This document shows, piece after piece, positions 1 through 64,000 of a stretch of DNA of 64,000 nt. The DNA is taken from the IMG/VR virus record IMGVR_UViG_3300008954_000002, positions 97,099 to 161,098 of that record; one strand, written 5' to 3'. How positions within the stretch are numbered: position 1 is the first letter of the stretch; each line of letters opens with the position of its first letter. This DNA comes from a virus. Made by a program: the position numbers and the translations under genes. The notes beneath the pieces are model-generated. The model was not told where the DNA came from. It searched no databases and was given only the letters and a program-made list of their open reading frames with translations.

Positions 1-2414
1 ATTTGTAGCAAGCCTAAGAACTCTGCATAGCCATTAATATAGCTTACTTCAGAAGGAGCCTTGGTATTAGCACTATAGCCAAACAGTCCTGGGCTAACGA
101 CCACACTGCCCCGCACAATATAATCTCTTGATAGGGCAAGAGCCCTATTGCTACCTGCGAAGCTGCTAGGACGAACCACACCTAGTCCAGTTCTAACATC
201 TATTAGATCTAAAAACTGTCCTCCTGCGATATCTTCTACAATGTCTGTAAGTGTTTCTGCAACTAAAGCATCTTTCGCTATACGTACCCCTAAAGGTCTT
301 ACGCCGTCCATAATAAGATCAAACGAATTGTTACCAACCTTATTAGTGCCTTGATATTGAAACTTGACAGTAACAACTTGACCAGCAGTTAGTCCCTCAT
401 ATAGATGCAAAATACCGTTAACAGTATCTAAGAAGTAAGTGTTGCTACTAGTAAGTGATGCTCTATCATTAACCTTGGTTAGAGTAAGCCCTAGAAAAAC
501 AATACTTCCATCTATTATGTTTCTATGTCCAAGATCAATCCTGCTAACTCCTCTTGGCAACACCATCGTCTTGTTGGATATTGAGCTGTTAAGACCTTCA
601 ATTCTTATCCGCTCTTTTGTAGCATCAAAGAGATGCTCCATTTCATGGTAATAGCCATCTGACTTTTCTGTCAAAAGCATCCTCTCGGGATCCATGCTTG
701 CCTTAATTGTTGAATTCGGATCTAGGCCACCAATAAAAGTGACTTCTGTATACTTCTCACGAAACATATACTTGCCGTTGCCGAGGCTATTTTCATCTGA
801 CACTCTCTCCCATTCAAGGCCATTCACCCAGATATGGATCTCATCTGGATCTATGTCTTCCTCAATAATATCAATAGGAAATGGCAGAGTTGCAGAAGGT
901 GAAGAACCATTGCGGCCCAATACTATTGCATCTCGCATTTTGCTGGCACGGGTTAGCAGGTTGGGCTGCAGTACGAAGACCTCATTATTATAGGGCTGAT
1001 CTACAAGGGGTATCCTTGCAGGAGAGAATAGTTTGGAAACACCCCTTACTATTGAATCTGTATCATACGCAATATCATCTTCAGTATATGAGTTAACTAA
1101 TCGAAAAGCATCATCATTCCGGCTAAGCTGTAGCCGCCACATATAGCTCTCTTCATTGCCATTAAGTACTACGCTTGTACCCTCTGAGCTTGGGATGCCA
1201 AGTACATCTGTTTTCCATGACTCGCCTCCGTCAAAGGAGACATCAAGAGCTGCTTTGAATAAGCTTGCAGAACCAGGAAAGACATCTGCATGTGAACTAC
1301 AGGCAAACAAGTTCCTTGGCAACTTGTCTTCAACACTACCAATTCCACCAGATGGCTGATACTTTGCTTGGTTAAAATAAAGATTCTTTATACCAATAGA
1401 GTACCGGCTGCGCTCTACACTCCGCATATCTCTTGTTAGAGAGCGAATAATATACGAATGCTCTTGCTTGAGCTTCACAACAACTTCCTGACATTTAACC
1501 GGAAGAAAAGTTACTGCCCATTGTATATCATTCCCAACAGTCTTGACTGTCCAGAACTCTTCAGGCACTGTGCCTCTTACTAAGTCACGTAGAGAAAGCT
1601 CTTGTTCTCCACCTGCATTAAACAGAACATCGACTATTTCAAAGCTTACACCTGTGCCTAAAGCCGCAGGAGCAATAATAAATTCATTTATTATTGTGGG
1701 CATACTAAACTCACAAAACACACTTAGCGTTAGAGGGCCAGTATCTAGCTTTTCATATTCAAACCAAGTGTCTGGATTTCCGTCCAACATAAAGCTAGGC
1801 CTTATGTTGTTAGTAGTTATATCCTCGTCAGAATTGCCAGGCTGCCCATTGCTGCTAGCGGCAATCTTGATCTTATGGGGAATCTTCTTAGACGAAGAGA
1901 TTTTTGGAAGCGTTAGCACTCCCTGCATAGTATCTACCCAACATCTGCTACCTGTACCATGAGCAGTGTTAAGCTTATCTAGATTTAAGAAACCCTCTGC
2001 TACTACATGCTTGAATAGGTTGTCGTCCCATAGAGCAAGAACAGCCTTCTTCTGCTTAGCTCTCCTAAGCCTACCAGTTAACTCTAACAAGGCAAGCTGT
2101 TGATTGTTGTATAGCTCCAAATACATCTGGGTTAATGCTTTCAGCTTAGTAATATTGGCTACTAGAAACTGGCTAGCCCTATCCTGATCGTCAACAAAAT
2201 CACCTACAACAGGGTGAGCAAACTGAGTAACTGACTCAAGCTCATATGAAAGATCTAACAGTTTTCTAAAAGTAGAAAATGTGTCGGCCTCGATCTCGAT
2301 TCGTTCACTTAGTGTATTCGCTAGATTCCACTGAGCTGCAAACGCTTGCAACAAGATCCTATACCCAGCAAGTTCCGGCAAATATTTACGGGAAAGAAGA
2401 GAATTTATAGACAT
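1..2414 (-). CDS. Large tail/baseplate-periphery protein with discoidin-like domain (3' end beyond window)
   Basis: The frame is open from an ATG at 2414 to the window edge, giving at least 804 residues with no stop seen. The ATG overlaps the TAA of the upstream gene (TAATG), so the two are translationally coupled. The N-terminal 130 residues are helical and charged. Around residues 175-270 the stretch DGNPDTWFEYE followed by beta-strand-like sequence resembles an F5/8-type (discoidin) galactose-binding module. The rest looks beta-rich. As the distal gene of a run of large adhesin-like proteins it may take part in host-surface binding or fibre attachment. The position supports a virion role, but the discoidin assignment rests on a short pattern. 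No homologue was recognised. Confidence 0.7.
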   Translation of the reverse strand, partial: MSINSLLSRKYLPELAGYRILLQAFAAQWNLANTLSERIEIEADTFSTFRKLLDLSYELESVTQFAHPVVGDFVDDQDRASQFLVANITKLKALTQMYLELYNNQQLALLELTGRLRRAKQKKAVLALWDDNLFKHVVAEGFLNLDKLNTAHGTGSRCWVDTMQGVLTLPKISSSKKIPHKIKIAASSNGQPGNSDEDITTNNIRPSFMLDGNPDTWFEYEKLDTGPLTLSVFCEFSMPTIINEFIIAPAALGTGVSFEIVDVLFNAGGEQELSLRDLVRGTVPEEFWTVKTVGNDIQWAVTFLPVKCQEVVVKLKQEHSYIIRSLTRDMRSVERSRYSIGIKNLYFNQAKYQPSGGIGSVEDKLPRNLFACSSHADVFPGSASLFKAALDVSFDGGESWKTDVLGIPSSEGTSVVLNGNEESYMWRLQLSRNDDAFRLVNSYTEDDIAYDTDSIVRGVSKLFSPARIPLVDQPYNNEVFVLQPNLLTRASKMRDAIVLGRNGSSPSATLPFPIDIIEEDIDPDEIHIWVNGLEWERVSDENSLGNGKYMFREKYTEVTFIGGLDPNSTIKASMDPERMLLTEKSDGYYHEMEHLFDATKERIRIEGLNSSISNKTMVLPRGVSRIDLGHRNIIDGSIVFLGLTLTKVNDRASLTSSNTYFLDTVNGILHLYEGLTAGQVVTVKFQYQGTNKVGNNSFDLIMDGVRPLGVRIAKDALVAETLTDIVEDIAGGQFLDLIDVRTGLGVVRPSSFAGSNRALALSRDYIVRGSVVVSPGLFGYSANTKAPSEVSYINGYAEFLGLLQ

Positions 2415-4402
2415 TACTGAGTACTCCCAGCAGTATCCCAAACACCAGTATAGCGCCGTGGCTTGAGAGGCTTGTCTTCTTTAGCCTCTTGCACTAGCAA
2501 AGTATACTCTCTTAATACAGAAGTTAGATATGGATGCAATGAACTAGTCCTAGTAATTAAAATAGTCTGTAGTGTACCCGTTGTATTACGTAGCTCTTGG
2601 TCGAAGGTCACTCTACCATTGTGAAGGCTTACTTGGCCGCAAGTGCTAAGCCCTTGGTTCTTGTACACTCTATATTCTATCCAGTAAATAGCTGTAGGAT
2701 CTCTATCTGTTAGCCGTATATAGAATCGTCCTGCCTTGGCTTGTTTATGTAAGTCGTCAAAACTACTGTCAATAGGCCATATACTAATATATGTAGAACC
2801 GTTATCTATTGATATGGAGTAATCTGTTCCGAAAGCGAGTAAGGTGCCATTCCTATATATACTCATGGGATCGACAACTTCTGTCGCAGTAGCTGCCCAT
2901 CGCAAATCTGGGAATAGCTTAACCCTACAATCGGTACCAATAGGAGATAAAAACTCTACTTGAGTTGGATAGGCGTCAGGCACTGGGATAATACTATCCA
3001 GTACTACTGCTCCAGTCTGATTGCTAACAAGCCTTCCTCCCACATATGCCTCCTGAAAGATCTGATTGCCAGATCCTTCTCCAGGAGTATATACAATATT
3101 GGTACCATAGGCACTGATATTGCTGGTGGGCAATATAGCCTCACTTTCTTTTACAAGAGAGAGCCCAATTGGTGAGGATACCTCAATGGGTAAGCTCCTA
3201 AAAATACCTTTATTCTCATAAGCTACAATAAGAAACCTAATAGTATCAATAGAGAAATCATATACTCTGCCTGAAACTTCTTCGGTTGCATCTGAGTCCA
3301 TACGGGTTGTCCACCCACCAAGAGAGTCAACTAGCTTATTGATATTAGCAACTCTATGATCTCCTACGAGTACAGTACTCTTAGTTACAGGAGCGTATTG
3401 CTCAAATGTTAAGCTCACATATTTTGCATATACTGGCTCTGTTAGCAAAGTAGTAGATGTTTCAGCAGATATACGTATAAAGCTTAGTGAGATTTCTTCT
3501 CCAGCCTCATCGATATAGGTGATATCTTTTATATGCACAGAAGACGCTCCCAGTGGAGTAATATCTATCTGATTAAAGAAAACCGTATTCGCAAGCTCTA
3601 CCTGAAGGGTACAGGTGGCTACACAATTATGTGGAAAGCTATCATATCCAAGAGCATCAGCAGTTCTTAGCTTATACTTTCTAGAGCTGCTGTCATGCTC
3701 TCGTCTTATAATTACATGTCTAAAAGTCTTGTTCTTGAGAAAGATATTACGGGGAGAGGTAGAAAGTATTGGCTTTCTAGTGTCGCCAAAGTCAGTACTC
3801 TCACTTATCAGGTATGCATCACGTATAGGCAACTCTGTTAGCCCGCCTCTTTCTAGATGTGCTCCCCTAATAGGAAGGGTTAATCCTGCATTGGGCAACA
3901 CTGTCATTAAAAACCGCTCTGGATATGCAAAGGATGTTTTAAAATCTTCTATCCAGGATCTGTCCTTGTACTGTAGTTGAAAATCCATCCTTCTTGAAAA
4001 GGCATTAAGATGCACTTTTGTCCAGCTGCCAAGCAACTTGATATTAGCTTCATCAACCTCGTTGTCTAAAGCAATGACCTCTCTTTGTAAGCTACGTAAT
4101 CTTGCAAAAGTATCCTTAGCTGTCATCTTTATGAGTTCTGACAGCGTATTGCATTGGACGTTATTGACTGCTACTTGATACTTTCTGTCCTTCAGGTAGA
4201 TGCTCTGAAATATAGACGCAACAGGCGCTCCTGAGCGCATAACGGGTGGAGTAAGACTAGAAGAGTTACCTATATAGTCGCTAGCTAAGACATCTAGCTT
4301 CGTATTCTTTTGGTACAGGTGGGCATTGTCAGCAACACGTTTTCTGGCTGCATCAAACATACTCCTCGTAAAAGAAACATTGTTTCTAAATCTTGAAGAC
4401 AT
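2414..4402 (-). CDS. Virion structural protein, tail fibre/baseplate periphery (662 aa)
   Basis: Starts at ATG 4402, directly after the stop of the 165-aa gene, and ends in the TAATG that begins the next gene. A helical N-terminal region (to about residue 120, with a likely coiled coil near 90-115) is followed by long beta-rich sequence. The protein has the same general plan as its downstream neighbour: helical head, then jelly-roll-like segments. This suggests two related baseplate-periphery or fibre-attachment proteins. No enzymatic motif is visible and no family was recognised. The virion role is inferred from its position in the adhesin cluster. Confidence 0.7.
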   Translation of the reverse strand: MSSRFRNNVSFTRSMFDAARKRVADNAHLYQKNTKLDVLASDYIGNSSSLTPPVMRSGAPVASIFQSIYLKDRKYQVAVNNVQCNTLSELIKMTAKDTFARLRSLQREVIALDNEVDEANIKLLGSWTKVHLNAFSRRMDFQLQYKDRSWIEDFKTSFAYPERFLMTVLPNAGLTLPIRGAHLERGGLTELPIRDAYLISESTDFGDTRKPILSTSPRNIFLKNKTFRHVIIRREHDSSSRKYKLRTADALGYDSFPHNCVATCTLQVELANTVFFNQIDITPLGASSVHIKDITYIDEAGEEISLSFIRISAETSTTLLTEPVYAKYVSLTFEQYAPVTKSTVLVGDHRVANINKLVDSLGGWTTRMDSDATEEVSGRVYDFSIDTIRFLIVAYENKGIFRSLPIEVSSPIGLSLVKESEAILPTSNISAYGTNIVYTPGEGSGNQIFQEAYVGGRLVSNQTGAVVLDSIIPVPDAYPTQVEFLSPIGTDCRVKLFPDLRWAATATEVVDPMSIYRNGTLLAFGTDYSISIDNGSTYISIWPIDSSFDDLHKQAKAGRFYIRLTDRDPTAIYWIEYRVYKNQGLSTCGQVSLHNGRVTFDQELRNTTGTLQTILITRTSSLHPYLTSVLREYTLLVQEAKEDKPLKPRRYTGVWDTAGSTQ

Positions 4403-4900
4403 TTATTCCACCACTATGTTGACAAATAGCCTTCTTGTACTTACTCCTGAAGGGGTCTCAACTCCAACCATAAACTTCCCTGTACTGCTTGCAGCCAGAA
4501 AGCCTGTCTGAGTGACACCGGCACTATCTACTCCAGATGGCAACAGAATTCTACTGCTATAGCCAGCGCCTACACTCCTGGTTATATACGTCCATGTAGC
4601 ACCATCGTCAAAGCTGATCTTCATTCCTCCTGCACTTGTGCTGTCACTAGCAGAAGCGGTGCCCCAAGTAAGTAGATCCTGGTAGTCTTTGCTAGGTGTG
4701 TTCTGGGCAGGGTTATCTACCCCTCCAACATTGGAAGCAGCCACTATGTATAACCCCAAGCCAGTAAGCTCATCGGCACCATAGTTAGTAACTCTAACGT
4801 GTCTTGTGCCTATGCTTGTGATTACATCAGTTGCAATCTGGTACGGATCATATATTGTTTCTTGCTCTTCATCAGAAAATCTAATATCACTAGTAGACAT
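4403..4900 (-). CDS. Small beta-rich virion protein (165 aa)
   Basis: A 165-residue acidic protein rich in Gly, Ser and Thr. It starts at ATG 4900, overlapping the preceding stop by one base, and ends immediately before the next gene. The sequence from about residue 35 (RHVRVTNYGADEL) to the end alternates in the manner of an Ig-like or jelly-roll fold, with a WTYITRS strand near residue 106. It is placed among fibre proteins and may be an accessory domain or chaperone for them. No family was recognised. Confidence 0.65.
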   Translation of the reverse strand: MSTSDIRFSDEEQETIYDPYQIATDVITSIGTRHVRVTNYGADELTGLGLYIVAASNVGGVDNPAQNTPSKDYQDLLTWGTASASDSTSAGGMKISFDDGATWTYITRSVGAGYSSRILLPSGVDSAGVTQTGFLAASSTGKFMVGVETPSGVSTRRLFVNIVVE

Positions 4901-7023
4901 TACATCACCATTATGCCAAGCATATTACCAATTGGAAACTCATTAGAACTTTCAACTACTCTAACACCATAATAGTATATTTCTCCACTACTTAGAGCTG
5001 TATCAGTATAAGTTACATTGCCCTCAGCAGGAGATACTATTGCTGTAATTAGAGCCCATTCATCAAGGGGATTCTGTCGGCGGTATATATTGTACGTCAG
5101 ATCTGGCCCTTCCCAAGTCATATTCAATTCTGCTTGGGTAGCCAGAAGAGACTGTCCAGTAAGTTCTACTTGGGGATAGCTCCAGTGAATTACTCCATAT
5201 CCCATCTGGGGAATATAACTATTTAATAGCTCTTCGGCTCTTGTAGGCGACAGGACTCCTCCAAACTCTTCCAAGAGGGTGATGGGCGCCCTAATGAGCA
5301 TCACAGTGTTCTGAGGGAACTCTTGGCCAGTAGCACCATATCCTAGTCTAGATTGTAAAACTCTCTGGTTTGTTCTGATAGCATCTTCGAAATACTCCTC
5401 TTTGATGACATTGCCATCTCTGCGCACATCTACTACAAAGGAGTCTTCTGTTACAGCATTGTCTAGTACTAATACTTCTGCCAATATACAGTAGCCATGT
5501 GAATTAGAATAGTTAGCAGTATAATTGTGTACAAATGTATTTGTATTAGAAACAGAACGATACTGAGTACCTATTAAGGTGCTTGGATTAGCAGTTCCGT
5601 CAGCCTCTGTTAGCTGAAAATTAGGGTGCGATCTACCTAGCCCTTGGGAGGCGTATGCAATTACACCATCCTTATCAACCCCAAGAACATGGATGGCTTT
5701 ATCATCACTATCTATATTTGGAATCATGTAATAGACCCACATATAGTCTAATGCTCGCTTATTCTGTAGAGGGTTTAAAGTTATGCCTGTATGCTCATAA
5801 TCACTAGCTTCATAGTAATAAGTAGCATAGAAGTTCCAATTAGGATCTATCTCTACGCCTAATGAAACAAATCCACCCTTGTTATCCCAAGAAGATATTG
5901 CATCGCCCTCTATAAAGACATCTGTATCTGAGTATCGAGTACCATCTAAACTACTGTCTGTAGTTATGACCCTAATAAGTACATCATCCTCGTCTAGTAT
6001 GAAGAGTTGGAAGTGCATTTTATCATCAGGGCTAATGGCTAGGTCATTTCTGGTGGCCACTAGAGTGCTTCTATTAACCCATAGCATCTTTCTGTAAGGA
6101 GAATATATATACGGCTTGTAAGGAGAAAATGCTTGTCTATCATACTCTGGCAATGAGTATCGCCTTAAAGAGCCATTTACTACCGCAGTGAAACTCCCAT
6201 TAGTAAATCGCAAATGCCAAGCATCCTCAGGATCCCTCCCAAAGGGCATTAGTGGTTTAATAGTAGAAGCTTCAATCGGCTTCATATACCAAGTTCCGCC
6301 ACCATTCATATGAAAGGTATAGCCTGAGCTATTTTCTTCTCTAGTATAAAGCGGGTAGGCAGTTGTAACCTTTCCGTAATTCGCACCTTCTAGAATGACA
6401 TCTTCCCAAGTAGCCTCTCTAGCTACAGGTACTGGATTGAGCATTTCATGACTAGTGGCTACATCACCAGTCGCAGGATCTTCCTGTACAGAGCTTATAA
6501 AATATAGTCTATAAGCACCAGTGTCTGGATTAAAGAAGTTCTTATAGTTTGTATATACTACATCCTTATCAGAAGTATTTACATCTACAATATAGCCGCT
6601 AGTAATCTCTTTAACTGCACCATCAGTTACAACATTGAGAGATACTTCTATTGTGTTCTTTGGCAAGACATGTCTAAAAAAGATCGGGCGCCTTCTACCG
6701 AATGTATCTGTACCTAAGATATTTGTAACAGCTACTTCTTTATACTGGCTAGTAAATGACATGGAGTATATTTCCATCCATCCTGTATCAGTTCCAGAGT
6801 GTTCAAATACATTAGCAGCAACAGTATGAGATGCATCTACTATCTGTAGGTTTTTCCAAGAATCTAATTCTTCACTTTCGTAATAAGCTATAGGCACAGA
6901 AGTTTCTGCAATGTTATCTGTATAGATAAATCGTTCTGTGTACTTATGTACATGAGCAGTAACAGGTAGAATTTGATCCTGCTTAGGCCCATTTATAATG
7001 AGCTCTAAAGTAGCACTACTCAT
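4900..7023 (-). CDS. Tail fibre/adhesin-like protein with C-terminal fibronectin type III domain (707 aa)
   Basis: Starts at ATG 7023 immediately after the 868-aa fibre gene. Most of the protein is beta-rich and rich in aromatic residues (many Y, W and N), as in receptor-binding virion proteins. The last 90 residues (about 618-707) fit a fibronectin type III fold: LNMTWEGPDLTYNIYRR, then TYTDTALSSGEIYYYGVRV, the usual Trp and Tyr core pattern. FnIII and Ig-like modules are common on phage surfaces, where they may bind glycans weakly. The receptor-binding role is inferred from position and composition; the FnIII call is fairly secure. Confidence 0.75.
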   Translation of the reverse strand: MSSATLELIINGPKQDQILPVTAHVHKYTERFIYTDNIAETSVPIAYYESEELDSWKNLQIVDASHTVAANVFEHSGTDTGWMEIYSMSFTSQYKEVAVTNILGTDTFGRRRPIFFRHVLPKNTIEVSLNVVTDGAVKEITSGYIVDVNTSDKDVVYTNYKNFFNPDTGAYRLYFISSVQEDPATGDVATSHEMLNPVPVAREATWEDVILEGANYGKVTTAYPLYTREENSSGYTFHMNGGGTWYMKPIEASTIKPLMPFGRDPEDAWHLRFTNGSFTAVVNGSLRRYSLPEYDRQAFSPYKPYIYSPYRKMLWVNRSTLVATRNDLAISPDDKMHFQLFILDEDDVLIRVITTDSSLDGTRYSDTDVFIEGDAISSWDNKGGFVSLGVEIDPNWNFYATYYYEASDYEHTGITLNPLQNKRALDYMWVYYMIPNIDSDDKAIHVLGVDKDGVIAYASQGLGRSHPNFQLTEADGTANPSTLIGTQYRSVSNTNTFVHNYTANYSNSHGYCILAEVLVLDNAVTEDSFVVDVRRDGNVIKEEYFEDAIRTNQRVLQSRLGYGATGQEFPQNTVMLIRAPITLLEEFGGVLSPTRAEELLNSYIPQMGYGVIHWSYPQVELTGQSLLATQAELNMTWEGPDLTYNIYRRQNPLDEWALITAIVSPAEGNVTYTDTALSSGEIYYYGVRVVESSNEFPIGNMLGIMVM

Positions 7024-9630
7024 CTACTTGATACCTATTGCGCAGAGTGGCTTCCCAAAAGTCTGTCCATCAGCTAGTTCTATTGTCTCCCAAACAGTGC
7101 CAATTGCCTTCCTATATTCTTCGAATGATATATCAGAAGCAGGCCTTGCAACACAGTATGGTTCATTGTCTACAGGCAAGATATAGTCTCCCTCGGTAGA
7201 ATTGCCCTTTACTATTACAGGTAGCTGACCAATAAAAGATATAACTTCTCCAGCATAGGAACACTTTAGCAAGCTATCGCGCCACACCGGATCTCTTAAC
7301 TGCTCCAGTGTCTTTTTTAGTTCACCTGTTGGTTCCTTTTGATAGCGAGCTTCTGTATCTTCTATTAAGCGAGCAAGAGTATTATCATTGTCTAGATCTC
7401 TAACAAGCTTAATTTGAGCATTGCCAACACAGAGTGCTCTATTAGTTACTAGCATGGGAGTCCCTGGGCCATACCGATAAATGCGACACTCTCTTACATA
7501 AACAAGTCTGCCCTCTTCAAGACCCCAGCTGCCTCTTTCTATAATGCTTGATAGACACTCTTCTCTTGTAGATTCCCACTCGTCAAGATCCCCGATCATA
7601 AGCCATTCACCAAAGTCAGCTGCTCCGCTTACGTACTGAACAGCACCATGAAAGTTGGTGACTATAGGATCTGGCTTTAGGGAGCTGTTAGTGAGAATAT
7701 TAAGAAGAAAACTAGACCAATTCATTTGAGTAGATGCAGCAGAGTCCTGTATCGCACCATTAGAATTCGTAGTAACAAAGGCCTTGTTACCATTATACGC
7801 TCCAGTAATAGCCCCAACGCCAACATAACTCCCAGTGTTCTTGGCATACATAGATACAAAACGATTACTAGGACCAAGCCCTGCAGAGCCACTAGTTTCA
7901 GTTCCAAGCAAAAGTTCTAAAGCATCTGCTTGAACAGTTGTATTAAGATTCTCAATCGTTACAGCATGCCCTTGTCTGTCTGCAACTATCGTTGTTTTAC
8001 CTGAAACAGTAGCAGCTATATTTACGTTGCCAGTAGTAGCAGTTATATTGACAGTATTGTTGGCAGCTATGTTTGCAAGGTCGCTAGCATATATGAAAAC
8101 ATCATCAGCAGCAGTTAGAGTTATATCATCAGCAGCAGTTATACGCGCATCAGTACCTGCGTCTATATCTACTTCACTAGAAGCATCTATAGTTACATCA
8201 CCGCCTTCATTCTTTATTGTTAATCCAGTAGAAGGATTGTCATAAATATAAGGTGCAGAAGCATCTGTAAAATACCCAAAACGCAACTTGAAGCTTGAGC
8301 CTCCTACAGACTGGAGATAATTGCCTGCTGTAGCTAAAGTAGTATCACCTGTATCTGTGTACTTAGAACCTATAACAAGATCCCCACGCATACAGTTGGC
8401 ATCATTTATATTGCCTAAATCTGTTGTACGAAAACCATCTCTATGCAAGTACTGCGGAAAGTAATTGCCCGCACCTGCCGAAAGAGTAAAAGCTCCAGAC
8501 GCTCCTGCAACACTAGTAGCCCCGTCTAAATCTGCAACATTAATAGGAGATTCACCATGAGCTCGATTGTGAGAATGTGTGAACAACTTCTTTCGTATGT
8601 CATCAATAGAAGTTGTTATGTCTGTACCTATAGTTAGTATAGAATAACTATCACTGAGTGGAAGCTCTACACTGCCTATGTTGAGAACCTTTTCAGAGTT
8701 GTACCTATAGACAGCGTCTGTATAAGTTTCATTGGTTGTGTTATTCCTAAGGTATATAAACCCTTCTGGAATCACATCACCAGTAATAAAACTATCTGTT
8801 AATACTGCAGGTAGAAGCAGCTGGACTCCCGTATTCACATCATTTGATTCGGTAAGAACAGAACTTGTATCTCCATAATTAGCTTGCTGATGAGTGACCA
8901 CCGGCAAAGTTAAGTGATAGGTTCCATCTGCCTGTTGCGCAAGGGTTATTTTCGCAGTAGAATTCTCATTGACTTGGTTAGGATCTGGAATCTCATTAAA
9001 GCTAGCGCCTAGATAAGCAGGCCCACCTCGCCACTTGTTTGAGTTGATAGCATACTTACATGTGGTACTGCTTGTAGTAGCGGAAACCGTACTAACTGTT
9101 CCAGTACTATCAACATGATAGTCTCCTGCATTGCCAAGTAAACCAAGCGGGACTGCATTGCCAAATACTGTTGTGTCAGAAAAGGTAATAAATTGACCAG
9201 TAGAATCAATATTTGCAGTAGTATCAGGAACATACCGCAGGGTGAACTGATGTACGCCTACAGGAACTGCTTCACCATCAATAACATTCTCGCCTGCACT
9301 TGAGTCTAGGTGTCCTAGAATCATCGGATTTAAGTTTGAGGCAGGGCCAATTAGTCTAGCCAAGTTAGTAATACTTAGAGGTCTACCGTTTGCGCCTTGG
9401 AGCGAAAGACTTGTATTGTTGTTTGCTCTTCCCCAGCGTTGGGTTAGATATGTACCCGAGGAGCTTGAGTAAGGATGGCTCTCGCTTAGGATATCACCTA
9501 CTGCCTTCTCAAGCTCGTAGAGCCCCCTTCTAACTTGAACACCAATTGCATTAAACTTGTCTGCAGAAGGCTGCTCACCAGCAACAAACTCTGGAACAAC
9601 ACCAATACCGCTTTTCTTTTTATCTGCCAT
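7024..9630 (-). CDS. Tail fibre/spike with beta-helix stalk and C-terminal processing-type domain (868 aa)
   Basis: Starts at ATG 9630 with a weak Shine-Dalgarno site. The N-terminal region carries a helical segment (about 20-50) that probably attaches it to the baseplate. Residues about 475-560 are short repeats such as DVTIDASSEVDIDAG and DITLTAADDVFIYAS, typical of a trimeric beta-helix shaft like the T4 gp5 needle. The last 200 residues (from GAADFGEWLMIGDLDEW, then LVYVRECRIYRYGPGTP and SFIGQLPVIVKG) resemble the C-terminal intramolecular chaperone or autoproteolytic (peptidase G2-like) domains of phage fibres. Self-cleavage cannot be confirmed from sequence. This is the best candidate for the main host-recognition fibre in the window. 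Confidence 0.8.
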   Translation of the reverse strand: MADKKKSGIGVVPEFVAGEQPSADKFNAIGVQVRRGLYELEKAVGDILSESHPYSSSSGTYLTQRWGRANNNTSLSLQGANGRPLSITNLARLIGPASNLNPMILGHLDSSAGENVIDGEAVPVGVHQFTLRYVPDTTANIDSTGQFITFSDTTVFGNAVPLGLLGNAGDYHVDSTGTVSTVSATTSSTTCKYAINSNKWRGGPAYLGASFNEIPDPNQVNENSTAKITLAQQADGTYHLTLPVVTHQQANYGDTSSVLTESNDVNTGVQLLLPAVLTDSFITGDVIPEGFIYLRNNTTNETYTDAVYRYNSEKVLNIGSVELPLSDSYSILTIGTDITTSIDDIRKKLFTHSHNRAHGESPINVADLDGATSVAGASGAFTLSAGAGNYFPQYLHRDGFRTTDLGNINDANCMRGDLVIGSKYTDTGDTTLATAGNYLQSVGGSSFKLRFGYFTDASAPYIYDNPSTGLTIKNEGGDVTIDASSEVDIDAGTDARITAADDITLTAADDVFIYASDLANIAANNTVNITATTGNVNIAATVSGKTTIVADRQGHAVTIENLNTTVQADALELLLGTETSGSAGLGPSNRFVSMYAKNTGSYVGVGAITGAYNGNKAFVTTNSNGAIQDSAASTQMNWSSFLLNILTNSSLKPDPIVTNFHGAVQYVSGAADFGEWLMIGDLDEWESTREECLSSIIERGSWGLEEGRLVYVRECRIYRYGPGTPMLVTNRALCVGNAQIKLVRDLDNDNTLARLIEDTEARYQKEPTGELKKTLEQLRDPVWRDSLLKCSYAGEVISFIGQLPVIVKGNSTEGDYILPVDNEPYCVARPASDISFEEYRKAIGTVWETIELADGQTFGKPLCAIGIK

Positions 9631-9635
9631 AATAA

Positions 9636-12245
9636 TTAATCCATGTCAAATTGAACATTAAATGTATTGATTCCTTCAGCTTTTGGATTGATTGTAAGAA
9701 AGTTGCTTCCACCAATACCAGCACCTATATTGTGACTCTCGGTCGCAAATCTAAAGCCATAAGGAATTGGTAGCGCTCCATCAGAATCTACACCTTTCAG
9801 ATGAGGGGGCAGATCTAGACGCAACCTAAGACTATTAGATCTTATTAAGCGACCAGAAACTGGGTCTTTACCGTATGCATAAAGACTTACCATATCAGAA
9901 GTTACAACCATGTAACCACCCAAATTATTATCTCTATCTGTTGCGTTTGGAAGTGGAAGAGTTCTGCCTGCAAACACTAGGCGAGTCGAAGAGACTTCAG
10001 TAGGCCTAACAGGAAAGTAAGCTCCTGTAACAGAGACCCCGCTACTGTCTACATATTGAGGGTGAGGACTTCTGCCATAAATAGGATGTTCAACATCAGT
10101 ATTCCATTCGTAAAGGATAACTCTTGCACCATCTAAGAAATCTGTGTTGAACTCTTGAGCTCCACGCTCTATAAGCCAGCATCGAGCATTATTAAAATTG
10201 GTTGAAGACCCAGTTGGAAAATTGATCGAATCAAAGCTATTAACAGTAGAGCTAAAGATTAGCGTTTGAGTATTGCTGCCAACATTAGCAAAAGCGCCTA
10301 CTATTTCTCTTGTATGCGTAATACCATCATCACATACTATATGTGCTGTTCCACCTATATAAGTAGAATCTACATCACGAATATAGCCGTCAATAGTTAT
10401 TGATGAGCGCCCTATCACAGTAATGCTATTGTCATACTGAGGATCGTTTTCGCCAATTGTGACTGGAAACTCAGTACCCTTAGTGCCCAATATCTTGTCA
10501 TGCTTTAACACTTGATAAACAACAATATCTTTAGCAGTAATGCCGGGCGGTATGGTTTCATCCATATCGAAGATAGTGTCACCACTGCTGTGGGTAACGC
10601 TATAGACATCCTTTAATACAGATGCCCAATCATATGGTGCATTGTATAGTGCATATATCTGACCAGCAGAATTGCTAAGTGCAGTATATTGACTAAGCGT
10701 ACTGTTCAGACTTCCTACATTGCTTTCTAAAACAATTGTAAGCTCTATATCCTCTACAGAGTTTCCCATAGAGTCGTAAGCAGTAGCTATTAGTCGTGCT
10801 GTATCTGTCCCATAACGAATAGGCCCATATAGCTCGCCACCTATGCTACCAACTTCAGGGCCAACAGCTAGAGTAATCTCTGAGAGGTGTGCCTCAACAG
10901 GTGAGATTTGTATTACGTTATTAGTTTCAACGTTGCTTATAGCCTTGATGTCAAGAAAGCCAGTCTTGTTTGCCGTTCTAGAACAATCGCTTAGAACCTC
11001 ATACTCTACTCGTGGAGTAGCAGTATAAGATGCATATATAGTCTGGCTAGACTTAGTGCCTTGACCATGCTGTATGTCGCTTACAATAGTGCCTGCATTA
11101 TGAATGGCTGCTACTGTGTTGTTGTAGCCGCGCACACAATCATAAAAACGATTACGGCTCTTTCCATAGTAAAGTATATACTCGTTCTCTATAACAAGAA
11201 TGCCCTGATTAGGGTAGGAGGCAAATACATCATCATCTATATAGCACTCTACTTCAGTAGTCTCGGGATCAAGACCAAGCTTTAGGTATAGGTCTGGCGC
11301 TTGATATCCACCTAAGCGAACAATACCTAAATCATAATCAACAGAGTAGGCTTGCTCACTAGGTTCACTAAAGTTGAGAGTAGCTACTTCTTTAAGCTTT
11401 GTTACTACGCCTGAAGAATTTATAGCATACATCTCTACAGAGTCGTTAACCACTGGAAAGAAATTTAAGTATACGTCTCTTCCTTCAGGGTTTCCCTGAT
11501 CTTTGTTTTCTAAAAACTTATCAGCAGTCTCTGCGTTAATCTCACCAGCAAATCCATTATCAATAGTTAGATCTTGATTTGTGTATATGTAATCAATACC
11601 ATCTTTCTTTACAAGAGTGTACTCATACTTTCTGTCAGAAAGGCTACTCCACAGAACGTTGCCATCATCGTCAGTAGTACTTAGCCTACTATTACCATTG
11701 GTATCTAGGCTACCGGTAAATTCATCTACATAATTGAGCTTATGATAAGCTCTGCGTATCATATTTGCATCTCTATGAAAAAGAGCTACCTCAATAGAAG
11801 ACAGCATGCAATCAGAACGCAACTCATGAACCATGACGCCATTGCTATTTAGTAAAGGGTCTATTCTCTGACTTATAGAATGATCAGAAAATAATCTGCG
11901 CTCATTCCAGTAAGTTGAGTAATGTCCGCACTCTACCAATGGTGTCCAAGTGAGTGAATCAGAAACAGGATGTTCCACTATGCTAAGAAACTGGAGACCA
12001 TCTATAGCTCCTGACTGCCAGTGATTTAGTTGGGTACCATCTTTGAGCCCTGCCGCATGCCCACCTATATACGTATTGTATCGGGTAGAAGATAAATCCT
12101 TATCCTCTATCCGACGCTTATCCCATTGCCAACCTTTTATCTCTTCCTCAACAGAATAGACCCCTGTTAAGGGTACATAGTCCTTAGAAGTGCTAACTAC
12201 ACTCTGCACGGACAATAATATATCTTCATACTTAGGGGTGGGCAT
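9636..12245 (-). CDS. Large baseplate/tail protein with invasin-type Ig-like domain (869 aa)
   Basis: Starts at ATG 12245, 24 bases after the previous stop, and ends 5 bases before the fibre gene. The first half is mixed alpha/beta and includes EYILYYGKSRNRFYDCVRGY, a pattern seen in phage tail proteins. Residues about 470-550 (TARLIATAYDSMGN, then ELTIVLESNVGSLN) resemble an invasin/intimin (Big_1) Ig-like domain. It lies between wedge genes and the fibre, so it may connect the fibre to the baseplate or act as a side adhesin. The connector role is inference. Confidence 0.7.
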   Translation of the reverse strand: MPTPKYEDILLSVQSVVSTSKDYVPLTGVYSVEEEIKGWQWDKRRIEDKDLSSTRYNTYIGGHAAGLKDGTQLNHWQSGAIDGLQFLSIVEHPVSDSLTWTPLVECGHYSTYWNERRLFSDHSISQRIDPLLNSNGVMVHELRSDCMLSSIEVALFHRDANMIRRAYHKLNYVDEFTGSLDTNGNSRLSTTDDDGNVLWSSLSDRKYEYTLVKKDGIDYIYTNQDLTIDNGFAGEINAETADKFLENKDQGNPEGRDVYLNFFPVVNDSVEMYAINSSGVVTKLKEVATLNFSEPSEQAYSVDYDLGIVRLGGYQAPDLYLKLGLDPETTEVECYIDDDVFASYPNQGILVIENEYILYYGKSRNRFYDCVRGYNNTVAAIHNAGTIVSDIQHGQGTKSSQTIYASYTATPRVEYEVLSDCSRTANKTGFLDIKAISNVETNNVIQISPVEAHLSEITLAVGPEVGSIGGELYGPIRYGTDTARLIATAYDSMGNSVEDIELTIVLESNVGSLNSTLSQYTALSNSAGQIYALYNAPYDWASVLKDVYSVTHSSGDTIFDMDETIPPGITAKDIVVYQVLKHDKILGTKGTEFPVTIGENDPQYDNSITVIGRSSITIDGYIRDVDSTYIGGTAHIVCDDGITHTREIVGAFANVGSNTQTLIFSSTVNSFDSINFPTGSSTNFNNARCWLIERGAQEFNTDFLDGARVILYEWNTDVEHPIYGRSPHPQYVDSSGVSVTGAYFPVRPTEVSSTRLVFAGRTLPLPNATDRDNNLGGYMVVTSDMVSLYAYGKDPVSGRLIRSNSLRLRLDLPPHLKGVDSDGALPIPYGFRFATESHNIGAGIGGSNFLTINPKAEGINTFNVQFDMD

Positions 12246-12269
12246 ACAAACAGCCTTCAGTGCAGAACA

Positions 12270-13151
12270 TTATTTCCCCCACTGAAGTGGGTGGACAGAG
12301 AGAATTTCATTAACTATCTTAGCACCATAGGGCTTCAGTAACAATCTCTCCTCTTCACCTTTTGTATCCTCCAATAAGTTATCTTTTAGCAGATGGTCTA
12401 TATCCCCGTCATTGAGAGGCACTGCCTTAATAGGCTGCCACCACACTGTATAGGGGAAATCTCTATACGAGAATGTGCAATCACCTGCAGCTAGGTCTCG
12501 GCTCCACAAAACGCCATTAGTCTTATCAATGAAATAATCGCCTGGCTCACTTAAGCTCTCTTGAGTTGAGACCACATTGTCAAATATTTGAGGCAGTGTA
12601 AACAGGATATCTCTGATATACCTCTGCTCTAAATTTACCATGCCACTGGGACCAAGAGAGCGCCTATAGACCTGTCCATCTGTATTGCCATAAGCTAGAT
12701 TCCAAGATCTTAGATACTCATAGCCACTAGCCAATACGCTTGTAGATAGAAATGTAAGACTATTTAAAGCATTATAAACTTGATAAAGAAAGTAGCCGGC
12801 ACCCCTCTCCCATATGTTTAGCTCTAAATCCAGAACATTGTTATTGTAATCAGACCACACATAGATATGTGTAGAGTTGATCTCCACTCTAGGGTCTGCT
12901 GCTATGGGCTCTCCACTTGAATCAAGTACTAGATCTATTGAGAACATTCTCTGCTCAAACTGTCCAACAGTTCTATTAAGTGTTTTGATATAGTCTTGTT
13001 CCGACGCACCGGGTGGCTTTCTTGCTTGCAGTAAAAGCCTGTTTCTATAGCTAGGCAGAGACTCTTCTGGGAGTCTTGGCATCGACAGGTGAAGCCCAAG
13101 CTCATCAAACGGTACTGCAGATGGATAACTATCCGGCGTATATTTAGCCAT
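12270..13151 (-). CDS. Baseplate-associated protein (293 aa)
   Basis: Starts at ATG 13151, overlapping the 3' end of the 525-aa gene by 8 bases. The N-terminal segment (LPEESLPSYRNRLLLQARKP) resembles the helical leader of phage baseplate wedge or tail-protein-I-like proteins. Its beta-rich C-terminal half has no recognised domain. Gene order (gp25-like, J-like, 525 aa, this gene, then adhesins) matches the position where myophages encode wedge-to-fibre connector proteins. No enzymatic residue set is seen. The call rests mainly on context. Confidence 0.65.
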   Translation of the reverse strand: MAKYTPDSYPSAVPFDELGLHLSMPRLPEESLPSYRNRLLLQARKPPGASEQDYIKTLNRTVGQFEQRMFSIDLVLDSSGEPIAADPRVEINSTHIYVWSDYNNNVLDLELNIWERGAGYFLYQVYNALNSLTFLSTSVLASGYEYLRSWNLAYGNTDGQVYRRSLGPSGMVNLEQRYIRDILFTLPQIFDNVVSTQESLSEPGDYFIDKTNGVLWSRDLAAGDCTFSYRDFPYTVWWQPIKAVPLNDGDIDHLLKDNLLEDTKGEEERLLLKPYGAKIVNEILSVHPLQWGK

Positions 13152-14721
13152 ACTGAATTTCTACCTCATCATAAGTTTCTCTTACTATAATCTCATTCAT
13201 ATCTACATCAGCAAAATAAATATCAGCCACAAGATCATACGACGCATATTGGCTACCCTTTACTACACAAAGCTCTCCATCATCAGAGAAGAAGATGCCG
13301 TCTGGGCTGCTAATCCCAGTAATTAAATCTTTAATAGCTGTAAGGTGGTCACAAAGAATACCAATATGGCTAACTGCACCACTTACTTTGAAAAGATCAT
13401 GCTCACAATAAAAGTCCCATTGCCCTAGCTCGTCAAACGTAGAAGAAAAAGTAATATCATTCCATGAAGTCTCTGGCAGGCTGTCTAGCGCATTACCCTT
13501 CCACTTGTAGACTCCGCTTGCCCAACTACCATCTGCCTGCAGATATGTAACAACACCTGAAGGCGAGCTACGCCTTATCTTGACCTCCTCTACCGGAGCC
13601 CTAAGAGCACGAAACCAAGTCCTTAAAGTTATGGCTTCTCCCAAGTAGGTTCTAGACTTAAGAGACACAATATCCATATAGGTTTCTTCAGTCTCCTCTG
13701 AGGCTGAGGGAGAAAACTCACCAGGTGAATGCTCATATACGTGGATAACACCACTATCGTCTACGACATATAGACGACCATCAGATGGAGAGACTGCTAA
13801 ATCAACAGCACTGTAGGCTGCAGCGTTAGCATCATACAAGCGTTGTGTTGTTATTGTTTGAAAGTTGAGATCATCATCAATACTTACAGCTCCGCCTCGA
13901 CGGTAGCTGCGACCAGAAGTAAATCTCTGAGTAAAGGATTCCATTGCACTGTCACTATTAATGTTAACTAACTGTAGAAATAGCGGGCTTTCTATATCAG
14001 GCAACACTCCCGCTTTAAACTTATCTTTAATAAAACTAAAACCATGGCCATATGAATATATGTTTACATCCCCATTGAATCCGTCCCAATAAACTTCTGT
14101 AAGCTCACTAAAAACATTCTGTGTCCGATATGCTCCATCGTCACTGACTGAAATCACTTCAGTAATTTCTACTTGATTGGGATCAAAGCCTTGGAGAACA
14201 ATCCTAGAGTGTCCTCCAAAAAATGGCCTGTCATACCTATTGTAGTAGGTATTTGAGTTAACAACTTCTATCACAAGACGATCATAATTATCTATTGCTT
14301 TTATAGTATTTGATGTACTATCGAATACCAACCAGTTAGCTATTGAGACATCTGCAATCTTTGACAACCTAGTTGGCACAGGGTAAAGAAAGTCGCTAGT
14401 AGTATCTACTCTCTCTAAAGTGTAAACAGTTGTGCCTGTTGTGCCAGTAACTGTTGGATAGTTAGATATAACAAGGCGGTCGCCTTTCACTTCTAGGGGA
14501 AATTCATCTGCCTCTGTAAGTTCAATCCTGTTGAAATATCCACGCCCATGATCGTCCGTTAACAGAGACAAGAGATTACTCAGCTTGACCCTGTTGACTT
14601 GATCAACTTCAAACAACTCGGCCCAAGATGAAAGTACTCTTTGGCCTGCCGAAGATGGATCTGCCCTAATCTTAGACCATGTCGGATATCTATTTGCAAA
14701 TCGTTGTGTTAGATAAGGCAC
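13144..14721 (-). CDS. Baseplate wedge/fibre connector protein (525 aa)
   Basis: Begins with GTG at 14721, sharing one base with the upstream stop; the Shine-Dalgarno site is weak, so translation is probably coupled. The N-terminus (TQRFANRYPTWSKIRADP, then SSWAELFEVDQVNRVKLSN) is helical and looks like an attachment region shared by large-phage baseplate proteins. The remainder is beta-rich, with a propeller-like strand near residue 310 (AVSPSDGRLYVVDDSG). The likely role is a wedge component linking the J-like protein to fibres. The family was not recognised with certainty. Confidence 0.65.
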   Translation of the reverse strand: MPYLTQRFANRYPTWSKIRADPSSAGQRVLSSWAELFEVDQVNRVKLSNLLSLLTDDHGRGYFNRIELTEADEFPLEVKGDRLVISNYPTVTGTTGTTVYTLERVDTTSDFLYPVPTRLSKIADVSIANWLVFDSTSNTIKAIDNYDRLVIEVVNSNTYYNRYDRPFFGGHSRIVLQGFDPNQVEITEVISVSDDGAYRTQNVFSELTEVYWDGFNGDVNIYSYGHGFSFIKDKFKAGVLPDIESPLFLQLVNINSDSAMESFTQRFTSGRSYRRGGAVSIDDDLNFQTITTQRLYDANAAAYSAVDLAVSPSDGRLYVVDDSGVIHVYEHSPGEFSPSASEETEETYMDIVSLKSRTYLGEAITLRTWFRALRAPVEEVKIRRSSPSGVVTYLQADGSWASGVYKWKGNALDSLPETSWNDITFSSTFDELGQWDFYCEHDLFKVSGAVSHIGILCDHLTAIKDLITGISSPDGIFFSDDGELCVVKGSQYASYDLVADIYFADVDMNEIIVRETYDEVEIQYG

Positions 14722-15950
14722 TAGACACGTTCCACAAAACTAATCTCAAGGGACCCTAATGAAGCATACTCATCATCTTCAAGGGTATATGTAGTTCCAA
14801 GAAGGAGACTCCGCTCTGAGGTAGTCCCCGAGATAACTTTCCTGACATATATAGCTTTGAAAATATTTGCTCCTGACCTCCTATCTAGAAGGCCAACAAC
14901 ACTGGGAGCGTTTGCCAATATCATTTCTTTTAAAGCAGCAAAATCAACAAGATTGGTAACTGGACTTTGACGAGAAAGGAACTGACTTATTACTCGTCGG
15001 ACATCTCTTTTAAGAGCAGTTCTGCTGGCAGCTGTAACAAGCCCCTTTGCCTGCACTTCTACCTCTATGTCAAAAGATACATCTATCCCTGGAATCGCTA
15101 TCAGCTCCATACCTGGAACCTGTATAACATTGAGTCGCTCTTGAGTTCTCTTTGCAAGGTCTGTATTACTAATCCCCCCTGCACCGAACACTATCACTGC
15201 GCATGTGCCAATGCCATAGTATCCAGGGATAGGCTTTGCTCTTAAGACTCCAGGCACAGTCATTGACCTTAAGCTAATATTGGCCACATTAGTAGTAGCA
15301 AGAGTTCCGAACATATTAGATATGCGAAACCTAAGACTATCATCTGTTTCTAGATTTCTACCGTTAACAATAGGATACCGATTAGTAACCCTTAAGGTCC
15401 CATTGGAAACATCAGCATAAGATGTGAAGCTATGTGTAGTGAGCGCATGTGAAGCTATGTTATGTGTAGCACCCATAGTGGCAGCTCTTGCAGAGCAATA
15501 TACAAAGTTGGCACCTGCAGCACCTGTGTATTCTGCAGTGGTAATATATTTGATAACAGTATCATCTTGAGAGTTAGATACAGTTATCTCAGTTCCTTCT
15601 GGGATAACGATTGATGCACCATTGTTAATCGTGCCAAAAGTTGTATCTGTAAAGAACATTAAACTGCGCTCAGTCCAATCTACCTGTGCATAAGTGGGCG
15701 GTAATCTTGATACACCATACGTAGTTCCAAGACGTTCCAGCGCTTTCCCAATGGCTGACCCTACTTGTAGATCCGCCACGGTTCTTCTAAGAGAGTTCTG
15801 TGTTATATATATTTCAGATACAAGAGAATCAGTAAGCGATCTAACTGTTGAGTCATAACTCCAGTTGGTAATACCAGCTCGTCGCTCTAAGTTGGTTCTG
15901 AACCCCTTAGTAAGTGTTGTTAAGTTTTTAACGTTCGGTACTTTAGCCAT
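14721..15950 (-). CDS. Baseplate J-like/gp6-like wedge protein (409 aa)
   Basis: Starts at ATG 15950, overlapping the previous stop by one base. Members of this family form the inner baseplate ring that transmits the contraction signal. Supporting features are the helical N-terminus with a long helix-turn region (LTDSLVSEIYITQNSLRRTV), the pattern NGRNLETDDSLRFRI in the middle, the alpha/beta core around PGVLRAKPIPGYYGIGT, and the late segment beginning GMELIAIPGIDVSFDIEVE. Length is typical for the Baseplate_J family. It follows the gp25-like gene, the classic pairing in contractile systems. Confidence 0.85.
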   Translation of the reverse strand: MAKVPNVKNLTTLTKGFRTNLERRAGITNWSYDSTVRSLTDSLVSEIYITQNSLRRTVADLQVGSAIGKALERLGTTYGVSRLPPTYAQVDWTERSLMFFTDTTFGTINNGASIVIPEGTEITVSNSQDDTVIKYITTAEYTGAAGANFVYCSARAATMGATHNIASHALTTHSFTSYADVSNGTLRVTNRYPIVNGRNLETDDSLRFRISNMFGTLATTNVANISLRSMTVPGVLRAKPIPGYYGIGTCAVIVFGAGGISNTDLAKRTQERLNVIQVPGMELIAIPGIDVSFDIEVEVQAKGLVTAASRTALKRDVRRVISQFLSRQSPVTNLVDFAALKEMILANAPSVVGLLDRRSGANIFKAIYVRKVISGTTSERSLLLGTTYTLEDDEYASLGSLEISFVERV

Positions 15951-16378
15951 TAAACCACCCTAGGGACAAGCTTATTATCTCTTAAATCATAGCTGAATTG
16001 TATGACAAGTGGAGCTTCCCTCGAAAAGGGAACATTAATTGTAAGCAATATTAGCAGTTCAGTATTAGATAATGGAAGTATAGTCACTTTTAAGTGTCGT
16101 GCATCTATTACTCCTTCCCGAGTAAGCGCAGTTTTTAGCTGGGCTTCAACTATAGATGCAGTCTCTCTTGTGTTAGGCATACCTGCAAAAGTTGATAGTG
16201 ATGCGCCCAACTGCTTATGTAGTGGCCAATCTCCTTCAGTAGACTGTAGTATTTTAAGAACAGTCTGTCGTAGCAGTCTCCTGTCATCATTAGATACTGC
16301 TTTCAGATCTCCCTTGTCTGCGTCTATTCGAATATCGCCGTTGTTGCTAAACCAAAGATCAGTCTTATGTGTGGGCAT
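15950..16378 (-). CDS. gp25/W-like baseplate wedge protein (142 aa)
   Basis: Starts at ATG 16378. Proteins of the GPW/gp25 family sit in the inner baseplate and trigger sheath contraction. The protein opens with strand-rich DLWFSNNGDIRIDADKGDL, then the helical signature NDDRRLLRQTVLKILQSTEG and WPLHKQLGASL, and ends with paired strands LKVTILPLSNTELLILLTI. Size and order of elements fit the family. It is immediately followed by the J-like gene with a one-base overlap. Confidence 0.85.
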   Translation of the reverse strand: MPTHKTDLWFSNNGDIRIDADKGDLKAVSNDDRRLLRQTVLKILQSTEGDWPLHKQLGASLSTFAGMPNTRETASIVEAQLKTALTREGVIDARHLKVTILPLSNTELLILLTINVPFSREAPLVIQFSYDLRDNKLVPRVV

Positions 16379-16382
16379 GTTG

Positions 16383-16718
16383 CTATCCTACCAAGGCAGT
16401 AAGGGCCATGGCAGCTTTAGCCAAGGTTGGCAAGTTTTCAAACATAGCTACATTGGGAAGCTGTCTTGGAGGAGCATAAAAAGAAGCTAACATGCTCATG
16501 GGCCAAGGCGTATCTCTTACAAAGGAGACATATGCTGGACTCAATGTCCCAAGGGTAACATTGGAAGGTGTACCCCCGTAGAGAGAGATACCCTTACCAG
16601 TCACTTGCAGAAATGCACTATTAGAGGCAGCGACAACTACCTCTTTTTCTCGCAAAGCAAGAAAAGTACTTGAATCATCCCAAGGATCTAGCTGCCATAT
16701 CTTTTGTTTAGTACCCAT
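16383..16718 (-). CDS. Small baseplate-region protein (111 aa)
   Basis: The preferred start is the ATG at 16718, preceded by AAGGAAG at good spacing and just after the upstream stop. An in-frame ATG at 16742 overlaps the upstream gene by 22 bases and has no Shine-Dalgarno site. The protein is beta-rich at the N-terminus (EVVVAASNSAFLQVTGKGIS) with a hydrophobic C-terminal helix (TLAKAAMALTALVG). Its place between the OB-fold-like candidate and the gp25-like gene suggests a small baseplate hub or wedge subunit. No family recognised. Confidence 0.65.
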   Translation of the reverse strand: MGTKQKIWQLDPWDDSSTFLALREKEVVVAASNSAFLQVTGKGISLYGGTPSNVTLGTLSPAYVSFVRDTPWPMSMLASFYAPPRQLPNVAMFENLPTLAKAAMALTALVG

Positions 16719-16720
16719 GC

Positions 16721-17224
16721 TTATTCTTCCTTTTTGTTCCATGATTCATTGGCAATAGCTGCCGCATTTGTAGGCATGTTGCCTACTAGTCCATCCATAC
16801 TATACATTGCAGTAACTAAATCTGAACTCTTTACAGCTGCTCCTCCGGGAGTAGAAAACGAATCACGTATTCTTGCTACTGCAGAATGTTCTAGATTTGA
16901 CATATGATCTCCATGAGCAACAACAGTGCAAAACTTACCTATCAGGTTAGCTGGATTGCCATGAGTCATATTAAGTTCAGCTACAGAAGACTCAGAACGT
17001 ACTACTGCCTCTTGGCCGCTAGGCAGTCTGACTCTTAGCCATACGCCAGTCACTTGCCTACCGTCTTCCGGCTCTTCTGTGTCTTCGTCAGCAGGACCAC
17101 GAACTGCAAGTATCTCACATGGCTCTATATGTTTAAGACCGGGCCTATGAGTACTGATAGGCTCTGTTTGCTTGAGTATGGTTTCTTGCAGCCTTGTAGC
17201 AAACCTACCTTTACGCTCTCTCAT
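16721..17224 (-). CDS. Possible OB-fold spike/hub accessory protein (167 aa)
   Basis: Starts at ATG 17224 with a strong AAGGAG site. The central section (CEILAVRGPADED, then VTGVWLRVRLPSGQEAVVR and GKFCTVVAHGD) alternates as beta strands and could be an OB-fold like those at the base of the tail spike; the C-terminal part is more helical. It directly follows the giant hub gene, where gp5- or gpV-like genes often lie. The call is tentative: no repeat-containing needle tip or PAAR motif is visible here. Confidence 0.5.
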   Translation of the reverse strand: MRERKGRFATRLQETILKQTEPISTHRPGLKHIEPCEILAVRGPADEDTEEPEDGRQVTGVWLRVRLPSGQEAVVRSESSVAELNMTHGNPANLIGKFCTVVAHGDHMSNLEHSAVARIRDSFSTPGGAAVKSSDLVTAMYSMDGLVGNMPTNAAAIANESWNKKEE

Positions 17225-17234
17225 TCTCTTCTCC

Positions 17235-20200
17235 TTACTCTGGTATTCCCGTCATTCGATTGGCTCTTAGTCCAGTCCAAGGCGTCCGCCATATTGCATC
17301 TTTCCAAGCGGTCCATTCTCTTGTCACGTCATCGATACCCCACATAGTATCATCTATTATATTGGTTACATCTCCAAAGATATTGCGCCAAATAGCCATT
17401 GGGTCACCTTGTTGTAGGCCAGACACAATTGGTCTACCACCCTTTGTCAAAGGAACAACAGCTACTGTCTCTTCTTGAAGACACTTAGCGAAAAGAATAG
17501 GACCTGCAACAAGCCAGCTAGCGCCTAGGTTATTAAAGACATTATCCAGCTTGTTCCATGCCCAAGTGCCTCCCTTTGCAGTTCCCCCAATCCCTATTGC
17601 TTTAGCAATGCGTGAGCTCCAGATACCGTTAGCAGCTGAGATACCTACCTTTCCAAGCGCTGCACTTGCAAGCCCTCTAGTCCCAAAAGCTAAACCCGTA
17701 GTTACTCCACCGACAAGCAATGCTGCTGTAAGACTTGCCATGTTGTGGCCTGGCAGTCTACCTTCTGTAAAACCACCTGTTATATCTGGATCGTCTGGAA
17801 GCATTTCGCTCATAAACTCTTCGAAATCAAATCCCTCTTGAAAGATGCCTCCATACTTCTTAGCTAAGCGCGCCTTGTAGTCGGGATCGGTAACTGCCGA
17901 CTCCCACCAGTGACTACTCCCACCCCCATCTCTAGGAATACCATCAGGGCCTACAGTGCCTGTGCCTTGCTCTTTGTCTCTAACGGCCATACAGTATAGC
18001 TTTAGTCCTTCTAGAACAGGCCAAGTAGAAATTTCATTAGCAAAGACTACTGCGTTAGGCTTTATCTCAGTTAAGAAACCTGTTTCATATGAAAACATAT
18101 GTACTACTTGCTCTACCTCAATAGGGCCAAACATATCATTATAGTCATCTAGTAGATAGCAGATATCCCAAGGCTTGATCCTAGGGTTGCCTAGCACTAG
18201 CAACTCACCACGGTACATCTTTTTAAGACCATACATGAGCGAGCTCATACCATATCGCATTGCGGCTTTCTTCCCAATGACATTCGAGAAAGATACTGGC
18301 AGTACGTTTAGGTCTGGCTCTTTAATAAAAGAGCTTGCCTTCATAGGAAGTGTTTTGCTAACTAACCGATCTCTATCATGATACAAAACAGAGACTGCGT
18401 TAACAACATTGTGCTCTGAACCCATGATGTTGTTGGATACAATATCTGTTTCAGATCTAAGCATATGGTAACGCCTAAAGGGTACAAATCTATTTTCAAG
18501 ACCTTTAAGATACTCTTCCATTACCTCATTAGTAAAGCGTAAGTTTAGATGGTCAAGAGAAGCACTTGCAGCGTATGACTCTGGCTTCTTTACATAAGAT
18601 TGGAAATTCCCATCTACATCTGATATATCTTCAATATTATTAGGGTTGAAAGGATTAAAAGATTCGCCTAACTCGACATAAGATTCTGGCAAACTGCTAC
18701 TAGAATCAATTCTTTCTTTAATCTCAAAGGAAAAAGCATCTTCTATTTTCTTCAAAGCAACTGCACCATAAAGCTTTTCGTAGATATCTCTATTAATGTT
18801 GCCATCTTCTAAATGCTCTCTAAGAGTGTTCATCCTATCTACAAAGTTATTAGTTGCGGGCTTAGACCAATACCTTTGACCTGGAACACCAAAGAACATT
18901 GTATACCTAAGAGATGTACCATAAGGTCTTGGTCCATATATCCAGCCAGGATGCCTTAGAGACATCTCATGGAATAAATCCCATATAGTAGAGTTCTGTA
19001 CTTGGTAAAGGCATTCACTTGGCAGCAATTGTTTGTTAGTTTGCCATTTGTCAGGTTGAGTCCATGCATCGTACCATTCACCTACCTTATCGGCTGTACC
19101 TGGGACACCCATAAGAGCTCCTGCAAAGCCTCCAGCGACCACAGCACCAAGGCGTTTTATAGTACTCCACTCCCAAAACTCAAACTCTAGGGTCATGTAA
19201 TCCTTAGGATTGGGAGGGTAAAGGTTATCGTCTTGAGGGCTTAAGAAGAGCGATGCTTTCTTTCTAGTGTAATTGCGTTTGACTTCGCCAATCGTAATAT
19301 CATAACCCCAACCTAGTACATCAGCTGCAGCCTGCAACCCAATACTTGCTGCAGTCGCAGCTAGAAAAGCTCGACTATTAATAGCAAGTACTCTTCCAAA
19401 GATATTAAAGCCACTGCCAGCGATCTGCTGTGCCCCTTGGAAAAAGGTAAGCCCACCAAGATTTGCACCTGAATATCCGAGCACTAGACCTCTGACTCGT
19501 GATGTCTCACTTTTGGCAAGGGTAGTAAATGCTGTTTCTATTTCTGCAAACACTGCTGTCTTTTCAGCCTTCGTGGTAGTTCCAGCAAGTTTTGTAAGCA
19601 ATGGTCTCAGCCCTGCCTTCCTAATGCTCTCAGAAGAAACACCCCCACTATGGAGAAACTTATTCACTACGCTGCCCCTGCTACCGCCCTTGGCCATGCC
19701 TATAGCCGCACCTATTCTTTGGTTGATACCTTTAGCTGTGACAGCTAGATTCTTGCCAGCAAATCCTCCCCATGTTGAGCCTCCTCCTATCTTTGCAGCT
19801 GCTCCACCCATTAGTCTGCTTACTATCCCTTTAGATGCGCCTGCAGCCGCGCCTGCTCTGCCCATAGGAGTTATAGAAAGCGCTGCAATACCAATTGCTA
19901 TGCCTGTAGATATAACTGGATGAGTCTTCATAAACTTCATCATTTTTCCTGTGAAGCTAAACCAACCCCAGAAATCTTTTTCTGAATAGTCTACAAAATC
20001 CAGCCTAGCGTCTTTAGACTCTCCGTACTGAAAGAGTTGTCCTATTTTCCATCTACCAAAATGAAGGACTTCTGGCTGCAACATCATAGAGCTTAAAAGC
20101 TTATGAGTGGTTTCGAATACTAGTGCTTCATCATTCTCGCCATAGCGACCATCATTTCTGCCTTTGATATCAGCTGTTAGCTCGACTCCAAAAGATTGTA

Positions 20201-23200
20201 CAGTCAGCTCGCATAGATCACCCTGACTGTTCCACATGACATCCACTACTCTGCCAGAGATAAGCACTTCTAACATATTAGGATCATTAGAATATCCAGC
20301 CCTAAGTTGAATATTCATTCCAGGGCGCATTACTACGGCAGAGAATGGTTGGTGTCTACCGTCCTCTACCTCGGGAACATTGTTATGCGCTTGAGTGCTG
20401 TCGTTTAACTCCTTTATCTTTGCAGCTCTTTCTCTATCAAAGTAATCTAAATCGACAACGGCTTCTCTTTTAGTGCCGTCTAGAGAGCCAGATACATTTT
20501 GCAAAACAATAGTTGCTGTATCAGCTGCACTTTCTCTACTCTGAACAACAGTAAATTCTTTTACTCCATTATAAGTATAGAAATCATCAAAATTAAGAAG
20601 CCTGCTATTGAGCTCATCTTCCTCAATAAGCATTAATTTAAAGGTTGGGTATGCACGCCTTAGGGTAAGCTTCTCAGAGATGATGTCATGAGCAGAATCA
20701 TTAGTAAGGTTTTTGAGCGATTCAGGATCAAAGGCATGTGTATACGTATCCATCGCGGCAAGTCTAGTATCTTCAACAGAGTCTACTGTATTAGTAGCTG
20801 TCTCATCAGTGAGATACTCTCCTAAGTAACCAGCTTTAGAGCCAAACATCGCCTCACTTTTAGCAACTTTCTGAACAAGATCCCGATATACATTTGCATC
20901 TACTCTCGCTTGATCACTGCCAAGGATTCCATCTGTAAGCGAAAGGTAGGGAATAAGTGGCTTAAGTCCGCCCTCAGTCGATATTGTCTTAAGCCTTGCC
21001 AGAACTGTCTTTGCATTATCTCTTGCCTTCTCCTGCTCTTTGGTACCTCTAGGCATATTCTTAATTTGCTCTGATAGCTTTTTGATCTGTTTCTCTACAT
21101 TGGCAGATCGCTGTACGAAGCTGTCTGGATCCCAAAAAGCAACCTCCATAGGGTTGAGCTCTGCCTCTTTCAGGTAATCCCACCTGCCCCCTATCTTGGT
21201 AAGAGAATCTACATCATCAGTTCCGGTTGGATGATGAACTAGTGCAGACATAATAGGCGATTGAGCAGTAGCTCCCGTAGTGAGCCCCTTGTCATCTTTG
21301 CTGCGTATGCCTGAACCCTGCATCTTCTTGAGATGGTCATAAGAGCCGTTTATCTGTGCAGCTAAATTGTCTTGTAAGTCTTCTACAATTGCTGCGCTTA
21401 CTGCACCTGGAGCATCTTCGTAAATGCTCCACATATAAAAGTCTGGATTAGTAGCATGTAGACGATCTGGATAGTAAGGGTGAGCAGGCAAATCCATATC
21501 TGGGTAACATTGAATACCAGACCAATTTGCAACGCCACCACTAAGATCAGTTGTAGCCAACTCTTCTAGCCCAAACAGTGATAGCAAAGGCATGTTGCTT
21601 AGCAATCTATCTGCTAGATCAACCAATCCAGAGCGTATCTTTTTAATCTTGTTTTCTTCATACTGGATTGAGGTCTTTATAGGGGGCAATGTAGTCCGCT
21701 GATAAGTATAGTTGCCTTGCTCAACGCTACCTTCAGATTGTAGATAACGTGGCGGTAACGACCACCATGCAAGGGCTGCTAAGTGCCCTTTAAAGCCTAA
21801 AAAGCTAGTATCTTCAACACTCTCTATGAACTTTTTAAAGGGAGCCAGTATAGTATCTGAAGCACTCATTAGAATCTGATCATGCAGCGGCATGATGTCA
21901 TTAATATATAGTTGGACTACAGTCTCAACATCAGCCTCTGCTTCCTTTCTATTGTTATCTATTGTGGTTGTTCCTTCTCCTGCCCAAAAGGGAACATCAG
22001 TGCTACCGTCACTGTCTATAGAGCCAATAAAATGGTCAAACATAGTGGGCTTATCATTTCTTCTCAAGATCTGCTGCCACTGGCTGCCGTCTCCTCTTCT
22101 GCTCTCCATAGGCGTAAGGAAGTTGACTGCACTATCTACAGCCAATGCTGTGTTATCGATAGCGCCAAAAGCTATGCGTTTGATACCCCTCCATGGGCCA
22201 CTCATTACAACAGAAGTGGTGTGTTTAATGCCTACATATCCAAACCCAAGGCCATCATCAAGTCGTGCCTTGAACTCTGCCTGTGTGCTCCACGGGTTGA
22301 CTCCTAAAGATTTTATCTCAGCAGGAGCATAAGCGCCAAGGTTCTTGCTTAGCCAAGCGCCAACACTGTCAGCTTTTAACCAATCGCCATATCTCCACTT
22401 AACATAAGCATACATCCAGTAGCCAAAACGCTGCCACATCTCTTGCTCTAGATTAGGAAGATTGTATAGCTGTTCTTTAAAGTGTTCTTCAGTAACTGCT
22501 CCTGGAACATTAGGTTCTGATACAAGACAGTTAGCTTCCTGAATAAGTCCAAGTAAGAAAGCGTGGTAGTGTCTGACAATTTCTATATCTACATCTTGTA
22601 GTCTTGGGTTTGCATAATGAAATTGAGTTACATCTACAAAGGAGGCGTCAACAAGAGTCGCTTTAATAGCTCTACTCTCAATATCTTTAATAATTCGTGC
22701 AGATTCTGCCATGCTGTGCGCTTGATCTATGCCTCCAAGTGAAAGAGCAGCTCTAGGAGTCCCAAGCGGATCAACAGGATCAATATAGCCTGCAGCTTCT
22801 AGCTGAGCAGTAGTCAACTCAATATCACTAGTTAAGTCACCCCCTGTCCTATCCAAGTAGTCTGCCATAATGCTTTTGTTAATTACATACGCATCTTGTT
22901 CCGTATCCTGAATTAACTCTCGTATCCCAGCATCAGAATTCCCAACATCATATAGATCGGCACCCCTACCTGGCACTTGGTACTGCTTAGCTCTTTCAAA
23001 AGCCTCATCACCGAAACTAGTTCTTATTTCTTTCTCTGTCATCATGAAGCTATCGCTACCATCTGCTCTTATAAATGGAGCAGCACCTACAGCTTCAAAC
23101 ATGTTGACTTGTTTTAAAGCAGTCTCACCAAAGAGCTGAGAGTAGAACTTGTCTTGACCAGTTACAGATATGTCTTGGTCAAAGACAGCCACTCTTGACG

Positions 23201-26123
23201 CATACCTCTCGGATATGCCAGCATCCATACGACCTCTCATTAGTTGTTCTGGCATGTTCTCCGAGTCAAACTCAAACTGTACCTCGTTTGCATTTTGCAA
23301 GAGTAATGCTGCAATACCTTCTTCTGTAAGCTCTAGGTTGGCTAATGCGTGCAGTACTTTCTTGCGTCGATCATCGATATCAGGCGAAGCGGTCGGTACA
23401 GCAATGATCTCTTCTTGTACATAAGGATTAGTTTCACTTACTTCAAAAACCATTGAGGATAGGCCAGGATTCCCTTCCTTTGTTTCGCAAGTAGCCCGAG
23501 TGATACACGAACGCTTACGTAGTGCTGATTGATTACTTTCATTAATCTTGTAATCGGAGTCACTATATGTGCCGAACAATCTAGTAATAAAGTTGTCTGT
23601 ACACAATGCATGCCCATCAAGTACGGGTCTAAATGCACGAGCATTATGCTGTAGCTTCTGACGCATTTCCTCCATAGATCTGCCGGGCAAAGGTATGCCT
23701 GTTAGCTTGTCATCTATTAAGGCAAACTCCATCATGTAGGATGGCTCAGTTGAGCCAAGATGCTGATGCGTAGGAAACTCAGAACCTAGAATTGGAATGC
23801 TGGCAATGTTGTGCCGCATACCGCCTGCAACGCCAATGAGTACAGCACCATCTCTAAGCAGAATCTTTTTAGTATTGAGAGCGCCATACTCTTCAGTGCC
23901 ACTTACATCGGACCAGTCAAGGTCATCATTGCCTGTGAGTATCGACAAGGTAATAGTACGACGCCAAACATTTACTACATCGCTGCGAGCGTCATAGTAC
24001 ATGAAGCCAAGATTTGCTAAGTCTTTGTAATCGTTAAGTATCCCTTCTGCTTCTTCTTGAGTTAACCCTATGCTATCAAGCTGATCCTCGGTTAGCAGAG
24101 TCTCCTCTTGTCCATCTGGCTCTACTACTGTAATAGCTGCTGCTTCTCCAAGCTCTGGATCTGCGGTTGTCGGAGTACTGGTAGTGCTTGAGCTGGGATA
24201 TGGGGCATTCTTCTTGGCAAGCTTTTGATCTTCAGAAGTCATGCCCTGGATTACATCCTGCATATATTGCGTATTAGGAGTTTGCCCATCGCGGGCATTT
24301 AGCCACGGAACAGGATTGAAAGGCATCTCCGACGTATTCTCTTGTAACTCAAAATGTAGGTGAGCCCCGGTTCCATAGGTTCCAGACAAGCCTATGGGTT
24401 GTCCTCTCGTTACTACAGCTCCCTTGTTAACATCCGTCTTAGATAGGTGTCTATACACACTTGTCATATTGAGATCAGAGTGGAGTATATACAAGACGCT
24501 ACCCGTAGCAGAGACTACTGTTCCATCCTCAACTGCATATATAGGTGTTCCCTCTGGGATAGGGATGTCGATCCCTTCGTGAGGTCTTTGCACATGCGCA
24601 GCGGGGTGATCCCAACGCCAAGAGAAATGATCAGATAGTCTAAAAGCATTTGGATCATCGTCAACTAGGCAAGGCCTATGCAGTATTAACTTGTGCATGT
24701 CCTTGCGCCGCCACTGGCTTAGCCGAGTGTGACGACCTTCTCCAGGAGCATAGGTTCTACGTTTATGTTGTCCGCGTATCTCTATAGCAGGCAGAGATGA
24801 GGTAGCGCCAGTTCTTTCTTTGCTTTGAGTTTCAACTGCTGCCTCTTGTAACTTCTTCTGCGCATCGCTGAGCTTGGCAATAATATCTGGGGTAAGGTTG
24901 AGAGTTCTATAATCTTCGTAATGAAAGATAGTTCTCTTCATTGTTGAGAGGAATGTCGACACCCATCGTTGCCTAAGTACTGGAGGTACTCCTCCAGTGT
25001 GAAGTCCAGTCACATATCCGGTAGCCTCGTCCATGGAGGTAAAGGAGGCAACGCTTTTATATAGAAGACCTGCACCTGTAGTAGAGCCACCCGGAAATTC
25101 AAAAATGTCTTGGTAGACATCAATCCCAAAGTTATCATATAAGGACTTTGCCTGTAGCGAGTTAATAAATCTTACATAGATGTTGGATAGGGCGGGCGTC
25201 ACTACCCATGCACTAGCTTGCATCCTGCTTGGGAGTGGTAGCAGATCAAAGACGCGACCAGCATGAGTTCTCTCCATGTCGTGTAGGGTCATAGTCTTTG
25301 AAGAGCTTCGTTCAATAGCTTCAAGAACAACGCTAAATGTTTCACGGGCTGGGTCTTCTTGGCGAGGACCCTCTTCCCCTGCCCTGTATTGGCTTTGGTT
25401 AAAGTTAGAGAAACCCTCTACACCTCTAATGATTGTTGGTAGCCATCCCTTCTCTCTCCCTTCGTCTTCGCTCTTCTCTGTGTACCATGAGTTAGCTTCC
25501 TTTTCATGCCCAACCATACTCTCTATGAAAGGGCCAATCCAAACAGGGATACTATATCTAACTGTATCTGTCACCGCAGACGAAGAGGACCCCTTAGATC
25601 CTGCACTAGGCACTTTTATGCTTTCTGTTGCCCACTCTCTTCTAAAAAGGAAGTTGACAGCATAGGGAGCATAATTAAACCAGCGCAGATCTATCTCGCA
25701 TGCAAAAGTGCCTGGCGTTCCCTTCATAGGAGAGACATTGATAGAAGACATTGTAAAGGCCATTTGCTGCCAGACTTCCCAGCGTGGGACAATAGTCTCA
25801 CGTAGATAGTCGTTCTCAATCCAACAGAAGGGAGAGTGCTTGAACTGGACTATCAGCCTGTGCAGAGACAATAGCATGTCTGGTGTAAAGATAATATTAA
25901 GGCTTACCTGTACAAGCCCATGCCCGCTAGGAACTTTAGTAGAGACTCTTGAGCGTAGGGTGTTCCATTGCCAATACATATCCTCCTTACGAACAGAGAT
26001 CTGAGTAGGCGGAATTACTAGCTCTATGTCGTTGATGGTAAATACAGCATTAGGATCCGATGCGTCTTTACCATCCCGATATTCCCAGCTGCGGTCGGCT
26101 GCGCCTCTAATAATACCTGCCAT
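17235..26123 (-). CDS. Giant baseplate hub protein with M23 peptidase domain (2962 aa)
   Basis: Starts at ATG 26123, sharing TAATG with the upstream stop. Residues about 500-610 form an M23 (LytM-type) zinc endopeptidase: H515 and D519 (PHEGIDIP), then H588 and H590 (AHLHFEL), the standard metal and catalytic set for cleaving peptidoglycan cross-links. Around 1935-1985 a stretch (GYSNDPNMLEVLISG, then FGVELTADIKG) resembles gp27/late-control-D hub domains. Near 2390 and 2640 HPGWIYGPRPYG and NPRIKPWDICYLLDD match the C-terminal hub pattern of large phages. Hydrophobic clusters lie near 2066, 2324 and 2793. T4 keeps hub and lysin in separate proteins; here they are one chain. It probably forms the hub and locally digests the wall during injection. 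Confidence 0.85.
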   Translation of the reverse strand: MAGIIRGAADRSWEYRDGKDASDPNAVFTINDIELVIPPTQISVRKEDMYWQWNTLRSRVSTKVPSGHGLVQVSLNIIFTPDMLLSLHRLIVQFKHSPFCWIENDYLRETIVPRWEVWQQMAFTMSSINVSPMKGTPGTFACEIDLRWFNYAPYAVNFLFRREWATESIKVPSAGSKGSSSSAVTDTVRYSIPVWIGPFIESMVGHEKEANSWYTEKSEDEGREKGWLPTIIRGVEGFSNFNQSQYRAGEEGPRQEDPARETFSVVLEAIERSSSKTMTLHDMERTHAGRVFDLLPLPSRMQASAWVVTPALSNIYVRFINSLQAKSLYDNFGIDVYQDIFEFPGGSTTGAGLLYKSVASFTSMDEATGYVTGLHTGGVPPVLRQRWVSTFLSTMKRTIFHYEDYRTLNLTPDIIAKLSDAQKKLQEAAVETQSKERTGATSSLPAIEIRGQHKRRTYAPGEGRHTRLSQWRRKDMHKLILHRPCLVDDDPNAFRLSDHFSWRWDHPAAHVQRPHEGIDIPIPEGTPIYAVEDGTVVSATGSVLYILHSDLNMTSVYRHLSKTDVNKGAVVTRGQPIGLSGTYGTGAHLHFELQENTSEMPFNPVPWLNARDGQTPNTQYMQDVIQGMTSEDQKLAKKNAPYPSSSTTSTPTTADPELGEAAAITVVEPDGQEETLLTEDQLDSIGLTQEEAEGILNDYKDLANLGFMYYDARSDVVNVWRRTITLSILTGNDDLDWSDVSGTEEYGALNTKKILLRDGAVLIGVAGGMRHNIASIPILGSEFPTHQHLGSTEPSYMMEFALIDDKLTGIPLPGRSMEEMRQKLQHNARAFRPVLDGHALCTDNFITRLFGTYSDSDYKINESNQSALRKRSCITRATCETKEGNPGLSSMVFEVSETNPYVQEEIIAVPTASPDIDDRRKKVLHALANLELTEEGIAALLLQNANEVQFEFDSENMPEQLMRGRMDAGISERYASRVAVFDQDISVTGQDKFYSQLFGETALKQVNMFEAVGAAPFIRADGSDSFMMTEKEIRTSFGDEAFERAKQYQVPGRGADLYDVGNSDAGIRELIQDTEQDAYVINKSIMADYLDRTGGDLTSDIELTTAQLEAAGYIDPVDPLGTPRAALSLGGIDQAHSMAESARIIKDIESRAIKATLVDASFVDVTQFHYANPRLQDVDIEIVRHYHAFLLGLIQEANCLVSEPNVPGAVTEEHFKEQLYNLPNLEQEMWQRFGYWMYAYVKWRYGDWLKADSVGAWLSKNLGAYAPAEIKSLGVNPWSTQAEFKARLDDGLGFGYVGIKHTTSVVMSGPWRGIKRIAFGAIDNTALAVDSAVNFLTPMESRRGDGSQWQQILRRNDKPTMFDHFIGSIDSDGSTDVPFWAGEGTTTIDNNRKEAEADVETVVQLYINDIMPLHDQILMSASDTILAPFKKFIESVEDTSFLGFKGHLAALAWWSLPPRYLQSEGSVEQGNYTYQRTTLPPIKTSIQYEENKIKKIRSGLVDLADRLLSNMPLLSLFGLEELATTDLSGGVANWSGIQCYPDMDLPAHPYYPDRLHATNPDFYMWSIYEDAPGAVSAAIVEDLQDNLAAQINGSYDHLKKMQGSGIRSKDDKGLTTGATAQSPIMSALVHHPTGTDDVDSLTKIGGRWDYLKEAELNPMEVAFWDPDSFVQRSANVEKQIKKLSEQIKNMPRGTKEQEKARDNAKTVLARLKTISTEGGLKPLIPYLSLTDGILGSDQARVDANVYRDLVQKVAKSEAMFGSKAGYLGEYLTDETATNTVDSVEDTRLAAMDTYTHAFDPESLKNLTNDSAHDIISEKLTLRRAYPTFKLMLIEEDELNSRLLNFDDFYTYNGVKEFTVVQSRESAADTATIVLQNVSGSLDGTKREAVVDLDYFDRERAAKIKELNDSTQAHNNVPEVEDGRHQPFSAVVMRPGMNIQLRAGYSNDPNMLEVLISGRVVDVMWNSQGDLCELTVQSFGVELTADIKGRNDGRYGENDEALVFETTHKLLSSMMLQPEVLHFGRWKIGQLFQYGESKDARLDFVDYSEKDFWGWFSFTGKMMKFMKTHPVISTGIAIGIAALSITPMGRAGAAAGASKGIVSRLMGGAAAKIGGGSTWGGFAGKNLAVTAKGINQRIGAAIGMAKGGSRGSVVNKFLHSGGVSSESIRKAGLRPLLTKLAGTTTKAEKTAVFAEIETAFTTLAKSETSRVRGLVLGYSGANLGGLTFFQGAQQIAGSGFNIFGRVLAINSRAFLAATAASIGLQAAADVLGWGYDITIGEVKRNYTRKKASLFLSPQDDNLYPPNPKDYMTLEFEFWEWSTIKRLGAVVAGGFAGALMGVPGTADKVGEWYDAWTQPDKWQTNKQLLPSECLYQVQNSTIWDLFHEMSLRHPGWIYGPRPYGTSLRYTMFFGVPGQRYWSKPATNNFVDRMNTLREHLEDGNINRDIYEKLYGAVALKKIEDAFSFEIKERIDSSSSLPESYVELGESFNPFNPNNIEDISDVDGNFQSYVKKPESYAASASLDHLNLRFTNEVMEEYLKGLENRFVPFRRYHMLRSETDIVSNNIMGSEHNVVNAVSVLYHDRDRLVSKTLPMKASSFIKEPDLNVLPVSFSNVIGKKAAMRYGMSSLMYGLKKMYRGELLVLGNPRIKPWDICYLLDDYNDMFGPIEVEQVVHMFSYETGFLTEIKPNAVVFANEISTWPVLEGLKLYCMAVRDKEQGTGTVGPDGIPRDGGGSSHWWESAVTDPDYKARLAKKYGGIFQEGFDFEEFMSEMLPDDPDITGGFTEGRLPGHNMASLTAALLVGGVTTGLAFGTRGLASAALGKVGISAANGIWSSRIAKAIGIGGTAKGGTWAWNKLDNVFNNLGASWLVAGPILFAKCLQEETVAVVPLTKGGRPIVSGLQQGDPMAIWRNIFGDVTNIIDDTMWGIDDVTREWTAWKDAIWRTPWTGLRANRMTGIPE

Positions 26124-29100
26124 TAGTCACCCATCAGTCTGTCAATATAGTTAGGAGTCAGTGGTCTCCTAGTGTCATTAATTCGTATTGAGCCAGAACC
26201 TCTAATGCCTGCAAGAAAATCCATAGAAGCTCTTACTCCACTAGTAGAGGGTACCTCACCTCTAATTTGATAAGCGTTTTGTCTTGAGAAATAAGTTTCT
26301 CCAGTGTTTACAGGCCTATGCATCATATCATTGTGTGGTCCCCCACCCAAGCTTTCTGGGGTGGGCATGTTGTCTTCTCTTGGTGCAAACAGCTCTCCTC
26401 TTCGTATAGCTGTTGCTACTCCAGAGTCCATTACTTCACCAGCAGACAACATTGGAGTAGGTGAATATCCTTCACTTCCCATAACTCCTTTAAGTGCTAA
26501 AGTAATACCTACACCTGCAGCTACGGGACCAAGGAATCGTTTGTCTAGCTTCTGTGTAGCGCTTGTAATGCGATTAGTGGTTGCAGCTATCTCATCCATG
26601 GTGCCTGCAAGACCAGTAGTAGTCTCAAGGGCAAGTCCTGCTTCCATAGCATGTCTTTGTTCGACCTGAAGAGCAAAGGCTCTCCGTGTTGCAGCTTTCT
26701 CACCTTTGAACATTTGGGCATTCTGATAGGCAGTCCCACTAAATTCTGCACCTGTCTCGTGTACATAGCGCGCAGCCATACGGCCAGACTCAACTAAGGA
26801 GCCAACACTAACCGCTCTGCCTTCTTGCAGCAGTGACTTGTTGAGCTGCTGCATTATTTTGGCTTCTTCTCCGGTACCGCCCAGCCCCCCCAGTTGCTGG
26901 GCTAGCATATCTTTATTGAAGCCAGTAATTCTAAGACCTTCCTTCGTATTTATGGCTGAGCCTTCAAAGATGTCTTCTAGAACTTTCTGGTACTTAAGTG
27001 AGCCTGCTTCAGATCCACCAGTTCGGATCATCTCATTAGTAGCTTCAATAAGATCTCCTGCCATATTTTTATAATGTGCATGGTGTTTGGCTTTGATTGC
27101 TACAATCTCTTCTATAGCAGTAAGACCAGCTAGCCCCTGCTGGGCAGCACTATATCCCATCTCTGCAGAAGTTTGTACTGTCCCCAACCTAAGCTTGTTA
27201 AGCGCCACATCAATTCTGCCAATGTCTTTAGCAGTAGCTTCTTTCATAACCTCATGATAGCGAGCTTCTTGAGGTGAGAGCTCACCTAATGCGCTTACTT
27301 CCATTTGAGCAGTCTTCTTGATAACTTCTGAAGCCTCCTCCATGATAGCGCCTACTTCAGCCCTATACCTAAGGGCTTCATTTGAAAACATCTCTTTTGC
27401 TGCAGAGGATTTCTGGAAGTAACCACTAGTGCCTTTCTTTGCAGAGGGAAAGAACAGCTGATAGTTATCGCCATCAAAGTCACCAATCATTCCAGCAGCA
27501 AAACTAAGGTTTAGCTTTATGCCCTTCTTCCTGTTGTTGTAGTGGACATCTACTTCAAAGTTGGGAATATAAACCTTGCCTCCGCCCTCTGTCGGTGCCA
27601 AAGCACTTATGTTTCTAGCCATGCTCTGGAAGAAGTCACCCATTGCTCCCCCTGCCTTCCGTCTAAGCCCTTTCTCTGTGCCAGGAAGCGCCATCCGTCT
27701 CATCTCTTGGAAGCTAGATGGCCTCCTACCTGTAGCAGCCTCAAACCTAGCAAGAGCAGCTTTACCTTCTGGAGTGCCTCTAGTGAACTTGCCAAACATT
27801 ACATCCGCCCGACCTGTTTCAGGTGCATATCTGAATGTCTGGGCAGGGGCTACATGCCCTGGGCCAAGCACTGGATCTCGACCTAGGATAGTTTCAGTTC
27901 CCTCTGTAAGTCTCGCTTCCATTCCAAGGAAGTAAGACTGGAATCGAGATCCCATTTCTTCCATGGCAGCACCCTTAGCTTTCCCACCTGTCATACCTAC
28001 CGCCTCATAAGAAGCAGTAGCTCCACCCATGTATCCACGCATTGAATCTAGAAAGCGTTGTGTATCGGCAAAAACCGCACTGCCACTAGAGCGCTTAAAA
28101 GCAAGCTGGGTCCGTGACAACTGTGCCTTGGTAAGCTCAGTGGTTGGAAATTCACCTGCTATCTGAAGACTAGCACCCAACCCATAGGAAGAGCCTCTAA
28201 GCTTTCCTCTTAGGACACTATTGTAAGTATTCCCAAATAGCTCACTAATGCCTGCCTTCCATTCGCGCAGTAAGTCGGCGTTTGCACCCGCGTCCACAGA
28301 CTGCCTAATGGTATTCAAGTTGTCGGATAGAAGATGTATCTTTCGTGTGTACTCCCCATGTATTGGCTTTGGTCCCTCAGCAGTTTTAATTTCAACACCC
28401 CTCATAAGTGCCATAGTGTTACCGCCAGCAATTCTAATTTGTCGAGTTCCAAGTGCAGCTTCTGCAGCTCTTCCTGTCTTATCTCTTACTCCACCAAGGT
28501 CAAGTATAAAGCCTTCCTTATGCTGTGCAAGCAATTCGGTCATGGCTCGTGTATCACGCGATCCTTCGAGAAAGGCGTCTACGCCTATAGTAGTAAGCTT
28601 TTGGGATGCTTTATATCCAGCAACTACTCCCTCTCGTCCACTAAGCGTGAGCTGCATCTTGGAAAGATCCTGAACAATCTTCAAGTGTTCAGCTGCTCCT
28701 CTTTTACGAGCAAGAACCATAGCCATAAAGTCGTTGGCCTCATTAGCGGGCATTCCGAGATTAGCTACTTGATGCTGAAGGAACTGGTAATAGCGCGGCT
28801 CTATAGAAGACTCTGCTGATCGAAGTATCTGAGAAAGTGGACCTGGAGTAATAGTATCAGCACCAAGAGCTGTTCCTCTCTTAGCTGATGCGATAATTTT
28901 CCCAGCAAGAGGCCCTGCTTCTCCTTTGATAAGGTTAGCCACTGCTGTCTGTGCTTCACCCTTTGCACCAAACCCATATAAGTCTGCGTGCTTGTAAAGC
29001 CCAGCCATAACCATGCCCATCTGCCCGGTTCTTGCTTCTGCATTAGGCAGTGCAAGCATTTTCTTCAAGGTAAGGCTTGCCATGTTCTCAAGATAAGCCC

Positions 29101-31390
29101 GGTCTCTAGCTACCTTTGACATGCCCTTATAGGCTGCGTCAGGGAGAGCGTCCTTATCCTTATTAATGGTGTTGAATAAACTATTCCAAGTTTTGTCTTT
29201 TGTTCCATAGCCCGCCATGAGACCCATACCGGTAACCATCTGTCTAGCTACTGCTCCTGAACCCTTCTTGAGCATGCCTCCACCAGAGAGCATTGTCTGT
29301 TCTGCTCCAAGCCCCAGCGCTTGGACCTCGCTAAGAACCCCGGCTCTACCCAGCATCTCGCGTTGCATTTCCGGTGTCATTCCCTTAGTAAAAGATTTTG
29401 TAAGTGTCGAGAAGGCTTTGGCAGAACTCGTATCTATAACTACGCTGCCACCAAAATGAATCCTAGGTGTACCCATAACATTAGAGGCACTCTCAAATGC
29501 AAGATTAAGCTCTTGCATGCCTGTGTAATGTGCAAGCTCTGCTCCTTGCCCTATCTGAGAAAGAGTATTGCCGTACTTGCCAAAGAACTTAGCTATCTCT
29601 TTCTCACCACTCACACTAATCTTACCTGCTCCAGAAGACCAAGCAGTCTGTCCTTCAAGAAGCTCATTGAGCAGCTGGGTAGATGGAAGATCCAATGCCG
29701 CAACGTCCAGTACAGACTTCTGTATTGCTTGCCTAACTCTTGCCTTGCCTCCAAGCCAAGCTTCACCTGGCCCAAGAGAAAAGACATTCTTACCACTAAG
29801 ATCCATGACGATAGCTTTATTCATACCACCTGTTAGACCATTAGACCACCCTACGTTTTGGCCAAACTGCTGAAAGGTTCTTGATGAGCCGAGTGTACTT
29901 TCTACTGGATTTGCAGGCTGGACAAACATGCCTTCCCTACCAGTAACCTGCCTAATACGCATTGTTGCTGGTAGTGTACCTCGATCTGTTAATCCAAGTG
30001 GTGTAATTTGGCTTAGAGGACTGTTGGCACCTAGTCCAATTCGCGTCCAAGAGCCTCCGCCGGGAAGCCGCTTTACTTCATGGCTGCCACCAATATCAAA
30101 AAGACCTCCCTCTGCATACGCAAAATACTTTCTAAGCTCAGTCTGTGCCTTTAGATCAAGAGCGTCCCACCCAGCGATAGTCATGCTTGAATGACTAATA
30201 GCTTGTTGTGCTAACAGGTGCCCCCTCATAGGAGAAGAACCCGGTATTGATACAGCCCTGCTTTGCGATGTGCCAAAGCTCCGTTGGAATTTGCCAACAG
30301 TATCTGCATTAATCTTGCTTGCATTGCCGCCAACAGCTTTCAGTCTATTGAGAAAGTCATTGGCAAAGAAATCAGTTACACTCCCGATGGCACCTGCCTT
30401 CTTAAGGCGACCGATACTATTTTGATCCCAGACTGCTGCACCAGGAGCACCCGTCTTTCTAAATTCGTTTAACAGCTTTGTTGCATCTGCAAATAAAATA
30501 TCAGCACTATACTGTGCAGTACTTTGAGCACCTACTCTAAAAACAGGAACGCCACTTGGGCTGTTCAGGCTTAGAGGTATGCTTGCTCTGAAGGTACTAC
30601 GGTTGCGCCCCTTGTTATATATGTGGGCATAAAGATCATCTCCTTGCCCCTGCATAATCCTGACCTCGCCAGTGCCCCTCATTGCTTTCTCAAATTGCCC
30701 CTTCCATGCTGCTATCTTGGGAGATAGTTCTCCTGAGAACTCAGTGAAATTAGGGTTGAGTCCTCTTAGATTATACGTAGGAGCCTGTAGCTGCTCTCGC
30801 ATTCCTTGGTTTCTACCCAGCAAACGATGGAATGTAGCTTGGGCTTCTGGAGTGCCACTCTCTAAAACCGTATTCACAGTACTCTGTACTATTTTGGCTG
30901 CATCCTCAGTAAGCTGAGCCTCTCCATTTCGCATAAGCTCTATCAATTTGCTTTTAATATCTTGAGCTTTTGCTGTAGAAATACCTGAAGTAGCATCATC
31001 AACAGCTTCAACAATTGTACTCAGAATTGCATTGCGAGATTCAACGCCTTCACCAAGCATTCTTGTAATGCTATCCTTGGAGGGGTTAATTAAATCTTCA
31101 GCAAACTTCTGAAACTTTACTTGGTTAATCTCCTCTCTAGCTGCACGCGCTCTTTTTAGGGAATTCCCGATACTGGCATTAGAGTCTCTAAACCCATGTG
31201 TCTTAAGCCCCAACAGAGAGCCAGGCGTATTACTCTTGAGCGCAGCAACCCCTACACCAACACCTACTGCTATAGGTGCTACACCAACAACTTGCTCAAT
31301 AAAATTGCGACTAGTATCGCCAACCTCCTGAGTGCTGAAATCTGTTCTTTGGGATTTGCCAAACAATCTAAGAAGAGGGTCAATTGCCAC
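26123..31390 (-). CDS. Candidate virion RNA polymerase in the tape-measure cluster (1755 aa)
   Basis: Starts with GTG at 31390 behind a GGAG site. Three short motifs resemble the two-barrel single-chain RNA polymerases (QDE-1, plant RDRs, YonO, crAss-like phage polymerase). RDPVLGPG at 1171-1178 corresponds to the conserved NPCLHPG-type loop. GDFDGDNYQLFFP has DFDGD at 1304-1308, where three Asp would bind catalytic Mg. DIGRIDVALNKLRLG (Gly near 1391) may be the bridge-helix region. The spacing between the first two motifs (about 130 residues) is longer than usual, implying an insertion. Hydrophobic segments lie at 34-51 and about 1618-1637. Position suggests it is packed in the tail or head and ejected. 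The alternative is a tape measure with a chance DxDxD loop; it lacks a full EF-hand pattern. Confidence 0.6.
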   Translation of the reverse strand: MAIDPLLRLFGKSQRTDFSTQEVGDTSRNFIEQVVGVAPIAVGVGVGVAALKSNTPGSLLGLKTHGFRDSNASIGNSLKRARAAREEINQVKFQKFAEDLINPSKDSITRMLGEGVESRNAILSTIVEAVDDATSGISTAKAQDIKSKLIELMRNGEAQLTEDAAKIVQSTVNTVLESGTPEAQATFHRLLGRNQGMREQLQAPTYNLRGLNPNFTEFSGELSPKIAAWKGQFEKAMRGTGEVRIMQGQGDDLYAHIYNKGRNRSTFRASIPLSLNSPSGVPVFRVGAQSTAQYSADILFADATKLLNEFRKTGAPGAAVWDQNSIGRLKKAGAIGSVTDFFANDFLNRLKAVGGNASKINADTVGKFQRSFGTSQSRAVSIPGSSPMRGHLLAQQAISHSSMTIAGWDALDLKAQTELRKYFAYAEGGLFDIGGSHEVKRLPGGGSWTRIGLGANSPLSQITPLGLTDRGTLPATMRIRQVTGREGMFVQPANPVESTLGSSRTFQQFGQNVGWSNGLTGGMNKAIVMDLSGKNVFSLGPGEAWLGGKARVRQAIQKSVLDVAALDLPSTQLLNELLEGQTAWSSGAGKISVSGEKEIAKFFGKYGNTLSQIGQGAELAHYTGMQELNLAFESASNVMGTPRIHFGGSVVIDTSSAKAFSTLTKSFTKGMTPEMQREMLGRAGVLSEVQALGLGAEQTMLSGGGMLKKGSGAVARQMVTGMGLMAGYGTKDKTWNSLFNTINKDKDALPDAAYKGMSKVARDRAYLENMASLTLKKMLALPNAEARTGQMGMVMAGLYKHADLYGFGAKGEAQTAVANLIKGEAGPLAGKIIASAKRGTALGADTITPGPLSQILRSAESSIEPRYYQFLQHQVANLGMPANEANDFMAMVLARKRGAAEHLKIVQDLSKMQLTLSGREGVVAGYKASQKLTTIGVDAFLEGSRDTRAMTELLAQHKEGFILDLGGVRDKTGRAAEAALGTRQIRIAGGNTMALMRGVEIKTAEGPKPIHGEYTRKIHLLSDNLNTIRQSVDAGANADLLREWKAGISELFGNTYNSVLRGKLRGSSYGLGASLQIAGEFPTTELTKAQLSRTQLAFKRSSGSAVFADTQRFLDSMRGYMGGATASYEAVGMTGGKAKGAAMEEMGSRFQSYFLGMEARLTEGTETILGRDPVLGPGHVAPAQTFRYAPETGRADVMFGKFTRGTPEGKAALARFEAATGRRPSSFQEMRRMALPGTEKGLRRKAGGAMGDFFQSMARNISALAPTEGGGKVYIPNFEVDVHYNNRKKGIKLNLSFAAGMIGDFDGDNYQLFFPSAKKGTSGYFQKSSAAKEMFSNEALRYRAEVGAIMEEASEVIKKTAQMEVSALGELSPQEARYHEVMKEATAKDIGRIDVALNKLRLGTVQTSAEMGYSAAQQGLAGLTAIEEIVAIKAKHHAHYKNMAGDLIEATNEMIRTGGSEAGSLKYQKVLEDIFEGSAINTKEGLRITGFNKDMLAQQLGGLGGTGEEAKIMQQLNKSLLQEGRAVSVGSLVESGRMAARYVHETGAEFSGTAYQNAQMFKGEKAATRRAFALQVEQRHAMEAGLALETTTGLAGTMDEIAATTNRITSATQKLDKRFLGPVAAGVGITLALKGVMGSEGYSPTPMLSAGEVMDSGVATAIRRGELFAPREDNMPTPESLGGGPHNDMMHRPVNTGETYFSRQNAYQIRGEVPSTSGVRASMDFLAGIRGSGSIRINDTRRPLTPNYIDRLMGD

Positions 31391-31405
31391 AAGTTACTCC
31401 AATGA

Positions 31406-34400
31406 TTACATAGCTCTAGCGAGTAAACTTAGTATATCTGATTCTCTTGAATCATTATAGTGCAGTTGGGCTTGAGTCTGCCCACCCCAATAGCCATGCA
31501 CACTCATATCTCTAGAGCCTCGCTGGTGCTCAGACCTAGGCAAGTTATACATAAGCTCTCCTATGGAGTCTCTATGAAGGGGATGATCTTGGTAGAGGAA
31601 ATCAGTTGAGCCTTCTAGGTAGGGCTTGCGAGCGAGCATTCTCACATCCCTTTGCCAGCCACCATACTCATGAACATCTCTACCAAGATCATCCGTATAT
31701 TTGATCTTGATATCTCTTAAATCTACATCTGCATTATGCCCTATCCAGTCTTCGGAAGGCAAAGGCTTATCATAGAAATATCCTTGCAGCTCATTAAAAC
31801 GACTCGCTAAGTAAGCTTCATTAACCTGTGTTGCAGAGCCTGCATGCAACCCAGGATCGCCCCTATCCATTCTTTCCCATACTGTCTGATAGAGGTGGGC
31901 CTGATCCGTAGGAACCATTTCAAGGATTCTTTGCCTATCTTCTCCCTGTGCAAAAGTGAATGCATCATAAAACTTCTTTTCTCCCTCTGGCATTGCTGCA
32001 TAGATGCCAAGCGGATTACCTTGAGGGTTGACACCAAAGCGAGTTTGCTGAGCCCTATAAAGGGCCTGACGCTTCTCATTGCCCTGAGACTTTTGAGCAA
32101 TTGTCATCCACTTCATAAACTCTAGCTTGTCAAAATACTCATCGGTCTGACGCGTCTCTTCTACATGACCGGGGATTCCCCTATAGCCCATAAGATTAGC
32201 AGCCTGATAAGCAGCTGGCCTAAACCAGTCACGTACTGGCTTGTCCCAAAACGCCATATTCGTGCCGTACAAATTTGTCCTTTCATATTCCTCTATAGCG
32301 TCTCTATTCCCCATCAGCTTAGACATAGGTCTAAAGCCGAAAGGCATCATATACTCAGCGGGTTCAACAATAGCTCTAAGCGATCTTTGTCCAACATGCC
32401 AAGCAGCTTGTGTAGCTTCAGAAAGCAGTGGAACTTCAATTGCGTTATCATGAGTTGGTAAGAAACCGTCACCGATTAGCTTCTTATTAAGTCTTGTATC
32501 AATAAGATCAATGAAGTCGTTTGTATTCCTGCCTGTCAATCCAGCGGCACGAGCTTTATATATCTGAGCTCTTGTGGTTCTAAACTCAGGTGACCAATCT
32601 GCCACATCAGCTAGGATGGCATATCGATAAGCTATTGGATACTTTTCAGGATCAACTCCACGCAGCTCTGGATGTATAGCTTGGTACCCAGCCCCAGGCA
32701 ATCTTACATCAGCATCAGGAATAGTTCTGTACGGATCACCCATCTTGTACCTTTGGGGCAACCATGAAGGCATGGTATTTAAGATAGGATTATATTCGTC
32801 AACCTCTGGTCTTATTCTAGGCAGAAAGCGCCTTGCAAGCTCTGAGGTAAAGAAGGCACCCCCCAAGTCCATACCCCAGAAGGCCTCTCTAAGATCGGTA
32901 ATGGAACTTGCACTAGACAATACAGAGCGCTGACTGAAGAATGTCTCTGAGCCAGTCAGCTTCTTTGTTATCACATTGGAAAGAAATCCTGTTAATCCTT
33001 CCATCTCTCTAAAGCGATAACTTGATGCACCTGCTACAAAGCCAGGCGTATATGGGGACATTGGCTTGCCTGGCGTTAGCCCGCCAAGCTCATAGTTAGG
33101 ACCCTTATACTCAGGGGCATGAGCGAACTCTAACTGGTCTCCTTGGCCTGTACGAACCCAGTCTGGGACATGCATGAGTTTGGGCGGCTTAATAACTCGT
33201 CCAATAGTTGCCGCTAGAGCAGGCCCAATCATTGGGACGTCTTCAAATGCACTACCCGTAATTGTATGGGGCCTATTCCAATAGTTTCTTCTCTCAAGCT
33301 CATAAGTAAAGTTCTTTCGTAAGAACTTCCCAAGAGGACTAATGCTGTCTTCATCCTCTCCCCAGCGTGCTCTCTCTGAAGCCCTGCTTCTCCAAAGAGC
33401 AAACCGGTGAGGTCTCATATACTTTGTTTCACCTCCCTCAATATCTCCACCACCACCTTCCCAGAACCGACTTGCTCTTACTTCAATCTGTTGCTTCCCA
33501 GAGTATATGTCCATGAGATCGCTGGGGTTCTCTAGGCTGCCAATACCACCAGTAGTAAGCAATCTGTGAGCTGCTGCGCCGGCGGCAAACAATACTCCTA
33601 AGCGACCGATACGAGGCTTAAATCCAGTCTCCTCAAAAAGTCTTGTAAGATACTCTTGACCTACAAGCTCCTTGCTTAAATTTGCTCCAAAGAACCCGTG
33701 CATGGCACGGCTGCTAAATGATTCTGCGACTCTCGCTGCTCTAGCTACAAAACCTGTCCTTCCAGAATAGTGTTTGTCTATCCGTTTTAACGATTGCTGT
33801 AGGGAAGCATTGAGTGGGTTATTTTCAAGAAAGGCTTTATCTTGTGCAGTAGCTCCACTTCGTTCAAGCTGGAGCCTATCCATAAGAGCACCCCATCGCC
33901 CTTGTTCTTTGGCAGACTTCTGCATAGCAAAGAACAGCCGATTTCTTCTAACTGTTTTGGGTAGCTTGCCCTCCATGATTTGATTAGCTTTTTCTGCAGA
34001 GACATAGCCTTCATTAATTGCTACATTATGGACACTGCTCCAATACCTATCTCTAGCAGAGAGGCCAACAATTCCAGCACCCTTGACACTGCTTGCTTCT
34101 AGTGCAGCCTTTTGGAAACCAATCCTGCCATCAAGAATTCCACTTAGTCGGAAGGGTTCCTGTCCATACCTTTCAACAAGATGTGCAGGCAAACCTAAAT
34201 ACCCAGCAGCAGCCAATGATAAGCCGGCAAAGGCACTAGTCTTCCAATCGGTTATCCCTGGGGCAAAACCCTCCAGTGTCCTTCGGTATATATTAAGCCC
34301 AGTAAATTTCCCAACGGCAGCTAGACCTACTTGGCCAGTTGCCCAAGTATCAGCAATACCTTGTCCAGTACCCTTGTCAAAACCAGGCAATAGCATTTGC

Positions 34401-35569
34401 CCAAAGAAAGCACCTACGCCTACCATCATGGAGGCGCGCTGACTTCCTCCAAACTTCTTAGTAAGTGCAGCGGCACCTGCTGCCATTCCTCCTGACACAA
34501 GTGCATGCCCAGGAAGTCCACCCTGCCTTCTTATCCAGTCTAGCTGCTTAACAGCCAGAATAGCACCACCAACCTGTGCCCCCTTAATGCCAAACCGTGT
34601 AAACATCTCCATGCCTGTTCCAGGACGAACAGCAAGTGACATTCCAAGATGCTTTTCAAACGATTGTGCTACACCACCTAAGAGTGGCAGCTGATCCATC
34701 GTTGTTCCAATAAGCCTATTAAGTCTTTGAGCTCCAAAAGCATAGAGCGATCTGAAATAAGTACTTCTATTAGATAGATCAGAAAGGTTTCGTAGCGGAC
34801 CTCCAACTGAAGGCATTGGCATGAAGCGAGAAATCTCTCCAGATACCGAGTCAGAGAATACTCTTCTAAATTGGTTAGGAGACCACTCTTTAAAAAACCC
34901 GCCAGCCTGCAGAACCGATTGGTAAGCAGGAGTCATCTTGGGTTGCTTGAGGCCTACTTGTGCAGCTTGGGCAACGTCTTTAGCTGATACTGGAGTAGTC
35001 TCAAATAAAGAAGCAGCGCTGGATACTAGTTCCCAAAGGCCTTTAGTTCCTTTGCGTGCAAAAAGACTACCTCTAGCGGCTGAGCGGGCATCTCTCTCAA
35101 AGAGGAGCTCGAACCCTTCGTCGCCAAACCCTCTGTTGATGCCTAACTTGTCAAAAGTCTCCCCACCAAAGAACTTCCTAACAACTTGCTCTGTCTCACC
35201 AGCGCCAAGAACATCTTTGCCCCAGTGCACTCCAACTACATCTCTAGTTAAGAGCTTACCTCCTGGCCCCATAAACTGTTGAGCAGCATACTTCTTAGCT
35301 CCCTGCATCCCCGAAGATACAAAGGGCGACATCCATTCGGCAGCACCAAAGGTATTGCCAAAACTCCATGGGGTGCTAGACGCAGCATGTCTTACTATTC
35401 TTTGAAGATCATCAATAACTCGACCGCCACTAGTAAGCGGACGTGTAGTTGCATAAAGCCCAGCTCCACCTAAGGCAGCGGTGATAGCAAGATTGAAAGC
35501 TCTCCCTGAGGGGGGATTCCACGGAGTGGCTTCCTCAGAAGTCCACCTATGCCCAGGGTGATAAGCCAC
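31406..35569 (-). CDS. Probable tape measure or tail-lumen protein (1387 aa)
   Basis: Begins with GTG at 35569, just after the stop of the second chaperone; GAGGG lies upstream. It is the first long gene after the tail chaperones, the canonical tape-measure place. Several hydrophobic, Gly/Ala-rich segments (about 27-48, 363-397, 451-470, 660-677) fit membrane insertion on ejection. The C-terminal 500 residues are different: Pro, Tyr and Trp rich, with MPSWLPQRYKMGDPYRTIP, and rather globular, which is unusual for a simple ruler. At about 1.5 Angstrom per residue it would set a tail near 200 nm, but with two more giant proteins beside it the ruler could be shared. No catalytic motif seen. Confidence 0.6.
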   Translation of the reverse strand: MAYHPGHRWTSEEATPWNPPSGRAFNLAITAALGGAGLYATTRPLTSGGRVIDDLQRIVRHAASSTPWSFGNTFGAAEWMSPFVSSGMQGAKKYAAQQFMGPGGKLLTRDVVGVHWGKDVLGAGETEQVVRKFFGGETFDKLGINRGFGDEGFELLFERDARSAARGSLFARKGTKGLWELVSSAASLFETTPVSAKDVAQAAQVGLKQPKMTPAYQSVLQAGGFFKEWSPNQFRRVFSDSVSGEISRFMPMPSVGGPLRNLSDLSNRSTYFRSLYAFGAQRLNRLIGTTMDQLPLLGGVAQSFEKHLGMSLAVRPGTGMEMFTRFGIKGAQVGGAILAVKQLDWIRRQGGLPGHALVSGGMAAGAAALTKKFGGSQRASMMVGVGAFFGQMLLPGFDKGTGQGIADTWATGQVGLAAVGKFTGLNIYRRTLEGFAPGITDWKTSAFAGLSLAAAGYLGLPAHLVERYGQEPFRLSGILDGRIGFQKAALEASSVKGAGIVGLSARDRYWSSVHNVAINEGYVSAEKANQIMEGKLPKTVRRNRLFFAMQKSAKEQGRWGALMDRLQLERSGATAQDKAFLENNPLNASLQQSLKRIDKHYSGRTGFVARAARVAESFSSRAMHGFFGANLSKELVGQEYLTRLFEETGFKPRIGRLGVLFAAGAAAHRLLTTGGIGSLENPSDLMDIYSGKQQIEVRASRFWEGGGGDIEGGETKYMRPHRFALWRSRASERARWGEDEDSISPLGKFLRKNFTYELERRNYWNRPHTITGSAFEDVPMIGPALAATIGRVIKPPKLMHVPDWVRTGQGDQLEFAHAPEYKGPNYELGGLTPGKPMSPYTPGFVAGASSYRFREMEGLTGFLSNVITKKLTGSETFFSQRSVLSSASSITDLREAFWGMDLGGAFFTSELARRFLPRIRPEVDEYNPILNTMPSWLPQRYKMGDPYRTIPDADVRLPGAGYQAIHPELRGVDPEKYPIAYRYAILADVADWSPEFRTTRAQIYKARAAGLTGRNTNDFIDLIDTRLNKKLIGDGFLPTHDNAIEVPLLSEATQAAWHVGQRSLRAIVEPAEYMMPFGFRPMSKLMGNRDAIEEYERTNLYGTNMAFWDKPVRDWFRPAAYQAANLMGYRGIPGHVEETRQTDEYFDKLEFMKWMTIAQKSQGNEKRQALYRAQQTRFGVNPQGNPLGIYAAMPEGEKKFYDAFTFAQGEDRQRILEMVPTDQAHLYQTVWERMDRGDPGLHAGSATQVNEAYLASRFNELQGYFYDKPLPSEDWIGHNADVDLRDIKIKYTDDLGRDVHEYGGWQRDVRMLARKPYLEGSTDFLYQDHPLHRDSIGELMYNLPRSEHQRGSRDMSVHGYWGGQTQAQLHYNDSRESDILSLLARAM

Positions 35570-35571
35570 CC

Positions 35572-36234
35572 TTACCCTCTGCCAGCTGCTGATAGCTTCC
35601 TAAGCTGTCCCCTAGATAGGTTGCCAGCCTCAGCCTCTTCAAGAGCAAGAGGACCCATTGCGCGACGAATATGGGCATTCTCTTTCTTGAAGTTAATGTC
35701 AGGGCCACTAGGTTGTCTTTGCATATCCTCTGAAGACTTAATCTCTTTAAGGTTTAGCCTTTCGTAATCAGGCCTCTGCTTGCTTAGGACATTCTCTGCT
35801 ACTGCAAAATGCTTTAACAAAGTCATCCTATCCCAAGCATCCATCTCATCTAAAGTGTATTTAAAAACGCTTAGAATGGCTGCTCTCATATACTCAAATA
35901 CAGTGTCTTGTGGATACACTGTTCTCATTGCTGCAATGTCATGTACGAGAGAATCTGAATCACAATCTCCAGAGAGATACATAACTAGATTCCCAATACT
36001 TATTGCTATACCAGCAGGAAGAGTGTCGGGTAAAGCATTGTAGTTGCCAATATAGCAGCGCTCAAATACAGACTCGGCAATAGTGAACGGGGACACAAGG
36101 CCCCCGTCCCTAATACTGCGAAAGACTTTGTACTCTTTAAGAGTTAGAAGCCTGTATGAAAACGATACATTATAATCAGGGATGTGTGTACGATATACAT
36201 TCCCGTCTGCATCTAAGATTGCGTCTACGTTCAT
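35572..36234 (-). CDS. Tail assembly chaperone, second of tandem pair (220 aa)
   Basis: Starts at ATG 36234, ten bases after the first chaperone's stop, with GAGG upstream. Residues 25-90 (LLTLKEYKVFRSIRDGG, then FERCYIGNYNALPDTLPAG) echo the C-terminal part of the preceding protein (GQWKKIQEVIAKMQEAG, then VVQHSVLWPRPL), so the two look paralogous. The C-terminal third is charged and helical. Many phages make the second chaperone by ribosomal frameshifting. Here each gene has its own start and no slippery heptamer is apparent at the junction. They would coat the tape measure before tube assembly. Confidence 0.7.
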   Translation of the reverse strand: MNVDAILDADGNVYRTHIPDYNVSFSYRLLTLKEYKVFRSIRDGGLVSPFTIAESVFERCYIGNYNALPDTLPAGIAISIGNLVMYLSGDCDSDSLVHDIAAMRTVYPQDTVFEYMRAAILSVFKYTLDEMDAWDRMTLLKHFAVAENVLSKQRPDYERLNLKEIKSSEDMQRQPSGPDINFKKENAHIRRAMGPLALEEAEAGNLSRGQLRKLSAAGRG

Positions 36235-36243
36235 GACGCCTCA

Positions 36244-37122
36244 TTAGAGTGAAGTTGTGAGTAGCATCGCCTGCTGAGGAGTAAGGAAGTAAGAGTTGAG
36301 TAGGATAACTTGGTAAAGACTATCCATAACTCCTGCCCTAGAATTATAGAAGAACTCTAGAGTGAGGGGGCGAGGCCACAATACAGAATGCTGCACAACC
36401 TTCTCCTTTAGTGTGTCTTCAAGATCAGTGCCTGCACTGCCTGCTTCTTGCATCTTGGCAATTACTTCCTGAATCTTCTTCCACTGTCCACGCTTTAGAT
36501 GAGTAAAGATATAAACATCACCTTCACCAAGCGCTAATACGTGGACGCCATTCTCACCATACTCAATCTTCCACTTAGCAATTTGTGCTTCGGTGGGAGC
36601 GCCTTCTGTATTTCCGAGCAGTTCCATTATCTGCTCACGCATACCGTCTCCCACATCAAGGCCCTCAGCACTAGTGTCGGTGGCAACTGGCTGTGTTCCT
36701 TTCAGAGTAGTAAGCTGCTGTTCTAGTGCGGCAAGTTCTGCGTCTAAGCTATCGTGAGTAACAGTTTCTTGGACGGGCATAGTGCTCCTTTTCTTCTCTT
36801 CTATAATCTCTGCTCTTGCTTCATCAGAGCCAACGCGAGATACACTTCTTGGTACTCGCTGAGTAGCAGTTTTTATCTGCTTCCTAGCTTTGTTTCGTGG
36901 GGGTGGTGTAGGGGCTGTAGTCTGTGGAAGCGTCTGTGCAACAACTTCTGCCGATTCTTCCAATGCATAAGTCTCTGACAACTCTTCATTGAGCAGTTCC
37001 ATGTTGTCAAGAATGTCATCAGTTCCAATAGAGATGCCATCAAGGGCCTCTACTTGCTCTTGGCTAACAGTGCCTCCAACAGCAATAGTGTGTGGGTCTG
37101 TTTTTTGTACAGATATGCTCAT
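36244..37122 (-). CDS. Tail assembly chaperone, first of tandem pair (292 aa)
   Basis: Starts at ATG 37122. The first 140 residues are low-complexity, acidic, then Pro/Lys/Arg rich (TTAPTPPPRNKARKQ) and probably disordered. The C-terminal 130 residues (DVYIFTHLKRGQWKKIQEV, then LKEKVVQHSVLWP and NSYFLTPQQAML) match the helical tail-assembly-chaperone pattern, with the typical cVLWP-like turn. Location between the tube genes and the giant tape-measure-like gene agrees. It would bind and protect the tape measure during tail polymerisation and not remain in the virion. Confidence 0.7.
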   Translation of the reverse strand: MSISVQKTDPHTIAVGGTVSQEQVEALDGISIGTDDILDNMELLNEELSETYALEESAEVVAQTLPQTTAPTPPPRNKARKQIKTATQRVPRSVSRVGSDEARAEIIEEKKRSTMPVQETVTHDSLDAELAALEQQLTTLKGTQPVATDTSAEGLDVGDGMREQIMELLGNTEGAPTEAQIAKWKIEYGENGVHVLALGEGDVYIFTHLKRGQWKKIQEVIAKMQEAGSAGTDLEDTLKEKVVQHSVLWPRPLTLEFFYNSRAGVMDSLYQVILLNSYFLTPQQAMLLTTSL

Positions 37123-37137
37123 TTAATTTAAACTCCG

Positions 37138-37758
37138 TTATGAGAGTACCGTAGTTTCTAAGTCTCGTGCAAAGAATGGGTACTCTTCTAGTATAACATT
37201 TTCATCTATTTGTATAGCGGATCCTCTGCCAATAAGATAGGCAGATATTAACGTTGTTTTATATTTACCACCAAATACTATATCTATGTTTATATTATGT
37301 AAATCTAATGGGTCTGCGTTAGCATGAGTAACTGCTCGCCCTGGCTCCTCGCCCCACCATTTGTTTTTAAGAGACTTAGTATACTCTTCCCAGGCTTCAC
37401 TATCCGTATCTGCTGATGTTGCTAAAGCAGTAACACTGCTACTAGTTACATTCTCAAAGAAGGCAGGGTCTGAAAAAGTATCACTAGGATCAGCTGTAGC
37501 CGGAACCCCACTATTGGTTTTCCCAGCAATAATAGCACCATACAGATAGTTAGGATGCACCCAGTTTATTGCAATACTACCTTGTATGATTCTTTGTCCA
37601 GGAGCTACCGCATCAAAGAGTCTAGAAGAGTATCCATATATAGGTACGCTTGAATCTATTAGATTGTAAGAGATAGCAGCTGCTTCAATTAGAGCTTGGC
37701 CTTCAACAGCTAGAAGAATATTAGCCCCACAAAAGTATTCGTATCCATAAGAAGGCAT
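37138..37758 (-). CDS. Tail-tube-fold paralogue, third copy (206 aa)
   Basis: Starts at ATG 37758, next to the preceding gene. Residues 7-70 (CGANILLAVEGQALIEAAAI, then SVPIYGYSSRLFDAVAPGQ and IIQGSIAINW) align by eye with the 213-aa tube protein: FSGVDIRAIVDGEPIG, then APIYVMGRVDPLSFSRGKR and IAGTLIS. The shared elements are an FxGAx-type strand, a PIYg-loop, a basic or Gly turn, and I-x-G-[ST]-[IL]. It may be a tube terminator or baseplate-proximal tube ring and not the main tube subunit. It closes the three-gene tube cluster before the chaperones. Confidence 0.65.
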   Translation of the reverse strand: MPSYGYEYFCGANILLAVEGQALIEAAAISYNLIDSSVPIYGYSSRLFDAVAPGQRIIQGSIAINWVHPNYLYGAIIAGKTNSGVPATADPSDTFSDPAFFENVTSSSVTALATSADTDSEAWEEYTKSLKNKWWGEEPGRAVTHANADPLDLHNINIDIVFGGKYKTTLISAYLIGRGSAIQIDENVILEEYPFFARDLETTVLS

Positions 37759-37759
37759 A

Positions 37760-38734
37760 CTAGTCTGACTCGATGGTTACATCTACTTCATCTCTCTTGG
37801 GTACTGATGCATTAGTATTGTTTTCTACTGGAAAGAGATCAAGTACGCCAACATTCCTGCTTTCTTCATATGCTTTCATAAAGATACTGCGCTCCTCACT
37901 CCTGGTGATAAGATGTTCAGGAACATTAAAATGATGCTGTGAAAACTCAGCTAAGTCCTCTGCTACAAACTGATACACAATCTCAGTAACCATATCATTT
38001 ACTGATGTAACAATACCCTCAGTCATAAGCTGAACGCCCTTAAGCATAAGAGCTGCCCCACCAGCCTGCAAGCCACTCGGAGAAGTTCTAGGAACCTCTG
38101 ATTGATATATCAGCAATACATTAAAAGGCGACAGCATGGTCGCCAATTTAATATCAGTCCTATCTGTTGGCTGCAGCTTGTCACTTCCGGCAATAGCCCC
38201 TATACCCCTAGAGCCATCTATATAGTCTATAGACCAAGGTATCTTTGCGCCATCATCTTTAAGCATTAAAGTTTCTAAAGGGTGACCTTCTACAACTGTG
38301 AAAATCATAGAGCCAGCTATAGTTCTAACAGAACTAGCAAAGCCTTTTACTCCACGATAGCCTAACGCTCTTGCAGCCCCTCTAGGCTCATGTACAGAGA
38401 AGGATACAGTATGAATAGATTCTAAGGGCCAAGGGCCAGTATCTTGTAGTGCGTTCTGCAGTTCCTTTACTCTACCCTCTGCAGCTTGGGCTTCTATTCT
38501 GTGTCTATTAACTTCGCGCATACCACGTTCAACAAGCTGATGATCCTCTCCAGCAGAAGAGCGTTGTCTAGCCAGGGACAACGCAGCTATTCCGAGTCGG
38601 ATGTTGCTATCTTTTCTATCTGCTTGTTCTGAAAGTTCTGCTGACTTTTCGTTGAAATCCTCTATGCTGTGTGGAAACCATGCACTAGCTCTTACATCTG
38701 CACCAGAATAAGAATAGCGCCATTGGTTAGACAT
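37760..38734 (-). CDS. Tail-tube-fold paralogue with helical insertion (324 aa)
   Basis: Starts at ATG 38734 behind GGAG. The N-terminal YSGADVRASAWF matches the start of the 213-aa tube protein. It is then interrupted by about 70 charged residues predicted as helix or coiled coil (about 25-95; DRKDSNIRLGIAALSLARQR). The strand pattern resumes: ESIHTVSFSVHEPRGAARALG, then FASSVRTIAGSMIF and HPLETLM. It ends with an acidic tail. The mix suggests a specialised tube ring, for example at the tube-baseplate junction, with the helices contacting a partner. A leader hairpin lies just upstream. Confidence 0.65.
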   Translation of the reverse strand: MSNQWRYSYSGADVRASAWFPHSIEDFNEKSAELSEQADRKDSNIRLGIAALSLARQRSSAGEDHQLVERGMREVNRHRIEAQAAEGRVKELQNALQDTGPWPLESIHTVSFSVHEPRGAARALGYRGVKGFASSVRTIAGSMIFTVVEGHPLETLMLKDDGAKIPWSIDYIDGSRGIGAIAGSDKLQPTDRTDIKLATMLSPFNVLLIYQSEVPRTSPSGLQAGGAALMLKGVQLMTEGIVTSVNDMVTEIVYQFVAEDLAEFSQHHFNVPEHLITRSEERSIFMKAYEESRNVGVLDLFPVENNTNASVPKRDEVDVTIESD

Positions 38735-38745
38735 AAAGAGACTCC

Positions 38746-38789
38746 AAAAAGGAAAGGTGGAGGGCGACTAGGAGCCGCCACTCACACCT
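38746..38789 (-). terminator. Bulged hairpin after the tube gene, likely attenuator
   Basis: Reading on the minus strand: AGGTG-t-GAG-t-GGCG, loop of 9, CGCC-CTC-CACCT. This gives 12 paired bases with two single-base bulges, followed by TTCCTTTTT. It sits in the 72-bp gap below the 213-aa tube gene and above the 324-aa gene. It would let most transcripts end after the most abundant tail protein while allowing some readthrough. The structure is visible in the sequence; the degree of termination is inference. Confidence 0.5.
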
Positions 38790-38806
38790 GTTTGTTTGCT
38801 TAGGTA

Positions 38807-39448
38807 TTAGGATGCAGCAGAGTAGGCTCCACTACCGGGTAGCTCCCACTCGCCAAGCTTTCTCCATGGGAGGACAGCCCGACACACATAAGTCATCTGG
38901 TTCTCAATAACAATATCATCAATTGAAAATCCAGAACCTTCATTAAGAATCTCAACGCCATAGATGCGCATTGTAGCAGCTTTACCATATTCATTAACTG
39001 CAACAATAGAAATATCAAAAGGAGGAATCTGGTCTACATACCATGGGCTCTGTGCAGAATAGTTGTCATTTATATGATGCTCATTGAAAGCTGGCTCTGC
39101 GTCTGTTAGATCTCCTGCTGTGCTCACATCTTGTAGATTGAAATTAGATACATTAGGATAAATTTCATTATCATCTGCAAGAAATAGCTTGTCAGCCCAA
39201 GGGGCGCTATGCAATAGGTGCTCATCAAGCATAAGCGAGATAAGTGTACCTGCGATACCACGCTTCCCTCTAGAGAAGGAAAGTGGATCTACCCTACCCA
39301 TTACGTAGATAGGGGCTTTTTCTCTCTGGACTGCATATGAGATAGCTTGAAGCTGACCAATAGGTTCGCCATCAACAATAGCTCTAATGTCTACTCCAGA
39401 GAAACTCGTATATGTACGAGATAGCTCTAGTGAACTTTGAGTTGCCAT
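38807..39448 (-). CDS. Major tail tube protein (213 aa)
   Basis: Starts at ATG 39448 with a strong AAGGAG site, directly downstream of the sheath gene, which is the standard order. The beginning (FSGVDIRAIVDGEPIGQLQA), the middle (APIYVMGRVDPLSFSRGKR) and IAGTLIS fit the T4 gp19-like tube barrel; the C-terminal half is an additional beta region. Being closest to the sheath and having the best ribosome site of the three paralogues, it is the best candidate for the bulk tube subunit. It is followed by a hairpin that likely reduces downstream expression. Confidence 0.75.
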   Translation of the reverse strand: MATQSSLELSRTYTSFSGVDIRAIVDGEPIGQLQAISYAVQREKAPIYVMGRVDPLSFSRGKRGIAGTLISLMLDEHLLHSAPWADKLFLADDNEIYPNVSNFNLQDVSTAGDLTDAEPAFNEHHINDNYSAQSPWYVDQIPPFDISIVAVNEYGKAATMRIYGVEILNEGSGFSIDDIVIENQMTYVCRAVLPWRKLGEWELPGSGAYSAAS

Positions 39449-39466
39449 TTTATATTCTCCTTATTA

Positions 39467-41551
39467 TTAGAGCTCGCTCTCATCTGCAGCCAAGCTAGTC
39501 TCGACTGTAATAGATTCAACTGAGAACGGAGGAATCATTTTTAGTTTAATTGTCAGACGTCCCATAATCTTATCAGCTCTGGTGTAGCTTAGTGAGACTA
39601 CTGCTCCTTGGTTGAAACCAGCTTCTCTCTCTGCCTTTAGGAATCCGTCAATAGCTGTCTGAAGAGAAATCAGTCTAGTGCTAGAGAACTCTTTGCCAAT
39701 GTAGTTCTTGGCAATTTCTCTGATACCAGTGATCTCTCTGTTAACAGAACGGATAGTAGAGAGTCTACTATAGTCACTGTCTGGGTGGGCAGCTGTCTTG
39801 ACCGAAACAAGAATATTGCCTAGCCCTTCTTCTCGACGCACACCAACCATACGAATCTTAGCCAGATCATTAACAGTTGGCAGCATTAGTCTTGTCGGGT
39901 CAGATATTGCCCTTAGAAGACCGTTGACACCAATAGGCTCTTCCTTCTCAGAAATTTGAGTAAGCTTACCTGCAAGTGAGCCAGATAGGTTCCCTTGGTA
40001 GGTGCTGCCACCGTTATAACTATTGGTATGTACTGGGTACTCATAGCAAACCAGTAAGTGTCTTCCAATATCGACTGGCTTATTATTACTGTCTACGGCT
40101 TCATCATTTTCGTTAACACCATAAACAAACTTGCTGGGGAGAGCTCCACCCTTAGTCTTGATAAGCCCACCATAAGCAAATCCGTTAGCAGCGCTGCCTT
40201 CATCTAGCTGTGCATTGCGATAAGCAGCTTCACCAGCTAAGAACTTGTCTCCAAGCAGTCCTACGCCATTGTCTGTAGAGGAACTAATACCTGTTTGTAG
40301 ACCAATAGCAGAGTAGTCAGGAAGTGCTCCTGCCCAGCTTTGTACATCTGACCGACTGTATCCATCAGGTTCTTTTACAGAGACAACGCCTAACATAGTA
40401 GACCATACTGTAGACGCAGTGTTGCAGAACGTGGCTAGCTGATGTCCAAAGTTGACTTCACGGAACTCGTTGGCGCCTGCAGCATTGAAAGCAGTATAGA
40501 CTGCAGCAGGAACATCATCTCCAGTCAAAGTATTATGCCCAATAACATTAGCAGAGGCTAGCGCAGTGTTGTCTGACAAAAAAGTATAAATTTTCCCCTT
40601 ATACAAGTATTGCCATGCATACCCAAGCCAGTCGTCTGCATCACCACTAGCAGGTGCGGCCTTGACAGCACTTGCCCCTGTAATGCCGGCAAGATCGGCA
40701 CCTGTAAGCAGGGTAGTTAAAGAAGCCCAATTCTGACCCACTTGATCTGTAAGTAGGTTTGAGTCATCAAAAAAGACACCAGAAGGAATGACAATATCAC
40801 CATCTCTGTAATCTAACATTTGATATGCATACTCAAGAGCAGCATAGCGCTCGGGCAGAGACATGGAGGCACCGTCTGAGCCAGCTACTCTTGTTCCAGT
40901 ATAGGCAGCAGCACCAGTACCCCAAGTTATATCACTAAAGACAACGTCAGCAGTGCCTATCTGTGCAAGTGTGGGTGCTCCTATGCCAACGCCTGTAGCC
41001 CAAGTATAGCTATCGCCATCTACTTCGTCTACATCTCCCAGAGTCTCACCAAGGAAAGTGCTACTTAGCTCTACCTGAACAATGCCCAAATCAAGAGCAA
41101 GCTTTTCATCTGAGTCATATACAAAGGCCTTGTCAGTGTCGTCCCAGATGATCACTCGTGTGCTACCGCCACTTTGCGTAAGCACTAGCTTATACCTGCT
41201 TAGAATATTATCGTCTCTATACTCAGGCGTTATGGTGAGCGCGCCGCCAACATCGTTTCCGGTACTATCTTGTGCTTGTATAACAATGCTTCCCTGTGTT
41301 CCGCCAATGCGCATAAGAGCAACATTATCTGCTCCTTGTGCAATAGCTTCCCACATGGGTTTCATCATTTCAGATGTAGCACCAAATTCCTTTTCGGCTG
41401 CATTGGTGCCTGATACTTGGTACACTTCATAAGTAAGTCCTTGTGAAGCAGCACCAAGAATTAAAATACGGGGTTGTGTTGAAGCTGCATTCGTTGCGAA
41501 TGCGCCATCTACATAAGTAGCGCCAACCCCCGGAATACTATCATAAGGCAT
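39467..41551 (-). CDS. Tail sheath protein (694 aa)
   Basis: Starts at ATG 41551 behind AGGAGG, one of the strongest ribosome sites in the window. N-terminal IPGVGATYVDGAF and ILGAASQGL are typical of sheath proteins, and the region near DYRDGDIVIPSGVFF belongs to the central domain. The C-terminal 200 residues carry the sheath core: NDLAKIRMVGVRREEG, then SVNREITGIREIAKNYIG and SLQTAIDGFLKAERE. Contractile sheath makes this phage a myovirus. Length is slightly above T4 gp18 (659 residues). A variable Gly/Thr-rich insert lies around residues 180-240. Confidence 0.93.
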   Translation of the reverse strand: MPYDSIPGVGATYVDGAFATNAASTQPRILILGAASQGLTYEVYQVSGTNAAEKEFGATSEMMKPMWEAIAQGADNVALMRIGGTQGSIVIQAQDSTGNDVGGALTITPEYRDDNILSRYKLVLTQSGGSTRVIIWDDTDKAFVYDSDEKLALDLGIVQVELSSTFLGETLGDVDEVDGDSYTWATGVGIGAPTLAQIGTADVVFSDITWGTGAAAYTGTRVAGSDGASMSLPERYAALEYAYQMLDYRDGDIVIPSGVFFDDSNLLTDQVGQNWASLTTLLTGADLAGITGASAVKAAPASGDADDWLGYAWQYLYKGKIYTFLSDNTALASANVIGHNTLTGDDVPAAVYTAFNAAGANEFREVNFGHQLATFCNTASTVWSTMLGVVSVKEPDGYSRSDVQSWAGALPDYSAIGLQTGISSSTDNGVGLLGDKFLAGEAAYRNAQLDEGSAANGFAYGGLIKTKGGALPSKFVYGVNENDEAVDSNNKPVDIGRHLLVCYEYPVHTNSYNGGSTYQGNLSGSLAGKLTQISEKEEPIGVNGLLRAISDPTRLMLPTVNDLAKIRMVGVRREEGLGNILVSVKTAAHPDSDYSRLSTIRSVNREITGIREIAKNYIGKEFSSTRLISLQTAIDGFLKAEREAGFNQGAVVSLSYTRADKIMGRLTIKLKMIPPFSVESITVETSLAADESEL

Positions 41552-41575
41552 GTTAACCTCCTAAAATTCTTGTTT

Positions 41576-42358
41576 TCATGCGCCCGTCACATCACTAAAA
41601 TCTGTTTGTGAGAGTCCTAATTCAAACTCAATGGTCTTGAGCATTGGATGTAGTTTTACTTCAAACTCTCTAAAACGAACAAAGAAATTGACGGGTCTGT
41701 AAAAAAGACGCTGTCCTCCACTTGTCATATAAGTATCAGGACCACGATCACGCCAAAAGAATCTTTCGACGCCTTGGACTTCAAAGGCCCAAGAGTGATT
41801 TATAAATAATTTTTCTAACCATAAAGCTCTGCTATTAGCAAGCTTATTGCTCTTGCCCCAGCAAGTGAACTCAATAGAATGATCTACAGGTCTTGACTCA
41901 ACCACAACCACTTTGCTTGGGTTGAGTGCAGACACAAGATCATAATAATAGGTAGACTTTCGCTGGGGTCTACCAGTCCCCTTTGTATTCATCTTGCCAG
42001 GCTCTCTTTTAAGAACTCTGTACGCAATTGTTTCGTTTCCATAGTTGTCGAAAGGCTCTGGTGGGTACTCCTCTATTAATCTGACCCGCTTTGAAGCGTC
42101 CACTCCGCTTCTAACTTGAGCATCTGTAATTAAGTTACTGGCTATATTAAAGAATCTCGGCAGACTCATTGCCGTAACATTAGGCAAGAAGTGTGTTGCA
42201 TCAAACTCATAAGGGTTTGTCATCTCGACAGGAAGCTCGTACTTGTGCACAACCTTTCCTTGATCCACAATTGCAATTGTAAACACAGCCTCTTTATTAG
42301 AGGCTAACAAGTCTTTTGAAAGAGACTCTGACAAATGTGAAACTTCTGTATCAGACAT
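41576..42358 (-). CDS. Neck/tail completion protein (260 aa)
   Basis: Starts at ATG 42358 after the 189-aa gene. Mixed alpha/beta protein with an aromatic-rich middle (HSWAFEVQGVERFFWRDRG) and basic segments (PGKMNTKGTGRPQRKSTYY). It lies just before the sheath gene, where head-tail joining and tail-completion proteins are encoded. No direct family was recognised, so the call is from position. Confidence 0.6.
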   Translation of the reverse strand: MSDTEVSHLSESLSKDLLASNKEAVFTIAIVDQGKVVHKYELPVEMTNPYEFDATHFLPNVTAMSLPRFFNIASNLITDAQVRSGVDASKRVRLIEEYPPEPFDNYGNETIAYRVLKREPGKMNTKGTGRPQRKSTYYYDLVSALNPSKVVVVESRPVDHSIEFTCWGKSNKLANSRALWLEKLFINHSWAFEVQGVERFFWRDRGPDTYMTSGGQRLFYRPVNFFVRFREFEVKLHPMLKTIEFELGLSQTDFSDVTGA

Positions 42359-42361
42359 GGC

Positions 42362-42931
42362 TTATGGTCTTATTGCATCCTGCTCTCGACAATAAATGGC
42401 GAGATACTCTATTCTTCCTCGATCAGATCTGTAATCAACTATAGTTTGTGGCTTATATATTGCTTCTCTTGTGTATGGTACTACTGGATCTCCCTCACTA
42501 TCAAGCCGAGGTTCTATGATTTTGTCCTGGTAAGATAGGTTGGTATCATAACGCATATAGAAAACTTTATAATCAACTCTAATCGTACCAGGCGCCAAAC
42601 CTCTAACTCGGTTCGCCTGTCCACCATCGGCACCAACATAAGTAGAATAAGCTACGCCCCAAGCCTCTGACCAGTAGAATCCTTCCCCTAAACAGAAGGG
42701 ACACTCAGATTCCATATCTGGTTCTCCCGTTGTTGCATCTACGCAAGTGCAAGGCATTAAGCTATTGTTGGAATCACGATTCATTCTTCTTATTAAAATC
42801 TTATTACCATGCGGTATAGATGTGGCCCCTCCTAAGATCAAGTCGTCAAATTCTGTTCTTAGATCTATCTCATTGGATTGGCTAGAGCTATTGCTTCTAG
42901 CTGTAGGATATAGCTTTCTTTTGAATGCCAT
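42362..42931 (-). CDS. Head-tail connector/head closure protein with four-Cys motif (189 aa)
   Basis: Starts at ATG 42931. A CxC ... CxxC set (C61, C63, C77, C80; PCTCVD, then ECPFCLGEG) looks like a zinc knuckle of the kind seen in head-closure or neck proteins whose CPxCxGxG turn packs at the portal end. The rest is beta-rich (RVDYKVFYMRYD, then RIEYLAIYCRE). It lies between the 353-aa protein and the 260-aa protein, the expected neck cluster. Zinc binding is inferred from the cysteine spacing. Confidence 0.6.
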   Translation of the reverse strand: MAFKRKLYPTARSNSSSQSNEIDLRTEFDDLILGGATSIPHGNKILIRRMNRDSNNSLMPCTCVDATTGEPDMESECPFCLGEGFYWSEAWGVAYSTYVGADGGQANRVRGLAPGTIRVDYKVFYMRYDTNLSYQDKIIEPRLDSEGDPVVPYTREAIYKPQTIVDYRSDRGRIEYLAIYCREQDAIRP

Positions 42932-42933
42932 AC

Positions 42934-43995
42934 CTAATCCAAGTCTTCAAAACGGAACTTATATCGGGACTCACCACTCTCAATAGTTTTCTTATTTACT
43001 GTAGGCTGATCAAACGTGGTCTCTCTTGGAGATCTCCACAGTCTGCCTACCTTTCTTCCCCCTGAGGTCTTCGCTCCTTTCACAGCGTAGGTAGGGGCTA
43101 AGCCCTGTCCTCTAACGATAGCCCCGCCAGCATTAACAACACGCTCCCATTCAGACCTATTAGCTTTCAAATCGTCAATAATGTATTTGAAGTTATCATT
43201 GTTCTTGATAAGAAGATCGCCAAGCGACTTAGTCTTCCCACCTAGGTCTGCTGGCAGTAACAATACTCTGAGTGCTGCATCATAGATGGCAAACTTAGTT
43301 TTAGCTAGACTGAGATTCTTGCCATCTTGATTCTTAGTGTTCCCTACAAGCTCATCTGCTTCCAGTGATGACCAATGTATAAACAAGCTAAGCGTTTCAT
43401 CAGGCACACCGTCTATCCATCCACCACATTCCAGCCTAATAAGATCGGGAGATGCATAGTAAGGACTGTACTCAGTAGAGAAAGACAGTTGTGTTTCTTC
43501 GCCAAGTGTATTGCCACTAGTGTCTGCAATATCTTCGTCTAGCAAAATGACTACAAGTGTATTTCCGTCTATGCTTTGGGTTTTGATCTTCCCAAGTTCT
43601 GCAACAGAAAAAGAGAGCTGTGCAACAATAGGCATACCCCCTGTCTGCGCAACCCAAATATCTGCCCAGCCACCTATATCGTCGTCATCAATAGTGGTGC
43701 TCCATGAAGGCACAGTGTATATGTACTCATAGAAGCCAGTGGCTATGCGCGTAACGCTAGCTGAAGCAACAGTTACCGTAGCTTCAGAGAATAATCCTGT
43801 TGTAGATGGATCTGCACCATAGGATGTAATGTCAGCAGCAAGCTGTGTTGCGTTAGCTGCTAAGTTGGAGCCACTATATATGTGTATAGCAAGAGTATTG
43901 GCATCTGGGTCTACCGGCTCCCCACAAGAGTCACTAAAGATGGCACGGAGCACTATGTCTTGGCCAGCCGGAACACAATCTCTTTGGTAAGCCAC
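42934..43995 (-). CDS. Head/neck structural protein (353 aa)
   Basis: Begins with GTG at 43995, with a strong AGGAGG site seven bases upstream. The first 150 residues form a beta-rich Ig-like region (GQDIVLRAIFSDSCGEPVDP, then ATGFYEYIYTVP). The middle and end are helical and basic (KTSGGRKVGRLWRSPRE). The N-terminal pattern resembles extracellular Ig-like decoration domains on phage heads or necks. It could be a head-decoration or connector protein; context favours the neck. Confidence 0.6.
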   Translation of the reverse strand: MAYQRDCVPAGQDIVLRAIFSDSCGEPVDPDANTLAIHIYSGSNLAANATQLAADITSYGADPSTTGLFSEATVTVASASVTRIATGFYEYIYTVPSWSTTIDDDDIGGWADIWVAQTGGMPIVAQLSFSVAELGKIKTQSIDGNTLVVILLDEDIADTSGNTLGEETQLSFSTEYSPYYASPDLIRLECGGWIDGVPDETLSLFIHWSSLEADELVGNTKNQDGKNLSLAKTKFAIYDAALRVLLLPADLGGKTKSLGDLLIKNNDNFKYIIDDLKANRSEWERVVNAGGAIVRGQGLAPTYAVKGAKTSGGRKVGRLWRSPRETTFDQPTVNKKTIESGESRYKFRFEDLD

Positions 43996-44003
43996 AGACC
44001 CTC

Positions 44004-45119
44004 CTACAACTCAATAGTTAGTGTATCACCCGATACAGATAACTTCTTATGTAGCTCTACAGGTTCACTAGAATTAGTTCCCATAGATGTATTGAAATGT
44101 CCAGACACTGGATAAGCGAGTACAGTTACTGCACCGTCTGTTACGGTAGTACTATTCAAAGCGCCAGAAAACTTAACCTTAATTTCTCTAGAATTCTTAG
44201 AGCTCTGATGCACAGCACCATCCTCTGGAGACATCGACACGACCGTTAGTGCAGTTGCAGCAGATGTCAGTGCAGACTCTGTACCAATAATTGAAGTGCT
44301 TGCCGTGGATGGAACCTCTACAATAGAACCACTGCCAGTGCTAAAGTTAAAGGTATAAGAGCTAGCTAAGTAATCTGTTCCGTATACATTAGCAGTATAC
44401 TGATCGTCTAAGACGAAAGCAGAACCAGTAAACCTGATTTGCACCCCATCTTCTAATCGTCTATATCTGCGAGAAGTAAGCTTGCCAGTTGTTGCAGAAG
44501 GCTCTCCAGCAGAGCTGTACCACCACTTATATTTTGCAGTACCAATATCTCCCGCTGTTGTAATCTTTACTAGAATCTGATCATCAGCACTTCCTGTATA
44601 ACCACCTGTAATAGCAATGCCAGCAGTTGTACTAGTTGCAGAAGAAGCATCTATATCGAAAACAGTTCTAGAAGAAATACCCCTAGAGGTTCCCGATTCT
44701 GCATTGCCGACTACATAGACCTTATAGTCTGCATCGGGTGCAAGTGGCTGACTTGGTGTAACAACCAACTTGTGCCTGTAGGCATTTGAGCCGTCACCGG
44801 CCTGCTCGGCAGCAAGCGTCAAGAGAGCGGGGCTTACTTCAGCACCATTGCCGTCTACATACGTTAGCGAATATGTACACGCTACAAGCCCAGTTAGCGA
44901 AGGACTTGTCAGGTAGTAGGGATTGTTCCCTAGCTTATCGATCCAGAGGGCACTATCAGGGCCAGAGGTTCTGTCAAAGTCAGGACCATAGATAACAACA
45001 TTTGCCTTGGCACTAAATAAATCAACGCCAGTAGTAAATGTTATATTGACATCTGCCCCAACTGGGATTCCTGTAGAATCATCATTAGGGTATATCGAGC
45101 TTATCTCTGGGGCTGCCAC
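44004..45119 (-). CDS. Ig-like (Big_5-type) virion decoration protein (371 aa)
   Basis: Begins with GTG at 45119, within the end of the 64-aa gene (35-base overlap), behind GAGGA. Two similar modules are visible: residues 3-100 (SSIYPNDDSTGIPVGADVNI) and about 275-371 (VVSMSPEDGAVHQSSKN, then REIKVKFSGALNSTTV). Both fit bacterial Ig-like domains of the Big_5 kind (xxPxDGAxxV...IxVxFS). The middle is Gly/Thr-rich beta sequence. Encoded just after the capsid protein, it is probably a head decoration or neck-whisker protein. Decorations of this type may promote glycan or mucus binding. Confidence 0.7.
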   Translation of the reverse strand: MAAPEISSIYPNDDSTGIPVGADVNITFTTGVDLFSAKANVVIYGPDFDRTSGPDSALWIDKLGNNPYYLTSPSLTGLVACTYSLTYVDGNGAEVSPALLTLAAEQAGDGSNAYRHKLVVTPSQPLAPDADYKVYVVGNAESGTSRGISSRTVFDIDASSATSTTAGIAITGGYTGSADDQILVKITTAGDIGTAKYKWWYSSAGEPSATTGKLTSRRYRRLEDGVQIRFTGSAFVLDDQYTANVYGTDYLASSYTFNFSTGSGSIVEVPSTASTSIIGTESALTSAATALTVVSMSPEDGAVHQSSKNSREIKVKFSGALNSTTVTDGAVTVLAYPVSGHFNTSMGTNSSEPVELHKKLSVSGDTLTIEL

Positions 45120-45279
45120 TTTCAGTATCCTCGTCGGTAAGGGTCTCTAATACTATCTTAGGCCTAATAGTTATGAACTCGCCTTCATCTACAACAGCCG
45201 CTGAATAAGGGTTCTTTGGATCTGGAGTATGCAGAAAGGCATCTGTTTCCTCAAGGGTCTCTTTTGAAAACCAGCCCAT
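45085..45279 (-). CDS. Small acidic head protein (64 aa)
   Basis: Starts at ATG 45279 with GGAG five bases upstream. Short, acidic, with a helical N-terminus (MGWFSKETLEETDAFLHT) and a beta segment (GEFITIRPKIVLETL). It overlaps the following Ig-like protein gene by 35 bases. Located directly after the capsid gene and its hairpin, it may be a small capsid accessory or neck protein. Function is unknown. Confidence 0.55.
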   Translation of the reverse strand: MGWFSKETLEETDAFLHTPDPKNPYSAAVVDEGEFITIRPKIVLETLTDEDTESGSPRDKLDIP

Positions 45280-45289
45280 AGTATCTCCG

Positions 45290-45328
45290 CAAGCAAAGAG
45301 GGGCGAGACTCTGTGAGAGCCCCGCCCC
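45290..45328 (-). terminator. Strong hairpin after the capsid gene, likely attenuator
   Basis: On the minus strand GGGGCGGGGCTCT pairs with AGAGTCTCGCCCC through a 3-base loop (CAC): 13 pairs, two of them G-U in RNA. CTCTTTGCTT follows, a weak U tract. It fills most of the 81-bp gap between the major capsid gene and the 64-aa gene. A partial terminator or 3'-stabilising stem here would give high capsid mRNA with reduced downstream transcription. Confidence 0.6.
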
Positions 45329-45360
45329 CAATAACTAAACGTTTCCTCTATCCCAGTTCA

Positions 45361-46656
45361 CTAAACTACAGCAGTGCTGCGGTTAATAGCGGCTGCGTTA
45401 CCAGTAACACTTACTGCACCATCAAAGTGGTTCTGTGCCATGACAACGTTCTTGAAGACGCCAACGCCTTGGCCTTCGTGTGCGACAGCAAAGCCATAGC
45501 GTTCACGAATCTTGACCTTCACCACTTCGACACTTTCATCACGCCACTCAACAGTAGTTGGATCCTCATCTACAAGATGGAAACCAACGTTACCGCCAGA
45601 GAGAAGCATAATGTCGCCAGTTTGGTTACTGGGATCATATGTCATAAGAGGTGACACTAGAACCCGGAATCCAAACGGGAAGTAGCTAGGAATGCTGGGA
45701 GCTGAGTTAGCTCTGTTAGACCTACCTGCAAGACCAGTGGGGCTTGCACCAGAAGTAGTACCACCCGGTACTACAGAGTGGCCAGCACTTGGGCCTCTGC
45801 CACCTTGTGCACCATTGTCCCAAGGATTCTGAGGACCGGGGTTGCCACTCCAAGGATTGAAGTAAGCTCCACCACCATGCGCAAGCAGCATCGCTCGTAG
45901 TACAGGATCCTGTAGGAACTTGTAGTAGAAGAGCGGGTGCATTAGAAGCGTATCAGGCGGGAAGCCTTCCTCAGACATGTGAGCCATGCCCTGCATTAGG
46001 TCTTCCATAGATAGGGAGCCATTGGCAGCCATAGCAATATCCCGGCCAGTGCAAACACCATATAGAGAATCAGAAGGAGTTGCGTTGTCCATTAGGACAG
46101 TTCCGAGTGAACGGAGGAATGCAACAGCTTTCTGCTCCTTGTGGCGTACAAGAGCCTGCCCCATTAGGCGCAGGTTAATAGCCATGATGTCCCATGTGGA
46201 GTAGCGGAGCGCTTCATCAGTGAAAGCAGCTGCGATACCAGACTTGCCAATCCATGCTGTGCTTACAGCACCGCCGATCTGGAAGTTGACCTCAGGATAA
46301 GTTCCGTGCTCCTGGATGTCCTGTGCATAGACAGCACCCATTGCTCCAGCTAGAACCTGAGTGTTAAGCCCTTTAGACTGAACACGGTTGAAGAGGGAGG
46401 TAACCACCATCAGAGGCTCAACAGGTTCTCTAATGAGAATCTCTGTAGCCTTCTGAAGGAGGGGAGTGATTTCGGAACTACGAACTAGGTCTCTGTTCTT
46501 TGGTGAGATTGTCTCTGCGAAAGACGACCATTCTACTTTATCGTCGCTATCAGGGAGCTGTCCTCTATTGAGGAATAGGTCAGCTACATAATGAGCTGCC
46601 GCATCTTCATTGGAAGGCAGTGTGATATCACGACCATCTGCTAGTTTCAAGTTCAT
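45361..46656 (-). CDS. Major capsid protein, HK97-type (431 aa)
   Basis: The best start is ATG 46656, preceded by AAGGAG at ideal spacing; an in-frame ATG at 46710 would overlap the previous gene and lacks such a site. Residues 1-50 (SNEDAAAHYVADLFLNRG) form an N-arm-like helix. ILIREPVEPLMVVTSLFNRV and NFQIGGAVSTAWIGKSGI match the spine and P-domain region of HK97-fold capsid proteins. The C-terminal part (DIMLLSGGNVGFHLVDEDPT, then VVKVKIRERYGFAVA) fits the A-domain and core. Residues about 258-322 are an unusual Gly/Pro/Asn/Ser-rich insert. It follows protease/scaffold, as expected. Confidence 0.85.
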   Translation of the reverse strand: MNLKLADGRDITLPSNEDAAAHYVADLFLNRGQLPDSDDKVEWSSFAETISPKNRDLVRSSEITPLLQKATEILIREPVEPLMVVTSLFNRVQSKGLNTQVLAGAMGAVYAQDIQEHGTYPEVNFQIGGAVSTAWIGKSGIAAAFTDEALRYSTWDIMAINLRLMGQALVRHKEQKAVAFLRSLGTVLMDNATPSDSLYGVCTGRDIAMAANGSLSMEDLMQGMAHMSEEGFPPDTLLMHPLFYYKFLQDPVLRAMLLAHGGGAYFNPWSGNPGPQNPWDNGAQGGRGPSAGHSVVPGGTTSGASPTGLAGRSNRANSAPSIPSYFPFGFRVLVSPLMTYDPSNQTGDIMLLSGGNVGFHLVDEDPTTVEWRDESVEVVKVKIRERYGFAVAHEGQGVGVFKNVVMAQNHFDGAVSVTGNAAAINRSTAVV

Positions 46657-46666
46657 GATAATCTCC

Positions 46667-48097
46667 TTATTGAACCTTGATATTGACAATAGCGATCTGA
46701 TCGGACACATCCTCTGGACTCAGAGTAAGAAGGTCGCTAAGGCCTTGTGTAGCTGTACCAGGCATCTGTGCCGATGCTGAGAAGCTAGAGCCGCTGAATG
46801 CGGTTTCTACGCGGTCAAGTAGTCCCTTGGGCTCACGAACCAGTGCTAAGACACGGCCAAGTATACCAGCCATATTTGTAGCAGCAGTTACGGAAGCAGG
46901 AGCAAGGTTACTGTTTGAATCGTAAGATACGAAATCTCCGGGACGGAGAGCACCATCAATATGAATCATACGATCCATAACGTCGGCAGCAGTAAATCCT
47001 ACAGGATTGGTAACAGTGTAGTAATAATAGGTGAGGCTAGTAGCAGCACCGGTAGGATCGGTTGCTCCATCTGCAGAATACACAAGTAGCAAGCCACCAT
47101 CCACATCGATAAAATAATCTCCTGCAGCATTTAGAGCCGAGGGGCTATTCTTCTGATTCAGAAGGTACTCTGCGGCTCTTGCCGAACTAGACTCTGCCCA
47201 AAGAGACAGAGCATTATTCCCTGCAAGCGGTGTATTCGCAAGTGCCCACCCAACAACAGTATCGCCAGCAGAAATGACACCGTCATATCGGCTCAAACCT
47301 GCAAGCAGTGTAGACGTTAGAAAAAGGGAAGCTGCTCCAGCCATACCGGGCGACGGGAAAGTAGTCCCTGTGGTAGTGCCTGCTACCCAACCAGTTGCCC
47401 CATGAATATCGATATTAGTAGCTGCAGCATGAGTAAGGTTAGGTACTCTCATTTGTACGTCAGTAAAGAACTGTACAAGGTGCTGCTTCTGGTAGTTGTG
47501 AAAGTTGAGTCCAGCAGACGCACCAGCAAGAACATTGTCTTCGAACTGATCGCCAGCCCAGAGGAATACATCATATGCACAAACCCCAACTGGATGTGAA
47601 ATAAATGACTGGATAACTAGTGCCACATCAGCATCAGTGGCTGCTACGAAAGAACTTCCGTTGCCCCAATTGCCTGCAGCAAAGTCATCTTCTCGGACAA
47701 GGCCACGAGCAAGGAGGCCAGAGGCAACTGCTGATGCAGTACGAGTGCCGGCAGCAGTGACTGCATCACCTGTGACAATGTCAATAACACCGGCAGATAC
47801 ATCGGCGGCAGCATATGTGACCCAGATATCAGCGGCAGCTACACGATCAGCATGACGATAACCAGAAGGACATACTCGCCCCTCTGAATCTAGAGAAACT
47901 ACCTTGCCGCTTGAGATGACAAAACTGTCATCGCTAGCTTCGCCCGTCCATACGATAGGCAGCCATGCGGCAGGCTTCCACTCACCAGCAGGTGAGCTAA
48001 CCCCACCGCTAGGTGCCTGGACGACATTATTTGGTGTGATGTTGTCGAAAACATCGTCACGAGTCTTAAAACTCGCTGTATATCTTTTTACAGACAT
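46667..48097 (-). CDS. Head protein encoded between scaffold and capsid genes (476 aa)
   Basis: Starts at ATG 48097 with AGGAG at good spacing and stops 11 bases before the capsid start. Low-charge, Ala/Gly/Thr-rich protein with beta-rich segments (WLPIVWTGEASDD, then VLVREDDF-like and DYFIDVDGGLLLVYSADGA). Placement between the protease/scaffold and the capsid gene, and a similar size to a capsid protein, suggest a second major head component such as a decoration or minor capsid protein. No family was recognised. Abundance in virions would be the test. Confidence 0.6.
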   Translation of the reverse strand: MSVKRYTASFKTRDDVFDNITPNNVVQAPSGGVSSPAGEWKPAAWLPIVWTGEASDDSFVISSGKVVSLDSEGRVCPSGYRHADRVAAADIWVTYAAADVSAGVIDIVTGDAVTAAGTRTASAVASGLLARGLVREDDFAAGNWGNGSSFVAATDADVALVIQSFISHPVGVCAYDVFLWAGDQFEDNVLAGASAGLNFHNYQKQHLVQFFTDVQMRVPNLTHAAATNIDIHGATGWVAGTTTGTTFPSPGMAGAASLFLTSTLLAGLSRYDGVISAGDTVVGWALANTPLAGNNALSLWAESSSARAAEYLLNQKNSPSALNAAGDYFIDVDGGLLLVYSADGATDPTGAATSLTYYYYTVTNPVGFTAADVMDRMIHIDGALRPGDFVSYDSNSNLAPASVTAATNMAGILGRVLALVREPKGLLDRVETAFSGSSFSASAQMPGTATQGLSDLLTLSPEDVSDQIAIVNIKVQ

Positions 48098-48111
48098 GGA
48101 TTAACTCCTAA

Positions 48112-48930
48112 TTAATAATTTGATGGATGAAAGCCGCGTGGCAGGTAGCGTGATTTACTCTCAAGGTAGTTCTCCGCTGTGATTGCCCCGTCTGCTTCTT
48201 TGATCTCATTGTATTGATCAATAATCTTCTTTTCATAATCTCCAAGAGCCTTCTTGCCATCTCCTGGTGTAGAGCTGTCAGCAGAACTAACAGATGGGTT
48301 CTTCACCTCGACGACCTTCTTTGACTCTAAAACTGTTTCTTCTTCAGAATCGCTTGACTTAATACTATCAAACCAAGCATTCATAACTTCAAGTCGTTCT
48401 GTATCTATAGTATCAGAAAAACTCTTTTCGAGAAGCTCTGCGTGAGCACTAAGTACTGCAGCCAGCCTGTCTTCTATCTCGCTAATGCATCTAAGAGCAG
48501 ATATGTAATCTGCCTTGTCCACTACTTCTTTTTGGGTTTCTTCTTCGACTTCTTCTTCCGAGGCTTTGGTGGTGACGGATACTGTGTCGTCTTGAACTTC
48601 ACTTGTTTGTGTATCGCCATCTTCCTCTTTTGCCCCTACGTTGAGCATACCTAGCTCTGTTAGTTTAGCTATTACAGCATTAACAACACCACCAAGGTCT
48701 TCATTGTCAGTATCTTCAGTAGTTATAGTTTCTTCTGTTTCGCTAACTATCTCATTGTCTTCTTCGGAGTCTACAGCGCCTGCTTCAACAGTTGTTTCAG
48801 CAGTCTCTTCCTCTACAGACTCGTTGTCTTCATTGACAGCTTCGGTTGAATCTTCAGTGGCCTCAACTTCTTCTGCTGTGGCTTCTTCATCTGTAGTCTC
48901 AACTGTAGCTACAGTTGTTGCTTTTTGCAT
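48112..48930 (-). CDS. Probable internal-start scaffold protein nested in protease gene (272 aa)
   Basis: An in-frame ATG at 48930 (M276 of the protease polypeptide) has GGAG eight bases upstream (ACGGAGAACAGTATG). This would yield a 272-residue acidic protein equal to the C-terminal scaffold, without the protease. The arrangement matches the known lambda C/Nu3 and related systems, where a shorter, more abundant scaffold comes from an internal start. The ribosome site is seen in sequence. That it is used is inference. Confidence 0.5.
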   Translation of the reverse strand: MQKATTVATVETTDEEATAEEVEATEDSTEAVNEDNESVEEETAETTVEAGAVDSEEDNEIVSETEETITTEDTDNEDLGGVVNAVIAKLTELGMLNVGAKEEDGDTQTSEVQDDTVSVTTKASEEEVEEETQKEVVDKADYISALRCISEIEDRLAAVLSAHAELLEKSFSDTIDTERLEVMNAWFDSIKSSDSEEETVLESKKVVEVKNPSVSSADSSTPGDGKKALGDYEKKIIDQYNEIKEADGAITAENYLESKSRYLPRGFHPSNY

Positions 48931-49755
48931 ACTGTTCTCCGTAAAACTGAAAGTAGAATCAGTTAAATAAATAGTGCTTAAGTCTACATGACAAGCATCT
49001 TGACCTTCAAGAGCATTGTGGCCAGTCATTTCCATGGATAGCACTTGTGATAGATCGTCTGCAGGCATATTCACTACTGAACCTTCCATAACTTTGAAGG
49101 TGCCAGTAATGAAGACACATACTTCTCCATCATAAATCCGTCCATGTCGGTGCTCACAGATGTCACCCTTAGTCCAGTCTTCATCGCAGATACTGCAAAC
49201 ATGTCGGTCAGTAGTACTGCCGGCAGAGAATGTTATATATCTGCCGTCGAGGAATTTCTCTATAGCTTCCTTATCTGTGATACGAGCCTGCACTCTCATA
49301 CGGCCAAGCCCAGGCCACTCATCATTGGTGAGCAGACCATGCTTTTTCATTGCCTTGTATATTTTCTTGGGTTGATCACTCTGAAAGGCGTGCTTGACTT
49401 CCATAAAGGCATTGATATCAGTAAAGAAACCTAATGCTTCAGAAGAAAGGTCTTGCCATTCAGCGTGTATAAATCTTCCTACTGGATCCTCATGCCCGTC
49501 ATGATGAAGCAAAATGGGCTTTGGATACGGACTTAAAACTGTATCAACACCATCTTGCTGACCCTTTGTAGGGTAGATTCGGTTATTAATTCTTCTGCCC
49601 GAATGGCTAAGATCATAGGTGACAAGCAGCCCTTGCGAATCGTCACTGCCCACATAATTGTCTATAAGAGTAATCTTTTCCCTTTTTGTAAGGGAAGACA
49701 AAGATGCATCTGGCTGAACCTTAAAATAGTCAATAAGCTTAATGCTATTTTCCAT
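48112..49755 (-). CDS. Capsid maturation protease with C-terminal scaffold (547 aa)
   Basis: Starts at ATG 49755. The first 260 residues form a prohead protease: H84/H85 (LLHHDGHEDPVGRF), S177 (ITFSAGS) and the late VVNMPADD strand fit the serine protease of herpes-like fold that trims scaffold. A Cys/His knuckle (C187, C190, C200, H202; HVCSIC, then DICEH) is inserted after the Ser, as in several large-phage proteases. From residue 276 the protein is very acidic and helical (EEATAEEVEATED; later QYNEIKEADG), typical of a scaffold. The next start candidate, M276, has its own Shine-Dalgarno site. Confidence 0.8.
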   Translation of the reverse strand: MENSIKLIDYFKVQPDASLSSLTKREKITLIDNYVGSDDSQGLLVTYDLSHSGRRINNRIYPTKGQQDGVDTVLSPYPKPILLHHDGHEDPVGRFIHAEWQDLSSEALGFFTDINAFMEVKHAFQSDQPKKIYKAMKKHGLLTNDEWPGLGRMRVQARITDKEAIEKFLDGRYITFSAGSTTDRHVCSICDEDWTKGDICEHRHGRIYDGEVCVFITGTFKVMEGSVVNMPADDLSQVLSMEMTGHNALEGQDACHVDLSTIYLTDSTFSFTENSMQKATTVATVETTDEEATAEEVEATEDSTEAVNEDNESVEEETAETTVEAGAVDSEEDNEIVSETEETITTEDTDNEDLGGVVNAVIAKLTELGMLNVGAKEEDGDTQTSEVQDDTVSVTTKASEEEVEEETQKEVVDKADYISALRCISEIEDRLAAVLSAHAELLEKSFSDTIDTERLEVMNAWFDSIKSSDSEEETVLESKKVVEVKNPSVSSADSSTPGDGKKALGDYEKKIIDQYNEIKEADGAITAENYLESKSRYLPRGFHPSNY

Positions 49756-49760
49756 CTATA

Positions 49761-51695
49761 TTACTCCGAAGAACCATTCGTTAATTTTGATAAGTTATTT
49801 ATACTTATGTTGTGGTTAGAAATACAAGCTTTGCTTGGTATTTCACGTAGATGTCTGGCATAGGTGTCTTCGTGCCCTTTCACTTCGGCACCAGTCTTGA
49901 GTCCACAATTAAAGGATTGGTTCTTGTAGAGGGTATCAAGTTCTTGGAATCGCCAATTCATGCTATTGATTATGCTTGTAGAACTCAAACCCATAGATTT
50001 AAGTTCTATAACTCTGCTGTCTATTGCTCTGCTGATAGTTTCAGCAGCTCGGGTATATTCTTTTTCAAGAGTTTCAAAGTACATCATATACTGGGACACT
50101 TCACCGGTGTCAAGGTAGACGAGCAAACCCTCTATATAAGAGTCTTTAATATCATTGGTAAACTTGGGGCTGGGCCTAACTCCGTGCTGGTTTGAAGGCC
50201 TAGCCGTAGCTGCAGAAGCTCGCTTGGAGCCTTCGGAGGCTGCGTTTGGAGGCCTCCCTGTGCTACGCGGAGATACCTCTGCCTGCTGTTGTTTCTTGAC
50301 CCCCTGCGTAGTGATGCTTGATGTAGATGATTCTGCAAGTGCTTCATCAGCAGCAGGATTGCCAAGCAGTTTTAGCATAGCGAGAGGCTCTTCATACAGT
50401 TTGAAGTAGCTGCCCTCTCTCTGCTCTTCATCTAGGGGCTCTAGCCCAAGCTGTTTTCTTGCTTCGTTTTCAGTAACAAGCTTGTTGGCCCATAGCTGTA
50501 TTGTTTGGTTTTCAAGCCTAGTGCGCGCTTCCTTATCTACAATCCCAAACCTTATCTCAACCTTATCTTCTGGCAAGACAATATCGCTAGATATAGGACC
50601 CTCTTTTAGAAGTTCATCAAGCACATAGAACTCAATAAATGTTTTTAGCACATGTTGGAGCGCTTCAACATCCTGAACTGCCCCGGCAGAAAGTGTTTGT
50701 GCAGTAGATCGATTAGCTGTGTCGCCGTCTCCCATATCTACACTGGATATACCTAACCCTGCAAAGACACGTTTCTTGAAGTAGTCAAGGTATCCTTCAA
50801 CTCTTAGAGCACGGCCCTCGGAACCAATAGCTTGGATCTGATGTCTGTGGTCCGAGACATAGATACCGCCAGCAGGCATATATTCGATAGTACTCTTGAC
50901 AACATCCGTCTCTTTCAGACCGTCAGGGCCATACCGCTCAGGCATACTATCTGAACCCACCTGATAGTGGAACAATGGGTACAAGCTCGACTCGATAAGC
51001 TCTTCAACATTTTCTTCAAGCCTGCGCAACAAGGCAATATCATCGAGCACAGGCAGAACCTCTGGTGTGCCAATAGCAAATCCAGGCTTACGGTTTATAT
51101 AAAAATGTATTACATCTTTAGGTCTGAACTCTTTCTTTTGGCCCGAGGGAGTCTCTTGAAGAATCTTCTTGATCTCACCATTAGGCTTAGTCTTGAACTG
51201 TAGGGTTTCAAACGGAAGAACAAAATAGCCCGCCACAGGATCTAGTTCATTGCCTGCAACATCAGTCCTAACCTTGCCAGAAGAAGCTTCTTGATCGCGT
51301 ACCTTTACCCACATGCAATTTGAATAACGCATGAGATCATGAGCAGTCTGTGTCAAGAGAACATCAAACGGAAGATTAGTGGCAACTTCAATACCACCAA
51401 TTCTATCTTTTACATAAGCAAGTGTCGCTTCGTTCTTGCCAACAAGTTCCCATCCTGCAACTAAAAATCTATTTGTTTTCTTTTGGAGAGCCCGGAATAA
51501 ATAACTGTCCGTGTCTTGTGCTATCTGAATTTCTTCTAGATCGTATTCAGGTCTAAACCATTGTCCTCGATGTCTCTCTGTATATGAGAGCACCTTGTTC
51601 CTGACGCTTTTGACACTGCCTGCACCGCCAACTTTCTTTGGCTTGTCATGCAGATCAATGGCATCTAAAGCCAATCTAAACAGTTCAGAGTTCAT
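49761..51695 (-). CDS. Portal protein (644 aa)
   Basis: Starts at ATG 51695 right after the 528-aa gene. Portals form the dodecameric head vertex. Supporting patterns are TDSYLFRALQKKTNRFLVAG early, DVIHFYINRKPGFAIGTPEV near residue 200, LLRRLEENVEELIESSLYP, and the wing/stem region KKRVFAGLGISSVDMGDGDT with AQTLSAGAVQDVEALQH. Length is within the usual range. The C-terminal 200 residues are Ser/Pro-rich then helical, a divergent crown or barrel region. It lies just before the protease gene, as expected. Confidence 0.85.
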   Translation of the reverse strand: MNSELFRLALDAIDLHDKPKKVGGAGSVKSVRNKVLSYTERHRGQWFRPEYDLEEIQIAQDTDSYLFRALQKKTNRFLVAGWELVGKNEATLAYVKDRIGGIEVATNLPFDVLLTQTAHDLMRYSNCMWVKVRDQEASSGKVRTDVAGNELDPVAGYFVLPFETLQFKTKPNGEIKKILQETPSGQKKEFRPKDVIHFYINRKPGFAIGTPEVLPVLDDIALLRRLEENVEELIESSLYPLFHYQVGSDSMPERYGPDGLKETDVVKSTIEYMPAGGIYVSDHRHQIQAIGSEGRALRVEGYLDYFKKRVFAGLGISSVDMGDGDTANRSTAQTLSAGAVQDVEALQHVLKTFIEFYVLDELLKEGPISSDIVLPEDKVEIRFGIVDKEARTRLENQTIQLWANKLVTENEARKQLGLEPLDEEQREGSYFKLYEEPLAMLKLLGNPAADEALAESSTSSITTQGVKKQQQAEVSPRSTGRPPNAASEGSKRASAATARPSNQHGVRPSPKFTNDIKDSYIEGLLVYLDTGEVSQYMMYFETLEKEYTRAAETISRAIDSRVIELKSMGLSSTSIINSMNWRFQELDTLYKNQSFNCGLKTGAEVKGHEDTYARHLREIPSKACISNHNISINNLSKLTNGSSE

Positions 51696-51696
51696 C

Positions 51697-53283
51697 TTAT
51701 CCCCTGCCTACATGGCTTTCTAAGTCTTGCAGCCATTGCTCAAGCAATACTTCTTTGCCCTCCACTCGATTACGGTCGGAAGGGCATAAAGGTATTTCTC
51801 TATCATTTATAAGTATAGCTGGTCTGTCTTCTGCCATTGATACTGTTGTTCCAGGGTACTGTGAAGAGATAGCATTTAACAATTTACTATGTTCCGCTTT
51901 ATTATCAAGCTCTTTGCACCAGTCTTTAATATTTATACCTTGCTGTTTCATTTTCATGACCAACAAGACAAGGCTGATTATGTCCATCAATAGCAATAAC
52001 ATACCACTATTCTTTAATTGAAAGCCAAGTCCATTGCTCATAAAGGCGTTGAGACTCTTTAAAGAATACATAACCATAGCAAAGAGTTCTTCTACATACT
52101 TCCTTGCATCCCTAAGGGCAAGGATTGTGGTCTGCAGAACATCGGGAGGATGAAAGTCCCGCTGTTCTAAAGCTGCCTCAAGAGTACTATTGGCTTGCAG
52201 TACAAAGCCTGTCTTGGTTCCACCTGAGCCACTTGCTGCTTTTTCGAAAGAACCTATAGCGGTGGAGCTAGGGGCCTTGAGGGCTTCAGCTACCTTCTTG
52301 CTGAAGGTGGTCTGCCCCTCGGCATGTACAGCAGAAGCTTTATATACAACTTCGCTATTTGGTGTAATCGTAACGCTATCAGCAGGTGCAGAGACTGACC
52401 TACCAAGCGCTTGCCCTGCAGCAAGAGCTGTGTTCCAAGTATCTGCAGACTGATTAATAAGTTGCTCTCCCATTTCTAAGGCACCGAGAATGCAGTCAAT
52501 TGGAGCCAATACAATAGATTGTATTTGATTTACCAGCGAAGCAAGAGAGTCTACTATCATCTTTAAAAGGGGCCCAATAATAGCTGTCCAATCGAGCTTT
52601 AGCTCTAACCCAAAAGTAATATACTTTCTCAAAAGCAGCTTAATCGATACAAGCATTGTTACCAAATCAGGTATACATACAAGATTGAGCCCGTCAAAAA
52701 ACTTACACAAATCTTCTAGCATCCCATATGGATCGATCCTAGCCGACAGCCCTTCTATTGAAGACTCCATATCGGTGAGGAGTTCTTGTAGAGGAAGAAC
52801 AAGATTGACAGACGGCAACTCCCAGTTTAGCTCCATTCTGAGATCGCAGCCAAAGCACTCTTCCATATTCGTACTATTTAAAACTTCTGGATCGAGCCCA
52901 AGCCAGTCTCCTATTGCTTCCCATGGATCGGTTTCCCAGCCAGCAATTGGCACTTGCGGAGTAGTGAAATTCGACTGCACTGGCTCTAGCTCTACAGTGT
53001 TGGGCGCACAAGATGAATCGTCTGCACTAGATGTATTGCTTTGCTTTGCGTAGGACTCTTCAGGAGTCTCACCAACTCCACTAAGGTTTTCAGTGTGCTT
53101 CTTTGCAAGCATCTCTAACGTCTTCTGGCTGCTCTCTGCTATTTGCCTGCATGCATACAGCGGACTCAAGGAAGCAACTAATGCACCCGCTCTAGTCTCT
53201 GAACGGATAGCAGCCTTCTCATAGGTATCTATGATTAAACTTAGGTTAGCACCCTTATACTCTGGCGGGGTTCTTCTGCCCAC
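51697..53283 (-). CDS. Hydrophobic virion-module protein of unknown function (528 aa)
   Basis: Begins with GTG at 53283, overlapping the previous TAG by one base; no good Shine-Dalgarno site is seen, so coupling is likely. Residues about 215-285 and 423-443 are long hydrophobic helices (MLVSIKLLLRKYITFG, then VNQIQSIVLAPIDCILG and MLLLLMDIISLVLLVM), strong candidates for membrane insertion. A cluster of Cys lies near residues 140-145 (MEECFGCD). It is encoded just before the portal. Possibilities are an ejected membrane-pore protein or an inner-head protein. No homologue recognised. Confidence 0.6.
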   Translation of the reverse strand: MGRRTPPEYKGANLSLIIDTYEKAAIRSETRAGALVASLSPLYACRQIAESSQKTLEMLAKKHTENLSGVGETPEESYAKQSNTSSADDSSCAPNTVELEPVQSNFTTPQVPIAGWETDPWEAIGDWLGLDPEVLNSTNMEECFGCDLRMELNWELPSVNLVLPLQELLTDMESSIEGLSARIDPYGMLEDLCKFFDGLNLVCIPDLVTMLVSIKLLLRKYITFGLELKLDWTAIIGPLLKMIVDSLASLVNQIQSIVLAPIDCILGALEMGEQLINQSADTWNTALAAGQALGRSVSAPADSVTITPNSEVVYKASAVHAEGQTTFSKKVAEALKAPSSTAIGSFEKAASGSGGTKTGFVLQANSTLEAALEQRDFHPPDVLQTTILALRDARKYVEELFAMVMYSLKSLNAFMSNGLGFQLKNSGMLLLLMDIISLVLLVMKMKQQGINIKDWCKELDNKAEHSKLLNAISSQYPGTTVSMAEDRPAILINDREIPLCPSDRNRVEGKEVLLEQWLQDLESHVGRG

Positions 53284-53591
53284 TATTCATCGTCCAGATT
53301 AATAAGGTCACGATAAGCAATGCTGCCATCAAGACCGTTGTCCAAGTAATGCTTGTACTCTAGTCCTCTTGTATAGGCTCCTGTATTAGACGTGTAGTCT
53401 ATGCCGTCTACATAAGTGTCTATCTCTCTAAGCCTATCCATCACCTCAGTCATTACTCGTATGAAATCATCCCTGTGCACAAAGTCTCTACCTATTTTCA
53501 TAAATAGTTTCTCGTAGTCTTCCTCACGCCCTTGAGGCCCACCGTCCTCCTCGGGCTCTTCACCACGCATAGACATCTTTAGAAAACCCAT
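53283..53591 (-). CDS. Small acidic protein (102 aa)
   Basis: Starts at ATG 53591 with AGGA upstream. Acidic and helical (EEDYEKLFMKIGRDFV, then RVMTEVMDRLREIDTYVDG). It lies in a run of small virion-module genes between the terminase and the portal and overlaps the next gene by one base. Possible head accessory protein; function unknown. Confidence 0.55.
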   Translation of the reverse strand: MGFLKMSMRGEEPEEDGGPQGREEDYEKLFMKIGRDFVHRDDFIRVMTEVMDRLREIDTYVDGIDYTSNTGAYTRGLEYKHYLDNGLDGSIAYRDLINLDDE

Positions 53592-53600
53592 AGATAGTTC

Positions 53601-54116
53601 CTAGTCTTGGAATATATCAGAGGACTCTTCTTCATGGAAATCATTTCTCATTTTAAGAGCTCTTTTATACATTTCGTATGTAATAGTAGTCGGCTTTGCC
53701 ATACCAAAATCGAGAGCACCTACTATCCTGCTCCCTGCGTTGCCAAACACGTCCTTAATTGCCCTTCTGACCTTTGGCTTTCTGTCTAGGGTAACGCTAA
53801 AGCTAGGATTCGTTTCAGCAAGTAAGTCATCGATGCGCTGTTCAGTTTTGTTTATAACTTCTTGAACACGTCTAGCTGTAGACAGTGCGGCCTGTCTAAT
53901 CTCTTCTGTTACTTCAGCTTCCTCATCTGTAAGAGGCACTACAGGACCCTTAGGAATAATAGGCTGAGCCAGTAATTTCTGGAGTACTTCTACCTTTCTT
54001 TCAAGATTACTCTTGTCAGAGAAGTAAGCTTTAAGGTCATTTTCCTCTGGATTATACTCTGGCTGTTTTAGATCTCTAAACGGATTATGCCCATCTTCGC
54101 CATATTTAAAACCCAT
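53601..54116 (-). CDS. Small helical virion-module protein (171 aa)
   Basis: Starts at ATG 54116, touching the preceding stop. Highly charged and helical: SDKSNLERKVEVLQKLLA, then TEEIRQAALSTARRVQEV and NKTEQRIDDLLAE look like coiled coil. It ends in an acidic tail (HEEESSDIF). Located between terminase and portal genes, it may be a head or packaging accessory factor. No recognised domain. Confidence 0.55.
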   Translation of the reverse strand: MGFKYGEDGHNPFRDLKQPEYNPEENDLKAYFSDKSNLERKVEVLQKLLAQPIIPKGPVVPLTDEEAEVTEEIRQAALSTARRVQEVINKTEQRIDDLLAETNPSFSVTLDRKPKVRRAIKDVFGNAGSRIVGALDFGMAKPTTITYEMYKRALKMRNDFHEEESSDIFQD

Positions 54117-54550
54117 TAAGCACCAACACTTCTTACATAGTAGCGTATTCTAAGTTGCATATTCTCTCTTATCTGAGCAAGCTCTCCACCAGGACAGTAT
54201 ATTCGTACCCAGATAGGATGCTGTGCAAAAGTATCTGCTGCTTGAGTAGTGCCAATATCAGGTATTCCGATACTGTCACTAGAGCGCACTAGATCCCACT
54301 CAGCTTCAGTAGGACGTCGCCTTCCATACATCAGCTTGATGCCCCACCCACTAGTACCAAACTCACCTGTATCGTTATATCCACCAGTTACTTCTGGTGT
54401 GATAGTAATATCTGTATAGTAGTATGCAGGATCATGATTCCGAATATAAAAGATTTGCTCATGTGCAGCACCTAAGTAACCGTCATGAAAAGATCTTAAC
54501 GGATTCGCAGTAAATGCATCTAGGTTTTCATCGTAAAGAGTTAGTGCCAT
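54116..54550 (-). CDS. Small beta-rich virion protein (144 aa)
   Basis: Starts at ATG 54550. Beta-rich and aromatic: EQIFYIRNHDPAYYYTDITI, then WVRIYCPGGELAQIREN and LRIRYYVRSVGA. The pattern resembles small Ig-like or jelly-roll decoration proteins, and the 165-aa protein near the fibre genes has a comparable style. It is likely a virion component. Function unknown. Confidence 0.55.
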   Translation of the reverse strand: MALTLYDENLDAFTANPLRSFHDGYLGAAHEQIFYIRNHDPAYYYTDITITPEVTGGYNDTGEFGTSGWGIKLMYGRRRPTEAEWDLVRSSDSIGIPDIGTTQAADTFAQHPIWVRIYCPGGELAQIRENMQLRIRYYVRSVGA

Positions 54551-54558
54551 AGTTGTGC

Positions 54559-55224
54559 CTAAAATCCATTGCCTCTATGCTGGTTGAAGCCTCTAGCGTG
54601 AGAAGGTTGCCTACTGCCACCTAAGAAGAAGCCCCCAAGGCCGGCACCTGAGAAGGCAGCAGCTCTAGCACTCATTGTTGCGCCAGAAGCCCAGTTGCCA
54701 AAACTCTCTGCATACCCGTTAGCCATTAACTTTTCATTGCTTTGAATACTCTTGCCAAGGCCTCTAACATTAGCAGTAGTAATAAGACTCCTTGCACCAT
54801 AACCCACACCCATACCCATTACAGCTCCCTGACCAAACTCACCACCAGTTACAGCAGATGCTCCGCCTCCTACAAGGCCCATGAGCGCCATACCACCTAA
54901 TCCCTGTGCATTCAATGCTCCACTAGTAGCTTCGGATACTGCATCTGCCATAGGGCCACTAGCAGGAGCGGGGCGAGAAGGTATTGCGCCTGGACCACGA
55001 TCAGGAGCGGGGCGAGAAGGTATTGCGCCTGGACCACGATCAGGAAAGAGTAAGGCTTGCTCACCGCTTCCAGTCTTTCCCCACATTTGAGGGGCACCCG
55101 GCTTTACTCTAGTAGCAAAGCCAAAGGACAATTGCTCGCCCTGCCCTGTACCAGCAACTTTATCTATAGCTCGGCTACTCGTCCCTCTAAGCTTACCAAG
55201 CCTACTCATCATTGCTCTAACCAT
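54559..55224 (-). CDS. Gly/Ala-rich membrane-like protein with 13-aa repeat (221 aa)
   Basis: Starts at ATG 55224, next to the terminase stop. The N-terminal third is basic. Residues 62-87 hold a perfect 13-residue tandem repeat (RGPGAIPSRPAPD). A Gly-rich hydrophobic region follows (GGMALMGLVGGGASAVTGG, then GAVMGMGVGYGARSLI) and looks like glycine-zipper membrane helices. The C-terminus is basic, His/Arg/Asn rich (RQPSHARGFNQHRGNGF). The 293-aa protein on the other side of the terminase has the same style. Perhaps an ejected or head-internal protein; unproven. Confidence 0.55.
   Translation of the reverse strand: MVRAMMSRLGKLRGTSSRAIDKVAGTGQGEQLSFGFATRVKPGAPQMWGKTGSGEQALLFPDRGPGAIPSRPAPDRGPGAIPSRPAPASGPMADAVSEATSGALNAQGLGGMALMGLVGGGASAVTGGEFGQGAVMGMGVGYGARSLITTANVRGLGKSIQSNEKLMANGYAESFGNWASGATMSARAAAFSGAGLGGFFLGGSRQPSHARGFNQHRGNGF
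54963..55040. repeat. Perfect 39-bp tandem duplication inside Gly-rich gene
   Basis: Two identical 39-bp copies (54963-55001 and 55002-55040) in frame, encoding RGPGAIPSRPAPD twice. The perfect identity implies recent duplication or slippage. The duplication adds Pro/Arg-rich linker and does not disrupt the gene. Confidence 0.95.
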
Positions 55225-55227
55225 TGT

Positions 55228-57498
55228 CTACCTCTTTTTACCAATGTTGCCTCTACCACGAGAGCGTACTCTAGGACCAACACGATGTGGCTTAGACATA
55301 CTTTTTACCTCATTGATACCCTCTAAGTCCATCTCATGACCTCTAGTATGATTAGAATGAGAAGCAAGTCCTTCGAATATACTCTGGTGTGCATCTGGTT
55401 CTCTAGTACGTCCTATATCTCCTCTACTCTTGCGGAAGTGTTTTCCAGACAAGGTTTCTTCCGCCTGATACTTTTGCTTAACAAGCCTATCTACTTCGGG
55501 ACCCTCTCCTCTGACTATCTGCAATACACTAGGAAATCCAGGGAGACCTCTTGCCCTAGCTTCGTTAAACATTTCTTTTGCTTCTGCTTTGGGAGACATA
55601 TAAGAACCTTCTCCTGAAGACTTATTGATAAACTTTGGTCTGGAAATGGGAAGTTGATTACCACTATATACTGACACCTCAAGAGATAGTCCTGCAAGTG
55701 CCAACATTAATGCATCTAGTCTATGATCGCCAACACGAACATTCTCTGGACCATACACAGGCTTTCCTGTAGTAGGCGCTGTTCTTAGGATAACATAATT
55801 CATTAGTTGTTTAGTTAGGTCCTCATCGCTCTCAGGATATACGATAAGTTCATCTTGAAGAATCCTAACAGCATTCTCAACAAGGTAGTGCTTGCCCGCT
55901 TTCTTGATAATAGTTCCATCAATAGGATCTCTCAGTTCAATTGTCTTTGAAAAGTTAAAGGCTACTAAGCGATCAGAAAGCCTCACAGATTGTTCTTCTA
56001 TCTCGTTTCTATTTTCTTTTCTCTTCAGTCTATGAGCATAGAGAAGTAAGTCTTCGATGATTGTGTGACCATAACCTTCATCAGCATAGATCCAATCAGG
56101 CTTCCACTTGTGGTTGAGCCGTACCACTTCTTCCATCCAGCGTTTAGCTGAGAATTTAGAAGCTGGAATATTAATTGCCTCTCTACCATACCACTTGCCT
56201 GTAGAAGTAGAATAAGAGAGTACATAGAACTCAGTACCTGCATTCTTGTTCCAATCAATACCTATACAGGTAAGCATATTGGCTGGCTCAGTGACACCTA
56301 GTGATGTTCTTAGGAACTCTTGGCTGGCTGTTTGGTCATAGGTATAGTCTGCCCGAGCTGCATGTATCCATGAAGGACGAAAGACTCCATAGTTACCCTC
56401 AACGAACTGAGCCATGTACTCAGCCTCAAAACCCTCCTCAGTAGTTTCAGATTCTATCTCTTCTTTTACGCTATCCCAATGAGGAAGTACCGTAGATGGG
56501 TAATAATCTTCTTTGAAATCCGCACGCTCTAGTGCGTAGTTGTAGAATTTGCCTCGCTTCCCGATAGGAGTTGAAGTGGCCATCAGCACCACGCCTGGCC
56601 TTGTGAGCAAGATTGGTGTAATAACTTTATCCAGAATATCATCTGGGATCATATCCATTTCATCGAGATAGATAATGTCTGCTGAGCCGCCTCGAATTGT
56701 ACCACCACCCGAACCATCAGACTTGACTCCAAGCCCAGACACGAATCCCTTAATTGAAGTACCGCTTTTTAGTTCCATCTTATAGGTGGGAGTTTTAATG
56801 TACAGACTATCTCCTGTACCAGTGGTAACCTCTCTTCTAAGTTCAACGTTTCTCTTGATGAAGGCCTCCATTTCATCAAAGATAACAGTTAGTTGAGATT
56901 GATAAGGTGTAATGATTAAGATCTCAGGACCATGACTTACAGGGTTGCCTTCTGCGTCTAAACCACGGCTTACTTTCAGGTTGAAAGCATAGTAAACAAG
57001 CCTCAATGCCATTATAAAAGATTTCCCAGAGCGCCTCCCCCACCTGCATACATTTCTAAGACTAGTGCAACGCAGCAGTTCCTTTTGATAATTTCGTATG
57101 CGCCAGTTCTCATCGCTATCATCAAAACCAAACATCAGCTCTGCCCAAGCTACAGGATCGACTGTAGAGAGAAGAAGCTTTCTTGCTCTATCATAAGGAA
57201 TGTCATTAGCAGCACTAAGACGCTTTATCTTTTCCTTGGAGCCATTAGGTAATCCTCTGGGGATAAAGTTGCAGCTTACCTTAAAGGCACTTTCATTTTT
57301 CTTAGTTCTTTTATATTTCTCTATCTGTCGTATCTGACAATTGATACAAGTTCTATGGACATCAGTTTTTATTCCATACTCTTCTTTATAGTGTTCAGCA
57401 AGAGCAGGATCGGGTTTCGCAGCAGGGTCCTGATGTGTATATCCATACTCATTAGTAGTATAGAGTTCACTAAGTAACTCTTTGATAGTGGGACTCAT
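55228..57498 (-). CDS. terL: Terminase large subunit (756 aa)
   Basis: Starts at ATG 57498 with AGG at seven bases. The packaging motor and nuclease carries Walker A GRRSGKS at 154-160, Walker B IIYLDE at 275-280, the coupling motif ATSTPIGK near 307-314, and RuvC-like nuclease acids D415 (GIDWNKNAG), D473 (YADEGYG) and D591/D595 (GDHRLDALM). An N-terminal extension of about 110 residues bears C51-x2-C54 and C76, perhaps a zinc site. The C-terminus is strongly basic. It sits between two Gly-rich genes, with a TerS candidate two genes upstream. Confidence 0.93.
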   Translation of the reverse strand: MSPTIKELLSELYTTNEYGYTHQDPAAKPDPALAEHYKEEYGIKTDVHRTCINCQIRQIEKYKRTKKNESAFKVSCNFIPRGLPNGSKEKIKRLSAANDIPYDRARKLLLSTVDPVAWAELMFGFDDSDENWRIRNYQKELLRCTSLRNVCRWGRRSGKSFIMALRLVYYAFNLKVSRGLDAEGNPVSHGPEILIITPYQSQLTVIFDEMEAFIKRNVELRREVTTGTGDSLYIKTPTYKMELKSGTSIKGFVSGLGVKSDGSGGGTIRGGSADIIYLDEMDMIPDDILDKVITPILLTRPGVVLMATSTPIGKRGKFYNYALERADFKEDYYPSTVLPHWDSVKEEIESETTEEGFEAEYMAQFVEGNYGVFRPSWIHAARADYTYDQTASQEFLRTSLGVTEPANMLTCIGIDWNKNAGTEFYVLSYSTSTGKWYGREAINIPASKFSAKRWMEEVVRLNHKWKPDWIYADEGYGHTIIEDLLLYAHRLKRKENRNEIEEQSVRLSDRLVAFNFSKTIELRDPIDGTIIKKAGKHYLVENAVRILQDELIVYPESDEDLTKQLMNYVILRTAPTTGKPVYGPENVRVGDHRLDALMLALAGLSLEVSVYSGNQLPISRPKFINKSSGEGSYMSPKAEAKEMFNEARARGLPGFPSVLQIVRGEGPEVDRLVKQKYQAEETLSGKHFRKSRGDIGRTREPDAHQSIFEGLASHSNHTRGHEMDLEGINEVKSMSKPHRVGPRVRSRGRGNIGKKR

Positions 57499-57500
57499 GC

Positions 57501-58382
57501 TTACCTATAGTTAGAGAAGTAATTGCGGGAGGAGTGCAAATATGTCGCCTCCATTCCCAAAGATTGACGCGCGTTCATATGTGAGTTTCTCATAGCCTCC
57601 ACAGACCTAGCTCTCATAGTCATTGCGTTGCGTGTCATAAAGGCAGAAGTATCTCCAGCAGTGTCAATTGAATGGCGAGCTGCCCCTCGTCTATAGCCAG
57701 TCTTCACCAAGCTAAACGCCCCCTTCCCTACAAGTACCGCCCCACCTATTACTGCACCTGCTGCTAGCGCTCTTGGACCGGCTGCCAGCCACGAACCCGA
57801 ACCTATAGTAGCTGCACCCATAGCACCACCTACATAGCCGCCCATAAGTGAGCCAGGGGTTCCCAGCACAGATTGTCCAAGATTAGCTCCTATGCCAGCA
57901 CCAAGCATTACCCCTATGCTGCCGGGCATACCACGACTACGATATCTGAACTGGCCTACCTTGCCCCCATGCTTTCCCCCACCTGCTTGGCGCACATGGC
58001 TCCACCGCTGCATCCCGCTCATTACTCCTATGTCGTAAGCAAGAGCATCTTTTGCTCCAACAACACCGCCCTCACCACCGTCTGCACCTGTCCACCCTCG
58101 GTACATAAAATACCCACTAAGAGCTGGTCCAAAGAGACTGCCAAGAGTCTTTCCAATCCCAGGGTCCCCCACCTTGCCCCTGCCTCTTGGAAAACTAGGA
58201 GGTCCACCCAGTCCAGTTCCACGAGATATGTCCCACTTGGTATTGCCCCACTTGGTGTGGCGAGTATCACTCCAGTCGCTAAATCCTTCTCCATACTCGG
58301 GAGCAAGAGTATAGAATCCAGCAGTATTTAGAAATCCACCATGGACATAGTTCTGAAGATTTAATAGTGCGCTTTTAACCAT
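57501..58382 (-). CDS. Gly-rich membrane-like protein (293 aa)
   Basis: Starts at ATG 58382 right after the 1112-aa gene. Gly content is very high, with hydrophobic Gly/Ala-rich segments around residues 90-115 and 155-225 (IGVMLGAGIGANLGQSVLG, then ALAAGAVIGGAVLVGKGAF) that would form glycine-zipper helices. The N-terminal 90 residues are globular, and the C-terminal 50 are basic and Met/Arg/Asn rich. Its similarity in style to the 221-aa protein flanking the terminase is seen by composition, not alignment. It may be an inner-head or ejection protein. Confidence 0.55.
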   Translation of the reverse strand: MVKSALLNLQNYVHGGFLNTAGFYTLAPEYGEGFSDWSDTRHTKWGNTKWDISRGTGLGGPPSFPRGRGKVGDPGIGKTLGSLFGPALSGYFMYRGWTGADGGEGGVVGAKDALAYDIGVMSGMQRWSHVRQAGGGKHGGKVGQFRYRSRGMPGSIGVMLGAGIGANLGQSVLGTPGSLMGGYVGGAMGAATIGSGSWLAAGPRALAAGAVIGGAVLVGKGAFSLVKTGYRRGAARHSIDTAGDTSAFMTRNAMTMRARSVEAMRNSHMNARQSLGMEATYLHSSRNYFSNYR

Positions 58383-58384
58383 GC

Positions 58385-61300
58385 CTACATCCTGTGGTGA
58401 CCAATCGGGCTGTTAAACATCTGATGGTTCTGGTGCCTTTGACCAGCAGCCATCTTGCTTCTAAGATTTCTTCTACGTACCCCATACATTTCATATGCTT
58501 CTAACTTGCGCTTACCCCACATACTGTTGGTAGTGCTAAGCTGATCCAATGACATAGATTTATCATAGTTGCCATACCCAGTGCCACTACTTAGCTTTCT
58601 GTCATAAGTGCTACCATGAGTCGATGTAAGTGAACCAGTGTCTTGAAGTAACTGTTCCATGTAGGTTGTGTGTGGGGCTTTTGGCGCATAGTGCATAGGC
58701 ATTGAACTTCTAGCATCGTCACTAAAGCCAAGCTTGCCTATTCTTGCTCCAATCTCTGCAGCAGCTATGCTATCTGCAGTGCTATAGAAACCCTGTGCTT
58801 GTGCGTTCATCATCAGTGCGCCACCTGACATGGTGGCGCTATTCTTTACTAGTTTATTTGTATTGGCAAAGGTTGCCCACGTAATTCTGCTACCAGCTGC
58901 ATCGGTAACATCATAAGCAGCTTGGAAGAAAGGCTCAGACCACATACCTGCTTGAGCACCATGGGCAGTCTTCTCAATTCTACCAAGAGAATGGTAATCA
59001 ATCATTGGCTCAGTACCCTTCTTATAGAAAGGAAGTGCCCCAGCCATACCACGCCTAACTAACTCAAAGTTAAGGTTCTGCCCATCACCAATGACGGCAC
59101 CTACCATACGGCCATAGGTTACATTCGTAGGATCAAAGACAAGATCAAGCTTACCTGTCTTGCCTATCATGGCTTCTAAAGCTACTCTTGCAGCCTCGCC
59201 CTTAGGCTGGCTTTGCATAGAGGAGCCCTTAAGATTAAATATACCATTGCCGTGTACTATTTCAGGAGCATCAATACCTGCAAGGCGGAAGCTGAATCCC
59301 CTGTTGGCCCCAAAGAAACTTGCTATTGCACCACGTATACCACCCCGCTGAACAACAATAGTGTCAGCATCTTCTACTTTTACCTTCCAGTTTCCTTCAG
59401 ACAAACTTACTTTCTGGAGACCAGCTCCCTGTAACCCTGCATAGTTGGATGGATCTGCTCTTTGAACATCTTGTGTCAAGAAGGAATGTCCCGACGTATT
59501 GACCCCAAGCGAAGGCCATATCTGTTGCACCTTACCAAAGAGACCATTCACAGGATCGTAATGCTTAGCACCAAAAGAAGAACGCAAGTATTTCTCCCTT
59601 GCATCTAGAAGCTCTTGTTGCTCAAACACATGACTAGAATATACAGGCCCTCTATAAGGAGATCCAAAATCAGTAAATGCTCTCTTGCCCATAGCTGCGA
59701 TACCAGTAGGAGACATCCCTGCTCGCTTTGTCTTCCTAGGATCTCTAGTTCCGTAAAACTCTCCTTGTCCCTCAAGCCATACTTGGTAGTTCATGGTGCG
59801 GAGAGATTCAGGACCTCCTCGCTGATGTCTTGGACCATTCTTAATAACATCCATAACGCCAAGCGCACCCATTCCTGCAGCAAAGGCTGCTAGTGTTCTT
59901 CCCCCACTAGGAATCTTAGCCAATCGCTCAGTCATACTGCTTGTTCTACCTAGCCCTACCCTCTTTAGAGCAGAGGGGAGCTTGGGCAGCTCATGCATAC
60001 CATGCTGTCCTAAAAACTTAGTTATAGCTTTATCGTCTTGTGTGAGTATCTGCTTAATATAGTTATGCTCTAGATCTCTTCCGTGCCGGCTTAGATATTG
60101 GGCACTTAGGTTCTGCAGCGCATCGGCGCTTGCGACCTCCACACCATGCGCCCCCTCTCTAAGTCCTCCGCCTTTAGAAAGAGCATCAATCATAGACCTT
60201 GATACATCATCTATGTCTGTGTGCGTATATCTGCCAGAAGCTTTTATATCTTCTACTATATCTGCAATATCATAGATGGGTCTGGTTTGTGCTGCTTGCC
60301 TTGTTACATGCTCTGTCTCGCCTGCTCTAGACACAAGCTCTAGTGGAACAGCTTTGCGCACACCAGTTGTGCGGTGTGCTACCCCTTCTGTTGCAAGATC
60401 CTGAAAGGCTCTATCAAGTTGCTGGATAACCTGAGCCTTCTCTCCCTGCTTGTATAAGATATCTTGTAGAGCTTGGTACCTTACTTCCTTGGCTAGTGGC
60501 CCCGTGCCACCCTTCTCATACATGCGAATGAGTGCTCTACCATGCTCAGTACCTTCTGCTATATGCTGCAGATCTGCAGTTCTGGCAACAGCATTTCTTA
60601 AGATAGAGGCCTCTGTAATGGCATCTTCTAAAGACCTGTGCCATTCTCTTGCTCCAAAAGCCTTTGCTGCTGCACGGCCCTCTAGTTCTGTAGCCCCAAA
60701 AAGCCTAGCAGCAATATCCATTGAGGACCCATATCTGCCAGCAGGCATAGTAGACAAGCCTAGCTCTACTGCATATGACTGTCGTGCCTTTAATACATCG
60801 ATTATATCTCGTACATCGCCTGCACCCGTATGCTTTAGATATGCTTTCCAGACAGGCTTCCAATCCCCAGTAACACTTGCTTCTGCTCTAGCTGCTATTG
60901 CTTCAGGCCCAGTGACGTAAGTAGGAGCAGACGATAAGGGATTTCTCCACGGCAAAGCGGCTAGCATAGGGTGGGTTTGCCTTACCTTACGTATGGCTTG
61001 TTTCTCATTCATTCCCTCGGCAACAAGCTTGTCTATTAGGGGCTGCTGTTCAGCAGAGATGTGAGCCCCAATCTGAGCCGCTTCAAAATTGGCATTAGCT
61101 ATCCATGTAACATTCTGGCTCATCTTTTTAACTAGTTCAGAATCGGCAGAGAGTACACGCTCTAAAGTAGTGAGTTCAGTCTTGTAGCTTGCTAGTTTAG
61201 AACCAAAGGCCTGTAAGTCTAAGATACGCTGTTCTCTACTTACTCCCGGCGTCCCTCGGTTAAGCATATCTCCAAGAGGACCTTCTGGAGTAGTAAGCTG

Positions 61301-61723
61301 GTCATAGATCCACTTATCTTTCTGCTTGATACTCTCTAACGCCCCGGCAAGCCTACCCTCAGGCACATCCTTGAAAGCTCTCCTTAGCTGTTCAGCTGCT
61401 TCCTTGCCTCTACCGCCTGTAGTAGAGCCCTTAAGCATAAGTGCTTTAGCTACAACAACATCATCCCATGTAGCTGCCTTTCCTAGGAACTTAAGCCCAG
61501 GGTGGAATACGTGCTTGTCTGTAGCAGTGCTAGAAAGCTGTGTAAGATCTTGAGCCCTGTTACTCTTGCCCAAGATCATATTGGGAGCTATCTTCCACTC
61601 AGTAGCTTCCTGTGTAGCTAAGCTATACAGGGCCATCTCTACGGTACCAGAACCCTCTCTAAGCCCTAGGGTCTCAATATCAAGAATTAATGCATTCTGT
61701 AGTAACGAATGGTGTGAAGGCAT
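58385..61723 (-). CDS. DEDDh exonuclease plus SNase-like nuclease fusion (1112 aa)
   Basis: Starts at ATG 61723 (weak Shine-Dalgarno). The N-terminus has the DEDDh exonuclease set: Exo I D15/E17 (ILDIETLG), Exo II ANANFEAAQI with E214 where Asp is normal, Exo III H362/D367 (EWHRSLEDA); the wide spacing implies inserted helices. Residues about 775-925 are a staphylococcal-nuclease fold: D787, R813, D818, E821 (RLAGIDAPE) and R872 (YGRMVGA), equivalent to D21, R35, D40, E43 and R87. The middle has a hydrophobic stretch near residue 607. The Arg/Glu/Arg catalytic set is intact. Two nucleases in one late protein beside the terminase suggest processing of packaged DNA or ejection against host DNA. 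Confidence 0.8.
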   Translation of the reverse strand: MPSHHSLLQNALILDIETLGLREGSGTVEMALYSLATQEATEWKIAPNMILGKSNRAQDLTQLSSTATDKHVFHPGLKFLGKAATWDDVVVAKALMLKGSTTGGRGKEAAEQLRRAFKDVPEGRLAGALESIKQKDKWIYDQLTTPEGPLGDMLNRGTPGVSREQRILDLQAFGSKLASYKTELTTLERVLSADSELVKKMSQNVTWIANANFEAAQIGAHISAEQQPLIDKLVAEGMNEKQAIRKVRQTHPMLAALPWRNPLSSAPTYVTGPEAIAARAEASVTGDWKPVWKAYLKHTGAGDVRDIIDVLKARQSYAVELGLSTMPAGRYGSSMDIAARLFGATELEGRAAAKAFGAREWHRSLEDAITEASILRNAVARTADLQHIAEGTEHGRALIRMYEKGGTGPLAKEVRYQALQDILYKQGEKAQVIQQLDRAFQDLATEGVAHRTTGVRKAVPLELVSRAGETEHVTRQAAQTRPIYDIADIVEDIKASGRYTHTDIDDVSRSMIDALSKGGGLREGAHGVEVASADALQNLSAQYLSRHGRDLEHNYIKQILTQDDKAITKFLGQHGMHELPKLPSALKRVGLGRTSSMTERLAKIPSGGRTLAAFAAGMGALGVMDVIKNGPRHQRGGPESLRTMNYQVWLEGQGEFYGTRDPRKTKRAGMSPTGIAAMGKRAFTDFGSPYRGPVYSSHVFEQQELLDAREKYLRSSFGAKHYDPVNGLFGKVQQIWPSLGVNTSGHSFLTQDVQRADPSNYAGLQGAGLQKVSLSEGNWKVKVEDADTIVVQRGGIRGAIASFFGANRGFSFRLAGIDAPEIVHGNGIFNLKGSSMQSQPKGEAARVALEAMIGKTGKLDLVFDPTNVTYGRMVGAVIGDGQNLNFELVRRGMAGALPFYKKGTEPMIDYHSLGRIEKTAHGAQAGMWSEPFFQAAYDVTDAAGSRITWATFANTNKLVKNSATMSGGALMMNAQAQGFYSTADSIAAAEIGARIGKLGFSDDARSSMPMHYAPKAPHTTYMEQLLQDTGSLTSTHGSTYDRKLSSGTGYGNYDKSMSLDQLSTTNSMWGKRKLEAYEMYGVRRRNLRSKMAAGQRHQNHQMFNSPIGHHRM

Positions 61724-61728
61724 CTGCT

Positions 61729-62508
61729 CTAGTCGTCTAATAAGATTTCGTCGTCTTCTGCTATTAGCTCTACTTCTTCAACTTCTAACTGGCCCAATGC
61801 CTCCCGCAATTTAGTTATTTCAGCCAACACCCTACTCTCGTTACCAACTCCACCAACTTTAGCAGCCCAATCTGCTTTAGCTTTCCGCGTTTCCATAAGG
61901 TTGGTAAGCCATTTATCTCTCCTACGCTCAAGCTTTTCTAGAACTTCTAAAGCCGGGTGCAACTTAGCAACTTCTGCAGCCTGACCATTCTCATTAAACC
62001 CTATTATGTCTACCCGCATAAAGTCCCGGCCCTGCCCCCCTCTGTCTCCTACGCCTAAGATCATTAATGCTCTATTCTTATACAGGTCTAACAACGCCAA
62101 CTCATTAACAATAGACATCTCAATAGGGTTCTTAGGGTCTACATTGAGATGTTCCATATACTCAATAATCTTCTGTCTCATGTAGAACTTCTCTAAGATA
62201 CACTCTCTACCAATCGGATAGTCGGTGTCATTACCATATACTAAAGCCCCTGTTGTCTCATCTCTTTCAGGTATAGGGCACCTTTCTACAAACACACACT
62301 TTACAGGTCCAAGACACATGGTTGGAGCTACAGCGTGTAAGCCGTGACTCATACTGTGTACAGAGTTTCTTATTCTTAGTTGTTTATTGGGGGAAAGCCG
62401 GTCTAGATAGTTGACATAGTCTTCTTCTACTTCCGCTATTTCAGCTATTGCTTCTTCCTTAGTAGGTACTAAATCTAGCCCGACCTGCTTTGTATCTTTT
62501 TTAGACAT
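61729..62508 (-). CDS. Possible terminase small subunit (259 aa)
   Basis: The ATG at 62508 is preferred; a TTG two codons upstream (62514) is the other choice. Neither has a clear Shine-Dalgarno site. A four-Cys knuckle (MCLGPVKCVFVERCPIPE, then REC) followed by helices (EKFYMRQKIIEYMEHL, then LLDLYKNRALMILG) matches a protein type that large phages encode near the terminase and that is often called small terminase. The C-terminus is acidic (VEEVELIAEDDEIL). It lies two genes before terL. Recognition of DNA for packaging is inferred, not seen. Confidence 0.5.
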   Translation of the reverse strand: MSKKDTKQVGLDLVPTKEEAIAEIAEVEEDYVNYLDRLSPNKQLRIRNSVHSMSHGLHAVAPTMCLGPVKCVFVERCPIPERDETTGALVYGNDTDYPIGRECILEKFYMRQKIIEYMEHLNVDPKNPIEMSIVNELALLDLYKNRALMILGVGDRGGQGRDFMRVDIIGFNENGQAAEVAKLHPALEVLEKLERRRDKWLTNLMETRKAKADWAAKVGGVGNESRVLAEITKLREALGQLEVEEVELIAEDDEILLDD

Positions 62509-62547
62509 AGCCAATAGAAGTAAAAGTAAGGGGTAATGGGCCGCTGT

Positions 62548-62811
62548 TTAGGGAGTTAACTCAGTCTCTTTAGGGAGGGAGTTAAGCGCAGTGTCAATAG
62601 TATCTTTAAGTGATTCTAGATAGTTGCGAAGAGTTGCTTCTTCGCTCTCTCCGAATTGTTTAGTGACTATAGCATATCTACAGGAAGTGCCTAGTTCAGA
62701 TCTATCAACAAGATACTTGTAGCGGTAGTAGTGGAACTGTAGTAGTGATTCTACTTCTTGGTGAAGTGAATGTAGAGACGAGGAATAAGTATAGAGTAGA
62801 TCTTCTGTCAT
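62548..62811 (-). CDS. Small protein, first gene of the late minus-strand run (87 aa)
   Basis: Starts at ATG 62811 with AAGG upstream. Helical, aromatic N-terminus (LLQFHYYRYKYLVD) and an acidic C-terminus. It is the promoter-proximal gene of the 60-kb late unit. No family recognised. Its size would suit a packaging or regulatory accessory factor, but that is a guess. Confidence 0.55.
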   Translation of the reverse strand: MTEDLLYTYSSSLHSLHQEVESLLQFHYYRYKYLVDRSELGTSCRYAIVTKQFGESEEATLRNYLESLKDTIDTALNSLPKETELTP

Positions 62812-62884
62812 TCTAAGCCTTTAGAAAAGAAAGCAGTAGGTGGCCGGCTATATAGAGACTAAAATTAGTTGGAAAATATTTCTC

Positions 62885-62914
62885 ATAATACAAATTATAC
62901 ACTCTTGGTTTCAA
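62885..62914 (-). promoter_or_regulatory. Candidate sigma70-type promoter for the late run
   Basis: On the minus strand TTGAAA (62914-62909), an 18-bp spacer and TATTAT (62890-62885) lie about 75 bp upstream of the first late ATG. A better TATAAT (62899-62894) lies in the spacer but only 9 bp from TTGAAA. The match is reasonable but unproven. A phage-coded sigma factor or polymerase could use other signals. Confidence 0.35.
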
Positions 62915-63035
62915 GGCCGGATCATAAATAGGAATAGCCGCGTCATATTCAGCTTCTAAGCAGGGGGTAGAGTTCTCTTAGGGAATAGGGCTGGGGAAAC
63001 TTGGGCGCGAGCTTGAGAGATGAATAAGAGACAAA

Positions 63036-63140
63036 ATATATAGGAAGGTTGGGGGCGACACATCACACCCCTATAGGGAACAGTAGTACATATAGGAGAT
63101 GTGGGCCAGCATACGTATTTAGACAAGATATATAGGAGAT
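63036..63140. repeat. Three ATATAGG-type direct repeats in the strand-switch region
   Basis: TATATAGGAAGG (63037), CATATAGGAGATGTGGG (63089) and TATATAGGAGATTGTGGG (63129) recur 52 and 40 bp apart. The last two share ATATAGGAGAT followed by a G-rich run. None precedes a gene at ribosome-site spacing. They may be regulator sites or phage-specific promoter elements. Confidence 0.6.
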
Positions 63141-63207
63141 TGTGGGGTGGTTATAGTTAATAGTAGATCGGAACCTATTGTTCGGAGCCTACCGGGGTAA
63201 AGTATGC

Positions 63208-63244
63208 TTTTTTATTTTAATGGTGTTCAATGGAGGACACCATT
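63208..63244 (+). promoter_or_regulatory. Leader block 1: T-rich tract, AATGG and 8-bp hairpin
   Basis: TTTTTTATTTTAATGG, then AATGGTGT (63219-63226), a 10-base loop and ACACCATT (63237-63244), a perfect 8-bp stem. It ends 18 bases before the ATG of the 27-aa gene. The same T-tract/AATGG plus hairpin layout recurs three more times downstream. Confidence 0.7.
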
Positions 63245-63262
63245 ACCCGTCAAGGAGGCGGT

Positions 63263-63346
63263 ATGTACTATAGGTACTATGGAGCCATCCAACTCCTCAG
63301 GCTTAGTGCCTGGGGAGTTGTGGTGATCACCCTGCTTGTTGTGTGA
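63263..63346 (+). CDS. Tiny membrane protein (27 aa)
   Basis: ATG at 63263 with an excellent AAGGAGG site seven bases upstream. The product begins MYYRYYGAIQ and ends in a hydrophobic helix (WGVVVITLLVV), a single membrane segment. The stop codon lies inside the loop of a 13-bp hairpin. Tiny membrane proteins of this sort are typical of early phage regions. Function unknown; coding is supported by the ribosome site, location and the layout repeated in the next two genes. Confidence 0.6.
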   Translation: MYYRYYGAIQLLRLSAWGVVVITLLVV

Positions 63347-63360
63347 GCAACAAGCAGGGT
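63329..63360 (+). terminator. 13-bp perfect hairpin spanning the stop of the 27-aa gene
   Basis: ACCCTGCTTGTTG (63329-63341) pairs perfectly with CAACAAGCAGGGT (63348-63360) around a 6-base loop holding the TGA. It lacks a T tract of its own and precedes the second hairpin, so it may stabilise the transcript or help terminate together with it. Confidence 0.6.
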
Positions 63361-63362
63361 TT

Positions 63363-63406
63363 GAGAGGAGGCTTAGTCGTAAGGCTAGGTCTCCTCTCTT
63401 TTTTAA
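63363..63406 (+). terminator. Intrinsic terminator after the 27-aa gene
   Basis: GAGAGGAG pairs with CTCCTCTC, with inner pairing possible (CTTA/TAAG), followed directly by TTTTTT. The T tract merges into the next repeated leader block. Confidence 0.8.
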
Positions 63407-63437
63407 TGGCTAGCATACGTGTGAGATGTATGCGACC
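63399..63437 (+). promoter_or_regulatory. Leader block 2 with 6-bp hairpin
   Basis: TTTTTTAATGGCTAGCATAC, then a 9-base loop and GTATGC (63428-63433), followed by GACCA. Block 3 shares the pattern GG(C/T)TAGCAT, a spacer and TGCGACCA, and its stem differs by compensating or G-U changes, so the hairpin is probably functional. Confidence 0.65.
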
Positions 63438-63466
63438 AAGACTCTTATTCCTGTGGAGGTAATACT

Positions 63467-63637
63467 ATGGGACTATATGAGTACTTTCTCTCCAAGGTGG
63501 AGGAGATGAGGGCGTCGGCCCTCCCTCCCCTCGGGGAGAGCCCCTCCAGTGAGGAACTGGAGGAGCTCACCTTTGAGGCCCTAGAGGTCACAGAGGTGAG
63601 CGCGCGGACACTTGTCGAAGTGGAGGAGCTTCGGTAG
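63467..63637 (+). CDS. Small acidic protein (56 aa)
   Basis: ATG at 63467 with GGAGG at good spacing. Glu-rich and helical (SEELEELTFEALEV) with a more G+C-rich codon make-up than the late genes. It is flanked by leader block 2 and a strong terminator, so it is its own transcription cassette. Acidic mini-proteins often target host DNA-binding or enzymatic factors; no specific role is claimed. Confidence 0.65.
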   Translation: MGLYEYFLSKVEEMRASALPPLGESPSSEELEELTFEALEVTEVSARTLVEVEELR

Positions 63638-63648
63638 GTGTCCGCATT

Positions 63649-63690
63649 GGGGAGGACAGGTCTTAGGGCTTGTCCTCCCCTTTTTATTTC
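63649..63690 (+). terminator. Intrinsic terminator after the 56-aa gene
   Basis: GGGGAGGACA pairs perfectly with TGTCCTCCCC over a 12-base loop, followed by TTTTTATTTC. A clear Rho-independent terminator whose T tract begins leader block 3. Confidence 0.88.
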
Positions 63691-63724
63691 AGTGGTTAGC
63701 ATGTACCTGATGTATATGCGACCA
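63681..63724 (+). promoter_or_regulatory. Leader block 3 with 7-bp hairpin
   Basis: TTTTTATTTCAGTGG, then GCATGTA (63699-63705), a 7-base loop and TATATGC (63713-63719), which pair as seven bases with one G-U, followed by GACCA. Same plan as block 2 with changed but compatible stem bases. Confidence 0.65.
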
Positions 63725-63744
63725 TTAACAATAAGGAGAATACC

Positions 63745-63840
63745 ATGACTATGGCAATCTTCTGCCTGTTCACATACGTGAACCTGGCAGTTGGATTCTC
63801 TCTTGGCGCGGTGATCGTCAAGAGAGATCTCGTAGGATAA
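63745..63840 (+). CDS. Tiny membrane protein (31 aa)
   Basis: ATG at 63745 with AAGGAG seven bases upstream. The product is mostly one hydrophobic helix (MAIFCLFTYVNLAVGFSLG, then AVIVK) with a short charged end, so a single-span membrane protein is likely. It has its own leader block and terminator. Function unknown. Confidence 0.6.
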   Translation: MTMAIFCLFTYVNLAVGFSLGAVIVKRDLVG

Positions 63841-63848
63841 GTAGATAG

Positions 63849-63890
63849 GGAGCCTCTTACACTTCGGTGTAGGGGGCTCCTTTTTATTTT
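63849..63890 (+). terminator. Intrinsic terminator with UUCG tetraloop
   Basis: GGAGCCTCTTACAC pairs with GTGTAGGGGGCTCC around TTCG, a 14-bp stem (three G-U in RNA), followed by TTTTTATTTT. Very strong terminator feature. Confidence 0.9.
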
Positions 63891-63910
63891 AATGGCTAGT
63901 AGTAGCCAGT
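63881..63910 (+). promoter_or_regulatory. Leader block 4 with 6-bp hairpin
   Basis: TTTTTATTTTAATGGCTA followed by GTAG and TAGCCA (63903-63908), a perfect 6-bp stem with 4-base loop. The associated gene, if any, lies beyond the window; no good start with a ribosome site is seen in the last 90 bases. Confidence 0.6.
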
Positions 63911-63932
63911 GTGCACCCGTTACCTGGGACAA

Positions 63933-63985
63933 AGGCGTAAGCCGGTATAGGGACGGTGTTGTAGGGTTTAAAGACCCAGTCCTAT
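63933..63985 (+). other. Possible structured RNA segment at window end
   Basis: GGCGTAAGCC could fold as a GTAA tetraloop hairpin. ATAGG(G)AC and GTCCTAT can pair around an inner GGGT/ACCC hairpin. No gene start is evident here, so it may be a longer leader or a small RNA; the window ends too soon to tell. Confidence 0.3.
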
Positions 63986-64000
63986 GTAGACGATCTATAG

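Follow-up and report, generated by a model that had tools for sequence, protein, structure and literature searches.

A probable two-barrel RNA polymerase encoded at the tape-measure position in a lineage of contractile-tailed phages

Virion polymerases linked to the tape measure have been demonstrated in one group of siphoviruses of Thermus (PMC10770324). A proven example of a tape-measure virion RNA polymerase (vRNAP) is gp96 of phage P23-45, which carries the motif series FRNPVMGHGG...VDFDGD, while gp66 of the crAss-like phage phi14:2 is a virion RNA polymerase with both barrels on a single chain (PMC10770324). In Bacillus phage 0305phi8-36, orf145, orf146 and orf147 follow one another, and the role of tape measure has been assigned to orf146 (PMC2147016). 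This gene sits among the structure genes of a phage in which mass spectrometry identified 55 virion proteins, and only the last 60 residues of its product can be aligned with its counterpart (PMC2147016). The polymerase described for 0305phi8-36 is orf99, a relative of the RDR enzymes encoded outside the structural module (PMC2147016), and in the literature searched the proteins of the tape-measure slot in this lineage have not been described as polymerases.

The sequence analyzed here is a 64,000-nt window (positions 97,099-161,098) of IMG/VR record IMGVR_UViG_3300008954_000002, a genome of 161 kb from an uncultured virus with a terminal repeat of 119 bp; all coordinates refer to the window, and the features given with coordinates lie on the minus strand. 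The gene order runs from the sheath of a contractile tail (39467-41551; phrog_16991, E 3e-43), continues through two tube-like proteins and chaperone-sized genes to an orf145-like structural protein, P0002 (31406-35569, 1387 aa), and its downstream partner P0001 (26123-31390, GTG start, 1755 aa), and then reaches a giant orf147-like baseplate hub with an M23 peptidase (17235-26123, 2962 aa). Flanked by the orf145-like gene and the hub, P0001 is the positional homologue of orf146 and takes the place of the tape measure in a myovirus of the 0305phi8-36 type; the annotation of Acinetobacter phage ME3 served as a further reference for this order. Relatives of P0001 were gathered through the sheath and hub proteins, a single-protein scan of viral contigs having been unsuccessful. 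The homologues in related contigs share 19-31% identity, precede the hub wherever their position is visible, and hold the tape-measure position in a fixed gene order in every relative examined. The initial annotation had described a giant gene standing on its own where a myovirus has its tape measure, and this held, applying to the whole lineage and not to a single phage. In Moorella phage MTATph1 no DxDxD was found in this slot, which contains a transposase. Separately, the gene preceding the slot in MTATph1 encodes a DnaQ-like exonuclease domain.

The suggestion of a possible two-barrel RNA polymerase had been made from sequence alone on the strength of three ordered motifs, all of which are present: RDPVLGPG at residues 1171-1178, GDFDGD at 1303-1308 followed by NYQLFFP, and DIGRIDVALNKLRLG at about residue 1389, where the segment from D1389 reads D-I-G-R-I-D-V-A-L-N-K-L-R-L-G. 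The metal-binding triad D1304/D1306/D1308 (27467-27481) is invariant in all 18 sequences covering the aligned site, satisfying the check set beforehand that homologues keep the three Asp. Within this motif F stands at residue 2 in only 8 of 18 sequences and G at residue 4 in 15 of them, the three Asp never vary, and D.D.D occurs only once in the 1755 aa. Shuffling of the invariant columns gave P = 0.005 for an invariant triple at x, x+2 and x+4, before requiring that all three be Asp; conservation of DxDxD exceeds chance. Ahead of the triad lie the strands of an R-x-P motif (residues 1165-1187, RDPVLGPGHVAPAQTFR; 27830-27898), comparable to the gp96 motif and to NRAPTLHRLG of beta', with R1171 present in 16/16 sequences and the Pro in 15/16. 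Further upstream, residues 1061-1079 (28154-28210) contain the catalytic barrel's first strand and an RGKLRGS motif that resembles LLGKRVDYSGRSVI of E. coli beta'. The initial annotation's caveat that the first two motifs are unusually far apart (about 130 residues) also held, as R1171 and D1304 are separated by 133 residues; this wide spacing is explained by a helical insert within the catalytic barrel (about residues 1190-1265; 27596-27823), delimited from the alignment and an AlphaFold2 model. Downstream, a bridge-helix-like segment (residues 1383-1401; 27188-27244) rests on its conservation and on model helices at 1373-1387 and 1390-1406, and includes a KE-G-D helix in which E1384 and G1391 are kept in 19/19 sequences and D1394 in 17/19. 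Lysines of what the initial annotation counted as the first barrel had remained unplaced; K658, K665 and K709, which do not vary in any of the 12 sequences extending to this part of the protein, are now candidates. They fall in the presumed DPBB-B (double-psi beta-barrel) region (residues 625-715; 29246-29518), where strands are predicted with low confidence, and residues ~600-715 are likely to represent the second barrel, although its fold is unresolved.

The active-site signature is thus shown to be conserved among homologues, and this conservation bears on the possibility that P0001 is a former polymerase domain that now serves as a catalysis-free scaffold, or tape measure, in the tail lumen. 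Such a reading is consistent with the structural nature of the slot and with loss of the triad glycine in ME3 (DHDQD) and in other homologues (DHDAD or DFDSD). However, the three Asp, the R-x-P Arg and the three Lys are invariant despite high divergence, as selection on catalysis predicts, and the glycine at position 4 lies outside the DxDxD signature (PMC10770324, PMC7824862). We consider a dead scaffold unlikely.

Profile searches offered limited support for a polymerase. Scanned against the entire 161-kb genome, RNA_pol_Rpb1_2 (PF00623) had a single match, at the DFDGD site of P0001 (E 0.0037; 27434-27529), and in Bacillus phage KLEB27-3 its only match was the syntenic gp034, annotated as a 'structural protein' (E 7e-5, spanning RYPTINQ...ADYDGD); both scores fall under the curated cut-off. 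With HMMER, whole P0001 retrieved nothing useful from Pfam, PHROGs, NCBIfam or PDB by phmmer or profile, and a family profile of P0001 found no PDB relative. The RDR/YonO profile PF05183 did not match P0001, tblastn against 50,697 phage records returned no match, and no relatives were found in 84,980 species genomes. Alignment of the family profile with single known RNA polymerases by hhalign was not significant, phi14:2 gp66 included; the alignment to P23-45 gp96 (E 0.57) lay off the motif, with no detectable similarity beyond the motifs. The profile's best local match, also not significant, was to the R-x-P motif in KLEB27-3 gp034 and to the DDDGD region in P0011, a gene at the left genome end. 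Since PF00623 and PF05183 both miss the known P23-45 polymerases, absence of a Pfam match is not evidence against an RNA polymerase.

AlphaFold2 modeled residues 1050-1465, the region around the triad, confidently (pLDDT 83.9, pTM 0.80), and 40 of the 50 best Foldseek matches to this model in the PDB were DPBB RNA polymerases, mainly beta' chains and QDE-1, with the nearest solved folds to the DFDGD region being mostly catalytic subunits (PhiKZ, AR9, plastid, bacterial beta' and QDE-1). No individual E-value was below 0.8 in the PDB or 0.016 among viral structures. Matches in BFVD (prob 0.87-0.94) include a phage protein annotated as DNA-directed RNA polymerase; the top query TM there (0.32) belonged to an 802-aa ME3 protein, uncharacterised and likely half of the syntenic gp036. 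An RNAP-like fold of the catalytic barrel is a prediction of the model in which no single match is significant, and archaeal PolD, which shares two barrels, is not excluded. A larger model of residues 400-1595 was poor (pTM 0.55) and its Foldseek matches were only noise, so that the second barrel is not confirmed as a fold.

These data weigh against accidental resemblance, in which DFDGD would be a calcium or other metal loop of an unrelated tail protein. Calcium-binding proteins often contain DxDGD loops, and searches with single sequences and profiles gave no significant match to known RNA polymerases. Against this, the fold neighbours are mostly RNA polymerases, GK..GS and R-x-P precede the triad in beta' order, and PF00623 independently matches syntenic genes of two phages, so that this explanation is very unlikely and largely refuted. 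Calcium-loop and exonuclease readings of P0001 were both set aside on fold and motif evidence. We conclude that P0001 is very likely a two-barrel RNA polymerase, in which residues ~1060-1320 would form the catalytic barrel (GK..GS, R-x-P and DFDGD), broken by the helical insert, and ~1370-1435 the bridge-helix zone, its helix geometry being inferred. The initial proposal is thereby supported, while the fold of the lysine-bearing barrel, catalysis and presence in the virion are not shown.

Whether P0001 travels in the particle is inferred from its setting. Its C-terminal region (residues 1600-1755; 26126-26593) is the best-conserved part of the protein and, by this conservation and the parallel with orf146, a likely virion anchor. 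The genome also encodes a second polymerase-like gene, the RDR/YonO-like P0011, which is the only PF05183 match in the genome (E 0.0013-0.0024, under the cut-off) and contains GDDDGDMVIV; a clear PF05183 match (E 2.9e-14) is present in the relative G010. Alternatively, P0001 could be a two-barrel polymerase that is not packaged, a late product of the structural operon used for late transcription, with its position incidental. No proteomics exist for this virus, and two-barrel polymerases that are not part of the virion are found in many phages (PMC10770324, PMC5467207). However, the tape-measure position and fixed order in every relative examined, the strong conservation of the C-terminal region, as in orf146-type structural proteins, and the presence of P0011 as a separate early-type polymerase gene make this unlikely.

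We therefore favor a virion-carried P0001 as the likely reading: a single-chain two-barrel DNA-dependent RNA polymerase built into the tail that enters the cell with the DNA, its DNA-templated activity, packaging and target genes all being inferred. Its first ~400 and last ~150 residues would probably attach it to the virion, where it would be assembled with the tape-measure complex and later injected. Once inside, it may transcribe the first-entering terminal genes, including P0011 at the left end, whose product would then transcribe later genes. Copies of one hairpin-flanked element (TTTTATTTYAATGG) cluster at the genome ends. A bolder reading, for which we see as much reason to doubt as to believe, is that the whole 0305phi8-36-like lineage, ME3 and KLEB27-3 included, employs an RNA polymerase as its tape-measure machinery or as part of it, injected through the tail tube and starting at a small set of hairpin-flanked genome-end elements (TTTTATTTYAATGG here), with first targets that include the second, RDR/YonO-like gene.

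It is likely, with activity and packaging inferred, that the particles of these phages contain a phage-encoded transcription enzyme, which is injected and turns on the first phage genes. If so, tail-borne two-barrel polymerases would be a general strategy, extending to a deep contractile-tailed lineage with a different layout and no detectable similarity; the 'tape measure' orf146 of 0305phi8-36 would gain a function, and the start of transcription in such phages would be explained. As ME3 and KLEB27-3 are cultivated, they allow direct tests of rifampicin resistance, of polymerase activity and of what the virions contain.

Set against known systems, P0001 finds its nearest kin by gene order in the 0305phi8-36 lineage, where orf146, ME3 gp036 and KLEB27-3 gp034 share the arrangement and the ME3 and KLEB27-3 proteins contain R-x-P and DxDxD (REP...DHDQD in gp036). 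The multisubunit polymerases of PhiKZ and AR9, myoviruses with a virion polymerase, are among the closest Foldseek folds (8que, 7ogp, 7s00), but they are built from several subunits, with a distinct set for the virion, whereas P0001 is one chain encoded by a tail gene. QDE-1, RDR and YonO have the single-chain two-barrel plan proposed here, and QDE-1 is among the fold matches, yet PF05183 matches P0011 and not P0001. The plan is also that of phi14:2 gp66; phi14:2 has a podovirus-type tail, unlike this virus. P23-45 gp96 shares with P0001 the tape-measure slot, the R-N/D-P-V-M/L-G...DFDGD series and, close to the left end, a gene for another polymerase. However, gp96 is a siphovirus protein of 5002 aa whose polymerase is the N-terminal fifth, a layout that P0001 does not share. 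With its contractile tail, 1755 aa, triad near residue 1304 (~450 residues before the end) and large insert in the catalytic barrel, P0001 is in our reading a variant of the P23-45 tape-measure vRNAP arrangement with a different layout.

The initial annotation had placed an ORF at 26123-31390 of the window with three polymerase motifs at particular residues, and both claims held: P0001, a putative two-barrel RNA polymerase of 1755 amino acids, is encoded on the minus strand from a GTG start, with all three motifs in place. In related contigs, obtained by scans guided by the sheath and hub proteins, the gene before the hub is homologous to P0001 at 19-31% identity. The three Asp of its DFDGD triad (D1304, D1306 and D1308) are unchanged in all 18 sequences spanning the site, which reads DFDGD, DADGD, DMDGD, DWDGD, DNDGD, DFDAD, DFDSD or DHDAD. 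The sequence signature shown here includes R1171 (kept in 16/16 family sequences), K658, K665 and K709 (12/12), and E1384 and G1391 (19/19). Syntenic proteins of two cultivated phages carry R-x-P with DYDGD (RYPTINQ...ADYDGD; KLEB27-3 gp034, L013:20004-27308) or with DHDQD (REP...GGDHDQD; Acinetobacter phage ME3 gp036, L012:23173-27984). Both lie in the tape-measure slot and lack a polymerase annotation despite these motifs.

Profile searches point to the same region. The sole PF00623 (beta' domain 2) site in the whole genome is P0001 residues 1288-1319, matched at E 0.0037 and 14.3 bits, under the curated cut-off, and the sole site across 16 related or control records is the syntenic KLEB27-3 gp034 (E 7e-5 in that search; 0.015 in a Pfam scan). 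The proven polymerases of Thermus siphovirus P23-45 were detected by neither PF00623 nor PF05183 (RDR/YonO). A model of P0001 residues 400-1595 was weak (pLDDT 66.6, pTM 0.55) and returned no match in a structure search. Residues 1050-1465, modelled from 19 sequences (pLDDT 83.9, pTM 0.80), form strands at 1069-1076, 1165-1172, 1180-1187, 1272-1282, 1291-1294 and 1309-1313; a helical insert occupies ~1197-1264. Taken singly, no PDB match to this model is significant (best E 0.84), yet two-barrel RNA polymerases account for 40 of the top 50; among them are the PhiKZ and AR9 non-virion enzymes, plastid and bacterial beta', Pol I and QDE-1. In BFVD, an annotated phage DNA-directed RNA polymerase is among three matches with probability 0.87-0.94, and the highest query TM-score (0.32) belongs to an 802-aa ME3 protein, probably half of gp036 judging by length. 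Among viral proteins, the catalytic part finds its two best fold matches in the large unnamed A0A7R7G2L5_2 and A0A386KLD2_1 (Microbacterium phage Burro); both superpose poorly (E 0.016 and 0.049) and could be further virion polymerases or noise. The predicted catalytic-part fold is shown, the second barrel of P0001 is inferred, and the evidence for likely membership in the two-barrel superfamily is good, if not complete.

The window covers the rightmost 64 kb of an IMG/VR record of 161,098 bases, which is probably a complete genome because its ends share a 119-bp direct repeat. The genome also encodes a ribonucleotide reductase carrying intein and LAGLIDADG domains (G000:C1:55151-59332); its gene for DNA polymerase III alpha is divided between two ORFs and shows a partial match to an intein (G000:C1:64491-68162). 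Genes around P0001 encode a terminase, portal, capsid and tail sheath, a pair of tube-like proteins, the orf145-like P0002 (1387 aa; 31406-35569, minus strand) and a hub of 2962 aa carrying an M23 peptidase (17235-26123, minus strand). The two tandem proteins after the sheath (37760-39448) both match PHROG 9206, named major head protein; by position, paralogous tail-tube proteins are more likely. Synteny is shown: ME3 gene order matches this locus, and its annotations name 0305phi8-36 proteins YP_001429630 to -638. In 0305phi8-36, orf146 holds the P0001 position, its tape measure assignment resting on tail length, and orfs 143 and 144 are the sole non-structure genes in its vicinity (PMC2147016). 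We therefore infer a tape measure or tail-lumen protein slot; which of the two, P0001 or P0002, governs tail length is undecided. In the tape-measure region of Moorella phage MTATph1, CDS0027 (L011:15513-19442) has a DnaQ-like exonuclease domain and is followed by a transposase, then the hub.

A second polymerase-like gene is shown outside the window near the left genome end. The 952-aa P0011 (genome 1849-4707, plus strand; L044:1849-4707) has a sub-threshold PF05183 match and carries ITRYPLV...MGDDDGDMVIV, from which we infer a putative RDR/YonO-like RNA polymerase. Because of these features and a clear PF05183 protein in the relative G010 (E 2.9e-14), the source genome probably encodes two two-barrel polymerases. 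The element TTTTATTTYAATGG occurs as six exact and two approximate copies, with no exact copies expected by chance, at G000:C1 1, 1221, 1458, 1805, 4758, 160308, 160780 and 160980 (window 63210, 63682 and 63882 for the last three). All are on the plus strand and fall between ~0.8 kb upstream and ~4.8 kb downstream of the contig junction; copies 1 and 160980 are one site at the two ends of the 119-bp repeat, and an extra two-mismatch match at 136637 is at chance level. A stable terminator-like hairpin, weak at 160308, precedes most copies, and a short hairpin starting at GG follows most; copy 1805 lies directly before P0011. The elements may be terminators, promoters (candidate pre-early) or both, and their connection to the polymerase is inferred.

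We propose that P0001 would be a tail-borne single-chain polymerase that enters the cell with the injected DNA and would transcribe terminal genes, P0011 included; packaging, activity and target genes are all inferred. The literature searched, the PMC10770324 supplementary survey excepted, reports no polymerase at the tape-measure position in the 0305phi8-36 lineage. By analogy, P0001 may work like P23-45 gp96, a tape-measure-fused virion RNA polymerase (PMC10770324), although sequence does not demonstrate membership in that type and both protein layout and tail type differ. P23-45 also has two two-barrel polymerases, like the probable pair of the source genome.

What the first reader, a model, noticed from the sequence alone, without database searches (positions are those of the whole stretch)
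26123..63840. Working model: ejected polymerase and nucleases plus hairpin-led early genes
If the 1755-aa protein is a polymerase and the 1112-aa protein enters the cell, the phage could start early transcription without host RNAP while destroying host DNA. The early-like cassettes with hairpin leaders would be the targets. Each part is visible separately; the link is inference.
Basis: inference. Interest (0 to 1): 0.7.

Follow-up and report, generated by a model that had tools for sequence, protein, structure and literature searches.

The report
Tail-carried phage RNA polymerase candidate, hairpin-led genes
This uncultured phage appears to carry an RNA polymerase in its tail and to encode a second one whose gene sits among tiny early genes, each headed by the same short DNA signal and usually a hairpin, so it may start its own transcription on entry; similar two-polymerase programmes are known, but not in this phage lineage as far as the papers searched show.

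Summary
The parts are real. The 1755-aa protein (26123-31390, -) has an RNA-polymerase-type GDFDGD motif, invariant in three relatives only 28-35% identical, and is the only six-frame match to the beta' barrel profile PF00623 in the 161-kb record (E 0.0037, below cut-off). It lies between a 1387-aa tail protein and the baseplate hub, a slot called 'tape measure' in Bacillus phage 0305phi8-36. The same slot carries DxDxD in KLEB27-3 (PF00623, E 7e-5) and ME3, but not in Moorella phage MTATph1. The 1112-aa protein has an intact staphylococcal-nuclease domain plus a DEDDh-like N-terminus. Outside the window I found a second polymerase gene (936/952 aa, QDE-1/YonO type, GDDDGD) in the early region. 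It and seven small cassettes share a leader (TTTTATTTTAATGG, usually after a terminator) followed by a hairpin; the leader recurs in three relatives. Best reading: a two-polymerase programme like that of Thermus phage P23-45, in which a tail-carried enzyme reads hairpin-led pre-early genes, including the second polymerase gene. Not shown: polymerase activity (both AlphaFold models failed), ejection of either protein, promoter function of the leader, or host DNA destruction. N4-type hairpin promoters are not supported.

The parts
26123..31390 (-). 1755-aa slot protein, candidate virion RNA polymerase
   Evidence: relatives L021, L022, L023; same-slot proteins of ME3 and KLEB27-3
27434..27529 (-). 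stretch matching PF00623 (RNA_pol_Rpb1_2, profile 124-155), residues 1288-1319
   Evidence: only six-frame match in the 161-kb record, E 0.0037, below curated cut-off
27467..27481 (-). DFDGD motif, residues 1304-1308
31406..35569 (-). 1387-aa neighbour, conserved tail protein (tape-measure candidate by position)
   Evidence: blastp and tblastn to ME3 gp35, MTATph1 CDS0026, KLEB27-3 gp31/gp33
17235..26123 (-). 2962-aa baseplate-hub homologue with M23 peptidase domain, closes the slot on the other side
39467..41551 (-). tail sheath protein (contractile-tailed phage)
   Evidence: phrog_16991 E 3e-43
55228..57498 (-). large terminase; links the phage to ME3, MTATph1, KLEB27-3
58385..61723 (-). 1112-aa nuclease protein
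60611..61681 (-). N-terminal DEDDh-like exonuclease region: DIET 15-18, NANFE 210-214, H362 and D367
   Evidence: D15, E17, H362, D367 and NANFE invariant in 3 of 3; DIET and NANFE also in a fourth homologue; no profile match
58934..59290 (-). staphylococcal-nuclease domain, residues 812-930 by Pfam
   Evidence: PF00565 E 3.2e-13; D787, R813, D818, E821, R872 invariant in 3 of 3
63210..63223 (+). class I leader motif, site 1 (TTTTATTTTAATGG)
63222..63241 (+). leader hairpin 1
63263..63346 (+). 27-aa ORF, cassette 1, with Shine-Dalgarno
63363..63398 (+). intrinsic-terminator-like stem before site 2
63399..63409 (+). class I leader motif, site 2 (TTTTTTAATGG, short form)
63408..63437 (+). leader hairpin 2
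63467..63637 (+). 56-aa ORF, cassette 2
63649..63680 (+). terminator-like stem before site 3
63682..63695 (+). class I leader motif, site 3 (TTTTATTTCAGTGG)
63694..63723 (+). leader hairpin 3
63745..63840 (+). 31-aa ORF, cassette 3
63847..63882 (+). terminator-like stem before site 4
63882..63895 (+). class I leader motif, site 4; the same bases are bases 1-14 of the record through the 119-base terminal repeat
63894..63907 (+). leader hairpin 4

Best explanation
The phage most likely runs a two-polymerase programme. The 1755-aa protein is a single-chain two-barrel (DPBB) RNA polymerase carried in the tail and delivered with the DNA. It starts transcription at an AT-rich leader (TTTTATTTTAATGG) that usually directly follows the terminator of the preceding unit, so each pre-early gene is a short separate transcript beginning with a hairpin. 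One of these units encodes a second, non-virion polymerase of QDE-1/YonO type (936 aa from ATG at record base 1897), which would then read other early genes. The 1112-aa exonuclease plus staphylococcal-nuclease protein may be delivered too and act on DNA at entry. Shown: the ORFs, motifs, domain matches, gene order, leader repeats and hairpin tendency. Inferred: polymerase activity, presence in virions, ejection, leader as promoter, and the nuclease's target.
For: GDFDGD invariant in 3 of 3 family members at 28-35% identity. PF00623 rings once in the whole record, on this motif (E 0.0037), and once in KLEB27-3, on the protein in the same slot (E 7e-5). Gene order 1387-family / slot / hub is shared with ME3, KLEB27-3 and MTATph1; the slot motif lies at 74-79% of the length in the 4 proteins computed. 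hhalign of the slot family against the second-polymerase family aligns in register on the motif, as its best match (score 29.6 against 23.5 or less for the nine other proteins compared; pairwise P 0.037). Second polymerase: PF05183 E 0.0013-0.0024 with GDDDGD; homologues with D-x-D-G-D in G006 and L028. G006 has both polymerases and class I leaders. Leader far above chance: 3 vs 0.09, 5 vs 0.04, 10 vs 0.01; no sigma70-like site on the + strand near it. Precedent: P23-45 gp96 and gp64 (PMC10770324, abstract and whole Results read).
Against: Both AlphaFold models failed (pLDDT 42.1 and 49.5) and Foldseek gave no polymerase barrel. No Pfam match for any of the three family members at E up to 10; PF00623 does not ring in G003 or G006. 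The second barrel was not found by profile (PF00562, 0 of 5 records). The MTATph1 slot proteins have no DxDxD. DxD[GQ]D arises in 53, 380 and 269 of 5000 shuffles of the window, KLEB27-3 and ME3 slot proteins. TTTTTATTT also ends terminators that have no class I leader, so only the AATGG-plus-hairpin part is specific. In L028, 8 of 18 sites lack an anchored stem. No mass-spectrometry, RNA or host data. Mitigation: P23-45, with two proven polymerases, also fails to ring with PF00623 and PF05183.
Confidence: 0.55

Rival explanations
1. The 1755-aa protein is only a tail (tape-measure or pilot) protein; DFDGD is a chance or metal-binding motif, and early genes are read by host RNA polymerase from unusual promoters.
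For: No significant profile or fold match; the MTATph1 slot lacks the motif; chance of the motif 53 of 5000 shuffles; a hydrophobic N-terminal segment fits a tail or pilot protein.
Against: Motif kept with its GMIG flank in 3 of 3 divergent relatives, present in 2 further slot lineages at a similar place, and the sole PF00623 match in two phages. sigma70 scores at 7 of 8 leaders are 7 or less, like random segments.
Confidence: 0.22
2. The second (936-aa) polymerase is the only phage polymerase and the class I leader is its own promoter; host polymerase makes the first transcript.
For: Its gene is the better-matched polymerase (PF05183), it lies among the class I units, and L028, where only this gene was found, has 18 leader matches. 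PMC2147016 proposed phage-specific promoters for the comparable gp99 of 0305phi8-36 (passages).
Against: Its own gene is under the same leader, which needs a starter enzyme; no sigma70-like promoter above background was seen on the + strand near the leaders in G000. L028 is a 17-kb stretch of a 25-kb contig, so a slot protein may be missing only from the assembly.
Confidence: 0.2
3. The leader is not a promoter: it is a terminator tail plus a 5' RNA element (a stabilising hairpin or a cleavage site) within read-through transcripts.
For: Terminator-like stems directly precede 7 of 8 G000 sites, TTTTTATTT is shared with other terminators, and hairpins are a common way to protect 5' ends (recalled).
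Against: The sequence beyond the T-run (TTTTAATGG) is conserved and sits at the head of separate units, most with their own terminator; strong terminators between genes argue for a fresh start at each.
Confidence: 0.2
4. N4-type system: a virion polymerase recognises the extruded DNA hairpin itself.
For: A hairpin at each early unit of the window's phage and a virion polymerase candidate.
Against: N4 promoter hairpins lie at about -11 with a 3-base loop and conserved loop bases (PMC4496689, passages); here loops vary from about 3 to 9 bases, stems share little sequence and the AT-rich part lies upstream. No T7-type polymerase profile in the record (PF00940; none of its 14 control genomes rang, so weak). 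The candidate is of DxDxD type.
Confidence: 0.05

Closest known systems
Thermus phage P23-45 gp96 (tape-measure-fused virion RNAP) and gp64 (non-virion RNAP), PMC10770324
   Same: A DFDGD polymerase in the tape-measure position, a second single-chain polymerase encoded among pre-early genes, and an AT-rich motif upstream of those genes.
   Different: P23-45 is a siphovirus with the RNAP at the N-terminus of a 5002-aa tape measure (DFDGD at 779); here a myovirus with the motif at residue 1304 of 1755 in a separate tail gene. No detectable sequence similarity. Hairpins just after the motif are a feature found here; I did not see them described in the parts of that paper I read.
Bacillus phage 0305phi8-36 (orf99 polymerase, orf146 tape measure), PMC2147016
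   Same: Gene order chaperonin / large tail protein / slot protein / hub, a Pfam05183-type polymerase gene on its own short transcript, and a host-takeover region of short units.
   Different: Its orf146 slot protein is called tape measure, not polymerase, in the passages read. Its record was not in the collections, so its motif could not be tested.
Acinetobacter phage vB_AbaM_ME3, Bacillus phage vB_BauM_KLEB27-3, Moorella phage MTATph1
   Same: Homologous terminase, 1387-aa family and hub; slot protein with DHDQD (ME3) or DYDGD (KLEB27-3); SNase in the ME3 hub; exonuclease domain in the MTATph1 slot protein.
   Different: Slot proteins are not alignable with the window's; MTATph1 has no DxDxD there and its slot gene is followed by an IS21-like gene pair (label by eye).
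phi14:2 gp66 (crAss-like virion RNAP), YonO, QDE-1
   Same: Single-chain two-barrel polymerases with DxDxD.
   Different: No sequence match to the 1755-aa protein; the comparison rests on the motif and on passages of PMC10770324 and PMC7824862.
Coliphage N4 virion RNAP
   Same: A giant polymerase ejected from the virion to read early genes that carry hairpins.
   Different: T7-type enzyme; promoter hairpin with 3-base loop and conserved loop bases (PMC4496689 passages).

Membership tests
two-barrel (DPBB) RNA polymerase: 1755-aa protein | metal-binding DxDxD in DPBB-A | tested here: met
   GDFDGD, 3 of 3 relatives; PF00623 E 0.0037, below cut-off
two-barrel (DPBB) RNA polymerase: 1755-aa protein | second barrel with two basic residues | tested here: inconclusive
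   no PF00562 match in 5 records; an invariant LRGKLRGS stretch at 1060-1067 is a candidate by eye only
two-barrel (DPBB) RNA polymerase: 1755-aa protein | DPBB fold | tested here: inconclusive
   AlphaFold pLDDT 42.1 and 49.5 on 3-sequence alignments; Foldseek without polymerase-barrel match
two-barrel (DPBB) RNA polymerase: 1755-aa protein | RNA synthesis | not testable with these tools
   needs purified protein
tape-measure-slot virion RNAP (P23-45 gp96 kind) | polymerase motif in the tape-measure gene position | tested here: met
   gene order in the window's phage and three named phages, motif in the slot of three of these four; slot assigned as tape measure in 0305phi8-36 (PMC2147016 section 10)
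tape-measure-slot virion RNAP (P23-45 gp96 kind) | RNAP at the N-terminus of a much longer tape measure | tested here: not met
   motif at 74-79% of the length in 4 slot proteins; so it is filed as works-like, not as a member
tape-measure-slot virion RNAP (P23-45 gp96 kind) | present in virions | not testable with these tools
   no proteomics; KLEB27-3 gp34 is labelled structural protein in its record
QDE-1/YonO-type RNAP: 936/952-aa protein outside the window | PF05183 profile with DxDGD | tested here: inconclusive
   E 0.0024 and 0.0013, below cut-off; GDDDGD; in the control set B. subtilis also rings below cut-off
staphylococcal nuclease: 1112-aa protein | SNase domain with catalytic D, R, D, E, R | tested here: met
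   the residue roles are recalled
DEDDh exonuclease: 1112-aa N-terminus | DxE, NxxF(D/E), HxxxxD motifs | tested here: inconclusive
   motifs invariant in 3 of 3, with E where D is usual in the second (motif definition recalled); no Pfam match and no hhalign match to the MTATph1 exonuclease
N4-type hairpin promoter | short hairpin near -11 with 3-base loop and conserved loop bases | tested here: not met
   leader hairpins have variable stems and loops; definition from PMC4496689 passages

The most novel reading that the evidence does not exclude
In the 0305phi8-36-like lineage of long-tailed myoviruses, the gene so far called tape measure is in fact a tail-carried RNA polymerase, placed next to the true tape measure (the 1387-aa family), and it starts infection by reading terminator-coupled, hairpin-led units that include a second phage polymerase. 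This would be a two-polymerase entry programme like that of P23-45, reached in an apparently unrelated phage, with a nuclease cargo beside it.
Probability: 0.4. Interest if true: 0.78.

Novelty: new variant of a known kind. Interest (0 to 1): 0.62.

Why it matters
If true, tail-borne polymerases are wider than the phages where they are proven, a large family of unannotated giant tail proteins gains a function, and the first minutes of infection in this lineage do not depend on host transcription. It also gives a short leader that can be used to find pre-early genes in uncultured phages, and a testable reinterpretation of which 0305phi8-36 gene is the tape measure.

Tried and rejected
AlphaFold on residues 640-1640 and 1150-1440 with three sequences: both poor; Foldseek on both gave no significant match (best E 0.2 and 0.078). 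Several Mycobacterium RNAP complexes appear among the weak matches, but as chain F and at E 1.8 or more, so I do not use them.

PDB, Pfam, PHROGs and NCBIfam with the 1755-aa protein, alone or as a profile: nothing useful. tblastn of the 1755-aa protein, its L014 relative and the second polymerase in 50,697 phage records: none. Scan of viral contigs with the 1755-aa protein alone: no relative. Scan of GTDB genomes with alignment A1: no relative. A third viral scan for this family, with a three-row alignment, gave the same three loci.

PF05183, PF00940, PF00623 and PF00562 searches. In some searches nothing rang in the controls, so those negatives say little. At the default limit one search reported no PF05183 match in G000, while, with a looser limit, reported the E 0.00129 match.

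hhalign between slot proteins of different phages and P23-45 gp96: no significant match. hhalign of the 1112-aa N-terminus to the MTATph1 exonuclease: none. N4-type promoters and host sigma70 promoters were considered and put lower. Searches for papers on KLEB27-3 and on SNase in virions found none.

Rows and choices to know: L022, L029, L001, L004 and L027 were left out of counts as (near-)copies of L021, L028 or the window's phage. One G006 leader hit (L030:8908) is doubtful but was kept in the 33. The first leader fold run used a regular expression that missed two G000 sites; one search replaced it. The regular expression was fitted to G000 and then applied to the others, within chosen stretches of each.


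Full report
What the window is. The window is bases 97099-161098 of a 161,098-base virus record. The first 119 bases of the record repeat the last 119 of the window, so the record closes on itself and the window's right end continues at record base 120. The window holds the structural operon on the minus strand: sheath, capsid, portal, terminase, baseplate J. The terminase matches four records from three phages: Moorella phage MTATph1, Acinetobacter phage ME3 and Bacillus phage KLEB27-3. The ME3 record notes homology of several of its proteins to Bacillus phage 0305phi8-36.

The 1755-aa protein. It has no match in Pfam, PHROGs or PDB sequences, and only a meaningless weak one in NCBIfam. Its one DxDxD is GMIGDFDGD, the DFDGD being residues 1304-1308. 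Three viral contigs hold relatives (L021 and L022 identical over 25 kb, and L023), 28-35% identical and co-linear; the motif and its GMIG flank are invariant. A six-frame search of the whole record with PF00623, the beta' barrel that carries DxDxD in cellular RNA polymerases, rings once, here, at E 0.0037 (below the curated cut-off), and in KLEB27-3 rings once, on the protein in the same gene slot, at E 7e-5. It does not ring in G003 or G006.

The slot. In the window the order is two small ORFs, the 1387-aa protein, the 1755-aa protein, and the 2962-aa hub with an M23 peptidase. ME3 gp35-36-37, KLEB27-3 gp31/33-34-35 and MTATph1 CDS0026-27-32 have the same order; the flanking proteins are homologous (E down to 1e-39 with the window's), the slot proteins are not alignable with it. 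Yet ME3 gp36 has DHDQD and KLEB27-3 gp34 has DYDGD, at 76% and 79% of their length, against 74% and 76% in the window and G003. MTATph1 has no DxDxD in the slot gene, which is followed by an IS21-like gene pair (label by eye); it has an exonuclease domain instead (RNase_T, E 5e-5). [quoted passage not shown] The 1387-aa family sits directly after the chaperonin-position genes and could be the true tape measure; that is inference.

Fold tests. AlphaFold on residues 640-1640 and 1150-1440 gave mean pLDDT 42.1 and 49.5 and no polymerase barrel by Foldseek. The fold is therefore untested rather than refuted. P23-45, which has two proven polymerases, is also missed by PF00623 and PF05183.

A second polymerase. 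At record bases 1849-4707 (936 aa from the ATG with Shine-Dalgarno at 1897) lies a protein with GLMGDDDGDMVIVDWD and a weak PF05183 (RdRP, QDE-1/YonO family) match, E 0.0024 and 0.0013. Relatives with D-x-D-G-D occur in G006 (29%) and L028/L029 (31%). G006 also holds a relative of the 1755-aa protein. 0305phi8-36 gp99 is a described polymerase of this type on its own short transcript (PMC2147016 passages; PMC7824862 passages).

The hairpin-led cassettes. Eight units run across the junction: sites at window 63210, 63399, 63682 and 63882 and record 1221, 1458, 1805 and 4758. Each has a leader of the form TTTTATTTTAATGG, with a terminator-like stem just before it in 7 of 8, a hairpin that starts at the GG (8 of 8), and in most a Shine-Dalgarno and a short ORF (the unit at the junction has a long leader, with a 195-aa ORF at record 573). 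The 1805 unit is the second polymerase. With up to 2 mismatches only five other places in the record match; by a stricter pattern 3 matches were found against 0.09 expected in the window and 5 against 0.04 in the first 20 kb. The leader recurs upstream of the polymerase gene in L028 (10 against 0.01 expected; 18 by the looser expression), in G002 (3) and in G006 (4, one doubtful). Over all 33 sites mean folding z is -1.52 (93 controls -0.47) and 25 stems start at base 1-2 against 14.4 expected (38 of 93 in the controls); in L028 only 10 of 18 do. Sigma70-like scores upstream of the leaders are 6-9, like random segments; TTTTTATTT alone also ends other terminators.

The nuclease. The 1112-aa protein has a strong SNase domain with all five catalytic positions kept in 3 of 3 homologues, and N-terminal DIET, NANFE and H-x4-D motifs. 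SNase domains also sit in the ME3 hub (E 4.7e-14) and, very weakly, in the KLEB27-3 hub (E 0.15), and an exonuclease in the MTATph1 slot protein. Nuclease domains thus recur in large virion-type proteins of this lineage. That they are ejected or attack host DNA is not shown.

How it most likely works. By analogy with P23-45, where the tape-measure-fused polymerase reads pre-early genes including the gene of the second polymerase (PMC10770324, abstract and Results read in full), the tail-carried 1755-aa enzyme would read the class I units, and the 936-aa enzyme would take over, perhaps at the second leader class (ATAAATAAATA plus hairpin).

Novelty. I saw no paper that names a virion polymerase in the 0305phi8-36 lineage; this rests on searches of an open-licence library only. 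Papers: PMC10770324 abstract, all Results and passages; PMC2147016 section 10 and passages; PMC7824862 and PMC4496689 passages; all others as search listings.

Noticed in passing
L006:5301, 7596, 9051, 14338 (+); L029:17720, 18617: A second leader class, ATAAATAAATA, in several cases followed by a GC-rich hairpin (some with a TTAC loop), downstream of the class I units; a candidate promoter for the second polymerase.
   Followed up: partly
G000:1-119 and window 63882-64000: 119-base direct terminal repeat: the record appears complete or circularly closed.
   Followed up: yes
L006:10714 (+): Perfect TTGACA-18-TATAAT in a non-coding stretch after the early units, in contrast to the class I region.
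   Followed up: no
L007:12139-13413 (+): 424-aa protein with a sub-threshold tubulin/FtsZ match (PF00091, E 4e-5), reminiscent of phage tubulins.
   Followed up: no
L008:2437-4209 (+): 590-aa protein with Lon substrate-binding and AAA ATPase domains.
   Followed up: no
L009:8049-9662 (+): DNA polymerase III alpha fragment ending in an intein-splicing-domain match; the polymerase gene looks intein-split.
   Followed up: no
window 58385-61723 (-), C-terminus: The last residues (QMFNSPIGHHRM) are nearly unchanged in 3 of 4 homologues and partly kept in the fourth, in a family as low as 35% identical overall; a possible packaging or targeting tail.
   Followed up: no
L018:34538-36780: IS21-like transposase and ATPase gene pair (label by eye) directly after the slot gene of Moorella phage MTATph1.
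   Followed up: no
L019:32012-32647: Small ORF with a homing-endonuclease look between KLEB27-3 gp31 and gp33, which together match one protein in relatives (likely an intron or insertion).
   Followed up: no

Follow-up and report, generated by a model that had tools for sequence, protein, structure and literature searches.

A DEDDh (DnaQ-like) 3'-5' exonuclease domain and a complete staphylococcal nuclease (SNase) domain are joined in a single late protein of an uncultured phage. Both folds are found in structural models and both catalytic sets are intact; nuclease activity is predicted for each. The window analysed is a stretch of 64,000 nucleotides, bases 97099-161098 of a virus record of 161,098 bases. 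From the N-terminus, the protein (here called the double nuclease) consists of the exonuclease, a linker, a hydrophobic helix, a TDFGSPYRGP segment, the SNase and a conserved C-terminal tail. The clade bearing the fusion is widespread, uncultured and contractile-tailed. The chances appear about even that the double nuclease belongs to the late virion proteins of the ejection type and carries two nucleases as cargo, a reading suggested by its lack of cysteine, its membrane-type helix and its conserved tail.

An earlier note, made from the letters of the window only, had proposed a DEDDh exonuclease and a complete SNase in one late packaging-module protein; the residues that it named (D15, E17, E214, H362, D367, D787, R813, D818, E821 and R872) all lie at those positions. 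It had also held that such a fusion was not known as described. Each domain is well known singly; the fusion, its status as a core gene, the shared slot and the swapping of cargo are apparently new, and no description of them was found in the literature searched, which is a part of the whole literature.

Table 1. The double nuclease, its domains and motifs, and neighbouring genes (window positions; residue numbers are those of the double nuclease)
Feature	Position	Strand	Remarks
Double nuclease ORF	58385..61723	(-)	1112 aa, ATG start
DEDDh 3'-5' exonuclease domain (predicted), residues 1-400	60524..61723	(-)	large helical inserts; AF2 and VIA-align
Exonuclease motif I, D15-x-E17	61673..61681	(-)	D15 44/44, E17 43/44
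Exonuclease motif II acid, E214 (WIANANFE)	61082..61084	(-)	Glu in nearly all members
Exonuclease motif III, H362-x4-D367	60623..60640	(-)	46/46 where region present
Hydrophobic helix, Gly/Ala-rich, residues 610-628	59840..59896	(-)	between the nuclease domains
TDFGSPYRGP segment	59645..59674	(-)	conserved
SNase domain, residues 771-932	58928..59413	(-)	D785/D787, R813, D818, E821, R872
C-terminal tail, ...MFNSPIGHHRM	58388..58441	(-)	conserved
261-aa protein	61729..62514	(-)	conserved, Cys-rich; upstream of the double nuclease
293-aa protein, Gly/Ala-rich	57501..58382	(-)	conserved C-terminus NARxALGxEA; family cysteine-free (47/47)
Large terminase (TerL)	55228..57498	(-)	own nuclease motifs
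221-aa protein, Gly-rich	54559..55224	(-)	tail RGFNQHRGNGF; family cysteine-free (43/43)

The exonuclease half of the window protein alone has no match in Pfam (including RNase_T), PHROG or NCBIfam, and the RNase_T profile matches weakly in 3 of 42 members. The sensitivity of curated profiles is limited here by the large inserts and the divergence of the domain; fold and residues decide. An AlphaFold2 model of residues 1-402, built from an alignment of 42 homologues, has a pLDDT of 91.5 and a pTM of 0.91. The best 50 PDB rows for this model in VIA-align are all DEDD-type 3'-5' exonucleases or polymerase exonuclease domains, with DnaQ at the top (8h18; Z 12.0, rmsd 3.0, 164 residues aligned). 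The 42-homologue profile finds two matches among PDB sequences, DnaQ 8h18 (E 0.023) and ExoX (E 1.7). Foldseek against PDB gives weak E-values, 0.09 at best; this is probably explained by the large inserts, and VIA-align resolved the match. Fold, motif order and catalytic residues are shared with the DnaQ, RNase T and ExoX group, from which the modelled domain differs in the Glu of motif II, in its large helical inserts and in its fusion to a hydrophobic helix and an SNase.

D15, E17, H362 and D367 show no variation where the contig covers the region (44/44 complete members); the lone E17 exception, locus L055, has a truncated start and is an alignment artefact. The motif II acid is Asp in L014 of the main set and in the outlying lineages L144, L146, L152 and L159, where the motif takes the canonical form HNxxFD. 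In L024 an intein (PF14890 and LAGLIDADG) is inserted exactly after the catalytic Glu of motif II, with the junctions WIANTAFE / CLGEN...VHN / SRHIG. A reading in which these motifs arose by chance and only the SNase is real could appeal to the missing curated HMM match and to the Foldseek values; given the high-confidence model, its match to DnaQ with DEDD enzymes only in the best 50, the invariant catalytic residues and the canonical motif II of outlying members, it is scarcely credible and is refuted to a high degree.

The SNase domain is readily recognised. It matches Pfam PF00565 with 50.5 bits (cut-off 21; E 3.2e-13), and its profile finds staphylococcal nuclease in PDB at E 4e-14. Residues 767-928 of the model superpose on staphylococcal nuclease with Z 16.1 and rmsd 2.9 over 134 of 136 residues, at 29% identity to the S. 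aureus enzyme; this match is taken from a full-length AF2 model (seven sequences, pLDDT 53.9), the rest of which is not used. The calcium ligands and the equivalents of R35, E43 and R87 (D787, D818, R813, E821 and R872) are present in 48/48 members. The same complete domain, with its calcium site and catalytic residues, makes up staphylococcal nuclease (thermonuclease) and YokF of phage SPbeta; in contrast to these stand-alone enzymes, the SNase of the window lies inside a packaging-module protein and is fused to an exonuclease. Structure prediction thus gives each domain the fold that the earlier note expected.

Homologues of the double nuclease are found at 56 loci in IMG/VR (second profile scan). 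Conservation was counted over homologues less than 90% identical (n=44 for the exonuclease, n=48 for the SNase), and the catalytic residues proposed earlier are conserved throughout (44/44 and 48/48), as is D785 of the SNase, in distinct homologues down to about 21-25% identity. In eight pairs, the SNase has the lowest pN/pS (0.07-0.28), the exonuclease has 0.23-0.44, and the highest value is usually that of the linker; these ratios indicate purifying selection on both nuclease domains. Neither nuclease is inactivated in any main-clade member seen. Searches of isolate phages by tblastn with three members find no fusion and give SNase matches only, among them weak matches to the stand-alone SNases of SPbeta-group phages, which are annotated there as chromosome degrading nuclease. 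No fusion is found in GTDB genomes by the pattern search used, and that search therefore gives no hint of a prophage host. A protein of an uncultured Caudovirales phage, A0A6J5NQ80, also appears to be a member: there is a model match to the exonuclease domain, and the UniProt annotation names only an SNase-like OB-fold.

Head and packaging genes surround the double nuclease. Gaps of 2 and 5 nt separate its ORF from the flanking genes of a tight same-strand run, which codes in order for proteins of 87 aa and 261 aa, the double nuclease, the 293-aa protein, TerL (756 aa) and the 221-aa protein, followed by proteins of 144, 171, 102 and 528 aa, the portal, the head protease, a 476-aa protein, the major head protein and the sheath. 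The gene thus belongs to the packaging module as the earlier note had it; it is not directly next to the terminase, since the gene of the 293-aa protein lies between the two. The 261-aa protein is likely a small terminase or another packaging factor. Other small predicted nucleases are also encoded in the genome, e.g. a PDDEXK protein. Distant isolate relatives of TerL are found only in Moorella phage MTATph1, Acinetobacter phage ME3 and Bacillus phage KLEB27-3.

Nearly all loci have the order small (261-aa) protein, nuclease, Gly/Ala-helix protein, TerL. The 41 main-clade rows with the fusion form one side of a branch of the TerL tree (SH-aLRT 100), and every complete member of this clade keeps the fusion. 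Outlying lineages, reached by searching with the 293-aa neighbour family, vary in the same slot. Both nucleases are present in L144, L146, L147 and L149; the exonuclease only in L150, L152, L159 and isolate ME3 (ME3_11); the SNase only in L142 and L153, where neither HMM nor hhalign gives an exonuclease signal; and no nuclease at all in L158, L160, L161 and isolate KLEB27-3 (gp006). The nucleases therefore look like cargo on an older scaffold. All architectures require 5 changes on the TerL tree, against a shuffled mean of 11.6; the long outlying branches L012, L149 and L153 are placed with lower certainty. Gain and loss of nucleases are indistinguishable because the root of this tree is unknown.

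Two features outside the nucleases are also widely kept. The hydrophobic helix is found in nearly all members, with a KD value of at least 1.4 in 33/48; its hydrophobicity is moderate (KD 0.8-2.3), and it may not span a membrane. Its N-terminal flank is the more basic in 33 of the 48 members, the less basic in 5 and tied in 10, and the net charge totals +84 for the N-side flanks and +6 for the C-side ones; with related members, the comparison does not amount to a formal test. An ending of the GHHxM type is found also in proteins without a nuclease that occupy the same slot; a GHH-type motif, a pattern picked after the family had been seen, lies within the last 25 residues of 51/66 slot proteins and of 2% of other ORFs. 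The combination of hydrophobic helix and tail is common to the double nuclease and two neighbour proteins.

Cysteine is almost absent from three protein families of the locus. In the nuclease family, 54,809 aa contain 6 Cys; five belong to the L024 intein, and the sixth precedes the probable start of L027. The 293-aa family has none in 15,838 aa and the 221-aa family none in 15,127 aa. Outside the intein and the upstream-start extension, the three families together have no Cys in about 85,000 aa. The frequency per 1000 aa is 9.6 in TerL, 17.7 in the 261-aa family and 14.1 in the 528-aa family; the 102-aa neighbour family is also nearly Cys-free. The proven ejection proteins of T7, P22 and N4 come to 1 Cys in 7,864 aa, whereas 16 further proteins of the three phages have 7.0 per 1000. 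As a control, T4 Alt and P1 DarB, which are delivered with the DNA by myoviruses, contain Cys at about 4 per 1000, and P1 DarA also contains Cys; no Cys is present, on the other side, in the tape measure of P1, in the major head protein of N4 or in two large proteins that the window encodes in its tail region. Cys depletion thus fits envelope-crossing ejection proteins and tape measures, with a limited specificity that falls short of proof of ejection. The contrast between ejected and other phage proteins is a cheap though unspecific lead to ejection proteins.

Three late, nearly Cys-free proteins likewise make up the ejection sets of T7 (gp14-16), P22 (gp7, 16 and 20) and N4 (gp50-52). At least one large enzyme is found in each of the T7 and N4 sets (PMC8954989; PMC12633501), and the N4 vRNAP is a large enzyme thought to unfold in ejection (PMC12633501); by analogy, it would be the closest functional parallel to the double nuclease. 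These phages differ in being podoviruses and in the enzyme ejected, a transglycosylase or an RNA polymerase. No proven ejection protein is found among the PHROG, PDB or viral structure matches. A precedent for SNase cargo in a virion is found in a distantly related myovirus lineage: prophage BtI1, of the 0305phi8-36 lineage, has an SNase domain appended to its baseplate hub protein (PMC2147016). This gene has another genomic place, and no exonuclease is described for it. No link to the nuclease slot was found in the BpSp virion proteome (PMC4870245).

Under the ejection reading, the double nuclease and the Cys-free 293-aa and 221-aa proteins would be built into the head or portal region, the double nuclease probably by way of its conserved C-terminal tail. 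It would leave the virion together with the genome, and its central hydrophobic helix would insert in the cytoplasmic membrane. The exonuclease, dependent on Mg or Mn, would then act in the cytosol; it is assigned to this side because the N-side flank of the helix is basic. SNases require calcium, which favours activity outside the cytosol, and the SNase may work at the conduit or outside the membrane, where calcium is abundant. At the point of entry, both enzymes would break down DNA of the host or of competitors. SNase products are 3'-phosphates, which most DEDDh enzymes handle poorly; a simple relay, in which one enzyme cuts and the other chews, is unlikely for this reason. Some means of control is needed if a nuclease is packed beside the phage's DNA or ejected with it, and none is seen; this counts against ejection. 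A wider version, possible but doubtful, is a modular ejected platform: a Cys-free membrane-spanning scaffold to which phages would add, or from which they would drop, an exonuclease on the cytosolic side and a Ca-dependent SNase on the outer side.

The membrane-type helix with its basic N flank, the calcium need of the SNase and the stand-alone chromosome degrading nucleases of SPbeta-group phages are also consistent with a late nuclease that stays tethered to the membrane of the infected cell, where its exonuclease would recycle host DNA and its outer SNase would destroy the DNA of superinfecting phages. Such a role is unlikely: the gene is core-conserved in the packaging and head module rather than in an accessory position, and the slot protein is retained where the nuclease is absent. 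This retention, with the helix and tail shared by two neighbour proteins, would suit a head or portal scaffold for membrane-associated prohead assembly, its nucleases being secondary and used, for example, to neutralise host or rival nucleic acids late in infection; that account is improbable, as both nucleases are under purifying selection and intact in every main-clade member seen.

In nearly all loci the gene lies between two probable packaging genes, which would agree with a packaging or maturation nuclease that removes branches or trims DNA at the portal during packaging by TerL. TerL, however, retains its own nuclease motifs, the genome has other small predicted nucleases, one or both domains are missing from relatives in this slot, and a sugar-nonspecific SNase is a poor candidate for a trimming enzyme; this explanation is quite improbable. 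Among the three roles suggested in the earlier note, trimming of packaged DNA is accordingly disfavoured, superinfection exclusion may apply, and nuclease action after ejection fits best.

If the double nuclease is ejected, it would be a virion-delivered DNase, present before any phage gene is expressed, and the question arises how a phage injects two nonspecific nucleases yet spares its own genome. If the modular platform is real, the host membrane would have a nuclease at work on each of its two sides just as the DNA enters. The double nuclease is in any case a core gene in a large group of uncultured phages with diverse sequences, and half its length is invisible to standard annotation. With both, one or neither nuclease, the relatives provide a natural series of domain swaps.

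Two isolates supply forms from this series. KLEB27-3 gp006 has the same slot, a Gly/Ala helix, the tail MWNERIGHHKM and no Cys; it differs in its length of 257 aa and in having neither nuclease, and its tail similarity spans only 16 columns. Acinetobacter phage vB_AbaM_ME3 is a cultured relative with the exonuclease-only form. Its ME3_11 (A0A172PZZ4) lies before a Gly/Ala-rich protein and TerL, and has a homologous DEDDh domain, a hydrophobic helix near the C-terminus and no Cys; it differs from the window protein in its other tail and in having neither the SNase nor the TDFGSPY segment. When the viral structure library is searched with the exonuclease model, ME3_11 ranks second, with a probability of 1.00; hhalign gives it a Prob of 78.7. 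Its motifs are FDTET, NHRFE (the Glu variant) and HTALSD.

The double nuclease gene of the locus L024 is interrupted by an intein; the insertion point directly follows the active-site Glu in motif II of the exonuclease. Further inteins occur in other genes; TerL (large terminase) genes are over-long in L008, L083 and L117, which suggests that these also contain inteins. One subclade of the double nuclease (L026, L029, L030, L033, L063, L068, L074, L078 and L080) has approximately 80 additional residues ahead of the exonuclease domain; this may be a true extra N-terminal segment or the result of start-codon choice.

ME3_9 of Acinetobacter phage ME3 is annotated as an RNA methyltransferase, but is homologous (E 1e-20) to the 261-aa Cys-rich protein encoded upstream of the double nuclease in the window. 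Another small Gly-rich family is found next to TerL; it has a conserved ending of its own, LGATGDLVFALNxLRRG and similar.

Two large proteins in the tail region of the window are free of cysteine, and one of them is a candidate tape measure. A second, stand-alone SNase is encoded in the other arm of the same virus. A 952-aa protein that matches PF05183 weakly and contains the motif GDDDGD is likely to be an RNA polymerase of the QDE-1/YonO-like kind.

Coordinates of features in the window and in the compared loci (L-numbers; G000:C1, further coordinate handle)
Feature	Position	Strand	Remarks
Intein	L024:3217-4485	+	LAGLIDADG endonuclease; after the Glu of exonuclease motif II
Inteins	L090:16151-19999; L091:6006-9662		Ribonucleotide reductase; in or near DnaE-type polymerase gene pieces
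ME3_9	L012:4078-5373		Intein-like insert
Small Gly-rich family	L013:4389-4820; L087:7384-7869; L158:7221-7646; L155:523-1155		Adjoining TerL
2962-aa protein	window 17235-26123	-	Tail region; peptidase/endolysin-type domain, residues ~490-640
1755-aa protein	window 26123-31390	-	Tail region; no cysteine
1387-aa protein	window 31406-35569	-	Tail region; no cysteine
Stand-alone SNase	L089:16111-16434 = G000:C1:35611-35934	+	107 aa
952-aa protein	L088:1849-4707 = G000:C1:1849-4707	+
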